From NCBI GenBank assembly GCA_900074885.1, contig FJUW01000041.1:332555-396554 (forward strand): a stretch of 64,000 nucleotides of DNA, given 5' to 3'. The translations under genes and the position numbers were made by a program. The notes beneath the pieces were generated by a model. That model was not told the origin of the DNA. It was given only the letters and a program-made list of their open reading frames with translations, and searched no databases. The DNA is from Rhynchosporium graminicola (lineage: Eukaryota; Ascomycota; Leotiomycetes; Helotiales; Ploettnerulaceae). Positions 1-64,000 of the stretch are shown here, piece by piece (the first letter of the stretch is position 1; each line of letters begins with the position of its first letter).

Positions 1-2497
1 TGTACACCTAAGTCCCTCTCGCTTGAATCTCGTAGGTATCCTCTCCTCTTCCGTGTGGCGAATGGTGCGTATTTGACGTGTGTTGAAAGAATGATATGAG
101 GAGAGAAAGGTGCGCTCTTGGGGAGGGGACGAGGACCATGGACAGTGCATGTGAGTTTCAATCCGGAAGTTGAAAGAGATGCAAGGCCTGGAGCTCTGGA
201 ATTGGGGGCTTTGGAGGCTTCCAATTCGAGATAGGCAGAACCTGAAGCTGAGGGAGTGACACCAGTCTTTAAAACTATGTAGTATTAGTGCGCATCTCCA
301 TTCCTTAGAAGATGATTGCCTTACACATCTTCCTCAAGACATTGGGCTGTCGTATCCTCGACGGCCTCTCTGTTTGCGACGCCGTATCTTTCTCAATATA
401 CTTCGAGTATACTGGCGCCGAACTCCCGCCCGATGGGCCATTAATTCTTCTCCTGTCTGTCATTTTGCGCGTATGTCTTGATATCGAATGGGCTGTCGGG
501 ACGGGACCCAGATTGGCCCCTCCATAAATGAAGCTCAAAAAGTTGCAGGCCGGAATGCTAGGTTAACAGGCGGCCGCTTCAGCCGCAGACGCTAGATTAG
601 CGCCGTACACCTACCATAGACTCTAGAAAAATTTCGCAGAGCTCCGAACACGAAATATTCTCCAATCACCACAACCATCTCCTAACGTGCGCAACCTCGA
701 GCTCTCAATATCAGGCTTAAGGAAGCCGCCGCCCCAATGCTACGCCCGACAATGCTTCTGTGTACTGCTAACAAAAAGTTCGCGTTGAACTAATTTCACA
801 ATGGTAAGCTCAATCAGGTTCTCTAACCCTCCTGCTCCTGATGATATATTCACACTTTAGTTCTTCGGCGATTACCTGAGCCACTGAACAACATGCATCA
901 CCATCTGAAGCACTGCATTATATCCGCTTGCTCCCGTCTCATGAGATTGTGCTGTTGCTGACTTGCAATAGTACAGCAAATTTGACGTGATGGCATAAAT
1001 GCGCCTCGGCGACTACAATTCGCTGATGGACTTGCATCTCGATACCGCTGTACATTTTGGCAGAGGGGGAAAAGGCGTTGGAAGGCTAGTTGCTTTGGGA
1101 CAATTACTAAAAAAGTGCTCCCCAGGCAGGGCCTGGCGCTTTCATACTATATCTGGTCAGTACTTTTTTTTTGTCGCTCACTTTTGCTTCCCCAGTTTTC
1201 CTGATGAGAAAAATAATCAGTTCTGCTTCTGAACTACAATGTTGATAAACCCAATACCAAAAAACCTTCTGAAAAACACTCGAACTCCTTGTCAATTGTC
1301 ACTGCATATTTTGCTGTAGCATCTCACTGACAATCCGTAGGTCTTACCACCTCCAGTACCTGTGCGAGCCCACTCCATCCAACGAAATGTAAGTATCACT
1401 GTCTTTCGTTCAACCTTTCGCCCTGATGACAACAGCTTATCCATTCCATGAATGCGTCTTGGCCGAGCTCCTCCCTCGTACAGGATCAATCAATTCGTTG
1501 ATTGGGATGATATGTTGTGGGGTCGGAGCTTCAGAGCTTCAGTTCTTTGCACTGCGTCTTGTAGTGTCGAGAGCTGTCGCCGGCCGGGGTTCTTGAATAA
1601 ACTGGCTTATCTGAGCAACCTCTCTATGCCTCATTGCAGTTGAGTCTTCCATTGCTTCACCTACTGACTGGAATACAGTGTTGTGTAAGGTCAATTGATA
1701 TGGGAGGACCCAACGGTGTAGGCTTGCCGCCCCGACAAGCAGTAGACAGCTGTTCAATAGATTAAGACCACTATTATTATCATATCAAGCTTTTTCGTCT
1801 CATGTTCTGTATTATCTTGGCTTTCATCGGTAAAGCGGAAGAAGAGGCTAGATGCAGGCCCATAGTGCGCCTAAGATGGGCAGGCTTTCATCGGCTGCTG
1901 CAACTACATTAACTATGCAACAATTGGTTGACGGCCTAATACACGAATAAATCATGGTGTACGTTAGGTAGAAAGAAAGAAAGAAGGAAAAAGTTATCAG
2001 AGCAGTTAATCCTTCACAACCGGAAAGCGAGATATATCAGATCATGAAGAGTGTGCCTATCCTAACCCTCGTTGCAGCGTTGCAGTCATCAACGCGTTTG
2101 TTTCAAGTTCCGCCACGCTATATCAGGCGAAAGCGGTGCCATCTGGCCCCCTGAAAAGTTAATGCCGAAGAATAATTGTGACCAGCTATTCCACTCCATC
2201 TGCCAGCTGGTACCTGCCCCATGCCAGTGCTGATTCGAGTCGCAAGGCACCTTTGAGCACTCCATCATCTTCTTCGAACACGACAAGACAAGATAGGGAA
2301 GATAATTGTCTGCCAAACAACCACCCCAACCTGCCTGCTATTGCTATAATACAGAGAGAGATACGTGTCAACCCCTGTCGATGCTACGGTCCAGGGGGTG
2401 AGAACGAAAGTCAGCTATCGCGAATCTCTCATCTGGCAAAGTTACTACCTTCGAAAACACACGCACTCATTGCCGGCTCTACGTCACTCCTTCGAAG
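1..2497. other. Gene-poor stretch, no supported CDS
   Basis: Open frames here are short, mostly lack ATG starts and show no family signature. The stretch has normal base composition and no RIP signature. It contains a purine tract (about 1970-1992, GAAA repeats) and presumably the 5' leader and promoter of the mannosyltransferase gene that begins at 2498. A tiny spliced ORF at 801-887 is treated under findings. Confidence 0.6.
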
Positions 2498-4235
2498 ATG
2501 CTTCCCAGGCATCATGCGAGCAATGGATATCCCCGGAATAAGAGCGAGAAGGAGAAGGAGAAGGAGCTTTATTCAATATCCCCTCACAGGTATGATAATT
2601 ATCACCTCTAAAACGTAGTGGACAGCGGAGACAACGGGGAATCTGCCCCAATGGACAGTGCGATACTTGGACACTCTACTGACATTCAATCACGAAGATT
2701 TCAGCCTCGAACATCTCCTATAGCTATTCGACGCAGGCGACAACTCATATTCCGGATTGGGGTAGGTATAGTGATCGCGCTCATCTTCATCTTCGTTTGG
2801 CCCGGTGCCTCTATAATTCCAATTCTCTCCCTCGGGTTACTGTCGTCAGGAGAGGACCTGCAAATTGAGACTGTACGATATTACGACCTTTCGAATGTTC
2901 AGGGGACGGCTAGAGGTTGGGAGAGGGAAGAGCGTATTCTCCTTTGCGCCCCTTTGCGCGACGCCGAACCCCATCTGCGAATGTTCTTTGGACATCTGCG
3001 AAACTTCACATATCCCCACCACCTGATAGACTTGGCATTTCTGGTATCCGACTCGAAGGATCAGACTCTGCCCCTCTTGTCCAAGTTGTTAGGGGAATTG
3101 CAAGCGGACGAAGATCCAAAGCAGCCGTTTGGAGAGGTTTCGATCATTGAAAAGGATTTTGGACAGAAGGTCAACCAGGACGTTGAGAGTCGTCACGGTT
3201 TTGCCGCACAGGCTAGCAGAAGAAAGTTGATGGCTCAGGCTAGAAATTGGCTTCTGAGTGCTGCTCTGCGGCCTTATCATAGTTGGGTTTACTGGAGGGA
3301 TGTAGATGTTGAGACTGCACCATTCACTATACTGGAGGATCTGATGCGACACAACAAGGATGTCATTGTACCAAGTAAGCTTACATGAACAATTGGCATA
3401 TTGGACTCATGAAAGCTAACACAGAGTCTAGACGTTTGGCGACCACTTCCCGACTGGCTTGGCGGCGAGCAACCATATGATCTGAATTCCTGGCAGGAAT
3501 CTGAGACTGCGTTAGCATTGGCAGAGACACTGGATGAGGATGCTGTCATCGTTGAAGGATATGCCGAATACGCCACATGGAGACCTCATCTTGCCTACCT
3601 TCGAGATCCTTACGGGGACCCAGATATGGAGATGGACATTGATGGAGTAGGAGGTGTCAGTATTTTGGCAAAGGCAAAGGTCTTCCGATCTGGTGTCCAT
3701 TTCCCAGCATTCAGTTTTGAGAAGCATGCCGAGACGGAAGGATTTGGAAAGGTACGTTGTCTCGCTGTGATTTCTGGAACTTTGCTAACATCAAGCAGAT
3801 GTGTAAACGTATGGGATTCTCGGTTGTTGGATTGCCTCACTACACTATCTGGCATTTGTACGAGCCTAGTGTCGATGATATTCACCACATGGAGGTAAGA
3901 AGGCTCCCTTCTTCGGGTGAAGTTATGGTATTGACGTGTGACAGGAAATGGAGAGGGAGCGTTTAGCCCGTGAGGCCGAAGAGCTGGCGAAGACGGAACG
4001 TTTGAAGAAAATCAAAGATCAGTTCCAGGATCCTAATAGCCAGTGGGAGAAGGACAAGACCGATATCCAGAATGAGGCATTGAAGGAGAAGAAGGAGAAG
4101 GAGAAGGCTGCAGCTGCAGCTGCCGAGGTCAAGACTGATCCAGCTGCTGCCGCACAGCCCGAGAGTAAAGCAAACTCTAAAACAGAGACGAAACCTGAAG
4201 TAAAGGCAGAGGCGCAAAAAGTTGTTTCCCAGTAA
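2498..4235 (+). CDS. ANP1: Golgi alpha-1,6-mannosyltransferase complex subunit, Anp1/Mnn9/Van1 family (GT62)
   Basis: Type II Golgi membrane glycosyltransferase subunit; the family extends the mannan backbone of N-glycans as part of M-Pol complexes. Proposed exons are 2498-2589, 2698-3374, 3432-3751, 3799-3894 and 3945-4235, giving 491 aa, close to yeast Anp1 (about 500). A hydrophobic anchor lies at residues 47-65 after an RRRR patch. The family core is clear: ILLCAPLRDAEPHL, the DVD metal-binding motif (D232/D234) in WRDVDVETAP, VPNVWRPLPDWL spanning the intron at 3375, and LYEPSVDDIHHME before a charged Lys/Glu/Ala-rich tail. The first intron (2590-2697) is inferred from a CTGAC branch point and frame continuity. 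If it is not used, translation could start at the in-frame ATG at 2651. The next gene lies 740 bp downstream on the same strand. Confidence 0.9.
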
Positions 4236-4975
4236 AATACACTATCATATGTGTAGGAGAACACACAGAGTAAGGTCCCCTTGGAGCTGCATTCGGACCC
4301 ATATTAACTTTATCAGGTACCAGAGGTATACAAAGAAAAGAGCAAAGCTGGAATCACTTGGGCTTTTCCAAGCTTTCTCGTTCGATCAAATGCGAAGCGT
4401 TTGAGATCAGCTGTAGGACTATATAGGCAGCAGACGACGCACTCTTCACACGCGATACGTGTTTCAAGCGTAGACTCGGGATTGCATAGGCTGTTCATCT
4501 GAGGATGATATTGGCATCGTTGTTTATACATAAGAGCGCTTGTTCAGCCAAGTGCTTCGTTAGTTCATTTGGGCAGGAGTTTTGTAAAAGTAGGTCTAGA
4601 CGGCGCAATGGAAGAAGCATAGTGGTCACAACCCTCATTCGAGAACAATTGTCATGCATATTAAGAAACAAACAACGACACTATGACCTGTAAATCTCCT
4701 TTGTATCTCACACTAACAAAGTCAGGGGCAATCCCTTCAGAAAAATGTCAGATCACGTGCCTTCATGGAGGACACGTTCAGCCCGGCATGCCTTGCAGCT
4801 CGGGAGCAAGACATGCTAGGATTTATATTTCCTAGCTTGTACACCCAGGAGCATCTATAACACGACAAGCTTTTCACTCAAAACATTAGCTGTCAACTGG
4901 ACGTCAAAGACAGCAGGCAATTGTTACTCGTAATTTCGGGGCTTGATCAATGCTGCTCCAGTGTACAAGCACATT
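4236..4975. promoter_or_regulatory. Intergenic: ANP1 3' region and GEA promoter
   Basis: About 740 bp between two same-strand genes. A CACGTG hexamer is present near 4755. No RIP signature, repeat or ORF with support is seen. Regulatory function is inferred from position only. Confidence 0.4.
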
Positions 4976-7900
4976 ATGAGCAATGATTCCCTCCCAGTGA
5001 ACTCGCATGCTTCGGCGCCGAGGAATTACTCTCAAATATCCTCCTTACGAGACACCGACACATCCTCGGCCCTCGAAGCAAGCAAAACTATTGAGCGAAT
5101 ACAATTCACTGGCGCCATGTATAACCCGAGGAAAGCTTCTTTATCCGTGGCAGTTGACCCTGTCGCTCTGATTACTACGGAATGTATAACTGTCACATCT
5201 GCCATGCGAAAGCATGCTCGATGGGCGCATTCTTCGGTCTCTGCTATACTCGGGGGAAGTTCAAGTCCCATGAATCCAAGCTTGCAGAGCTCTAGACCTG
5301 CGACACCGCGCGACGAGGCTGGGAAGACGAGGGCGAAGAACAGGTCTTCCTCAGGATTCACAGATGGAGACGATGGAGGATTGGCTAATAGATGGGGTCT
5401 AAGGGGGAAGAAGGGGAAGAGCATGCAGGATAATCCTTTAATGGCTGGGTTTGGGCGTTTAAGGCGCGAGCTTACGGGCTGCAAAGGTATATGGAGCTAT
5501 ACACTTTTGGCGGCTGTATGCTAATGTGAGGTAGATATACACAAGTTCGATACGCCGTCATTACTACATCCTTTCCTACAGGTCATTCAAGCGTCTGCCA
5601 CGTCCGCCCCAATCACCTCTCTTGCTCTCGTCGCAATCACCAAATTCTTCTCTTACAATCTTATAAGTCCCGACTCTCCACGTCTCTCACTTGCCATGCA
5701 ATCCCTCTCTGCAGCAATCACACATTGTCGATTCGAAGCCAGTGACTCCGCGGCAGATGAGATTGTGCTCCTGCGAATATTGAAGCTCATGGAAGGGATG
5801 CTATCTGGGCCAGGAGGAGATTTACTCAGTGACGAAAGTGTCTGCGAAATGATGGAGACTGGATTGAGCATGTGCTGCCAGGCCAGGCTATCAGAGCTTC
5901 TCCGACGCTCGGCCGAGATCTCAATGGTCAAAATGACTCAGGTTATCTTTGAACGGTTAAAACACTTGGAGATTGAGGCTGGGAACGATCTGGAGGCTTT
6001 GGACGAGAAGACAAAGGAGGATATGGATACTGTGAAGATGGACCCCTCTGCGAACAGCAATGATGCTATTAAGTCGTCGCTAGCAGCTCCACCGACAGAC
6101 TCGAGGCCATCGTCAAGTTTTGATAAAGCTAGGAGTGGCGCTATCTCTGGTTCGACGTCTATGGACAATGGTTCAGAACTTGGAGTTGGACCTGCGTCAG
6201 ATACATCTGATGAAGCACCAATCAAGCCATATTCATTGCCGTCCATAAGAGAGCTCTTCCGAGTTCTTGTAGATCTGCTAGATCCTCATGATCGTCAACA
6301 CGCCGACACAATGCGAGTTATGGCTTTGAGGATTATTGATGTGGCATTGGAAGTTGCAGGGCCTTCAATTGGGAAACATCCGTCACTCGCGACTCTTGCC
6401 GAGGATCGCCTCTGCAGGTATTTATTCCAATTGGTGCGTTCAGACAACATGGCGATTCTCCACGAATCACTTATCGTTGCTGGGACACTACTCGCCACTT
6501 GCAGAGGTGTTCTGAAGCTTCAGCAGGAATTGTTCCTATCTTATTTGGTTGCTTGTTTACACCCTCGTGTAGAGATACCAAGGGAGCCTGGTATCGACCC
6601 ATCGTTGTACGCCGGAGTGCCTCAAGCCCCAAAACTTGTCAAACAAGCACCTTCGCAACCGAGTAGTGGGAGGTCGACGCCGGTACCTGTGAAGGATAGG
6701 CAAAAACTGGGCATGGAAGGTGGTTCGAGGAAGCCAGATGCTAGGGAAGCTATGGTCGAGAGTGTAGGAGCTCTTGCACGGATACCAAGCTACATGGTTG
6801 AGCTGTTTATCAATTACGACTGTGAGATCGATCGGAGTGACTTGTGTGAAGACATGATAGGACTCTTGTCTCGGAACGCAATTCCGGACTCGGCGACTTG
6901 GAGTACGACTAGTGTTCCGCCGTTATGTCTGGATGCGCTTTTGGGCTACATTCAGTTCATCGCGGACAGATTAGACGACGAGCCTCATTCGGACGGATAT
7001 CCGGATCAGAAGGTCCTTCGGGAGAAGCGGAGGAGGAAGAAGATCATTATACAAGGAGCTCAGAAGTTCAACGAGAGCCCCAAGGCAGGTCTGGCCTATT
7101 TGAACAAGCAAGGCATCATTGATAATTTGCAAGACCCCAAGGAAATTGCTACGTTCCTGAAAGGTACTGCCCGGATATCGAAAAAGCAGCTGGGAGAGTT
7201 TATTTCCAAAAAAGGTAATGAACCTATCATTGAGGCTTTCATGGATTCTTTCGACTTCAATGGCAAGCGAGTAGACGAGGCTCTAAGAGAAGTTGTGGAG
7301 AGCTGTCGTTTACCTGGAGAGTCTGCCTTGATCGAGCGCATCGTCACAATTTTTGCCGAGCATTACTTCAAGAGCAAGATTCCAGAGCCTATGGCAAATC
7401 CAGATGCCATTTTCGTCTTGACGTACGCGATTCTCATGCTGAATACCGACAGCTATAACCCCAACCTTAAGAACAGCTCGCGTATGACCGTCGAGCAGTT
7501 TGGAAATAATTTGCGCGGTGTTAATGGAGGGAACAACTTCGAGCCTGGATATATTCAGAGCATCTACGATTCGATCAAGGCGAATGAGATTATTCTTCCG
7601 GATGAGCATGATAATAAGCACGCTTTCGATTATGCCTGGAAAGAGCTCTTACTGAAGACCGAGTCTGCAGGCGACCTAATTGTCTGTGACACGAACATCT
7701 ACGATGCAGATATGTTTGCCGCGACCTGGAAACCAGTCGTCGCTACACTGTCATATGTCTTCATGTCTGCCAGCGATGATGCTGTATTTTCGAGAGTCAT
7801 TACAGGTTTCGATCAGTGTGCTCGTATTGCGGCCAAGTATGGTGTGACCGAGGCCGTGGACCGAGTGGTGTACTGTTTGAGTTATATCACATCGTTGGCT

Positions 7901-10170
7901 ACCGAGTCGCCTTCCAATACTACGCTCAACACCGAGATCCAGGTTGGGGAGAATAGTGTCATGGTCAGCGAGCTTGCTGTCAAGTTTGGACGGGATTTCA
8001 AGGCGCAGTTAGCGACTGTTGTTCTGTTCCGCGTCGTCACTGGTAGCGAAGCTATCATAAACGACAGTTGGAAACATGTGAGTTCCTTGCCCCTCTTTTT
8101 ATATAGTCAAATGCTAATGATGCCAGATTGTCCGCATCTGGGTCAACCTCTTCGTTAACTCCTTAATACCGCCCTACTTCGCGCCAAATCGCATAGAGAT
8201 CTCACCTATACCCTTACAAACACCTTCTCAAATCATCGACCGCGGTCAGAAACCTAGCGATATTGGTCTCTTCTCCGCTTTCACTTCGTATATTTCTAGC
8301 TATGCGGCAGATGATCCTCCAGAGCCTTCTGACGAAGAATTGGAGAGCACACTTTGTACAGTGGACTGTGTGAACGCTTGCTTTATGGGAGACGTTTTTG
8401 CCAATGTAGTGTAAGTTTGGAGGACCCAGCTCTTGGTGTCCCGAGCTGACTTAAATAGAAACATGCCAATTGGATCTCTGAAGCCACTCATCGAAGCACT
8501 TCTGGCTCAATTACCGGACGATCCATCATTGATAGTCATCAGTGTCAAATCGGAAGCAGACACATCCGCGCCGACGAATGGCCGGAAAGCAGCCAGCAGC
8601 GAACCCGTCTACGAACCAGCCATGGTCTACTTGTTAGAACTTTGTACAGTGCTCGCTCTTCGTGACAAAGAGACTGTAGCTGCTCTTGGCGCCGATGTGG
8701 CTGAGGCTCTCCAAAATGTTATGCGACATGCTGGCAGCTATCATAGTATTATGATCTCCAGGACAATGTTCTACCTGCTGCACCTCTTGCACTCCAGCTA
8801 TGTGAGTTTCTTCAGCTTCCAATCCTTGCATTGCGACTAATGTCAATAGGAACATGATTTCTTGCGTGTACCGGTTGTACTCCACACCATCTCAAGCTTC
8901 AAAAAAGACCTCCTCGACAAATCAGCTCCTCTCGTCCTACAAGGACTGAATCAATGCATCAAAGAGCCGGGGCCGCTGCGAAACGAAATCATGACATCGC
9001 CAGACTTCTGGGTCATCCTCCGTAACCTTACAGGCAATGCGCAATCTGCTCCAACTGTGTTCGAGATCTTAGAAGGTGTTGCCGTTGGGTCTCCCCCTAC
9101 CATCATGGCCGACAACTATGAATCTGCAGTTCAGCTTCTGAATGAGTTTGCGTCGGCAGGAAGTATCGGATCAACGGTTGAGCAGAAGCAAGATAAGCGC
9201 GTGCGACGCGGACAGCAACAGCAAGCCAAACAGGCTAAACCTCCACCACAACCACAAGTCGACGCAGCCGTTGCCCGCGGCGTCAAGGCCATAACCATGA
9301 TCTTCTCCCTCACTACCCGTATCCCGGACCTAATGTCTCAATCACATCTTGAATCTCACTCAGCCTGGACCGCCTACTGGTCGCCCATCTTCGCCGCCTT
9401 AACAACACAATGCACCAACCCATGTCGGGAAATTCGACACCAAGCTTTTTCCTCCCTGCAACGCTCTCTGCTTTCGCCCTCCCTAACCTCATCCTCCAGC
9501 GAACACTCAGAATGGACTGCAATTTTTGGCGAAGTGCTATTCCCGCTCATTCTTAGGTTATTGAAGCCAGAGGTTTATTCGAGTGATCCGGTGGGCATGA
9601 GTGAGACGCGAGTGCAAGCGGCAACGCTGCTGAGCAAGATATTTTTGCACTATTTGAGTGCCCTGGGCAAGTGGGAGGGTATGTTGGACCTGTGGGGGAG
9701 GATTTTGGATGTGATGGATCGGTTGATGAATAGCGGGCAGGGTGATAGTCTGGTATGTGCTTTCCTCTCTTCCTCTCTAACCTATTACCTAAACCCCTAC
9801 TTCGATACCAATATCTCGATTGAGTGTAAGAAGGGAACATGTACTGACAAGCCAAAAGGAAGAAGCTGTCCTCGAATCTCTTAAAAATATTCTCCTCGTC
9901 ATGTCAAGCAGTGGGTACCTTGTACCACCTAGCAAAGACCCCTCGCAGGAGGAATTGTGGGTCGAGACTTGGAAGAGGATTGATCGCTTCTTACCAGATT
10001 TGAGAAAGGAGCTGGATCTCGATGCACCACCGCCTAAGGAAGTCGTTGTTGAGAAGGATGTTGAGAAGGGAAAGATCGTTGAAGACAAGGTCGAGAAAGA
10101 GGCAACACATCAAGAGAACGAGAAACTTCCAGAGAGGTTGAAGGAGGGTGTTGAGGCGGGAGTGGAGTAA
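4976..10170 (+). CDS. ARF guanine-nucleotide exchange factor, Sec7 domain, Gea1/Gea2-GBF1 family
   Basis: Activates Arf GTPases at the early Golgi for COPI coat recruitment. Six exons keep one frame: 4976-5486, 5535-8077, 8127-8410, 8459-8801, 8850-9752, 9859-10170 (1,631 aa). The N-terminal DCB part has TECITVTSAMRKHARWAHSS. A HUS region follows, with the HUS-box-like NYDCEIDRSDLCEDM near residue 597. The Sec7 domain lies at about residues 690-890, with the catalytic glutamate E766 in CRLPGES and the block FVLTYAILMLNTDSYNPN. Tyr-Ala, Asp and Met at the positions that set brefeldin response resemble human GBF1 (YAVIMLNTD), suggesting a sensitive type; that is inference. HDS-like helical C-terminal regions follow, with a Lys/Glu-rich tail. 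ATG 4976 is the first in-frame ATG. Yeast has two paralogues, so no GEA1/GEA2 choice is made. Confidence 0.95.
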
Positions 10171-11352
10171 GAAAGTTTGAGGGGGATGAATGGGAGAGAG
10201 GGAGGTGTACGATACTACTCATCTCATCTGACATCATTGTACAAAACTGCGAGAGGTGGATGGTCTTGAATGGAATGCCTTGTGATGAGAGGAGTCGCAA
10301 CAGGCGCGAGCGAAAGAGAAAGAGGCCTGAGATCGTGATATAGAGAGCATAGTGCATAGAGAGGAGAGAGAGAGATCTGAGAAAGAAGCCGAAAGCAGAC
10401 CTGCCACATCTGACGCTCAGTGCAGCATGGACAGCGAGTCGACAATGGGATTCAAGAACAAGCGATTTTGTATAGGAAGTTAGGAATGTAAAGGAATTGA
10501 TAGATTAGCGTAAATGGGTCTTTCTTTTGACGTAGAGTGATTCGAGTGACCTTGATTATTTGTGGTGCGTTTTGACTCGTTTGCAGTCTTTGATTGGGTC
10601 ACGATACACAGAAGATTAAGGCCGGGTCAGATATCTCACCATCCGTCGATTTGAGGTTGGCAAGTGCCATTTTCACGCCTACGCGCTCAAGCCAGGGGAG
10701 ATCAAGTCGATCGTTAGTGACGAGCCGAAATGAGAAAAGAAGAGTAAATTGAGATAAAGATTCGGTTTTGACTCTCCCGTGTTCTGTATTCCATCCATCG
10801 CTTACATATACGTGCCATTTCTGGCTTGAAATTCGGGATTGCGATTCTTTGGAGGAGGCTTTTTCTAATGCAGAGGAAGTACAATTATCCCCTGTCTTCC
10901 TTCCAATTTATATTTCTTCGTTGGGATTTAGGTGTTGGTAGATGAGGTGAGTGGGTACTGTTTTTTGATCTGACCTCCTTGAGGGAGATTCCCTTTCTTC
11001 TGCGAAGATTTTGCACGCAGTTTCGGTCAACTAAGGCCTTAGGTCTGACTTGGACTTGCCTCCCATCCAATGGGCGGTCCGCTTGACCGGCTTCTTTGAC
11101 GACATGCTGTTGGCAGAAGCAGAAGCGCTTACAGTTCTGAGTAGGATTACCCAGCCCGTTGGCGTTGCTACCCTGTATTGAGCAGGTCGTGAAACGGTAG
11201 TATGGCCAAGTATCATTTTCATATTCGGAGGGCGCAAGCATGACTGAGCCCAACCTCATCTTCACGGCTTGCGACGGGCTCTTAACGAAGATTTATGCTT
11301 AGGACGAATAAGATGAAATGGATGGGCGGCACAGAGTTTGGGAATCAAGTGA
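10171..11352. other. Intergenic, no supported gene
   Basis: Holds the 3' flank of the Sec7 gene, including a GA-rich stretch at about 10360-10390. A minus-strand open frame at 10885-11265 lacks a convincing start and family. It contains a few cysteines (NCKRFCFCQQH), but not in a regular repeat. Confidence 0.5.
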
Positions 11353-12667
11353 CTGAGCACTGCCATCGTTGGGTATGCGCTGGCAGATATAAGAGTCTGT
11401 GCAAATGTCGAAGTTGCCTCTAGTCTGCCTTTCACATTCACAAAGCGTTTTGGCCAAAGATTGTGCAGTAGCTACGCCGAGCGTGGGGTTCTCCCTCTCA
11501 TCTCGATCTATTACTCAAGATTTGAGCGCCCGCGCGAAGGTAGCGCGGATTTCTGTGAAAGGCATCGATGCGAAATGAGAGATTGTGTATCGGAACGCAT
11601 GAACCGTCCAGGATACAGGGCTGCAGGGCACGCACATAACATATCTGCCACTTCAATGGGTGCAAGAGGCTTCAGCACTTACATGACGCCACGTTCTGTA
11701 GGCATCACTCCTGCCGGTGGTCTCACTCCTCGTGTCCGGAATCCATTGGACAGCAGTCTCGATTTTGCTTCAAACGCACGTGCAGACAATATGCAGATAG
11801 TAAGAGCCAATATGGCAGGCTCTGCGACAGATGTCGATGCCATCGCAACCATTGTAACGAGGGGGCGGGGAATGGACGATACTGTCGCGATCATACCTGC
11901 TTTACCAAAGATTGCTCTACATTGGTGCCGGAAGAGTCAGATGGTCGATTCTGTGTAGCTCATACGTGTTAGTGGGCCGCCAATTGCTCGAGATATAATA
12001 ACGGCGCTGAAAACGGAAAGCAGTGCTGCAAAGGACACCAATGCGTAGAGAAAGGATGCAACAAGGAGTGCCTGTATCAAGGCGGATACTGGGTTGGTCA
12101 TACCTGCTCGCGCGAAGAATGTTACAGCTTTCGAGAGTCGACATCTGGACCAGATTGTCAGGAGCATAAGGTAATGACACTCCAAGCACTTTGTACCACT
12201 CGAGATAACATGATCTTTGCGGTCAAGAGGGCATGCACCTCCGAAGACAGAGCAAGCACTCGTACGAGGCGCGGTCGCTAGACATTCTCAAAACCGGCAG
12301 CCAAATGGGCCCATGCAACAGAACTTAGATGGAAATATCTTTGGAAGTGGTTATATCCAGGTAGTCGCGCATGGATACGACATTGAATCGGCAGATCCGG
12401 CGAGAACCCAAAGGATTGAGGATTCTCAGCAACATGAATCGGCCTCCATATCTTGAGCCATCTTGCAGCACAATGGAGCGATTCGTGAATCAAGCCGTAG
12501 CACCAGAACGCCAACCAGTAAGGAATAGGATTTAAGAAGTTGCAGAATCGAGCCCAACGAGAAGGTCAAGTCCACCTTGGCAACCGAGGGTCGAAAGGCC
12601 AACATACTACTATGTTGAAGAAGAAGATGATGCCCATTACAGTGATAACTCATGTGTTATCTCTTAA
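11353..12667 (+). pseudogene. Broken Cys/His-repeat protein gene (YCxxHxC-type repeats)
   Basis: From 11640 to 12170 one frame encodes at least eight Cys/His blocks such as FCRHHSC, YCRDHTC, FCVAHTC and CCKGHQC, spaced by roughly 15-30 residues. The frame is cut by TAG at 11970-11972, after which the repeats continue in the same frame. Upstream, FCERHRCEMRDC reads in another frame, with the shift near 11638. Further upstream (11359-11425) a third frame gives another Cys-rich stretch. After a candidate donor at 12171 a Gln/Pro-rich tail follows. The likely C-terminus (12422-12667) ends VEEEDDAHYSDNSCVIS and contains TAA at 12533-12535. TAG and TAA fit C-to-T change of CAG/CAA. The pattern suggests a repeated metal-binding or disulfide module. 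I recognise the repeat style from fungal hypothetical proteins but know no named function. Confidence 0.7.
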
Positions 12668-13644
12668 TTGATATGGGGGGGGGATTTTCTTTTCGTGTTT
12701 CACAATCTGTACTCACGAATTGGGTCGGACCATTGCTCTAAGAACGCTGTAGTGTGATGATCTTTCTTTACTCAACCATGTCCTTGTCATGTTTTTATCA
12801 CTTCCGGGGCATGGGTTATCTCTTTCACAAATACTTGCCTGGCTTATTGTTTAGATGTACTTTGCAATCGAGTCTCGTCTGTGATGGAGACGGTATCATA
12901 CTATTGCGCATGTACAATTTAATGATTTATGAACCCAACCCGAAACCTTGCAGAAGTCCACTACGGCCGATTTGTGTGCTTATCTCATCGCGAATTAATC
13001 GTTCAGATATTTTGGAAGAATTCCTAGCACATTTACCATTACCTTCGGCTTCAGGACCCCGTGGACAAGGTAGTTTCAGCAATCTCGGAGATCTTGCCTT
13101 CTCCCATGACGAAGGAGTGGAGAATGACCAGTTTTGAATATTGGATACCATCTAATGCTATTCTAAAATCTCTATATATGAGTGAGGCCTTTTGGCTTAT
13201 ATTCTTAATCAACAACCGAAGCCAAAGTTGAAATGATTAAAATTCTTGCAAATGTCATGAATGCTAAGAAATTAAGTTTTCTCGGCAGAGCTGCAACATA
13301 TGATCTGAGTCATGGGAGTCCGTCTGGGGGAATTGAGTCCGACGCGAAGGTCAAAAACTCATCTCGCTTACATGTTTACATTTTGCGTCCTTATCGAGCC
13401 TCGCTTAACTTGTCACTAACAATACGAAGTGTCGCTTCCTACCGAGCTATTGTAATCCGATGCTATTATGATCCAAAGATATTGTGTAACAACTCTAGTC
13501 ACAGATACTTAAACTTCATCCGCTGTGCCGAATCGTGTTTCTCTTTCTCTTTTTTCTTCCAGCCTCTCCATCAATTCCACGCAGCAACTTTTCGCAGCCT
13601 ACCGTTCCAACCTTCCAAACCCAATTCACCATCTTCAGTTCAAA
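12668..13644. other. Intergenic, no supported gene
   Basis: Contains a run of nine G at about 12676. An open plus frame at 12754-13137 begins at GTG and resembles nothing known. The end of the interval is pyrimidine-rich (13530-13560) just upstream of the next ATG, as is common in fungal promoters. Confidence 0.5.
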
Positions 13645-14214
13645 ATGGCACCAAAATCTTCTCCAACAATCAACCGCACCTCCTCTCCACCAACAACAAA
13701 GAAGGCACGCATCGAGAAGATGCCGAAGAAGTCGAAGAAGCAGAAGAAGGCCAAGGCCAAGAAGGGTCCGGCTTGCGAGACTTGCCGAAAGAAGCACACA
13801 AAGGTAAGCATTGCCAATAAAATTCATTCTGATTACAATTGTTAACCTCCCCAACAGTGCGCACATCGACTTGAGCTGGGCTCAGTCACCAAGCCCTCTT
13901 CCTCCACCATCCCCATCACCGCCACCACGCCATCCTCTTCCTCCGCCTCCACCTCAGCCGCCGTCCCTGCTGCCTCCAACCCAGCCAAATCCACCAAGCA
14001 AGAGCCTTCGCCGGCACCAAAGATCGTCGAGAACGGCGATGCGACCGAGGCCGTCCGTCGACGCATCTGGGAGGACAGGCAAAAGTACACCATCGTCTTC
14101 ACGGAGGAGGACTGGTATCGGGAGCCAGTGTGGGCGAGTCGTGTGTTTGGTGGGCAGCCTGGCGCGGAGGAGTACTTGCTGTATACGACTTCGGCGAGGG
14201 TTGAGGAGTCGTGA
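13645..14214 (+). CDS. Small basic protein with CxxC-x3-H-x2-C-x-H motif, uncharacterised
   Basis: Two exons, 13645-13803 and 13858-14214, encode 171 aa. The N-terminus is strongly basic (KKSKKQKKAKAKK), suggesting a nuclear signal. It is followed by C44-x2-C47-R-K-K-H51-T-K-C54-A-H56. This resembles the first half of a fungal Zn2Cys6 cluster, but the second trio of cysteines is absent, so it is not a standard transcription factor. The intron falls directly before C54. The middle is a Ser/Thr/Pro/Ala-rich disordered linker. The C-terminus (RRRIWEDRQKYTIVFTEEDW onward) is folded-looking and aromatic. ATG follows CAAA, a good fungal context. Function unknown; a small nuclear regulator is only a guess. 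Confidence 0.75.
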
Positions 14215-15152
14215 GCAGGTAAGTGATTATAGAGATATTTCGGTGATTTTAGCTCGAGATCTAATACTAATATAATAATTTGATAGAGCAGAGTTAAGGA
14301 GGGGAGAATCATGGGAGAATCGGAAAGGGTCCTAGACTATGATATAAAGATATCTTAGGGGGATTCGAGAGGATGATTGAAAGTTCGCAGCATTTTTGGG
14401 GCGTATTCGTGGGGTTTGTTTCTGCTTCTTCTTCTTCTTTGGCAATCATGCCACTCAAATGAAGAAATCTCGTCTGCAATACTTTTTAAGCCCTAGACTG
14501 TTCTCTAGGCCATAGTCTATGTCGTTCCATGTGAGAAGTGACACCGTTAATCATGCATCTGAATAAGACAACTTCCCGTAACTATGCCGTCAGTGTACCA
14601 TGCAGCCAAGAGTCGTCGTATTTGGGAAACCTCGCTTCCGTCAGCTGACATAATAAGCATCCCTGTTTTCAAGCATGTCTCAGTCCTCGCTACGTCATCC
14701 TCATAATCCATAAAAGAACATGCAGAATACAAATTTGTCTCTATCACAAGCTATTACTGGACCATTTACATGAAGGCGTTTTCCAAGCTTCGCTATTACT
14801 TGATCTGATCTCCTGCAGACTGATCAATATGCTTGTTTAGATTTACCGATGCTCGGAAACTACTGCATTTGACGATTTACATGGATGTGATTGTAAGGAA
14901 CGGGATGCAGTCATAGAGGCGTATTGAAGGAGCTCTACCTCCGTCGATTTGGAACTGGTTGGAAATATATAGATTAAAGTCGTCATATTGAAAAGATCAG
15001 TGTTTTTGCCTGTCGTGTCTTGCTACCCCTCTCACGACCCCTCATCCGTCATACTCGACCTCTGGAATCTCAGACCTCGAAATCACTTCAACACTACAAT
15101 ACAAGTAATTCTACCAGGCTCATTCAACGATAGTCTCATCTCAAAACTCATA
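14215..15152. other. Intergenic, no supported gene
   Basis: No frame with support on either strand. A CTT repeat (CTTCTTCTTCTTCTTT) lies near 14423. The last 150 bases are pyrimidine-rich and are likely the 5' leader of the next gene. Confidence 0.5.
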
Positions 15153-15788
15153 ATGTCGACCGCCAGCCCAACCACACTCGAAGGTACGTCCTCACCATCC
15201 TTACGAACACCCATACCATTACCAATCTCCTCACCTCCCACACCTATCTCACAACCAACCAGCATCCAGGGACAAACTTCACGACCACCCTCTCCCTCCA
15301 TAGATGACATATCAGGCTTCCCACGCATAAATACCGGATGCGAAATCGACTCGAAAGACGATGAAGCATTCAATACTGCGGCGTATCCATATCCGAACTC
15401 GAATGCGACGCCGACGGCGAGTCCTGATTTGAAGACGAATGAGGATCCGTTTGCTGCGCAAGGCAAGGAATTTACCTTTGCGGCCAAGGATAGAGATGGA
15501 GAAGGTGATGGTGAAGGAGAGGATGACATGAATGAGGAGCAAGGACCTAAAGCGCAGAGAGAGAATGCGAAAAGGCAGAGGGCGTTGAGTGATGGGACGG
15601 CATCGAGATCACCGACCCGGAGCAGTCCGCAGAAGCACAAAGGATCGAAAGGAAGCTTGAGTCGAGATGGTGATGCCTCAAAGACGAATGAGAGAGAGAG
15701 TAAACACCATTCTACGCATTCGTCGCATTTCGAGAAAGGATGGGCAAGAATGACTGGTAGGAGGAGCAGTAAGGGAGAGAAAGATTGA
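15153..15788 (+). CDS. Hypothetical low-complexity protein
   Basis: Single-exon frame of 211 aa from ATG 15153. The N-terminal 50 residues are Ser/Thr/Pro/Ile-rich. The centre is acidic (DGEGDGEGEDDMNEE near residue 115-130). The C-terminal half is basic and Ser-rich (SRSPTRSSPQKHKGSKGS, then KGWARMTGRRSSKGEKD). No signal peptide, membrane segment or named domain is visible and nearly all of it should be disordered. The opposite strand is also open over the same span (15083-15805), a consequence of composition. The plus strand is preferred because it has a good ATG context (CATAATG) and a natural charge distribution. Function unknown. Confidence 0.55.
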   Translation: MSTASPTTLEGTSSPSLRTPIPLPISSPPTPISQPTSIQGQTSRPPSPSIDDISGFPRINTGCEIDSKDDEAFNTAAYPYPNSNATPTASPDLKTNEDPFAAQGKEFTFAAKDRDGEGDGEGEDDMNEEQGPKAQRENAKRQRALSDGTASRSPTRSSPQKHKGSKGSLSRDGDASKTNERESKHHSTHSSHFEKGWARMTGRRSSKGEKD

Positions 15789-16214
15789 TGAACAGGATCT
15801 AGCACAAGGGAAAGAAACCGAACCGAAATCTTATTTGGCGAGGCATGTTATGGGCAAGGAAATACGAATACCCGGAGCGCAGCACTTCAAATACATGTAG
15901 CGAGAGGAGTTTCGGACATATGATTAGGAGTTGATTGTTGAATTTGGTTTCGATCGGCCTAATATCTTTTTGGATTCTTGTTTGAAATACCTTGCTTTGC
16001 GTATTCCTCGCCTTAAACGTACATACAAAGAGCGCATCTCCAGCTCTTGAAATTCCTGCTCGCACTCACAAGCGCAATCATCAATCAGCTGCCCACCCAA
16101 CAGGCCAAAAGAAAAGCACTGCCGCAAAAACGCCATACTATGCACAGACTGAAACCAGCCTCAAACCATGTCCAAACTCCAGTATGATCTCGTGATTTCC
16201 TCCCCTACAAAGGC
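15789..16214. other. Convergent intergenic region
   Basis: Lies between the 3' ends of the hypothetical gene and the minus-strand SYF1 gene. No ORF, RNA gene or repeat is apparent. It presumably holds both terminator regions. Confidence 0.5.
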
Positions 16215-18794
16215 CTATTCGTCCTCCATACCATCCACATCAATGGCATCAGGATTGGCGGCAACGATAGTAGGTTCTTTCATATTGCCAATCTGAGGGC
16301 CCGTACTAGCCGCGACAAAGCCAACAGGTGCTATAGCCTCTCGCTCCAAAGCAGCCATAGCATCCGCATGCTCCTCCTCCGTTTCGCCTTCCGGCCGAGC
16401 CTGACTACGAGCCAAAGCTTGTGAAGCGATGAAATTGACATCCGTATTATACTGCGCTTGTACACTTCTCTTAATCCGCAACATCTCCTTGAAAGTATCC
16501 TCGTTTCCATGCTGGACTTCGAAGGATTCCCATTTCGACCAGAAATCGGGACTCGTACGTGGATCGCAGAATTGCGATGCGTGTCCGTAAATTGCTCTTG
16601 CGCGATCGATTTCGCCGAGTCGCTTCTCCATGTCTGCAAATTTGAGACACATATCTCGGGCATCTTTGTCGGGTAGTGCTGCGATTGCGCGTTCGTAGAT
16701 TGGGCGTGTTGAAGGGAGACCGAAGTTTGAGGCGGATTTTGTGATGTAGAAGTTGAACATGTCGGCCCTATCGTCGTCGGAGACAGCTCGAGTTGCGCGT
16801 TCGTAGATCCGCATAGCATGTCTTGCCAGACCTCTCTCTTCTTCCAAGTTCCCATACATCAAGTAGAGTACTTTGGCGAATTTTGGTGGGCAGCCTTCTA
16901 CTGCTTGCTCGAATAAGTCTCGGAGACGCTCAATACCGATCTTTCGGTCCACGGCCTTAGTCAAGTACAGATTCCACAACTCGAAGGCGACGGGGTAGCT
17001 AAATAGATCGAGACCTCGTTCGTAGATCTTAAAAGAGTCTTCGAAGTACTTGTTCTCTTCCATAAGATTGGCGTAATTGACAACAGTCTGTGGTGTGGCG
17101 ATTCGGAGCTCGAATATCCTCTCATATACCTTCTTAGTCTCCTCGAGCGTACTAACACTTTCTACCAGGTCAACATAGAAACTCCACAGCTTCCAACTCT
17201 TGTGTACTCTCTGCTGAGGCGAAAGTGTCTCGTCGAAGTAGTCCACAGTCGACCGCTTTGGTGCTTGGACAGCCTTTGCCATGATCTTTACCGCTTCGTC
17301 AAAATTATCATTTCTCAACTCCATCTCAGCCCATTCAATCCACATATCAGCGAGCTCTGCTACTGACTTAAAGGGAACCTTCACAGATTTCTCCATGATG
17401 ATTCTAGCATTACGAATATCGCCGCCCTTTTCGTAGAATTTGGCATAGTTGGCCCATAATTCATGGAATCGACCCACTGCTTTCTTGGGTTGCACAGCAG
17501 CAATTGCATCTGTGTATGCTTGCACCACTTCAACCTTATTTTCACCCCATAACCCTATCCTAACGTTCCATTCTGAAACATTATTTGGGTTTTGCCGGAG
17601 TAGCACATCGTTGATCAAGAAGGGTCGGCGATCCATCAGCTGCTCGAATCGCATCATGCGGATGTCCAAATCAAAGTCTAGATTCTCATCCAATATTCCC
17701 TTGTCAGACCGGGCTGCAGCATCGTCCATCAACTGGCCAGTAATGGCCTCCTCGAACTCGACATAGGCATCGAAGACAAGTGTGAAATCGCGAACAGTCA
17801 TCACTGTAGTGATACCTTCTTCAAATATATCGCGCGCCCTCTCGAAGCTTCCCCTTTTGATCCAATATGTTGCCAATGCGGACCACAGTTGTCCCCTCTG
17901 ATCTGCGAATCGGTCGATCCCGCTGCGAATAATTTTGTCCACGTCAATTCCTACCTCATCGCCAGTGTCAATAGATTTTGCATGTCCAACGATCAAGTCG
18001 ACCATTTCGATCCACAGTTGATAGTGCCCCTTTGTATTCTTGCTTTGAAATTTCGGATTGTTCAAGATATCCATGTACTTCTTCACAGCCTCCGTGTAGT
18101 GACCCATCTCAACAAGCAGCTCAATGAAATCCTCCACGTCTTCTGGGTGAATCTGCATGTATCTTCGCCATATCTTGACTGCTGTTTGGCCAGAGGCCGA
18201 ATTTGCGAAAGGTCGATACAATGTCCAGATGCGATTATGATGGGTCAGAGGTAAAGCTCGGAGCGCACGATCAAAGGTTCGACGGGTGAGTGTGACAATT
18301 GGCTGGAGTAATAAGAATGATAGGTACATTTCCCATATCCGCGGCATTTTGTTGAGGAGAATAAGAGCTCGTTCGTAAAGGGCGTTAACTTTCGCATATT
18401 CGGATTTGAAAATGGCTGGATTCAGCTTTCCTAGATGCTTCATGCGGAGATTGAGGTACTATCGCAGGTTAGCTGTAGCTCCAATCGAACGATAAACGCA
18501 AGTTCGTACCATCTTCCATAGCTTGTAAGATCTTGGGAGCTGCCGGCAAGCTCGTTCGAGGACGAAAGACTGTTCGAGGATGGTGCCATGTTGAAATTTG
18601 AATTCGATGTATGCCAGCCATGGTTTGGTGCTTCCAGGAGTTCGTAGTATGTCTTGCTCGTAGATTGTATCTTCTTCGGACTGTGAAATTGTCAGCGATT
18701 GTGTATCTCCCGAAATGGTCGCTCAGCTTACTATCAGATACATGTCTGCTTTGGCTCGAGACTGCTTCAATTTGGAGATGCTGGGAGCAGCCAT
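16215..18794 (-). CDS. SYF1: Pre-mRNA splicing factor Syf1 (XAB2/Cwf3), HAT-repeat scaffold
   Basis: Core subunit of the Prp19-associated (NTC) complex, which stabilises the activated spliceosome. Exons on the minus strand are 18794-18732, 18680-18510 and 18458-16215, with two 51-nt introns. The product is 825 aa, similar to fission yeast Cwf3 (790). Almost the whole chain is tandem HAT (half-a-TPR) repeats. Typical pieces are WLAYIEFKFQHGT, FERARDIFEEGI, IWIEWAEMEL-like units (here MWIEWAEMEL), ARIIMEKSVKVPFK and RARAIYGHASQFCDPR. The tail is acidic (DAIDVDGMEDE). The start MAAPSISKLKQSRAKADMYLI matches a short first exon. It is divergent from VMA8 with 366 bp between start codons. Confidence 0.95.
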
Positions 18795-19160
18795 GATTGG
18801 CAGAAGCTCACCAGGCATTCTCTACCTGCTATGAGATCTTGCGACAACCTGCGAATAAAATAGGAGAAAGGAGAGGCGAGTGAAGGAAGATAGCACTGTC
18901 ACGCTTCAAATCACGCGCATCTTGAAAGAAGTTGGGTTGGGAAAGTTCAGCGCTAAGTCTTTGAAGCCTTAATCCGCCGCAAGGCAACAATGCATGAAAG
19001 CGGGTCGTACCTGCTATCGAGCTTCATCTTATCAGTCAGTAACCTTTGGCACCAGTATCAATTCCCAGCCTTCTCTTAGCTGTGTAATTCTTCGAATTGC
19101 ACAATACCTACAACCTTCTTTGTTCCTCTGTTTGTTCCCTAAGGCAGGGAACCCGCCATC
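18795..19160. promoter_or_regulatory. Bidirectional promoter region SYF1 / VMA8
   Basis: The 366-bp gap separates the start codons of two divergent housekeeping genes, so it must carry both promoters and leaders. No TATA box stands out. Shared control is inferred from arrangement only. Confidence 0.5.
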
Positions 19161-20299
19161 ATGTCAGGAGCTACTGTAAGCATTGTTCATGCTCTACGTC
19201 AGTTCCAAGCTAATAGCTATATAGAATCGGGAGGCCGTCTTCCCTACACGTCAGTCTTTGGGATTGATGAAAGCGAAGCTAAAGGGAGCACAAACTGGGC
19301 ATGATCTGCTAAAGAGAAAGAGTGAGGCTTTGACCAAGTAAGTTGCATGTAAATACTTTGCAATCACAACTAACCAAGTATCACAGACGTTTCCGAGGTA
19401 TTTATTCCCTTACAGCTCTTCTCCAGACCTTTTGTCCCTAATTCTCCACAGAAATTACCAGAAGAATCGATGAAGCAAAGCGCAAGATGGGACGGGTCAT
19501 GCAGATTGCAGCATTTTCATTGGCAGAGGTCACTTACGCTGTCGGAGGAGATATTGGTTACCAGGTCCAGGAGTCCGCCAAGTCAGCACGATTCAGAATA
19601 CGAACAAAGCAGGAGAACGTTTCTGGTGTCTTCTTGCCAGCTTTTGAAAGCTTTACGACCGAAGGCAACAATGACTTTGGCTTGACTGGTCTTGGAAAGG
19701 GTGGACAGCAAGTACAGAGGTGCCGGGAGACATATGCTAGAGCTGTGGAGACCCTGGTCGAGCTTGCCAGTTTGCAGGTATGTTGCTGGCATGGATGATT
19801 GGTACTTTGGAACTGACTGAGTAGACTGCATTTGTAATTTTGGATGAGGTCATCAAGGTTGTCAACCGGAGAGGTGAGATCAGACATCTTACATTCCACC
19901 ACGGTCATTGCTAACGTATTTAGTCAACGCCATGTATGTAGACTTCAGAAAAGACTTCATCCAAAACTAATAGAAATTAGCGAGCATGTCATCATTCCTA
20001 GAACCGAAAACACTATCAAGTGTAAGTATTTCAATACTGCCCAAGCTACTCCACTAACAAATTTAGACATCAACTCCGAACTCGATGAGCTAGACAGAGA
20101 AGAGTTCTTCCGATTGAAGAAGGTTCAGGGTAAGAAGCAGAGAGATACTGCAGCTCAAGACGAAGAAATGAGAATCAGGCGCGAGGCCAAAGAGGCAGCA
20201 GCTGCTGGCAAAGACAAAAAGGATAAAGATAGTGATAAGGAGAACGAGGGAGGCGGAGACATATTGGGCGAGTCAGAGGACAACGACGTGATCTTCTGA
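19161..20299 (+). CDS. VMA8: V-type proton ATPase subunit D (Vma8)
   Basis: Central-stalk rotor subunit of the vacuolar H+-ATPase V1 sector, coupling ATP hydrolysis to the membrane ring. Eight exons: 19161-19175, 19225-19337, 19387-19397, 19452-19777, 19825-19873, 19924-19933, 19981-20021, 20067-20299. They sum to 798 nt (265 aa), close to other fungal subunit D proteins. Seven introns of 45-54 nt all have GT-AG ends. The N-terminal helix has REAVFPTRQSLGLMKAKLKGAQTGHDLLKRKSEALTK in spliced form. The conserved C-terminal helix has VNRRVNAIEHVIIPRTENTIK, assembled across three introns. The tail is charged and variable. Exons 3 and 6 are micro-exons of 11 and 10 nt. It converges with the U2B'' gene, 147 bp apart. 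Confidence 0.96.
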
Positions 20300-20446
20300 T
20301 CTGAGAATGATGGTCAACTGTTTTCAAGTTCTTAATCGTGGGTCTTTGTAGCATTAGTGGAAAGAAGGATTCAGGAGGAAGCATTCATTGCTAGGTTTCC
20401 CTGCAAGACTGGGATGACAACTCGCGGCATCATACATTTTCCCGAT

Positions 20447-21346
20447 CTACTGTCTTTGATATGTGACTTTCATGACCTGTCCATCGCCCATTGCAATGCC
20501 AGCGGTATTCTCCTTCGCACTAATAGCACCCGCCTCGCCTTCATACTCCACGAAAGCAATACCCCTGCGACCTGGCACCAATCTGACCTCTCTGAAGCCC
20601 TCAAAGCGACCAAATATAGATGTCAAAGTATCGATATCATATTCCTCCGTCAGGTTCTGCAAGAATAGAATCTTATTCGGTGGTAAGTACTCGTCGGGGA
20701 TAACAGCTGCAGCACCAGCATTCGTAGACTTGAGCCCGGCACCACGTGTAGCCTTGATAGGTCTTGCGCCAGAATCCGGAGCCATTCCCACAGGGGCGGT
20801 AAGCTTCAATCTCTTCTGCTCCTCTGCTTGCTCAATAGCCTTCTTCTTGTCTACCCAAATAGTTAGCCGACATCCAAAGTCCCTCCCCCCAAGCCCCGAA
20901 ACACAAACAAAGAGCCACACACCTTTCTCCGCCAGCCGCCTCCTCTTATGACTCTCCAATTCCTCCTCTCCCGCCGTCCTCTTTACAAAAGCATCACTCC
21001 TCGTCTTCGCAAACGCCAACTGCATACTCTTTCCAAACAGCTCGAAACCCTGCACATCATCAATACATTTCTGCGCGCTCTCCACATTATCAAACACCAC
21101 AAAGGCCTGGCCCTTTGCCTTCAAATTTGTCTTTGCCACGACATCAATGATCTCGCCGTATTCGGAGAATAGCTCGGTGAGGGCTTCGATGAGTTGAGGA
21201 GGCTTGACGTGCTCGTCGAGATTGCGGACGTAGACCCTGGGGGAAGATTAGTGTGTGAAAGGAGGAAACGGTTGGTACGTGTCGGAGTGCAATGACACGT
21301 ACGTTGCGTTTGGTGGTGGACCACCGATTGGATTTAGTGAAGCCAT
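20447..21346 (-). CDS. U1A/U2B''-type snRNP protein with two RRMs
   Basis: Binds U1 or U2 snRNA stem-loops; fungi often have a single U1A/U2B'' homologue (Msl1-like). Minus-strand exons 21346-21303, 21236-20923 and 20850-20447 encode 253 aa. RRM1 begins at about residue 15 with RNP2 VYVRNL and has RNP1 KGQAFVVF. It is followed by FAKTRSDAFVKR, typical of the family. A Lys/Glu linker leads to a second RRM at about 175-253 with RNP2 ILFLQNL and RNP1 RGIAFVEY. The first intron (66 nt) separates a 14-residue leader. The chain ends VMKVTYQRQ. The neighbour SYF1 is also a splicing factor, with VMA8 between them. The exact snRNP (U1 or U2) cannot be decided from sequence alone. Confidence 0.92.
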
Positions 21347-22036
21347 TTCTGTGGTGGATGTAGATTTGTTTCGGGCGAGGGTCTGGAGCCTCAGCCTTCG
21401 GCGATGAGGATCCATTCTGGACCCGCTAGCTCAGCGCTAATATAAGTATGGCCTTAGCGCCTTCGTTTATGACTCCTATCATCGTCATTCAAATTGTTTA
21501 CGTATTTCCGCCCATACTTTATCATGTATATGATCTGTAGAGGTTCCTGGCTTTCTGTACGCTATTCTCACGTTGCCTATAGGTACGTTTTATCTGAAAG
21601 ATCTGATTTGACGGATTTAATGTGTTCCTCACGCGATGGTACCGGCTTCAGTGCAGATGTCAAGCTCAACTTTGCCGGAGGAATATGAATAGAACAAATT
21701 TATTAATAACTCCCTACATAGAACCATGATCATGTGTGACTCCTACACATTTAATTTTATTTTACCGTGTTTCGATTCGTCCTTTTGGTTTCTAGTCAAG
21801 CTGGAAGGAGCAAAGTATCGACCTTAGCACCTGCCTCCTCGGAGACGAATTTAGCTTGCTCTAGCCCCAAATTTTTCGAATTATTCATGGCTGCCACTTA
21901 TAAATTCCTCCCACAAGTCACCAAAAAAGAATTGCACATTTTTCAAATTCTCCAGTCGAACTTCAAATTCATCAATATATTTTGCTTGCCTCTCCAAAAT
22001 TTCTCTCTCCTTCCTTTTCCAAATCTCGATATAAAG
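21347..22036. promoter_or_regulatory. Divergent intergenic region
   Basis: Lies between the start of the U2B'' gene and the start of the protease-family pseudogene. It is moderately AT-rich from 21680, with no supported ORF or RNA gene. It should contain the U2B'' promoter. Confidence 0.4.
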
Positions 22037-23072
22037 ATGGGTATCATCACGCGCAAATTCGAGCCCAGTATCTCGACCTCCGAGGATTATGACAAGGGTA
22101 CGTTAATCTCCTACCATAGACAACCATCTGAGGAACAGTGTTACTGGGCTGTACTCGCTTGAATCTTGATTCAACTTTCCCTCAGTAAAGTCCCAAAGTA
22201 GACTCATTACATTACTATACCGCTTTCTAAAGCTGGACTTCACCTGTTTGAGGGATCGCTCGGGCTGAAAACCAAGAAGTTTTCTGGGAAGTTGCATGTC
22301 ACGAAGTCATCCATGGCGTGGACAATATATGTTTTGGTTGTATGTCGCCTGATGTTAGCTGACTTTTGGGAACAGTAACAGGAGTCTGCTCTATCGAATT
22401 CTTCTGTGCGTCGAAAGATCCGTTCCGTGTAGCTGCCGATGTGACGCGCCCTTAGCCATACAACATATCAAAACCCTCTCAAGCGTCACGAGACGTTGAG
22501 GATTTCTTCCAAGATGAAATCGAACAAATTCTCGGAAAATACGAGATCAGCCAATATGCAATAGATCTCAAGCGTCATTCGCCGAAGCATACTTCCGTTG
22601 GAGCCCAAGACACATTGGTCATTTACACCCATAACGAGTTTATAACCCATTGGAAAGAAGCGACTACCGAGATCCAAGGAGCCGTACACCGTTGCGTAGA
22701 AGTTCAAGGTGTCGAAGCTCAGATCCAAGTCGAAATCCGCCATAAAGACAAAGTGTATAGGGATTGGTCATTCGCTCTCAGACCTGATAGGCCTGAGCTC
22801 GCCGCACTCGAGATAGCCCAAGACTGCGTACACGCAGAGCTCAAGAGCCTTAAGATATATCAGAATGGAGTTCTATCGGCTCTAGTATGCGAGGCAGAGA
22901 TCGGGAAGACCCTGAAAACAAACCAACTCTCCTATTTTGCTTCATACCGGGCACGAGAAAAGATTGGGAAAGCATCGAGAAGCGTGTGGTCAAAGAATTA
23001 GAGCCCATTATTGCTGCTCATGGTGATGTCGACCTGTATTTAGAATTTAACATTGGGGTGTTGATGGGATAA
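22037..23072 (+). pseudogene. Truncated paralogue of the downstream trypsin-like protease gene
   Basis: Starts with ATG at 22037 in MGIITRKFEPSIS, matching MGVIKRKFESTSA of the intact gene at 25014. An intron follows at the same place and phase, but it is 279 nt (22099-22377) rather than 53. Exon 2 aligns through TGVCSIEFF, the block around RHSPKHTS, TEIQGAVHR, VYRDWSFAL and VHAEL. TAG at 22453-22455 sits where the paralogue has Trp (TGG), a G-to-A change. Near 22885 the reading frame shifts into MRGRDREDPENKPT, and the frame ends at 23072 at the point equal to residue 270 of the paralogue. The whole protease domain is missing. Intron length, stop, frameshift and truncation all argue for loss of function. 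Confidence 0.85.
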
Positions 23073-25013
23073 GTAGAGTTCGGCCATTCGATATGGCAGT
23101 CAAGATCGTGATATGAGTAGGCTTGTTTATATCTACCTAGATTGAAGAGGGACTCGAATAAAATCCCCAAATATCTAAGAACCGATAAGCCAACTGATGA
23201 GTGCTCAAAAGCCACATAGGACTGCACACTATAAGACGTGGTCTTACGACACTCCTTCGGGCATTGCTCCGGTCGTAGACGGGAGGTGGGTTGCAAAGAA
23301 GGGCCTATCCTAAATTTTTGCGCCACTGTGATACTTGGAACTCCTTCTTGTTTTTGGAACTGTACAGCATTTTCAACCCAGTCACAAACTCTTTCCTTCC
23401 ATCCGCCATTCATCTTCTAAAATGAAACCACAGTCGGAAGCGTCGCATTGACGAGAGTTTCAGTAGTCGCATTTGGCGTGACGGTGATCGTTGTACCTTG
23501 GCCAAAGATAATCGTCTCTACGCACAAACGGTTCTATCATATTACATTATCATTATTTGTGCCCTTCTGGAGCTCTGGAGCCCAAGTCTTTTCATTCCTT
23601 GGAAATAATGCAAGGAATATCAATGGATTTACTCCACAATAAGTCCCGGTGGACATTGAGATGTGAGTGATTGTGAGGATGCGAAACGAGAATATTTTTC
23701 AAATCAGAAGAAATGTAACGGTGGGCATCTTCAAACTTGAACTTGAGACTAGCCGAATACCTTGAAACTCCGAGGAACTCTGAAAAGAATTTGTCAATTT
23801 CATTTTGGAGAAGCTTATCTCAATCCTTTTCGGACTGTATCATATTCACCTGCGTTGCACCTGCCAATATCATTCCAAATGTGCCCTTAGTTGCGATCCA
23901 ATTTTTGTCATTACCCTGGGCTCGCTAGGCACATGTCACGAAAGTATTTTCCGGGAGATTTGCAGAGCTGCGCGCTAACACTCTTAGCTCCCGTGGTTAG
24001 CGACCTCGTTTAAATTCCTGTCAGCGTTAACTACCTCCGTAGGTACCTAGGCAGGTACAGGATATCCCGATCTATTCACCTTTTGTGGTAGGCCGAAGGT
24101 CTCGATGAGAGTTCCGAAGGTATAGGACCTAGATCAATTTCGTATTCTATTATCACTGAAAGCATATATCTATTTATCTTGTAACAGATAATACGATCGA
24201 TTATGACTTGTATAAACTAGTGATTAAGTGAAGCAAACAGCCCCAGAACAGGTGTCTGCTTTGACGGACACTAGGTAACTAGTGAGCTAAAGTTCTGAAT
24301 AATTCGAATATTGATAATTTAGTATATATCCTTAACATATTATGCCTTAAGCTATAAATAGTCATAAAATTATTCATGCTATTAGACAATGGACACAGGA
24401 GCACTTGTGTCATTCCTGACCTAGCTATCCCTCTCTTGCTATCCATGCTATCCAAAACCTCGAGCACTTATAATGGCTTTGATATTACCAATTCCTCTTA
24501 GATCTATAATGTTTAGAGATTCCAGGTTTTTTTTTTCAAGGTTACTTCTAATTTCATAAGAATATTTTAATAGATATCTCTGAGATCTACATTTGATTCT
24601 AAATTTACGGGTTCAGCTAATAGATACCCGGAACAGGTGAATAATAGTTAGAAATTCACGAATTAGTGAAAAAGGAAATAAGTTCACGTACCTAAAGGTA
24701 ATAAGAATGTGACAAGGATTTAGTCTAGGTTACTCTACTCCTGTCAAGGTGAATTTGGAAACTGTCACCTAGTGCCCCTCTAGCTTCTTTGTCGTTCGTG
24801 AATCCGCTCCACGTATTTCCACTGTGAGTCACTTCACCCGCGTCATAGCAACTAGCCCATGTAGCCGCTTCTTTCTTATTTAAGGTTAGAATCAAGCTCC
24901 TACAGGAGCAGATCTCTTCCTTCTTCCAAAACCCCGCACCCTTCCTCACATCACAACCACGCCCACTATTTCGTCGCACACTCAACTCATTAACTCGTCT
25001 ACTCTACCTCATA
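23073..25013. other. Intergenic, partly AT-rich, between protease paralogues
   Basis: No intact gene. A possible LysM relic is on the minus strand at 23417-23656 (separate entry). From 24120 to 24720 the sequence is AT-rich but not strongly RIP-like. A small palindromic cluster of GGTACC-type words lies at 24038-24058. The last 150 bases are C-rich and pyrimidine-rich, probably the promoter and leader of the intact protease gene. Confidence 0.5.
23417..23656 (-). pseudogene. Possible LysM-type domain relic with Thr-rich tail
   Basis: An 80-codon minus-strand frame from ATG 23656 to TAG 23417. It reads YCGVNPLIFLALFP, then WAPELQKGTNNDNVI, two consecutive stops (TGA 23539-23537, TAG 23536-23534), NRLCVETIIFGQGTTI, and a Thr/Val-rich end. 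The C...NP...N...N-x-LCV spacing and the Thr-rich segment after it resemble the end of a LysM domain in secreted fungal proteins. The evidence is motif-level only, with no upstream signal peptide found. Could be chance. Confidence 0.3.
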
Positions 25014-26758
25014 ATGGGTGTCATCAAACGCAAGTTTGAGTCAACCTCTGCTAGCCGTGATGACTACGATCCTGGTTTGTACTCTTTACCCTTGGATTTC
25101 GAATCCTTCTAATCAGAATTTGTGTAGCAACAGGAGCATGTTCAATCGAATGCTTTGTCTCATTCCAAGACAAGTATCGTTTTGCTCCTTTAGGAAGAAT
25201 GACCACTCCTTGGCCGTATACGACCACGCGTGTTTCTCCAATGGCACGAGATATCAAACGGAAGATTACATCGGAGTACGAGGCTATTCTGCGAAAATAT
25301 GACATTACGATGGTAGACTCTCATATGCAGAGAATGTCACCCAAGCATACCACCGCAGAAGGCCGAGATGTCTTGATCATTGTCTCAGACGACCTGGACA
25401 CAACAAGGTGGTTAGCAGCAGCCACGGAAATCCAAGCTGCGATTGACAGAAGAGTTGGTATGGCCAACACCGATCTGAAAATGCGAGTTGAGATTCGGAA
25501 CTTTGAAGCAATGTATCGCGACTATAGTTTTGCGGTCAAGGCGGATACTCCCGAATGCCAGGTGCTCGCAAAGGCTCAGTCAATTGTTCATGCTGAACTT
25601 GCCAGATTGAATGCGACACAGTGGACCACTATCGGCTGCGCAATGCGAGGTCGGGAACGGGAAGATTCTGACAACAAGCCAACCGTCGTGGTCTGTTTTC
25701 CACCAGGATCGAAGTATCTTTACGACTACCTCGCGGGAAAAGTCGAAAGCGCATTGGAACCTCTCGACACCGCAAATAGCGGACTCGCTTTACAGGTGGA
25801 GTTTATGCCAGGGCTTCTTATCCCATCCATCAGTGCCGAAATGCGGCCAGCGGCGCCCGTATTCGCTGGTTATGATTACAAGCATCCGGACTGTGGCTTT
25901 TCTATTGGCCCCCGAGGGGCAAGAGACGCTGGAACCGCCGGGATTTGGGTCTGGTTCCGTAAACCTGGTCAGCCGAGACAACTTGCGATGCTCACATGTC
26001 ATCATGTCGTGGTCTCCGGCGACCCAGGCCGTCGAGCTGTTCACGATACATACGGCATAGGTCTTCAAGGTAATAATGTGCCCAATCCGATTGTAGTCGA
26101 CTACCCTGCACCTTTCGACGAAGCGTACACAGAGGAGGTACTCTCGAACCAAGCTAATCCTGCATTCAACACACCCGAGCAAGTCGCTAAAAACACCGAG
26201 AGTCTAGCCGGGATGAAAAAGATGAAGCAAGATGGTGGCTTTGGTAGAGTCATTCATGCTTCAGGTTACCATCGACGTGTTCAAGGTCGACGGATGGACT
26301 GGGCTATAATTGCAGTTCGTAACCCGAGCTTTCGCGGAACGAACGATGCTGTCCCTCGAACCGAATTGACGTTCGAGATGTTATGGAATAACAGAGTGAA
26401 CTACCAAGCGCAGGCTGGGACATTTATTTCGGGCATTGGTCCAGGCAATGAAGGTACGTGGGTAGTGAAGAAGGGTAGAACGACACGGGTTACAGTTGGC
26501 GAAATCACGGCACTGAAAACGATTTGTCATTGGCAGGACAATTCACAATCATACGAGGACGTGGCAGAGTTGTACAAGGGAGGAGATCCTTTCGCCACAG
26601 GTGGTGACTCTGGATCGATCGTCTATAATATGGAGAAGCAATGGGTCGGAATGATCATAGGCGAAAAGACAATAAGTTGCGCAGGCATTTTCACTCCAGT
26701 CGACGCACTTTTGGCGGACATCAGGGAGCAAACTGGTGGAAGCATTGAGCTACTCTAA
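25014..26758 (+). CDS. Trypsin-like serine protease with conserved N-terminal domain
   Basis: Two exons, 25014-25074 and 25128-26758, encode 563 aa; the 53-nt intron has a TCTAATC branch point. The C-terminal half is a chymotrypsin-fold peptidase. His313 is in LTCHHVV, Asp411 in RRMDWAII and Ser515 in GGDSGSIVYN, with family-like spacing of 98 and 104 residues. So the full triad is present. There is no signal peptide or membrane segment, which suggests an intracellular enzyme. Residues 1-280 form a separate region shared with the upstream pseudogene: leader MGVIKRKFE, TGACSIECFVSF, then an alpha/beta-looking part with SPKHTTAEGRDVLIIVSDD, MYRDYSFAVK and NKPTVVVCFPPGS. I cannot name that domain. 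Substrate and pathway unknown. Confidence 0.9.
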
Positions 26759-27685
26759 AATCACGAAGACGCGATACTGGGGAATTTTCACTGTACAATA
26801 GTCAGCGACGAGAAAAGCAAGATCTTCACAACAAGAAACTGCCTGTCTAGTTCGCCGAGCTCCATCTCGGGCTCAATTCTGACACGCGTAGAAACTTTCC
26901 AATTGTAGCTAATGTACCGTAGCCCTTATCTAGAACCGACATGTTTTTTCCACGCAAAGCAGCTTGGATTAAGTTATTCCGAAGTAAACTGTCTTGCTGA
27001 CGGAACACGTTCAAGGTCAATAGCTGAGCTACACGGCTACTGACGACCCTCCCTCGAGCTGAATACTTGTTATCATGAAAAGTCCACGACATAATCAGCA
27101 TCTAGGGAAAAGGAACCGATATTGACGAAGCTGAAAACACCTCGATAGGAAGTGCCAAGCCGCTTTCGTGACTGCGTGACTCCAAGTTCTTGATGAGTTA
27201 AAGTCTTGTAAGATTTTCATGACATTACTATAGCTACCGCGAGAAGTTCTGAAATCGTTTCATGACTTTGATATTCTCATATCGCGAGGTGAGCTAGTAG
27301 CAGGTGCCTCACTCCTTTCACATCGATAGCCTTGCTAGCAAAGTAGTATTATGACATTCCGGGATGTAGTTCTCAATCTAATTTCAAGAGCTCTGTCTTG
27401 TGAAATATGGCATGTACTAATAGTCTTGCCAGAATAAGAATAAGAACAAGAAAACTGAATTTTGATGATGTTTCGATTTTGTCTATCTATAGCCAGAAAA
27501 ACATCTAGCACAGCTTCAAGAGCTACTTGGGTATCTATTGTGACATGCCCGCACTTGTCTGTATGCTTTACTTGCATGATACCTAAAACCAGCAGCAAGT
27601 GTTTCCTTCCTGACGCCACCCATGCCAACTGATGTTACACCTCCTTTTCGCAGAACCTCAATCGTACAAGCACATCAATCACTCA
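26759..27685. other. Intergenic between convergent genes, no supported gene
   Basis: Short open frames on both strands have no signature. Base composition is near that of the genic half. It probably holds 3' regions of the protease and CLR2 genes. Confidence 0.5.
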
Positions 27686-29595
27686 TCACACTCCGAAGAA
27701 TGGCTGTCCTGTACTCATAAACTGACCCTCGGCCCTAGACACCTGTTCATCCGGAAACAAATCATCCGCCGGATCGCCCGCCAACCCACGACTAACCTTG
27801 AAATCAGCAGGAACAGCACCTCCCAAAGTATCAGCTCTATTCCTACGTCTCTGATTAGGTATTTTATCACCCTCGAGTCTCGAATTCATAGATTCGTTCA
27901 CGTCTTGGAATCTGCCCATTGCGATGTTCTGCTGGAATCTTTGCACGCCTTGTAGTATCGGTACGAGTGTTTGAGTATCGTACCAGCGGCCCTTGATGTC
28001 CGGTAGGCTTTTCATGACGGATTTTTCGAGTAGGTGCCAGTTGTATTGCATACCTGTGTTTGCTGCGGCGGCTACTTTGTTGCGGAAGTCCAGGTCGGCT
28101 TTCATTCGAGGAGGCAGATCTGGATTTGGGAACGTGGATCCATTGTTTTGTTTAGACATCTCGATCCACTTATAAACGTCCCCGACAATGATCACTGCCG
28201 TTGAATCAGGTAGGACTCGTTCAATGAGCTTGCTAACGACCAGAACTAAGATATCGACCCCATTATGTCCAATTGCTGGTGGGACTCTTAACCGGACAGG
28301 TTCCCCAACCCAGATCTTCTCACCGCCTAAGAACATGCCATTGTAGTGTACTTCGCCTGGACCTACGACAGCTTTCTCATTACGATCAAAGAATGAGTAG
28401 CTAGCGTCGATGCTTCGCGCAGCGAGTATACTACCATCCACCACGAGATCACGGACTTGTCCTGGGTATGGAGGTTGATTGATAACACGATCCCACGGGA
28501 CGCTTTCGAATGGCATGTTCTGGAGGGCAAACACGGTTGTGTTGGGCAAACTCCAAGCAAGCCATGGACGAAGTGAGCTCTCTTTGTCAATGATTCTGGT
28601 AGCTTGGGGCTCCATCGGATTCGATAGTGGCTGTATGAGATATCGGGGTTTGTAGTTATACAAGCCTCTCTTTGCAATAACGCCTAGACGCCAGTTATTT
28701 GCAGGCTGATTCTCCCACCATACAACCTCGCCTGGTCTGTATAGGTATGCGCCGCCAGCTTGACTATCGTACTGTTGCTCTGGAGATTGTGCCATGGGTT
28801 TCGCCTTTGCGGGTGCGGGTGCGGGTGTTGGTGCGGGAGTAGGTGCGGGTTTCGAAGCTGGCGGTGGATTCGAAAATGATGCAGCGAGAGTTTGTGGATT
28901 GGAGTGCGCGGGACTAATGACTTGGGGAATTGTATTGGACCCGAATTCTTCCTTATTGACCTCCAAGGGCAGCTCATCCTCTTTATCTGGACTACAGAGC
29001 TTGCACGAGCAGTTTGCCCTGTCTCCATCCTTGTCTGATTCTAGCCATAGTAGATGGGGTACGAAATCTGCAGGACTTCGAAACCTCTTCTTGCGTCCCT
29101 CAGGATGTCCATACAGATACGCATCCTGTCTTTCGTACACATTGTTGTATGGCTTGTATTTCTGATCATTCCCAGCCTTAGTTGCGAGGATCTTGTACTT
29201 CACATGCTCCCAGAGCTCATAGCCTTCTGGTAATTCCTTAAGGATCCATTTCCTACCTTTCACGCATTAGCGAAAAGCCAGCTTCTAGCATCGATCGTAA
29301 ACCTACGTTTCAAAGACTTATTATCGTCTGGCACCATGATATTCATCATCATTCCCCCAATCTTTCGTCTCCATTCCACAGCCTTTGCATCCTTGGGATC
29401 TAGCTTCTTGTAATGGTCCATAATAAGGAACTTTGACGTCGCTGTCTTTTCATTTCTAGGAGGCTTGGGCGTATCGTTCATCTGGGCTAGGCTTGGTTCA
29501 TTAGGCTCCCTGGCTCCATCTCTGCCAGTGAACGTCTCTCTGCATCCATCGGATCTTGTTGTCCAGCACTGGTACCAGGTGGTGGAGGTTGCCAT
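27686..29595 (-). CDS. CLR2: Transcription-silencing protein Clr2 (SHREC complex subunit)
   Basis: In fission yeast Clr2 is a subunit of the Snf2/HDAC repressor complex SHREC, needed for heterochromatic silencing. Minus-strand exons 29595-29307 and 29256-27686 (50-nt intron) encode 619 aa. The Clr2 transcription-silencing region spans about residues 95-190: DAYLYGHPEGRKKRFRSP, FVPHLLWLES and the cysteine set C179-x-C181-x2-C184. A Pro/Ala-rich linker (about 225-250; PTPAPTPAPAPAKAKP) follows. The Clr2 C-terminal region then begins with YRPGEVVWWENQPANNWRLG, a chromatin-reader-like start, and continues through VHYNGMFLGGEKIWVGEPVR. The gene lies about 350 bp from the edge of a large RIPed repeat block. 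Identity is by recognised family motifs; no sequence search was run. Confidence 0.85.
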
Positions 29596-29950
29596 TTCGC
29601 TGGTAGGTGCTACACAGAGCCGATCGATGGAGGGACAAGACAGATAGCGGTATTACTGCGGATCAAATTGATATTCCAGTCCTGTGAAAGTGCATAGCTG
29701 CTATTGTCCATTATTGTCTTCTGTTTAGGTCAACATTCGAACGGTCTGAGAGCTTCGAGATCGGCCACCGGAAAAACATATAGCCGACGCAGCATAAACC
29801 GACTGCCCTGATTGGTGGGCCGAGCTGAGCCTCTCGATTTTAGCACATCTCGATGCGACAACCTAATACCTAACGATAGTGAAGCAATACGATATGATAG
29901 TCTCTCGAACATCGGACTTATTATAACGTAGACTGCAAGCTCAAAACACG
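29596..29950. promoter_or_regulatory. CLR2 promoter and border of the RIPed block
   Basis: Ordinary composition with CpA/TpG present up to about 29950. After that the sequence becomes TpA-rich over the next few hundred bases. It is the last unmutated spacer before the repeat block. Confidence 0.5.
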
Positions 29951-30504
29951 ATGTTATGAAGTCTGGGAAGATACATTGGTAGATATGGATCTAGCAGCTG
30001 CGATGAACGATATAGGTAAGGTCATAGGCAAGCTCTCGCCCTGTAAAAAGGTGACCATTTCGATATGGAGAATTGGCTTTACTTTCTCAGGACTTTTCTG
30101 TATCTTCTCATAAATATAATGTGCATAACAATGTCACGTACCTTCTTTCGCAGTTATTATTCAGTAATCGAATACATGAGGTTCGCGGTGTCAGAATATT
30201 ACGCTAAGATATAATACCTTATATATCAGTCTAGCAGATCGTAATCAGCATTTAAAACTAGGTAGCAACTTGTAATGAAGATCCGAGACGTCTTAGAGGT
30301 ACTTATATTGTCTTAAAATAGATAAAAGTCAGACGATAAAGTAGATATTATTATTAAGATGATTAATAATAGAGCGTCTTGTATTTACTTAAATATTTCT
30401 AATTCATTTTAAAGCAGATATAAGGATTAGTCTAGACTAATTCTCCGTATCTTTGAAGAGTTATAAGCTATTTATCACGGGGCGAGTGCAAAGTGTATAG
30501 TGCA

Positions 30505-30665
30505 AACGGTATCTTTAATCAATAGGAAGAATTAGCTGAAGAGCGGAGGAGAATTCTTCCTTAATAGAAAAGGAGAAGACACGGTACTACTACCACTAGT
30601 GCCTTAGCGGTAGTAGTTAGCGAGATACTTAGCGTCGAGTATTATCCCGGGTGCAACTCGTTATA
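30505..30665 (-). repeat. Left arm of inverted repeat
   Basis: Read on the minus strand it begins TATAACGAGTTGCACCCG and shares the ATAATA run and the later CTAGYGGY...TTCTTC segment with the arm at 31326. The outer limit is approximate. Confidence 0.45.
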
Positions 30666-31325
30666 TTACTCCTCCTTTTAAACTAATCCCCTTCTAAAAA
30701 TTATTCTATAGCTATTATCTCTAAGCAAAGGCCTACTCGGCTTTATTATATTCGATATCCTTACGGCACTCACGCGAACTACTGCCTTTCCCTTTATATT
30801 ATCCTACTCCGTAGAAGAGTTAGAGGATACTAATAATAATCGACTACGTAAAGCTTAATAGTAGTATTAGCTTATCTAATACTTACTAGAGCTATACCTT
30901 ACGTATTTTCCTATATCCCTTTATACCTAACGTTTCTCACGGGAGGTTAGTACTACTTTCGTAGCTACTATATAACCGGTTTCCTAGTCTATTATATTAT
31001 CCGTTTTATAGATAGTCCTACTGCCCGAACTATTACTATTACTATTACTATTCGTACACACTAGGCCGAATTAATTTCCTAAGGATAGAAGTAACTGTAA
31101 GAAATCTTCGTAAGTCGTTAGTAGAACTATCTGCTTATCGACCTATTATCTAGTATATTTATCTAAACTACTTACTAAGGTAGTTATCTTCGTATTATCT
31201 AGCTAGGAGTCCGCTCCGGCCTAGAAGAGCGCTCGTTCGAATTATAGTAAGTATACTACTATTACTATTATTTCTTATCAGAACTTAATCAACTTTTATC
31301 TTACTTTCTTAACCTTATTCGGACT

Positions 31326-31490
31326 TGTGACGGGTTGCACCCGATAATATGCTTAACGCCTGAGGCGTCTACGCTAGTACCTGACGTATTATCGTACGTG
31401 TTCTAATACTACTGCCACTAGCGGCCGCGGTATTATCTTTTCTTCGAAGGGAAACCCTTATTTCTTCCTTCTCTCCTTAGTTAATTCTCC
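31326..31490 (+). repeat. Right arm of inverted repeat
   Basis: Begins TGTGACGGGTTGCACCCG, the form expected for an LTR start before RIP. The left arm shows TATAAC at the same place, consistent with G-to-A change. The outer limit is approximate. Confidence 0.45.
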
Positions 31491-32062
31491 TTATAATATA
31501 GACGAGCTTTGATACTATATACTTTATATTCGCCTTATAATATTAGAATTAACTTATTCCTAATATTCTTAATTAAATAAAGGAGGATCTGCTTTCGAGC
31601 AGTAGATAATTATAACGTTCCTGGTTCTGACTAGTACGCGGTATATAGGCTCGTCAGTTAGTATTAGCTATAAAGTAAAATAAATAAGAAGTTCGGTTCT
31701 TAATTAGAATTAAGATATTATAAGCAGGTATTAATTACTATATGAATTTGAGTACGAAGCTCTTATCTAATAGCAGAAGTGCTAGTCTTATATAGAGCCT
31801 TCGTTCCCTTATGCTAGCTATATAAGACCGTCTTGCAGAGTGTGTAAGCTCTCGCGACTTATCTAGTAGTCTAGTATATTACGTGATCCCGGATTACCTA
31901 TAGCTATAATACTATTATTACTGCAATATAAGTAGGCGTATAATACTACTTACTAGTTTATACTATAACTGTATTAGTGCCTTTCCTCTAATAGTACTAA
32001 CTCCTTCTAGTACTAAAACTCGTCTGGTATATACTACTAGGTAGTACTATTAGTATTCTAGT

Positions 32063-32330
32063 TATAACGACAGCTCACCTGAATATCACATGAGAAGAAG
32101 GATAGATAATAGGGCCTAAGTTCATAAGTATCCCGGCAGAACTAGTATCCGACCCGGTATAGTATCAGACTAGTACTAGTATATATATATAAGGTACTTT
32201 ATACCTTATCTCTCTTCTTCTTCCTTCCTTATCTTTTTGTTTTCTTTATAGTAGACTATATAAGATCGCTCTTAGCTTCCCTACTTATTTATTCTTACTT
32301 ATATACTGCTTTAAGTCTTATATTATTATA
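32063..32330 (+). repeat. 5' LTR of copy A
   Basis: 268 bp, beginning TATAACGACAGC (TGTAACGACAGC before RIP) and ending TATTATTATA. Matches the LTRs at 39572, 47524, 52989 and 60498. Confidence 0.9.
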
Positions 32331-34149
32331 TTAAACAAAAAGATTAAGATAGCCGGAGATAGCTTACTATAATATCTTATTACTAAGTTAGTTATTCGAT
32401 AATTACTCGTATATAGCCGAGATACTAGAGATCTCTTAGATAACTATGAATTAGGGTTTAATTTAGCTTATCGTAAATAGTATAATAGAGGAAGTCTTTA
32501 CTAACGCTCTTTTACTAACTTTCTTAGTATAAAGGAATTATAGATAGATTTTGAAGAAAGTATAATAAATACCTCGGAACTTTAACCTCTATATATCGCC
32601 GCCGAAATAGTCCTAATATACTCCTTTTTAAGCTATTAGAATAGCTCTTAACTAATAAACTAGAGACCTCTCTAGTTCTAAGGGGACTCGACGCGACTCC
32701 TCCTGCTCTACCTCTAAACCTAATCTATTATACTTTTCCTTACTCTAAATATCTCTTACCTTAGAGAATATTAATACTTTATTAAGGAAGTACTAATCGA
32801 GAGGGAAAGGAAAATAAAAGCGAAATTTATTAGGAGTATAATCGCTAAGTACTCTTACTACTATAAGTAACTCGAATCTGATCTATTCCCTCTTATAATA
32901 ATTAGCGGACTAAGAGGAGAAGAATAACTCTCTAGAAGATACTATAGATAAACTAATCTCTATATAAGATAAGTTCCTTATAAGAGTCCCTCGCTTATCT
33001 TCGACTCTCCTACTAGAACTAATATTATAATCTCTACGTATAGTAGAGATTAATAAGCTAATAAACTCTATTCCGATACGTAGTACCGAGAGAGAGGATA
33101 CTATTCCTAATAAACTATCTCTCTCCCTTAGTGCTGAATCAGTAGAGTTATACCTTAGGAAGTCTTATCTTACTAAGAAGATCCTACTCTTAGATAATAA
33201 GTCGGACTTTACTTTCCTCTAATAGAGAGTATCGATACGAGACTAGCTAGCTATAAATACTAACTATTACTCTATAGACTTCTCCCGGCGCGTTCTCGTA
33301 TAAGAACTAGTTATTAGATTAGCTAAGGAGTATCTTATACCTTAGTACCTTACTAATAAGTTTAAGACTAGTAATAAAATAATCTCCTTACTAGAAGAGA
33401 ACTTCCTTACTAGTTTAGAAGAAGATAACTATTATAATGCTTTCTATTACTTAGAAATATAATAACTTAGTTATATACGCGAGACTTTTATTAAGTTTTA
33501 TAGTCGATTTTAAAGCGCTACTATCTAAAGTAAGGTTAAAAAGAAAGAGTAATTCTTCTATATATAGGATAAGATTATATTATCCTTATATGCTTTAACT
33601 CTTATTATTAAACTAATATAAAATAAGAACTATACTTCTATAGTTAGATCTTTACTTTCTTTTAATACTAAATATTACTATAACTTAGAATATACTTATC
33701 CCGAGAAAGCTACTATCCCGGTATAGTACTATAAGCTTACTATTACTACTATAATCTCTACTAGTTCTACTTCTTACCGGTCCTTAAGCTTAGCCCCTTA
33801 ATAAATTACTCTTATACTATATATACGTACCTTTATCCCGGTATAGTCTAGTACTCCCTTTATACTAAAACGCTTTACTACCTCGACCGGAGAACCTCTT
33901 AGGTATTATAGTTATAGATAGCTTAGTTATATTAAGCTAGACTATCTTAACTCGCCTAAAGTTTAATTAATCGATGAATTTCCGGAAGAGGATTAAGTAA
34001 CTAAGAAAGTAGTAGAAGATATACCCTTCGAATCTGGACTAATACTAGAGGGAAATAATAAGGCCTAAGTAAAAACTCCTTCTTAAGTCTACGTAAGTAT
34101 AATCTCTCTAATCTAGACTTTAACTCTCTAATAGGAAGTAAGTAATTTA

Positions 34150-37100
34150 TATACCCGATTATAATTAGTATAAACGGGCTAGGAGTCTTTATAAGTAGCT
34201 TAATCGATACTAGAGCGAATAGTTATCTATTTATTAATTATACTCTTACCGGATAACTATTAGAGGCCCTTAGTATCAAAATCGAGCTACTATCTTATTC
34301 TATTCTAATACGTAGGTTCTAATAGTCTATTAGAACTTATATTACCTATTTTATATATTTATACTTTTCTATTAATAGTAAGCGTATTTATAATTACTCT
34401 TTTATTCTTCTTAATTTAGAATAATAAGATATAATTATTAGTATTAAATAGATATAACGATTTTAGGTTAAGCTAGATACGCTCTACTATAAGCTTTTAT
34501 AGCCGGAACGCTATCTAGCTACTCTCTAATATAATAAGAAGATAATTATAACTCTATTACCTTATAAACCTAGTATTAATCGATCTTACTAAATCGATAC
34601 TAACGCGCGGAACTTAGCTATAAACTAGCTAGACTAATAGCGATTATACTAAATAGTAGCGAAATAGGATATTAATATATTATCCTTATTATTTAACTTA
34701 TTTTCGCTTATCACTAAGGAATCCGAACCCTTTCCCGCTCCGAATTCATCGAGAAAGGTACTTACGCTAAAACTCTATTATAAGTACTCCTTTTAACCTC
34801 TAAGGATTTAGAGACTAGTTCTGATTTACTAAATTAGTACTATAGCTTTTTACTTTAATATGAAATGTAAAAGCTCTAAATTATTCTTTATTAGTATTTA
34901 TAAGATAAACTATCTCTTATAAGACTATCTAAATAGTAATTCTCCTAAGGATCCTGATACTAAACGACTTATAGCTAGAAAGCTACCGGAATAGTACTAT
35001 ACCTTTAAAGAAGCCTTTTCTAAGCGGGATTCTAATATTCTTCTATTATATCGCTTATACGATTATAAAATTATTCTAGAAGAATTATTACTTAATATAT
35101 ATTTACTCTTATATTAGTAATCTATAGATAAACTATAAGTAACTAAGAAGTACCTTATAGAGAACTTAGATAAGGGATTTATTAAATCTAGCTAAAGTCC
35201 CTCTATATTACTTATACTATTTATTAAGAAGGCTAATAGAGGATTACGCTTTTATATCAATTATTATAAGCTTAATACGATCACTCGAAAGGATTCCTAC
35301 TTAATACTTAGGATCGATAAGCTCTTAACTTATATATCTAAAGTAGTAATCTTTACTAAACTAGATATCCGAGTAGTATTTAACTATATCTATATAAACT
35401 CTGAATCCGAGGAGTATACTACTTTCCGAACCCGCTTCGGATCTTATAAATATAAAGTATTACTTTTTAAGCTCTATAATAGACCTAGTATATACTAGTG
35501 ATATATAAATAATATACTATTAAATTACTTAGATAATTTCTATATAGCTTACTTAGATAATATTCTTATATACTTAGAAACGCTCTAGGAATATAAGAAA
35601 TATATTAAATTAGTATTATAACGCTTAGTAGATACTAGACTCTAAGTAGATATTAAGAAAAGCAAATTCTATATTACTTAGACTAAATACCTTAGATATA
35701 TTATTACTACTAACGGAATCGAGCCAGATCTTGAGAAAGTAGTACTATTAGTAAACTAGAAGTACCCCGAAACAGTAATAGCTATAAAATCTTTCTTAGG
35801 ATTCTATAAGTTCTACTATTAATTTATTCGGAATTTCGGCCTTATCGCTAAACCTCTCTTAGTGCTTACTCAGCCTATAGTACTATAGAATTTCACTAAT
35901 AATTATAAGAAGTCCTTCGACGATTTATATTAATAGCTACTATTAGTATAGAAACTATATTATTTTAACTCTAAATTATAAATTAAACTAGAAACTAATA
36001 CTTTTAATAATATAATAGCTAGAGTTATCTTCTAATTATATAAAGATAACTAGTAGTATTTAATTAGATTCTACTCTTATATTCTTAGTAAATATAAACT
36101 AAACTAGGAGATCTATAATAAGGAGCTATACGCTATTATTAAGTCTTTCCGGAAATAGAAACTAGAACTTATATCTTTATAATAATATACTAGCGTATAT
36201 ATAGACTATTAATCCCTAGAATACTTTATAACTACTAAGGTCATAACTAGTAAGTAAGCTAGATAGATAGAATTCCTTTCTAAATTTAACTTTTAAATTA
36301 TATATATACTTAGTAAAGATAACGCTAAAGCTAATATCCTTAGCTATAGGGAATAAGATCTAAAGATATAAGAATAATAGAAATAAGATAATAGATCTTA
36401 GGTTTTATTACCTCTAGATTACTTAGACCTTAGGATTAACGCGGAACTAGCTAAGTATTATATCAATTAAATTAGTTATATATACTTAATATCGCTAAGG
36501 ATTAATATACTACCGGAACTTATGTATAACTCCTTTGATTTAATTAAGAAACTATACTAATTTAATTAAGAATTATTCTCTAAGGAATAAAATATATTAA
36601 GAGATAGCTATACTATTAATAATAGTTTACTACTTTATAATAGTTATCTATACGTATAACGCTATACCCTACTATATACTCGTTTAATTAGCGAAATCTA
36701 CGATTAAGTTTCCTCTACTTATCTAAACGCTCGTAAGACTACTAAAATAATTTCTACTTATTACTACTAGAAAGGACTTATATTAGATATAAAATAGTAT
36801 ACTTATAATTACTACTTTTACTAGTACTCTTATTTGAAATAGATAAAATAGTAAGGATTCCTCTACTTATTACTAGTGCTTAGCTACTCTATATAGTATT
36901 TAGCTATAGATTTTAAGGACTTCTCGCTTAATAACTAAGGATTTAATAGGATATTAGTATTTGTTAACTACTTAAGGAAAGACTCCGTATTAATACTATA
37001 CTATCGTAATATCGATACCTATAGGATAGCAATATTATTTATTTAATAGATATATCGTTTCGGATATATACCTAAGTTAATTATATCTAACTAAGGAGCT

Positions 37101-37960
37101 TAGCTAGTCTTATCCTTCTAGTAAGAGTTTTACTATATAATTAGAGTTAAGGTTAAGCTCTTTACCTCTTTCTACTAGTAAACTAATAGATAAATAGAGA
37201 TTATAAACTAGTATATTAACTAACGCCTTAGACCTTTCGTTAATTACTACTAGAGTAACTAAGGCGAACTACTATTAATAATAAACTACGCTTAAGTAAC
37301 TTTACTTTATAATTCTATCAGTATAGCGCTATATACTCTTAAATATAGTATACTACTGCGGAATAGCTAGGATTAGAAGTAACTTATAGTATTAATACTA
37401 TAAGAGAAGCTTAATTATACTAATACTAAATCCTTAGCTAAATATACTAAATCTGCTATTAAGGTTATAAAAGCTAATATACTAGCTACTTAGTAGAGGA
37501 TAAGCGCTATAACTAACCTGAAACGATATAATATTAACTAAGAAGTTAAAGATAAGGTATTTCTCTTTATAAGGAACCTTAAGAATTACTAGCTAAGTAA
37601 GAAGCTATCTAGCCTCTAGGTAGGACTATACTAGGTCCTAGCTAAGATCGGATACTCTTATAAGCTAGATTTACTCCTAGGATCCTCTATATATAATATA
37701 TTTACTCTTAAATTACTTTTTAAGGACTCGGACGACTTATTATTAAGCTAGGAGTTACTAAACCTACTCCCGGAGGTTATTACTACTTAAGAAGAGTAAG
37801 AGTTATAAGATATACTTACTATATAGCTCCTAAGAGGTAATCTGAAGTATTAGGTTAGTTAGCTAAGTTATAACTCGGACTTAACTTAGTATAATACTTC
37901 CGATCTAATAAGTACTCCTTATAAGCTTAGAGACTTCTATACTATTAACTTAAGTAAACC
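34150..37960 (+). pseudogene. RIP-killed gypsy pol relic (PR-RT-RH-IN-chromodomain) of copy A
   Basis: Plus-strand remnants in order. The aspartic protease motif reads LIDTRAN near 34205. Reverse transcriptase shows FTKLDIR at about 35351-35371, YTTFRTRFGSYKYKV, and YLDN (YLDD before RIP) at about 35551. RNase H and integrase remnants follow. A chromodomain-like end lies at about 37790-37960. Most stops are TAA or TAG where Gln or Trp is expected. Confidence 0.8.
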
Positions 37961-38115
37961 TAGACTTCTACGTAAACTAGATTAATAGATTAAGGCTTAA
38001 GAAGACGGGATAGATAACTATAGTTACTTAGAAGATAATAAGTTATTATAGTTATTAATATTAAAATTTATTATAAAGGATAATTCCCTGATTATACTTT
38101 ATAATAATACTATAT

Positions 38116-39013
38116 CTAAAACTCTACTTCCTCTATTACTTCTACTTCTCTAGCTTTCTCTCTTAAGTTCTCCGGAACTTCTAGTAAATCTAGAATATTT
38201 AGAACTAGAACTACTATATCTAACTCCTTACTTAAATCTACTAATATAGCCTTAGTAATAGACTAAGTATAATAGCTAATCTTATAAGGTTTCTTCTTTA
38301 GAGAAAGTCCGAGAGTATCTAGATCTAATACTATCTCTGAACTAGAAAGTAAATTCCTCTTTCCTTTAGTATTAGATATCGTAGCTTTAAATATAGCTTT
38401 CTTCGTAAATTCCTATATAATACTATTTAACTCTTTTATCTACTTTAATACCATTTATATTATTAACTTAGATTTCGCTAAATCTATTATTAAAAGATCT
38501 AGATCTTATATTATATTAGTATTATACTAATATCTAAGGATTTAAGATCTTAACTTATTACTTTAATAAACTCTAACTCCTTAAATACTTTCTTTATAGA
38601 ACGCTTTAAAGCTTAAGTCTCTACTAATTATATAGTAGTAATCTCTAATATAGTAATAGGAGTAGTAGATTTCGTAAGATAATAGATCCGATTAATCGCC
38701 TTATAAGTAGCTACGATACTACCCCGATTTAGCTCCGTATCTTTAGCTTCGCTACTAAGAAGTAAACTAGATAAAATAGTATACTTTATATTAATATAAT
38801 TAAGTAATTATAACGCGTTAGTATATATAACTATATTCAGGTTTAAGTAACTTATATACTTATAATTGCTCTTTAATACTAAATAATACTTATAAAGTTT
38901 AGAGTTAAGCTTATTAAACGAGTATAAGAGTTCTAAAATAAGAGTATTATTATACTTTATCTTAAGGAAAGCGCGAATATACTATAAGTAATATATATAA
39001 TACGCAACTGAAA
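38116..39013 (-). pseudogene. Antisense ORF relic in the tail of copy A
   Basis: Mirror of the better-read relic in copy B (53815-54712). It lies between the end of pol and the 3' LTR, on the strand opposite to gag-pol. About 300 codons of protein-like, charged sequence are interrupted mostly by TAA/TAG at Gln-like positions. Product family not recognised. Confidence 0.5.
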
Positions 39014-39571
39014 GAGTACTAATAGGAACTAGTAAAAGAACTATAGGAGTTAGTATTATAGATCAATAAAACTCTTATACTATACTTAAGGACTATCCCT
39101 AAAACTAAGATAGGAAACTTACTTATATTAAGAGAAGAGTTAATTAAGTTGATTAATATATAAGATTATAGTAGACTACTATAGTAGTTAGTAATAATAC
39201 TTACTCTAGGAGCTATATTATAGTCTAGGGAGAATAAACTTATAAGTTAAAGTAGTTATCGCAGTTAAAAAGGAAAAGCTCTAATATTAATAAACTTCTT
39301 CTTTTATATACTTTACGCCTTACTTAAACTTAACTCTTATTATAAATAGATAAAGTAAATACTACTTACCGCCTGATTTAGAAGCTATAACTAATATAGT
39401 ACTATTATAGCGATATAACTAGTTAGAACCTAATAAAGAATTTACTACTACTAAAGAGTAACTAGCGCTTATTACGCGAATATTAATATAAATAGTTATA
39501 ATAAAGACTAATTCTAGTATAAACTATAACTTTCCGAGCTTAGGGTTAAGCTCTTCTTAGGGGGAGGGTAA

Positions 39572-39839
39572 TATAATAATAGCTCACTTGAATATTATAT
39601 AAGAAGAAAGATAGATAATAGGGCCTAAGTTCATAGGTATCCCGGCAGAACTAGTATCCGACCCGGTATAGTATCGGACTAGTACTAGTATATATATATA
39701 AGGTGCTTTATACCCTATCTCTCTTCTTCTTCCTTCCTTATCTTTTTGTTTTCTTCGTAGTAGACTATATAAGATCGCTCTTAGCCTCCCTACTCGTTTA
39801 TTCTTGCTTATATACCGCCTTGAGTCTTATGTCGTTATA
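39572..39839 (+). repeat. 3' LTR of copy A
   Basis: 268 bp, ending GTCGTTATA. Differs from the 5' LTR by transitions of the RIP type where compared by eye. Confidence 0.9.
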
Positions 39840-40470
39840 CTAATACTAGGACGGTTTTAGTGCTAACAATTAGGCCGATTTATAATACTATCCCCCTTCT
39901 GTCTTAGTATATCCTTACGCTTAAGTATACTTAAGGAAATATTAATATCTACTTATAGCTATCTCCTTCTTTTATTATACCCCCCGAACGCTTAACTAAA
40001 TAAGTCGATTATATTATACTCAGAAGATAAATAGAATTTAGTAATAAAATTATAATATTATATACTAGATATGAAAAAGCGGAATATAAAGAGTATATAT
40101 CGCCTCGCGACCTTAAATTAACCTAATATAGTTATTACGCCCGATTAAATAAATCCTACGATATTCGTATAAGGAACCGAATACTTATAGCTTCCGAATA
40201 GGAAAGTCTAGATTCCTAAATTAAAAAATTAGAAGATAAGAAAAACTTAGCTATAGCTAAGTTCTATATACGAATTATTAAGTTAAAGAAATAGAAACGT
40301 TTCTTATATAAAAAGCAATAAAAAATAATTATTACTAATCTGAATTCGATAGCTAAGCTCGATACTCTTAAAGCTCTAGAAAAAGAAGAAAAGAAGAAAT
40401 AAGAAAGAGAAAGGGTATTTAATAATACTAAGTTAATAAGCGCGGAACTCTCTAGTTCTAATATTCCTAT

Positions 40471-40713
40471 TGTGACGACTAGTCAGATTGGAGGTTTGGA
40501 GGTTTCCCTCTATTAGTGGAAATACTTACTACTAAGCGAGATTACACGAGTAGAGTTTAGGGGCCCCTTTTCACATATATACTTCCCTTCTCTCTCTACT
40601 TCTTCACTCCTTAGTTATAGATTCTAAGTTAATTCTTACTACTTCATATTCTATATAATATGAGGTCTTACCTATTAAGTAGTAAGTAAGACCTTACTAG
40701 AGTAAGCGTTATA
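40471..40713 (+). repeat. Putative 5' LTR of the host gypsy element
   Basis: Begins TGTGACG and may end GCGTTATA (from GCGTTACA). No partner LTR is in the window, so the right limit is a guess. The first 130 bases keep several CpA/TpG. Confidence 0.5.
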
Positions 40714-42499
40714 TTATCTATAACTCTTTTACTTACGTCTAGGAAGATAGTAAATATCTACTTATACTATATCTCTATACCTAGAGCTACTAAACACAAG
40801 AGACTACGCTATATAGAGAAGGCTTATACTAAGTATAAACTTAAAGAATAGCACCTAAATAGAAGTAACCTAAGTCCGATAAATCGATAACCGGTTCTCT
40901 AACTCCCTCTACTTCTACTTATTCCTCAGCGACTCGTAATACTCGCTATAATCTATCCCTCTCTATAGTAGAGAGTGTTCGCGATAACGCCTTATCCGAG
41001 TTAAGCTCTCTAACTCCTACTATAATCAATGAACTTACCGAGTTACTAAACCTCCCTGATAATACCCCTATATTAATAGTAACTATAAGTAACTTATAGG
41101 AAGACCGCGCTTACTAGCTATAAGAAGTAAAGAAAAGACTCGCGGAGAAGAGATAATCAAATACAGACTTATCTATAAAGCTATATTAGTTATAGAACGA
41201 GTTCCGGGAACTACGCTAGTTAACTGCCTAGCGTTCTATTAAGTCTATATCGTTTAATATATTCAATCGCGTATAATACTACTACACTTAATTAAAGAAG
41301 ATAATACTACTCCTATACCTAATAATCGCTATCGAGAATAATCTACTAAAGGAATATTATTAATATTATACGCTATACGTATTAAGAAGATTCCGAACTT
41401 TCTAAATAAGCTCTCTAATAGAATCGACTACTCTCTAAAACTCTAGGAAGTATAGATACGTAACGCCCTCCGGCGCTACTCTAGCTATTTCCTTAACGAA
41501 GATCACTATAAAGATTAGTTACTTAATTAAACAGAAGGAATAGCTAGAACTTACCTAGAACTCTTATTCTTAGAACTAGAATATAATAAGAAAAGCAATA
41601 TAATCGATTCACTTAATATAATTACTTAACTTATCTCCTTCTTATCGAATCCATATGACTAATAAACTATAAGAGCTAGCTATTTAGCGCTAAGGATAGA
41701 TTATAAGCAGACCTTCTAGACGTTCTACTACGAGTTTCATACGCTAGCTCGTAAAGCTAGTATAAATAATTAATCGACTCTGAAAATAGACCTATAAGAG
41801 AAGCTATCCTTATAGCTTCGGAAATAGCTCTTCTAATAGTATAGAACATTAAGAACACTAGAAGAATACGTTAAAGCTATATAAGCTAAAGATTAAAGTT
41901 AATTTATCGAAAAGACTTACTATTCCGAGTCTTTAGCTAAAGCTAGCGCGACTCGGGAACGCCCTATTAATACCTTCTCCTAGCGCTATATTACTAACTC
42001 TTCTTCTTATTCGTAACTAAGCTTTCCTACTCCCGAGAGTACTAGTACGACCGGTAATCAAACCTCTATAAGTCGTATACTATAGTAAAAGCGAAGCGAT
42101 ACTCCGCGAGCTCTATCGCTAGCGAATACTCCTCGTCACTTCACGCCTACCTCGTACTCACGCTTATCGTTAGCTTAGCCTAATACTCTGTATTATATTA
42201 ACGCGATTAATACTAATAATAACGTTAATAGCGAGCTAGAAGATAATAATAATAAAGATACGTATAGTAATACTCAGGAGTATATTAAACCTCTACTAGT
42301 ACAAGACTACGCCTAAGGAAAGACTCCTTCCTAAGTAATATACGAGATATACGATACCTTAACCTTACGAAGCTTCTTAGTAGTTAATCGTTTATTACGC
42401 GTACTACTCTTACTAAGAATAGACTTTCGTATAAGCTACTCGCACTTCTTAATTCTAGAGCTAATAGATACTATTTTATTAATTATTCTTTTCTTAAAT

Positions 42500-44590
42500 C
42501 TCTTTCCTTCTTTCTAAAACCTTTAATTTACTCTCTACTAAACGTAATCCCTATTAAAGGTTTTAATAGTATTAATAATAGTATAATCAGTCACTATATA
42601 ATACTCAACTTAATAGTAGATCGCCGCGTTCAGGCATTTACCCTCTTTCTTATTACTACTCTCGGAAACTATAGTATTATACTTAGAAGGACCTGGCTTT
42701 CGGAATATCAAGTACTCTTAGATACCTCTAAATAATAGATTATTTAGCTACTATATACTCCTCCTAGTAACGTTTATAGCTCTCCGATCGAAATCAAGGA
42801 CTTACGTAAACACCGTACTTACTAGCGCTATTAATACGACGCTAACGAACAAGATAAACGCCTCGATTAGTTCTAAGAAGCGTACGAGGTATAGCGAAAC
42901 GCAGCTAGCTCTCCTATTAATATTTAAGCAGTTATTAACTCTATATCTATTATTAAATAACTGCTACTAAACGCTCGGAAACGCACTTCTAAAGAGACTT
43001 ATAGCTATAAGAATATCTAAAACTCTCCCCTAGAGAGTATACTATAAGTAATAAACCCTTCTCTATTATTACCGCTTAAGGAGAATCGTTTCCCTAGCGT
43101 TTCTATTACTTCCTATAGATATGCCGAGCCTAAGTCTTTATTATCTGAAGAATAAGAAAAGAGTAGTAGAGATAAGTCTTTATATATCAGAAAAGCTACT
43201 GATACATGCCCGAAGTATATACGATTTAGTAACGTTACTATCTATATCCCACGTGAATCTCTAATTCCGACCTAAATAGAAGTCTCTACGTTAAAAACCT
43301 ATATATAAGATTACGCCTATATAACTCATACGATAGATTAATAGTTAAAACTACTCGTAAGACCGTATTATAAATCAATAGAAGCTAATCTATATACTAA
43401 TATAGCTATAACGCTACTATAGAAGCGCTAATAGTAATAAAGATTACCCCCTCTTGTAGTCCTGCCTCTCCGAGAGCCTCCTACGCTAGAGATTTACATA
43501 ATTAGTAGCTTAGCTTTCTATCTCTTATATAAACGTTAGAAGTCTTCTAACGATAAGATCTTTTCTACTACTCTCCACGAGATAGATAAGCTTCTTAATA
43601 ACCGAATCGCAGATTAGTAACGTAATACTTCTATCGTATCTTTAACTATCGACCTTACGGAACGCTATAAAACCGCTTAGTAATTTACTATTAGCTTAAG
43701 CGAATTAGATTCAGAACTATAGATTCCTCACGAGTATAGCTAGTAGATATATATCTTTTCTAAGGAAGCTAGCGATATTCTCCCTCCTTATCGTTTATAC
43801 GATTACTAGATTAAGCTTAAGGAAAGGGCTGAAAAGAGCTTCAAATACTCTCCCTTATATAAGATATCAGCTAAGGAACTTAAAGTAGTAAAAGCGTATA
43901 TTACTAATAACTTAGCTAAAGGTTTCATTAAACCTTCTTAAGCATTATACGCTATACTTATTCTTTTCGTTAAGAAAGCTAATAGAAATCTATAGTTCTA
44001 TATAGACTTTCATATGCTTAATAACCTTATAAGGAAGGATTAATACCTACTACTATTAATCGACGAAACGCTAGCTAGAATCTCTACCGCTAAGATCTTC
44101 ACTAAACTAGATATTCGCTAAGCTTTCTACCGAATTCGAATAGATCTAGCCTCTAAAGAGTATACGACTTTCCGGACCCGCTATAGAGCATATAAATACA
44201 AGGTACTACTATTCGGTCTTACTAATAGCCCTGCGACGTACTAGCAGTATATAAATAATATCTTATTCGACTACCTAGACGACTTCTATATAGTATATTT
44301 AGATAATATTCTAATCTACTCTAACGACCTACTATAGTATTAATTATACGTACACAAGGTATTATAATAATTATAAGATACTAGATTATAAGCTGACCTT
44401 AAGAAATATAAATTCAATATTACTTGCACTAAATACCTTAGATTTATTATCTCTACTTCTAGAATCGAGATAGACTCTGAAAAGGTTAATATCGTACGAT
44501 CTTAGAACTACCTAACTATAGTTAAGGGCATATAATCGTTCTTAGGTTTTTATAACTTCTACTAGCGATTTATTAAAGACTATAGAATAA
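42500..44590 (+). pseudogene. RIP-killed pol relic of the host gypsy element (first segment)
   Basis: Reverse transcriptase remnants read FTKLDIR, a stop in place of Gln, AFYRI, then YTTFRTRYRAYKYKV, LFGLTNSPATY and YLDN, at about 44095-44320. This is the standard gypsy RT order. The segment ends abruptly at the 1,674-bp insertion. Confidence 0.8.
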
Positions 44591-46264
44591 TGTAAGGGGC
44601 GAGCCCCAGGATTAAGCACCGGCGATACCTGTGCTTACTAAGCCTAGCGGCACCCGCATGTTTTCCTTCGGAGCTAGGCTAGAACCTGACTCTCTCCTGT
44701 ATCGAACTTCTTAAATACTACACTTAACTATCTGCGTACGCGTTACTTACTTATAATATTAAGTTCGATTAAATAACTAGCTCCTATAGCTTTTATATTA
44801 GAGTCCGAATAATCGTAGTCGAGGAACGAAGTCTTCGATAAATTATTAATAATAGGATAGTAAAGGTATAGGAGTAATAGAAGCCGAATCGATACTAAGG
44901 ATACCTAGAGAAAGCTCTAGGAACGCGAGATCGATAGATTCTGCTATTCTTAAGCTAAAGTATACCTGATTTATCCCTTAAACCTATAAGATAGAAGCAG
45001 AAAAGTAGCTGAAAATTTTTTATAGGAGTAGAAAGGTAAGGAGTAGCCTAAGGTATAAACTACTCCCGAATAGATAAGAAAAGTAGCGATAATCGGTCAG
45101 TTACTACTTACGAATAAGCGGACGATAAAAGCTATTCGACGGCTTAAGTAGAATATATACCTAAAAGATATAAGGAGCGACTATCGCTAGCTAGTAGCCG
45201 CTTAGGAACGCGCAGATAATAAGAACCCTTCGACGATATCTAAGATAAAGGAAGAAAGTTCACTCTACTTAGAATAGAGAGGTAGCGGCTAGTTAATAGT
45301 AGCTACTATAAAGATATCAGAAGACGATAATATAAAAGGAGCTATAACGAAAGACTACTCCGGGGGTAGATAGCTGCGTAAGCGCTAGCCTCCGGAAGCT
45401 TAAGGAAGGGCTCCGCGATATTAGAAGCAGAAGAAGGTTTATCCTATCTTAAATAAGGAGGCGGTAGCTATATAATAGTAGCTACTATAAAGACGCCGGA
45501 AGATAATAATATAAAAGGGGCCTTAATAAAAGACTACCCCGGGGGTAGATAGCTATATAAGCGCTAGCCTTCGGAAGCTTAAGGAAAGGCTCCGAGATAT
45601 TAGAAGCAGAAGGAAACGCTAGACGTTAATAATAGGGCTATAATAAGGAATTACTCTAGAGATAGCTATATATATATAAGTCTCCGGGGGTTTAAGGAAG
45701 GGCTACGTAAAGTTAGAGATAGAAAGAGATATACTCTATCTAAATAGGAAAGCGATAGTTACTAGAAGGCAGCTGCTATAAAGATAGCGTAAGACTATAA
45801 GGAAGAGGCTAAAGCTATATAGCGATAGCAGAACTACTTAAGTCTCGAGTGCGAGTCGATATTATCAGCTCGCTAGAGGAATAGATAGGAGAGCGATAAT
45901 AACTAGCCGGAGCGCGAGCTATTATAGTTAAAGAAGAGAGAGCGAGTTAAGGAAGTCGGCTAGCCGGATTAAGCGATAATAGAAGCGGAGCGCTAGCTTA
46001 ACGTTTAGTGATAGAACGCGGTTATTAACTATAGGAGGATTCTGCGACTATTTATTACTAGTCTCCGCTAAGAAATAGGAAGGAGGAGGGGAGTAATATA
46101 AGGGGCGAGCCCCAGGATTAAGTACTAGCGATACCTGTGCTTACTAAGCCTAGCGGCACCCGCATGTTTTCCTTCGGAGCTAGGCTAGAACCTAACTCTC
46201 TCTTGTATCGAACTTCTTGAATACTATACTTGACTATCTGCGTACGCGTTGCTCACCCGTGATA
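44591..46264 (+). mobile_element. Non-autonomous mini LTR element, 1,674 bp, 168-bp LTRs
   Basis: Direct repeats of exactly 168 bp (44591-44758 and 46097-46264) begin TGTAAGGGGCGAGCC / TATAAGG and end ATAATA / GTGATA (ACA before RIP). The 5-bp target duplication AATAA is perfect (44586-44590, 46265-46269). A GGAGGAGGGGAG purine tract lies before the 3' LTR. The 1,338-bp interior has no pol motif and carries a 179-bp tandem repeat. It sits inside the RT/RNase H region of the host gypsy. Confidence 0.9.
45283..45638 (+). repeat. Internal tandem repeat, period 179 bp
   Basis: AGCTACTATAAAG recurs at 45301 and 45480, and the blocks CCGGGGGTAGATAGCT and GGAAGCTTAAGGAA repeat at the same offset. 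A third, diverged unit follows (about 45640-45800). Confidence 0.75.
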
Positions 46265-46379
46265 AATAATTATAAAACCTCTTATATAACTCACTAAAAA
46301 CAACGTATTATTTCAGTTCGCTAGAGAGTATAAAGATACCTTTAATTACCTAAAGCACGCTCTCACTTCGGTACTACTC
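46265..46379 (+). pseudogene. RNase H-region fragment of the host gypsy
   Basis: 115 bp between two insertions. The translation FQFAREYKDTF and LKHALTSVLL is the stretch expected between the RT thumb and RNase H of gypsy elements. It continues at 61185 on removal of the insertion. Confidence 0.75.
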
Positions 46380-46875
46380 TGTAACGTTCCTGGTTCTGAC
46401 TAGTACGCGGTATATAGGCTCGTCGGTTAGTATTAGCTATAAAGTAAAGTAAATAAGAAGTTCGGTTCTTAATTGGAATTAAGATATTATAAGCAGGTAT
46501 TAATTGCTATATGAATTTAAGTACGAAGCTCCTATCTAATAGCAGAAGTGCTAGTCTTATATAGAATCTTCGTTCTCTTATGCTAGCTATATAAGACTAT
46601 CTTATAGAGCGCGTAAGCTCTCGCGACCTATCTAGTAGTCTAGTATATCACGTGATCCTAGATTACCTATAGCTATAATACTATTATTACTTTAATATAG
46701 GTAGATATATAGTACTACTCGCTAGTTTATACTATAACTGTATTAGTACTTTTCCTCTAATAGTACTAACTCTTTTCTAGTACTAAAACCCGTCTAGTAC
46801 TTACTACTAGGTAGTATTATTAGTATTCTAGTGCTAGGACAGTTTTAGTACTAAGAACTATACTAGTTTATAATA
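46380..46875 (-). repeat. Left LTR of 496-bp family copy 2
   Basis: 496 bp, TGTAACGTTCC at the left end and TTTATAATA at the right. It is the uninterrupted reference used to place insertions of the 268-bp family at 32063 and 52989. Confidence 0.9.
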
Positions 46876-47523
46876 CTATCTCCCTTCTATCTTAGCGTAT
46901 CCTTATGCTTAAGTACGCCTAAGGAAATATCGATAACTACCTATAGCTATCTTCTTCTTTTATTATACTCCTTAAATACTTAACTAAATAAGTCGATTAT
47001 ATTATACTCGGAAGATAAATAGAATTAAGTAGTAAAATTATAATGTTATATACTAGATATGAAAAGGCGGAATATAAAGAGTATATATCGCCTTACGATC
47101 CTAAACTAACTAGATATAGTTATTACGCTTAACTAAATAAATCCTGCGATATTTATATAAGGAACTAGATACTTATAACTTCCGAATAGAAAAGTCTTAA
47201 TTCCTAAATCGAAAAATTAGAGGATAAAGAAGACTTAGCTATAGCTAAGTTCTATACGCGAATTATAAAGTTAAAGAAATAGAAATATTTCTTATACGAA
47301 TAGTAATAAAAGATAATTACTACTAGTCTGAACTCGATAGCTAAGCTCGATACTCTTAAAGCTCTAGAAAAGGAAGAAAAGGAGAAATAAGAAAGGGAGG
47401 GAGTACCTAATAATACTAAGTTAGCGGGCGCGGAACCCTCTAGTTCTGATATCCTTATTAACCTCTCGTTCGACCTGACGATCGAACTTCCTTTTAACTC
47501 TATTAACTCGCTCTAAGTAGATC

Positions 47524-47791
47524 TGTAACGACACAAGACTTAAGGCGGTATATAAGTAAGAATAAACGAGTAGGGAGGCTAAGAGCGATCTTATATAGTC
47601 TACTACGAAGGAAACAAAAAGATAAGGAAGGAAGAAGAAGAGAGATGGAGTGCAAAGCACCTTATATACATGCGCCGGTACTGGTCCGATACTGTACCGG
47701 GTCGGATACTAGTTCTGCCGGGATACCTGTGAACTTGGGCCCTGTTATCTATCCTTCTTCTCATGTGATATTCAGGTGAGCTGTCGTCACA
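47524..47791 (-). mobile_element. Solo LTR of the 268-bp family, not RIPed
   Basis: Exactly 268 bp from TGTAACGACAC to GTCGTCACA, flanked by a perfect 5-bp duplication AGATC (47519-47523, 47792-47796). Unlike all neighbours it keeps CpA and TpG (GATGGAGTGCAAAGCACC) and the original TG...CA ends. No internal region is present. It lies in the 3' internal part of the 496-bp-LTR element. Confidence 0.93.
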
Positions 47792-47799
47792 AGATCTAA

Positions 47800-50700
47800 G
47801 TTTTATCGATAGAAATTAGCTAGTAATACTAAGTAGTAAAAGCTTAACTTAAGTTCTTATATATTTTCCGAATATAAGTAGTTCTTCTATTTTACTAAGT
47901 ACCTGATAATTCCTTATTTATACTAATAGTCTAATAGTTCCTTTATATTATATTCTACGAGTAGATTAACTAGTTCAGCGTATATCTTCGGGGCTAGTAG
48001 TGCTCCCGGTAGTACTTTTTCTAATAAAGATATATAGAATATTAGGAATATCTTCTTTATTATAGCTAATAGCTAGAGTTTATAATTTAAAGGTCCTTTA
48101 ACTCGTTTGATTTTAAATAGTCTAAGTTTCTTATAGTCTAGCTTATTACTTAGTCTTTATATATTAATATTTTTTCGTAGAAAGTAAACCCTATTCCCTT
48201 CTTATAGCGTTAGCTCCTGATTACGATTTTTATTATAATAATACGTATTCTTCTCTACTATAAACCGGAGTTCTTCTATAAGTTCCTTATAGAGGTCCTA
48301 GATATTCCTAACTTAGATATAAGCTATATTATTATCCTTAACTATTAAGTTAAGTTCTCTATAAGCGATAGGTTCGTAACTATAATTCGCGAAGAATAAT
48401 ATAACTTTTATTATTTCTATAATTAAGCTATTATATGCGAATTCTACTAATAGTAATAGTTCTACTTAATTATTTTATTAATAGTTAATATAGTAGCGTA
48501 AGTATACTTTAACTACTTAGTTTATTCTTTTATTTCCTCTATTAGTCTAAGGATAGAAAGCTATTAATAGTTTTCGTTTAGTCCTTAGGAACTCTATTAA
48601 AGTATTCTAGAACTTTAATATAAATAACTTATCTTGATCTGATACGATTTCTTCGGGTACTCTATACTTAGAGACTATCTCCTTAAGGTATACTTATACT
48701 AAGTGTTCGGCTATAAGAGTAGATAAGACTAGTATTAAGATTATATACTTAGTAAGTCTCTCTATAATAATAAGTATTATATTATAGCTAACTCCTATAA
48801 CTAGGTCTTTCGATAGCGGTAATAGCTCTATAAAGTCCTATAATATCGATTTCTAAGATATTAGCAGTATTAGTATTATAATTATCTGCTTATAAGATAT
48901 ATATCAGGAAGACTTATTTCTAATATAAGTATTATAATTAGCTAGTACTTCTTTAATTACTCGGCGGAGTCCTTCTGACTAGTAGTTTCTTAAAATCCTT
49001 AGATATATTCTTCGTATCCCTTAGTATCTATACGCGGGAAGCTTATATTATTCTTTAACGTATACTTCTACTAAGCTTAGTAGAAGCTAAATTTTCCTAT
49101 TAACTCGCATAATACTATTCTTAATTATATTCCTTATAATAAGTTCCTTAGTCTTATCTAGGGATATTCTGTCCTTCTTCTAGGCCTCCTTTAAGGTATT
49201 ATACTAAAGTCTTTTAATTTCTTACTTAATCGTAATAGCTTCTCGGACGTTAGTAACTATATCTCTATTATTTAGCTATCTAAGTAAAGCGGTCTTATTA
49301 TAGACTTTATTATCCTTATAACCTAGTAATCTGCTTAGAGTATCTGCTCGTATATTATCCTTTCTTTATATATACTTAATAACTAGATTAAAAGAGGCGA
49401 GTTCCTCTAACTATTAAGCTAATTGACGATTATCTAAGACCTTAGTAGTTATAAAAGTTCGGAGATTTATATAGTTAGTATAGATAATAACTAAGAACTT
49501 AGCTTCTTATAAGTATATTTTCTAGTATTTAAGTACTTTAATAATCGCTATAAGTTCTTTCTTATAGATATTATAATTCTATTTAACTAGAAATATTTTC
49601 TCTGAAAAGTAAGCGATTAGATATAGTTATCCTTTATTATCTCGCTATAAGTATACTACGCTAATATAAGTATTAGAAGTATCTGTTTCTATTATACTTT
49701 CCTTTTCTTCGTCGAAACTATATAGGATTAGTTCTTTTATGAATTCTTTCTTAATTCTCTAAAAAGCTTCCTTATACTAGCTAGTCTAAGTAAAAGGAAC
49801 GCCTTTCCTTATTAAGCTCGTAAGTAGTTCGGTAATCTTAGAATAGTTTCTAATAAACTATTAGTAGAAGTTAGTAAAACCTAACTATAATTATATATCC
49901 TTAATATTCTTTAGAGATTCTTATTCCTTTATAGCTTTAATTTTCTCTAGGTTAATACTTATCTCTCTAAGGTGAATAATATACTTTAGAAAGATAACTT
50001 ACTTAACTAAGAATTTATATTTCGATATCTTTAGTCTAGAATCTACTTTATATAGTACTTCTATAACTTAAGTAATATAGCTCTAGTGTGCTTTAATAGT
50101 CTCTGAGTATACTAGGATATTATCTAGGTAATATATAGCGAATTTCCTAATAAAGTCCTTAAGAATATTATTATTCTATCTTTAATACGTAGCTAAGGTA
50201 TTAGTTAAGCCGAATAGTATTATTATATATTCTTATAGCCCTAAAGGTAATATAAAAGTAGTCTTCTACTCGTATCTCTCTTTAATTCGGATCAAATTAA
50301 ATACGTTATATTAGTCTAACTTAGTATATATCTTTACTCTAGCTAGCTTATCTTATAAGTACTATACGTTTAGTAAAGGATATATATCTCTTATAGTTCT
50401 ACTATTAATTATCTAATAGTCTCTATATAGTCTTCTCTTAGGATCTCCTGCTTTCTTAACTACTAGTATATTAATAGCGTATAGTAACTTAGATTTCCGA
50501 ATCTATATTTTCTTTATACTTAACTCCTAATACTCTTTAAGCGTCCTTATAGTATTATAGTTATAATAATGAAGTTTCTCTATAATAAGTATAAATCTAT
50601 CTTTAAAGTTTATTTTATAATCCTAGGGTTTATACTTAAGTAGAGCCCTTATATCTTACGGATCCTCGAATAATTTCGAGAACTTCTTATATAGTTCGAG

Positions 50701-52906
50701 TAGCTATTCCCGAATATTATCTATCTAGCTAGGATAATTCCTAGGTTCTATCTAACTAAGAACCCGACTTAACTAGCTAGAGTCTATTAGCGTTATTATT
50801 AAGGAGGCGGCGCTAGCTTCTTATTTATTAGCTAGTTGACTACGCTTATATTTATAGTTACTAAACGTAACTCTCTTAGTTACTTAGTTTACGCTAGGAT
50901 TATAGTTATATAGCTATAACGTTCTTAATACGATATTATATCGTCTGGTAAGTACGATATCGAAGTAAAGCGTTTCTTCGTATCTATTAATAATTATCTT
51001 TATTCCTCTTATTCTTCTACGGACTTATCTATCTAATCTAGCGCCTTTTCTATCTAATAAAGTAAAGTAGTATAGTTTCGGGTTAATAATAGTAGGAATA
51101 TTCTATTTCTCGATAAAAGCCGGGTTTATAAAGCGTCTTATAGCTCCTGAATCGATAAGTGCTTTTATCTTAATATTATTTATTATAACTAGTAAGATTA
51201 ACTAATCGAACTCTCTAGTAGTAATAAGCTCTAAGTATAGTAGTTTTATTATAGAGTAATTATATACTTCTTTAATAATTCTCCTTATTATTTCGTCTAA
51301 CTAAGTCCTAAGGCCGGGTTCATAGGTAATTAAAGTATAAGGTATATAGTAATAGAGATTAACTTACTCTTAAATCAGATCTAGTACTATTCTTTAATAA
51401 GTAGCTAGTTATAATAAGTACTATCTTTTCTGCTAATAACGTTCCTCTTCTGTTTCCTTAGTAATAGCTTAAGTATCTTTAATTTAAAGGAACTGATTTA
51501 ATTATTCGAATTCTTTTAGTTCTAGTTCTCCTTCGAGGTTAGCTACGTAACGATCTAATTATTCCTCGATATCCCTAGTATTAACTTAGAATATAATAGT
51601 AATAGTATCGCGGTAAGTAATAACGTAGTCTATACCCGGGTTAGGTATATTATAAGTTCGGTAATATTCTATAAAATCGGACTTAGTTCTATTATAAACT
51701 TATATTCTTCTTCTATTATTATGATTTCGAAGAGTCTAGTTTTCGTTATTATATAGAAGGTTATTATATAAATAGTTTCTTTTATCTATAATACTCTAGC
51801 TTTCTTAGTCTTTGTCTAGAAGTTTAATTAAGTTCTCTTCGAATCCTTCGCTAGATTTATAAGTTATAAAGTCCTACGAACTCTATTTTGCGCTAGAAGC
51901 TTCTTAGTAATCTAGCTTTCTTTCGGCTAGTCCGAATTCTCTCTTAAGTTTATTCTAGGGTTTTCCTTCTTACTTCTTCTTCTAAGAATAAATATAAGCG
52001 AGGTATCCTAGCTTATTATACGTATAGTATAAGCTCTTCTCTTAACGTTTATCTTTCTTAGATTAGCCCTTAGATTCTCTTTCTACTTTATTTATTTCTA
52101 TCGGATTATAATAGTTATATTTATTATTCGAGTAAGGTTAGAAATTTCCTTAATATTTACTATATTATTATAGAAATTAAGGTTTCCGAAGGTAAGTAGA
52201 TATAAAGTATCCTCCTTTTTCCTTCGCTTATTCTTAGATTCGTTTATCGATAGTAATAGATAATCTGATTAAGTCCTCTAGAGTACCTAGTTTACTAGCC
52301 CTAGAGAGCTTATCCTTAATATAGTTCTTAAGGCCTTAATAGTATTAAGCTCTTAATCTACTATCTATCTAGTCTAACTATATAGAATATTAGTAGAACT
52401 CAGTAGTATATTTATAAATAGATCCTTATTATTGAATTCCGAGCAGGTGCTTCTCGTCTTATTCCTTCTTATTAGGGTCTCCGAAGACTCCTTTAATAGT
52501 ATTAGTAAAGCTTATAAGGGTTCGAAAGATAACTTAGCTTTTTTCAATTATAGTAGTAGAATAAGCCTCAGATAAGTATCGATTAACTAAGTAGTTACTT
52601 AGAGCTAGCTTAATCTAGTAGGCTATAGTATCGCAGAGGAATAAGGCGATCTATAGGACTTTAAGAGAGTCTGCTTCGAACTTGTTCTTATTAAAGGCAA
52701 GGTATATCTAGTACTAGAGGATAAACTATTCTAGTTTATTATAGTTCCTATAATAAGTATTAAGTAAGTTTATATGAAGTAGTATACTCTTATCGACCTT
52801 ATTAACCTTATCCGGCTTATTAATCTAAGAGCTTTCTCCTACGATAGATCTTTCTTTAGTAGCTATTTCGTTCTTACTAATAATACTTTAAGTAAGGTAC
52901 TTAAAG
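47800..52906 (-). pseudogene. RIP-killed gag-pol relic of 496-bp-LTR family copy 2
   Basis: Minus-strand remnants with RT at about 50100-50350 (FGLTN, KFAIYYLDN), RNase H and integrase to the left and gag toward 52900. Stops occur every few codons. CpA/TpG nearly absent. Confidence 0.75.
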
Positions 52907-52988
52907 TACAATATTCCTAGTTCTAACTAATACGCGGTATATAGGCTCGTTAGTTAGTATTAGCTATAAAGTAAAGTAAATAAGAAGT
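52907..52988 (-). repeat. Right LTR of copy 2, first part
   Basis: 82 bp matching 46380-46461, cut by insertion of copy B. The GAAGT at 52984-52988 is one target copy. Confidence 0.85.
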
Positions 52989-53814
52989 TATAACGACATA
53001 AGACTTAAGGCGGTATATAAGTAAGAATAAACGAGTAGGGAGGCTAAGAGCGATCTTATATAGTCTACTACGAAGAAAACAAAAAGATAAGGAAGGAAGA
53101 AGAAGAGAGATAAGGTATAAAGTACCTTATATATATATACTAGTACTAGTCCGATACTATACCGGGTCGGATACTAGTTCTACAGGGATACTTATGAACT
53201 TAGGCCCTATTATCTATCCTTCTTCTTATATGATATTCAGGTGAGCTATCGTTATATTACCCCTCCCTTAAGAAGAGCTTAACTTTAAGCTCGGAAAGTT
53301 ATAGTTTATACTAGAATTAGTCTTTATTATAATTATTTATATTAATATTCGCGTAATAAGCGCTAGTTACTCTTTAGTAGTAGTAAATTCTTTATTAGGT
53401 TCTAACTAGTTATATCGCTATAATAGTACTATATTAGTTATAGCTTCTAAATCAGGCGGTAAGTAGTATTTACTTTATCTGTTTATAGTAGGAGTTAAGT
53501 TTAAGTAAAGCGTAAGATATATAAAGGAAGGAGTTTATTAATATTAGAGCTTTTCCTTTTTAACTATAATAATTACTTTAACTTATAAGTTTATTCTCCC
53601 TAGACTACGATATAGCTCCTAGAGTAAGTATTATTACTAACTACTATAGTAGTCTACTATAATCTTATATATTAATCGACCTAATTAACTCTTCTCTTAA
53701 TATAAGTAAGTTTCCTATCTTAGTTTTAGGGATAGTCCTTAAGTATAGTATAAGAGTTTCACGGATCTATAATACTAACTCCTATAGTGCTTTTACTAGT
53801 TCCTACTAGTACTC

Positions 53815-54712
53815 TTTCAGCGGCGTATTATATATATTACTTATAGTATATTCGCGCTTTCCTTAAGATAAAGTATAATAATACTCTTATTTTAGAACTC
53901 TTATACTCGTTTAATAAGCTTAACTCTAAGCTTTATAAGTATTATTTGGCGTTAAAGAGTAGTTATAAGTATATAAGTTACTTAAACCTAAATATAGTTA
54001 TATATACTAACGCGTTATAGTTACTTAATTATATTAATATAGAGTATACTATTTTATCCGGTTTACTTCCTAGCAGTAAAGCTAAAGATACAGAGCTAAA
54101 TCGGGGCGGTATTATAGCTACCTATAAGGCGATTAATTAGATCTATTATCTTACGAAATCTGCTACTTCTATTACTACGTTAGAGATTACTATTATATAA
54201 TTAGCGGAAACTTAAGCTTTAAAGCGTTCTATAGAGAAAGTATTTAAGGAGTTAGAATTTATTAAAGTAATAAGTTAAGATCTTAAATCCTTAGATACTA
54301 ATACGATACTAATATAATATAAGATCTAGATCTTTTAATAGTAGATTCGGCGAAATCTAAGTTAATAATATAAATAGTATTAAAATAGATAAAAGAGTTA
54401 AATAGTATTATACGGGAATTTATAAAGAAAGCTATATTTAAGACTACGATATCTAATACTAAGGGAAAGAGGAATTTACTTTCTAGTTCAGAGATAGTAT
54501 TAGATCTAGATACTCCTAGACTTTCTCTAAAGAAGAAACCTTATAAGATTAGCTATTATACTTAGTCTATTACTAAGGCTACGTTAGTAGATTTAAGTAA
54601 GGAGTTAGATATAGTAGTTCTAGTTCTAAATATTCTAGATTTACTAGAAGTTCCGGAGAACTTAAGAGAGAAAGCTAGAGAAGTAGAAGTAATAGAGGAA
54701 GTAGAGTTTTAA
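53815..54712 (+). pseudogene. Antisense ORF relic in the tail of copy B
   Basis: On the plus strand (opposite to gag-pol) about 300 codons read as natural protein, in two overlapping frames that switch near 54300. Pieces include YSRAFLKIKYNN, LLYSFNKLNSKLYKYY, SKAKDTELNRGGIIATYKA, KRSIEKVFKELEF, KSKLI, and a Glu/Lys-rich end VPENLREKAREVEVIEEVEF before TAA at 54710. Most interruptions are TAA/TAG where Gln would fit. A short coiled coil is plausible. I do not recognise the family. Confidence 0.55.
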
Positions 54713-54867
54713 ATATAGTATTATTATAAGGCGTAATCAGGGAATTATCCTTAGTAATAAATTTTAATATTAGTAACTATAATAGCTTATTATCTTCTAA
54801 GTAACTATAATTATCTATCCTATCTTCCTAGGCCTTAATCTATTAATCTAGTTTATATAGAGGTCTA

Positions 54868-57800
54868 GGTTTACTTAAGTTAGTAGTATAGAAGTCTCTA
54901 AGCTTATAAAGAGTACTTATTAGATTAGAAGTATTATACTAAGTTAAGTCCGGGTTATAGCTTAGCTAATTAACTTACTACTTCAGATTACCTCTTAGGA
55001 GCTATATAATAAGTATATCTTATAACTCTTACTCTTCTTAAGTAGCGATAACCTCTAGGGGTAAGTTTAGTAACTCCTAGCTTAGTAATAAGTCGTCTAA
55101 GTCCTTAAAGAGTAATTCGGGAGCGAATATATTATATATAGAGGATCCTAGAGGTAAATCTAGCTTATAAGAGTATCTGATCTTAGCTAGGACTTAGTAT
55201 AGTCCTACTTAGAGGCTAGATAGCTTCTTACTTAGCTAGTAATTCTTAAGGTTCCTTATAGAGAGAAATACCTTATCTCTAACTTCTTAGTTAATATTAT
55301 ACTATTTCAGGTTAGTTATAGCGCTTATCCTCTACTAAGTAGCTAGTATATTAGCTTTTATAACCTCGATAGCGGATTTAGTATATTTAGCTAAAGATTT
55401 AGTATTAATATACTTAAGCTTCTCTTATAGTATTAATACTATAAGTTACTTCTAATCTTAGCTATTCTATAGTAATATACTATATTTAAGAGTATATAGC
55501 GCTATATTAATAGAATCATAAAGTAGAGTTACTTAAGCGCGATCTATTATTAGTAGTAGTTCGCTTTAGTTACTCTAGTAATAATTAACAAAAAGTCTAA
55601 AGCATTAGTTAATATACTAATTTATAATCTCCGTTTATCTATTAGTTTACTAATAGAAAGAAGTAAAAAGCTTAACCTTAACTCTAATTATATAATAAAA
55701 CTCTTACTAAAAGGATAAGACTAGCTAAGCTCCTTAATCAGATATAATTAACTTAAGAGTATATCCGAAACGATATATCTATTAGATAAATAATATCGCT
55801 ATCCTATAGGTATTAATATTATAATAGTATAATATCGATACGGAGTCTTTCTATAAGCAGTTAATAAATACTAATATCTTATTAAATCCTTAGTTATCAG
55901 GCGAGAAGTCTTTAAAATCTATAGCTAAGTACTATATAAAGTAATTAAGTACTAGTAATAAGTAGAGGAATCCTTACTATTTCGTCTGTTTCGGATAAGA
56001 GTACTAGTAAGAGCGGTAATTATAAGTATACTATTTTATATCTAATACGAGTCCTTTCTAATAGTAATAAGTAGAAATTATTTCAGTAGTCTTATAAGTG
56101 TTTAAATAAGCAGAGGAAACTTAATCGTAGATTTCGCTAATTAAATAAGTATATAATAAGGTATAGCGTTATATATATAAATAACTATTATAAAGTAATA
56201 AATTATTATTAATAATATAGCTATCTCTTAATATATTTCGTTCCTTAGAGATTAATTCTTAGTTAAATTAGTATAGTTTCTTAATTAAATCAAAGGAATT
56301 ATATATAAGTTCCGGTAGTATATTAATCCTTAGCGATATTAAGTATATATAACTAATTTAATCGATATAATACTTAGCTAGTTCCGCGTTAATCTTAAGG
56401 TCTAAATAATCTAAAGGTAATAAAACTCAAGATCTATTATTCTATTTCTATTATTCTTATATCCTTAAATCTTATTCCTTATAACTAAGGATATTAGCTT
56501 TAGCGTTATCTTTACTAAGCGTATATATAATTTAAAAGTTAAATTCAGAAAGGAATTCTATTTATCTAGCTTATTTACTAGTTAGAACTTTAGTAGTTAT
56601 AAAGTATTCTAAGGATCGATAGTCTATATATATACTAGTATAATATTATAGAGATATAAGTTCTAGTCTCTATTTCCGGAAAGACTTAATAATAATATAT
56701 AACTCCTTATAATAGATCTACTAGTTTAGTTTATATCTATTAAGAATATAAGAGTAGAATCTAATTAGATACTACTAGTTATCTTTATATAATTAGGAGA
56801 TAACTCTAGCTATTATACTATTAGAAGTATTAGTTTCTAGTTTAGTTTATAATTCAGAGTCGAAATAGTATAGTTTCTATACTAATAGTAGCTATTAATA
56901 TAAATCGTTAAAGGACTTCTTATAATCGTTAGTGAAATTCTATAGTACTATAAGCCGAGTAAGTACTCAGAGAGGTTTAGCGATAAGGCCGAAATTCCGA
57001 ATAAATTAATAGTAGAAACTATAGAATCCTAAGAAGGATTTTATAGCTATTACTATTTCGGGGTACTTCTAGTTTATTAATAGTATTACCTTCTCGGGAT
57101 CTAGCTCGATTCTATTAGTAGTAATAATATATCCGAGGTATTTAGTCTAAGTAATATAGAATTCGCTTTTCTTAATATCTACTTAGAGTCTAGTATCTAT
57201 TAAGCGTTATAATACTAATTTAATATATTTCTTATATTCTTAAAGCGTTTCTAAGTATATAAGAATATTATCTAAGTAAGCTATATAGAAATTATCTAAG
57301 TAGTCTAGTAGTATATTATTTATATATCGCTAGTACGTACTAAGTCTATTATAGAGCTTAAAAGGTAATACTTTATATTTATAGGATCTGAAGCAAGTTC
57401 GGAAGATAGTATACTCCTCAGATTCAGAGTCTATATAGATATAGTTAAATACTACTTAGATATCTAGTTTAGTAAAGATTATTACTTTAGATATATAAGT
57501 TAAGAGCTCGTCGATCTTAAGTATTAAATAGGAATTCTTTTAAGTAATTATATTAAGCTTACGATAGTCGATATAGAAGCGTAATCCTCTATTAGCTTTC
57601 TTAATAAATAGTATAAGTAATATAAAGGGACTTTAGCTAGATTTAATAAATCCCTTATCTAAGTTCTCTATAAAGTACTCCTTAGTTACTTATAGTTTAT
57701 CTGTAGATTACTAATATAAGAGTGAATATATATTAAGTAATAGTTCTTCTAGAATAATTTTATAATTATATAAGTAATATAGCAGAAGAATATTAGAATC

Positions 57801-58658
57801 CCGCTTAGAAAAGGCTTCCTTAAGAGTATAGTACTATTCTAGTAGCTTTCTAGCTATAAGTTATTTAGTATTAGGATCCTTAAGAGAATCGCTATTTAGA
57901 TAGTCTTATAAGAGGCAGTTTATCTCGTAGATACTAATAAAGAATAATTCGAAGCTTTTATATTTCATATTAAAATAAAAAGCTATAATACTAATTTAGT
58001 AAATCGGAACTAGTCTCTAGATCCTTAGAGGTTAAGAGGAGCACTTATAGTAAAGTTTCGGCGTAAGTACTTTTCTCGATAAATTCAGAGCGGGAAAAGG
58101 TTCGGATTCCTTAGCGATAAGCGGAAATAAGTTAAATAGTAAAGATAATATATTAATATACTATTTCACTACTATTTAGTATAATCGCTATTAGTCTAGC
58201 TAGTTTATAGCTAAGTTCCGCGCGTTAGTATCGATTTAGTAAGATCGATTAATACTAAGTTTATAAAGTAATAGAGTTATAATTATCTCTTTATTATATC
58301 AGAGAGTAGCTAGATAGCGTTCTAGCTATAGAAGCTTATAGTAGAGCGTATCTAGCTTAACTTGAAATTATCGTATCTATTTAATATTAATAATTATATC
58401 TTGTTATCCTAAATCGAGGAGAATAAAAGAGTAGTTATAAATACGCTTACTATTAATAGAAAAGTAGAAACGTATAAAATAGGTAATATAAGTTCTAATA
58501 AACTATTAGAACTTACGTATTAGAATAGAATAAAGTAGTAGCTCGATTTTAATACTAAGGGCCCTTAATAGTTATCTAGTAAGAGTATAATTAATAAATA
58601 GATAACTATTCGCTCTAGTATTAATTAAGCTACTTATAGAGACTCTTAGCCTATTTAT
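54868..58658 (-). pseudogene. RIP-killed gypsy pol relic of copy B
   Basis: Reverse complement of the region 34170-37960 of copy A, with the same RT, RNase H, integrase and chromodomain-like remnants and the same pattern of stops. Confidence 0.8.
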
Positions 58659-60497
58659 ACTAACTATAGTCGGGTATATAAATTACTTATTTCCTATTAG
58701 GGAGTTAAGGTCTAGATTAGAGAGATTATACTTATATAGACTTAGAAAGGAGTTTTTACTTAGGTCTTATTATTTCCCTCTAGTATTAGTCTAGATTCGG
58801 AGGGTATATCTTCTATTACTTCCTTAGTTACTTAATCCTCTTTCGGAAATTTATTAATTAATTAAACCTTAGGCGAGTTAGAGTAATCTAGCTTAATATA
58901 ACCGAGCTATTTATAACTATAATACCTAGGGAGTTCTCCGGTCGAGGTAGTAAGGCGTTTTAGCGCGAAGAGAGTACTAGACTATACTAGGGTAGAGGTA
59001 CGTATATATAGTATAGGAGTAGTTTATCGAGGGGCTAAGCTTAAGGACTAGTAAGGGGTAGAACTAGTAGAGGTCGTAGTAGTAATAGTAAGCTTATAGT
59101 ACTATACTAGAGTAATAGCTTTCTTAGGATAAGTATATTTTAAGTTATAGCGATATTTAGTATTAAAAGAAAATAAGGATCTAACTATAGAAGCGTAATC
59201 CTTATTCTATATTAGTTTAATAATAAGAGTTAAAGCGCGTAAGAATAATATAATCTTATTCTATATATAGAAGAACTACTCTTTCTTTTTAATCTTACCT
59301 TAGATAATAGCGCTTTGAAATCGACTATGAAACTCGGTAAAGGTCTCGCGTATATAGCTAAGTTATTATATTTCTAAGTAATAGAAAGTATTATAATAAT
59401 TATCTTCTTCTAAACTAGTAAAGAAGTTCTCTTCTAGTAAAGAGATTATTTTATTACTAGTCTTAAACTCGTTAGCGAGATACTAAAGCGTAAGATACTT
59501 CTTAGCTAATCTAGTAATTAGTTCCTATACGAGAACGCGCCGGGAGAAATCTATAGAGTAATAGTTAGTATTTATAGCTAGCTAGTCTTATATCGATACT
59601 CTCTATTAGAGGAAAGTAAAGTCCGACCTATTATCTAGGGGCAGGATCTTCTTAGTAAAATAAGACTTCCTAGGGTATAACTCTACTAATTCGGCGCCGG
59701 GGGAAGGAGATAGTTTATTAGGAATAGTATCCTCTCTCTCGATACTATATATCAGAATAGAGTTTATTAGCTTATTAATCTCCGCTATACGCGGAGATTA
59801 TAATATTAGTTCTAATAAGAGAGTCGAAGATAAGTAAGAGACCTTTATAAGGAACTTATCTTATATAGAGATTAGTTTATCTATAGTATCTTTTAGAGAG
59901 TTATTCTTCTCCTCTTAGTCCGCTAATCGTTATAAGAGAGAATAGATCAGGTTCGAGTTACCTATAGTAATAAGAGTACTTAGTAATTATACTCCTAGTG
60001 AATTTCGCTTTTATTTTCCTTTCTCTCTTAGTTAGTACTTCCTTAATAAGGTATTAACGTTCTCTAGGGTAAGAGATATTCAGGGTAAAGAAAGGTATAA
60101 TAGATTAGGTTCGGAGGTAGAGCGAGAGAAGTCGCGTTAAGTCTCCTTAGAACTAGAGAAGTCTCTAGTTTATTAGTTAAGAGCTATTCTAGTAGCTTAA
60201 AAAGGAGTATATTAGAGCTATTTTAGTAGCGATATATAGAAATTAAAGTTCCGAGGTATTTATTATACTTTCTTCAAAATCTATCTATAATTCCTTTATA
60301 CTAAGGGAGTTATTAAAAGAGCGTTAGCGAAGACCTCCTCTATTATACTATTTATAATAAGCTAAATTAAACCCTGATTTATAGTTATCCGAGAGATCTC
60401 TAGTATCTCGGCTATATATAAGTAGTTATCGAATAACTAACTTAGTAGTAAGATATTATAGTAAGCTATCTCTAGCTATCTTAATCTTTTTATTTAA

Positions 60498-60765
60498 TAT
60501 AATAATATAAGACTTAAAGTAGTATATAAGTAAGAATAAATAAGTAAGGAAGCTAAGAGCGATCTTATATAGTCTACTATAAAGAAAATAAAAAGATAAG
60601 GAAAGAAGAAGAAGAGAGATAAGATATAAAGTACCTTATATATATATACTAGTACTAGTCCGATACTATACCGGGTCGGATACTAGTTCTGCCGGGATAC
60701 CTATGAACTTAGGCCCTATTATCTATCCTTCTTCTCATGTGATAATCAGGTGAGCTGTCGTTACA
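60498..60765 (-). repeat. Sense-5' LTR of copy B
   Basis: 268 bp. Its right end GTCGTTACA keeps the original terminal CA, showing that the family LTR starts TGTAACGAC in sense orientation. Confidence 0.9.
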
Positions 60766-61184
60766 GAAGTTCGGTTCTTAATTAGAATTAAGACGTTATA
60801 AGTAGGTATTAATTACTATATGAATTTAAGCACGAAGCTCCTATCTAATAGCAGAAGTACTAGTCTTATATAGAATCTTCGTTCCCTTATACTAGCTATG
60901 CAAGACTGTTTTATAGAGCGCGTAAGCTCTCGCGACCTGTCTAGTAGTCTAGTATATCACGTGATCCTGGATCACCTATAGCTATAATACTATTATTACT
61001 TTAATACAGGTAGATATATAGTACTACTCGCTAGTTTATATTATAACTGTATTAGTGCCTTTCCTCTAATAGTACTAACTCTTTTCTAGTACTAAAACCC
61101 GTCTAGTACTTACTACTAGGTGGTACTATTAGTATTCTGGTGCTAGGACGGTTTTAGTACTAAGAACTATGCTGGTTCGTAATA
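60766..61184 (-). repeat. Right LTR of copy 2, second part
   Basis: Target duplicate GAAGT followed by 414 bp (60771-61184) that complete the 496-bp LTR. It includes the unmutated CTGGT GCTAGG site that matches the target of copy A. Confidence 0.85.
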
Positions 61185-63238
61185 TACTTCTCTACTACTA
61201 TTAGTAAGATCTACCTTATATAATCGAAATAGATACTAGTAATAAGATAATAGTAAGTATATTATCGTAATAGCACGATAAAGACTAGTTCCTAGTAGCT
61301 TACTTCTCTAAGATTATACTACTAGCCGAGCTTAATTACGCTATCTACGATAAGGAAATACTTATAATTATACGATCTTTCAGTAACTAGAGATCTAAAC
61401 TCGCAGGCGCACTATATTAGATCCGTATTATTACTAATTATAAAGCTCTTAAGTACTTCATAACCTCTAAGTAGTTAAACACACGATAAGCATAATAAGT
61501 AAAGCTACTTATAGATTATAAATTTATAATTATCTATCGACTTAGGAAATATAATCTACTCGCTAACGCTCTCTCTCGTAGAACAGATAAATTAGACGAT
61601 TAAAATAACGCTAAGAGAGCCTAACGTTTATAATAACTACTAAACGAAAACCAAATCGATCTAGTACTACTTATAAGTAACCTCCGGAATAGTTCTGACT
61701 CTATAGATAGCTTTGAACTTATTAACGCCTTAGAAGTCGCTAATCTATCGCTAGTTTTCTCTATAGTATAGTAAGTACTCGATGCTAATCGTATTACGCT
61801 ATTACTTCAAGTACTACGAAAATAAGCTCTCTGCGCTACTCCTAGAAAACTAACTATAGAAAAAGATCTTCTACTCTACGAAAAAAGATTAATCGTACCT
61901 AACGTTTTATACTTTCGCATACTACTTATACGCGAAGTATATAACTAATTAGAGACCGCTTATCTAAGTATAAAGAAAACCTTATAACTCCTATTATTAT
62001 AATACTACTAGTACGGAATCGCTTTAACAATTAACTAGTACTACTGCAACTACTATACTTACCGACGAATTCAAGTACTATAAGATAAGAAGCCCGGACT
62101 CCTATAGCTCTTACTAGTGCTATTACGCCTATAGGAGTATATTACAATCGATTACTATAGCTTTAATCGCGATAAATATAGTTATAATAACGTCCTTGTG
62201 TTTATAGATCGTTTTAGTAAATAAGTAATTAGTATTCTATACTAAAAGACCTCTAATACGCGCGACCTTATAAAGCTCTACTTATACTATATATACTACT
62301 ATTTCGGAGCTCTACTAACTATTACGTCTAATAGAGAGCCTTAATTCGTTTCACGCTTTTAGATAGCTATTTATATAATTCTAAGCACTAAAAGATAGCT
62401 TTCTTCGGCAGACTACCCTCAGACAGATAGCTAGACAGAAATTTATAACTAATACCTCTAGCGCTAATTACGACTTTTTATCTCTTATTATTAAGATAAC
62501 TAGTCAGAATTCTTACTTATTATAGACTACGCTCAGATAACCCTCCCTCACGACTCCCTTAGAGGTCTCTTACCCTTCGAGGTAGTATATAGTTACGCTC
62601 CGCGCGTCGACTAGAATTAGAAATCCGATTTACCTAACTTAGCTACTCCTTCTAATAAGCTAAATACTTAATAAGCTATCGAATACGCTAGCCGACTACG
62701 AGCTATATAGACTACCGCCCAATTAAGCCTCCTACGCGTATAAGCTAAGATATCCCGATCTTATAATCACTCACGCTATAAAGTCGACTTTATTATAGAT
62801 AACCTTATTTAGCTAGATATACGCTACTTTATAAGCACTTAACCCAGTAAAAAACTCGACTTCCTAACTAATAGACTCTTCTATATAGTTGAAAAAGTTA
62901 GAAGCTCTTATCATTTAGAGCTCCCTATAAGTATAAAAGTATATAATATCTTCCTTACGTCGAAGTTATATAAGTATACTAATAACTTATTACCTAGATA
63001 AACGTTACTACTACTACTACTAATTAATATCACTAGTAATAATAAATAGGAAATAGAGAACGTACTAGCGTGCTATAAGTAGCGTAATAACCTCTCTTAC
63101 CGCGTCTCCTAGTTAAATTAAGATATCGACCTCACGTAATATAATACTTCAGATATTAAGTATACTCCCGTAAAGCTCTAGTAATTCCACCTCGATAACC
63201 CGATATAAGTAGGTCCCCCTGTAAAGCTCCCTGACTAG
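61185..63238 (+). pseudogene. RNase H and integrase relic of the host gypsy element (last segment)
   Basis: Plus-strand remnants: RNase H to about 61450 (YAIYDKEI), zinc-binding/HHCC-like region around 61900-62050, integrase core around 62200-62430 (TSNREP then FVSRF, and PQTDSQTE). CpA/TpG is less depleted than in copies A and B. Confidence 0.8.
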
Positions 63239-63744
63239 TGTGAAAATTGAAGGTGGAAATCGGCTAAAGGTCAGAATAACAGAATAATAGGTGATCAATT
63301 TGACTTGCTTTTCTTACTTGAAGAGAGCTAACTACAGGAGAGATTCTAGCTACTTATATAGCTATGTGAGCTCTCTAGAATATTCTATACTACGTAATAC
63401 AGAACTCCCTAGAAGAAGACACGTATACTGTAGAATCATACTACGTTAGTAGTACGTCAGTAGAAACCTCTAGAAGTACGATATACGTACTAGAGAGTAG
63501 TAGAACTCTATCGAGAACCTTCATAGTAACTCTAATAGAGTATGCAGGGTATAGGCTATTGATAAGGTACAGGGTGTAGGTGCCAGGTATAATAAGGTAC
63601 ATGCGCAGGGTACTGAACCAGGTACTAAAACCATATACTGACAAGGTACAGGGTGTATATACCAGTGCAGGCAAAACTGACCAAGGTACTGGTTGTATGC
63701 TAATGCAGGCAAAACTGACCAAGGTACTGGTTACAAATCCAACA
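63239..63744 (-). repeat. 3' LTR of the Ty1/copia element
   Basis: 506 bp with only modest CpA loss. It contains a 29-bp direct repeat (63666-63694 and 63704-63732, period 38) and repeated AAGGTACAGGGTGTA words at about 63566 and 63644. Confidence 0.8.
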
Positions 63745-64000
63745 CGCCCTCTTAATCAGAGCCTTATAGTCAGTTTTAAAACAGAACTATATTAAGGTAA
63801 ATCACTAATCGACTACCCTTAGGTTATTACAAAAGAAATATAATAAGGAATGGAAATGCCACCTCGTAGCTACCCTCCTAGGTTAAATAAACCTAATTCT
63901 CTTATAACAATCTGAATTACTAGCTCTAATAAGCTAGTTCAAGGTGTTTTATAAACTCCTTAAATTTAGGCCTATCTAGGGCTTTAGTAAACCCGTCTGC
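63239..64000 (-). mobile_element. Ty1/copia element entering from the right edge
   Basis: In sense (minus) the LTR starts TGTTGG and ends TTTTCACA, plus coordinates 63239-63744 (506 bp). Right of it on minus reads the end of copia pol: ADGFTKALDRPKFKEF (about 63950-64000), the conserved RNase H C-terminus of Ty1/copia elements. An AAGAGGGCG purine tract adjoins the LTR. The rest is outside the window. Confidence 0.85.

Follow-up and report, generated by a model that had tools for sequence, protein, structure and literature searches.

The AT-rich block of the window, the 64,000-nt stretch of Rhynchosporium graminicola DNA analysed here, was almost certainly built by successive retrotransposition of LTR elements into one another, and it carries RIP-type mutation. 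Each insertion duplicated 5 bp of its target, as shown at the five closed ones, and the nesting gives a relative order. Including the outer repeats, this order has up to six layers, from Y through X, copy 1, the host gypsy and copy 2 to B or the solo LTR. One of the insertions would later have been cut down to a solo LTR through recombination between its two LTRs, and the layers would have acquired RIP-type C-to-T mutations, mainly at CpA, by which their reading frames were broken. Integrase and LTR-LTR recombination presumably acted as the agents of these events, and RIP as the mutator.

Elements of the nested block

The window corresponds to positions 332555-396554 of contig C37 in an assembly of 55.3 Mb and 121 contigs. 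Since the contig terminates at the right edge of the window, the right sides of copia, the host gypsy, copy 1, X and Y are absent. Seven LTR elements (copy 1, A, the host gypsy, mini, copy 2, B and copia) and one solo LTR were recognised (Table 1). An earlier note had described the stack as base-exact, which it is, but had counted six elements although its own list contains seven plus the solo LTR. The nest does run from 31611, as was stated there, but this is not its left limit, as Y and X, lying outside copy 1, carry it to about 30496. Two further details were corrected, namely that the LTR of copy 1 measures 495 nt and that both copies of the 496 family lie on the minus strand. The equal LTR lengths reported within families (268/268 twice, 496/82+414 and 168/168) were read in the sequence, and so were all five of the 5-bp target site duplications (TSDs) of the closed insertions.

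Table 1. Positions, strands, LTRs and target site duplications of the repeats in the window
Feature	Position	Strand	LTRs	TSD	Context
Y	30496..31325 (start approximate)	−	30496-30665 (probable; limits by eye)		outermost repeat seen, left part only
X	31326..31610	not assigned			begins TGTGACGGG
496-family copy 1, visible part	31611..40470	−	31611-32062 + 39845-39887 (452+43 = 495 nt; one LTR seen)	ATAAT 31606-31610 (left, candidate)	interrupted by A in its left LTR and by host gypsy in its internal region; visible internal region 39888-40470
A, 268 family, 7777 nt	32063..39839	+	32063-32330; 39572-39839 (268/268)	CTAGT 32058-32062 / CTAAT 39840-39844	in LTR of copy 1
Host gypsy	40471..63238	+		CCTAT 40466-40470 (left, candidate)	own pieces 40471-44590, 46270-46379, 61190-63238; right end beyond contig
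Mini element, 1674 nt	44591..46264	+	44591-44758; 46097-46264 (168/168)	AATAA 44586-44590 / 46265-46269	in host gypsy
496-family copy 2	46380..61184	−	46380-46875 (496); 52907-52988 + 60771-61184 (82+414)	TACTC 46375-46379 / TACTT 61185-61189	in host gypsy
Solo LTR, 268 family, 268 nt	47524..47791	−		AGATC 47519-47523 / 47792-47796	in copy 2
B, 268 family, 7777 nt	52989..60765	−	52989-53256; 60498-60765 (268/268)	GAAGT 52984-52988 / 60766-60770	in right LTR of copy 2
Copia, left part only	63239..64000	−	63239-63744 (506 nt by eye; one LTR seen)	ACTAG 63234-63238 (left, candidate)	in host gypsy

A, B, copy 2 and mini each combine equal direct LTRs, a 5-nt TSD with a matching empty site, and a polypurine tract, the latter being seen by eye as a purine tract just before the right LTR in A and mini and as a pyrimidine tract after the left LTR in B and copy 2. 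Their LTR pairs align without gaps at 91-93 %. The solo LTR is bounded by its TSD and has no internal sequence. The two 496-family copies match each other at 92 % in the left part of the LTR and at 85 % elsewhere. Mini has a longest stop-free stretch of 53 aa, and at positions 45251-45612 a sequence of about 179 nt is duplicated in tandem, its units being 81-83 % alike.

Against our reading of the block stands the weakness of its protein evidence. In a Pfam search of 10 pieces of the stack, seven gave no match and the other three only matches below the cut-off; the host gypsy matched RVP_2 (E 0.065) and SH3_Tf2-1 (E 0.0012) at this level, and piece 35196-35495 of A matched RVT_1 (E 5.1e-4). 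Moreover, no place on the contig of the window appears among the 150 genomic RT places listed. The RT regions of A and the host gypsy are 69 % alike at the DNA level, and copy 2 carries, on the minus strand, the motifs YLDN and FAYN, which we take to belong to RT and integrase, respectively. In the copia part, the LTR is followed by the end of a coding region on the minus strand, where ADGFTKALDRPKFKEF presumably represents the copia RNase H tail (ADGFTKAL..KF..F), although this 24-aa piece had no Pfam match. The class names Ty3/gypsy, for the host gypsy and A/B, and Ty1/copia are putative.

The two outermost layers, Y and X, are inferred from comparison with their other genomic copies. The probable LTR of Y is followed by a pyrimidine tract (a polypurine tract on the minus strand), and the repeat occurs at 39 other genomic places, with 5 extra pieces. 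At 27 of these 39 places the match stops at 31323, though the query extended through X, and all eight Y copies that were fetched continue past the X site with other sequence. X itself was found at 39 other places, all of them ending at 31606 or 31610. Its start falls at 31324-31328 in 35 of the 39, a weak indication given that the query began at 31324, with only 2 nt upstream. Apparently, then, X was inserted into Y and was itself interrupted by copy 1. The last two bases of the X-in-Y site speak against this arrangement, as they read CT in the window, whereas seven of the eight Y copies have TC and the remaining one has TT. Over its initial 35 nt, X is similar to the reverse-complemented end of the Y LTR. 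In one Y copy (L084), a 268-family LTR starts about 10 nt beyond the position of the X insertion, a second insertion at almost the same place.

Empty sites and order of insertion

Each flank of an insertion, together with its TSD, was aligned separately to other copies of the host family. We assumed that if an insertion was real, the placements of its two flanks would overlap by exactly the TSD. For each of the five closed insertions we used 29 loci, these being the best matches other than the window (from scoring 40 out of 364 candidates in one set and 40 out of 1008 in the other), and a locus was skipped when one or both flanks matched at less than 70 %. The overlap was exactly 5 nt in 135 of the 145 tests, while 8 tests were skipped and 2 gave placements elsewhere. 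Such an overlap was found in 28 of 29 loci for A and likewise for B, and in all usable loci for the solo LTR (24/24, 5 skipped), mini (28/28, 1 skipped) and copy 2 in the host gypsy (27/27, 2 skipped); one of the skipped loci, L044, likewise gave an overlap of 5. The exception for A (L024) has an extra partial LTR listed alongside, and in the exception for B (L016) the left piece, 82 nt long, aligned to a similar sequence at another position of that locus. The excision check proposed in the earlier note was run by separate placement of flanks, without removal of the inserts, and had the outcome it foresaw: at all five closed insertions the flanks abut with a single 5-nt target copy.

As a control, random breakpoints with 150-nt flanks were placed at 47050-47350 and 43900-44300, both stretches being free of interruptions. 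All 110 usable tests (120 run, 10 skipped) gave an overlap of 0, and a chance or mechanical cause of the 5-nt overlaps was rejected. Two 5-mers drawn at random from this region are identical with a frequency of 0.0035, and differ by no more than one transition with a frequency of 0.0119. Matches starting at query base 1 were considered as proof of element starts and rejected, since the queries began exactly there; the junction data were used instead. An assembly artefact, with collapsed or misjoined repeat copies making up part of the stack, is very improbable: the contig does stop inside the stack, as assemblies often do in repeats, but a misjoin would produce neither the in-register 5-nt target duplications present at all five closed insertions nor the equally long LTR pairs that surround them.

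The order of events proposed in the earlier note agrees with these results. The empty sites of mini and copy 2 place the host gypsy before both, and those of the solo LTR and B place copy 2 before these two; that copy 1 preceded A is supported as well. In both of the other copies fetched, the host gypsy likewise begins at 40471 and has unrelated flanks, as expected if copy 1 was there first. Copia was found to be a dispersed repeat with 39 other places in the genome, and ten of ten fetched copies of the host gypsy lack it, running straight past its site and diverging from the window at 63239 (left side only), which places copia after the host gypsy. Because the contig ends, the copia step and the insertion of the host gypsy into copy 1 rest on one junction each.

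RIP-type mutation and the state of the solo LTR

Base composition changes along the window, and the nested block carries saturating RIP-type C-to-T change. In 2-kb steps, GC is 0.44-0.49 over bases 1-30000 and 0.25-0.37 from 30001 on; in 500-base steps from 30501 onward, TA/AT is 1.3-2.2 and (CA+TG)/(AC+GT) is 0.0-0.74, mainly below 0.4. Low GC and TA/AT and CpA-type indices of this kind are the RIP signature of filamentous ascomycetes. Bases 1-30000 are of ordinary composition, with the boundary at about 30000.

A and B, at 7777 nt each, align without gaps and are 91.8 % identical. Their 637 differences consist of 617 transitions and 20 transversions. CpA and TpG together number 7 per kb in the internal regions of A and B (32331-39571 and 53257-60497), as against 135 per kb in bases 1-29500; the values are 10 for the internal region of copy 2, 23 for the two long host gypsy pieces, 89 for the copia part (LTR plus 256 nt) and 93 for the solo LTR. 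Divergence dominated by transitions is thus joined to depletion of CpA, as is typical of RIP. The contexts of the transitions nevertheless speak against a simple form of RIP, since over the whole elements just 61 of the 617 lie at CpA, compared with 256 at CpT, 248 at CpG and 52 at CpC, and this also counts against our main reading. The bias towards CpT and CpG suggests that these are secondary RIP contexts, used after CpA had been exhausted. RIP acts in the sexual cycle and requires a RID-type methyltransferase.

Between the members of the four LTR pairs, 97 of the 99 differences are transitions. As nearly all LTR differences are thus RIP-type, LTR divergence is a poor clock, and dating of the insertions by this means was rejected.

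Among the five 268-family LTRs of the window, the solo LTR carries the least mutation, far less than the LTRs of A and B, as it holds the C state at most transition sites (solo to other, 33:1 for A5, 27:3 for A3, 35:1 for B5 and 26:1 for B3). Its CA+TG count is 25, versus 7-17 in six 268-family element LTRs of other loci, one of them belonging to B. The 168 family also supplies a lone LTR (L022, 1147-1314), flanked on both sides by AAATC, with a count of 21, versus 13 and 8 in two element LTRs. This comparison took hits complete to within 6 nt, a filter that removed some LTRs, including both of A and the left one of mini. Two 496-family LTRs that had been labelled lone, without a TSD, proved not to be so, as internal sequence lies downstream of them.

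The solo LTR may be less mutated simply because it is young, without any sparing of short lone LTRs by RIP. We regard this as plausible, with the odds leaning a little the other way. It belongs to the innermost of the layers seen, and the copia part, which likewise entered the host gypsy late, keeps 89 CpA+TpG per kb. Youth, however, does not readily account for the second lone LTR, that of the 168 family, which is also less depleted, though the sample comprises two lone LTRs. Nor does it fit Podospora, where solo LTRs of the element crapaud are reported to show the same pattern and to be spared by RIP (PMC10787394): there, full copies have LTRs with a strong AT-mutated class, and most solo or fragment LTRs are without it. 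That work concerns another genus and family, and the present case consists of one solo LTR at a known position in a nest and one lone LTR elsewhere.

Sparing of the lone LTR is a possibility that we consider rather unlikely. On this reading the nest would be a fossil record of RIP stopping at element edges: the lone 268-nt LTR would have stayed almost free of mutation during the saturation of the copy-2 DNA to its left and right, being too short a duplication for RIP to recognise. Its internal region would then have to have disappeared ahead of the next sexual cycle. The 268 family has 450 LTR/internal junctions genome-wide by an exact degenerate pattern, an abundance that also favours the main reading of the block; 100 of these 5' LTR/internal junctions were listed. 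On the fully listed contigs (C19, C24, C27, C28 and, twice, C33), none of six low-RIP LTRs was a 5' LTR by the junction pattern. One of them (C27:9343), however, is consistent with being the 3' LTR of a complete element, which among these six hits argues against low-RIP LTRs all being lone; the two on C33 gave no clear assignment.

Comparison with nests in other ascomycetes

The closest parallel is Mycosphaerella graminicola (Zymoseptoria tritici). This fungus is reported (PMC4522978) to have 78 nested LTR clusters of 7.5-63 kb with 2-7 different elements each, where TSDs are mostly 4-5 bp long and verified, GC is low and transitions are biased towards CpA. The window shares with these clusters the insertion of LTR elements into LTR elements, short TSDs, low GC and RIP-like change. 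Its seven LTR elements and solo LTR occupy about 33 kb, outside of which lie the two further repeats; with up to six layers, it is deeper than the M. graminicola clusters given in Table 4 of that report (35 of the 78), in which the deepest bracket has a base and three levels.

The nested stack is ordinary biology, well resolved, as nested clusters with RIP-like change and solo LTRs spared by RIP have both been described in other ascomycetes, and it alters no known principle. What it offers is an unusually clean relative chronology that can be checked, covering several retrotransposon families of a genome subject to RIP-type mutation. If lone LTRs generally keep their pre-RIP state, they would be a better source for the history of these families.
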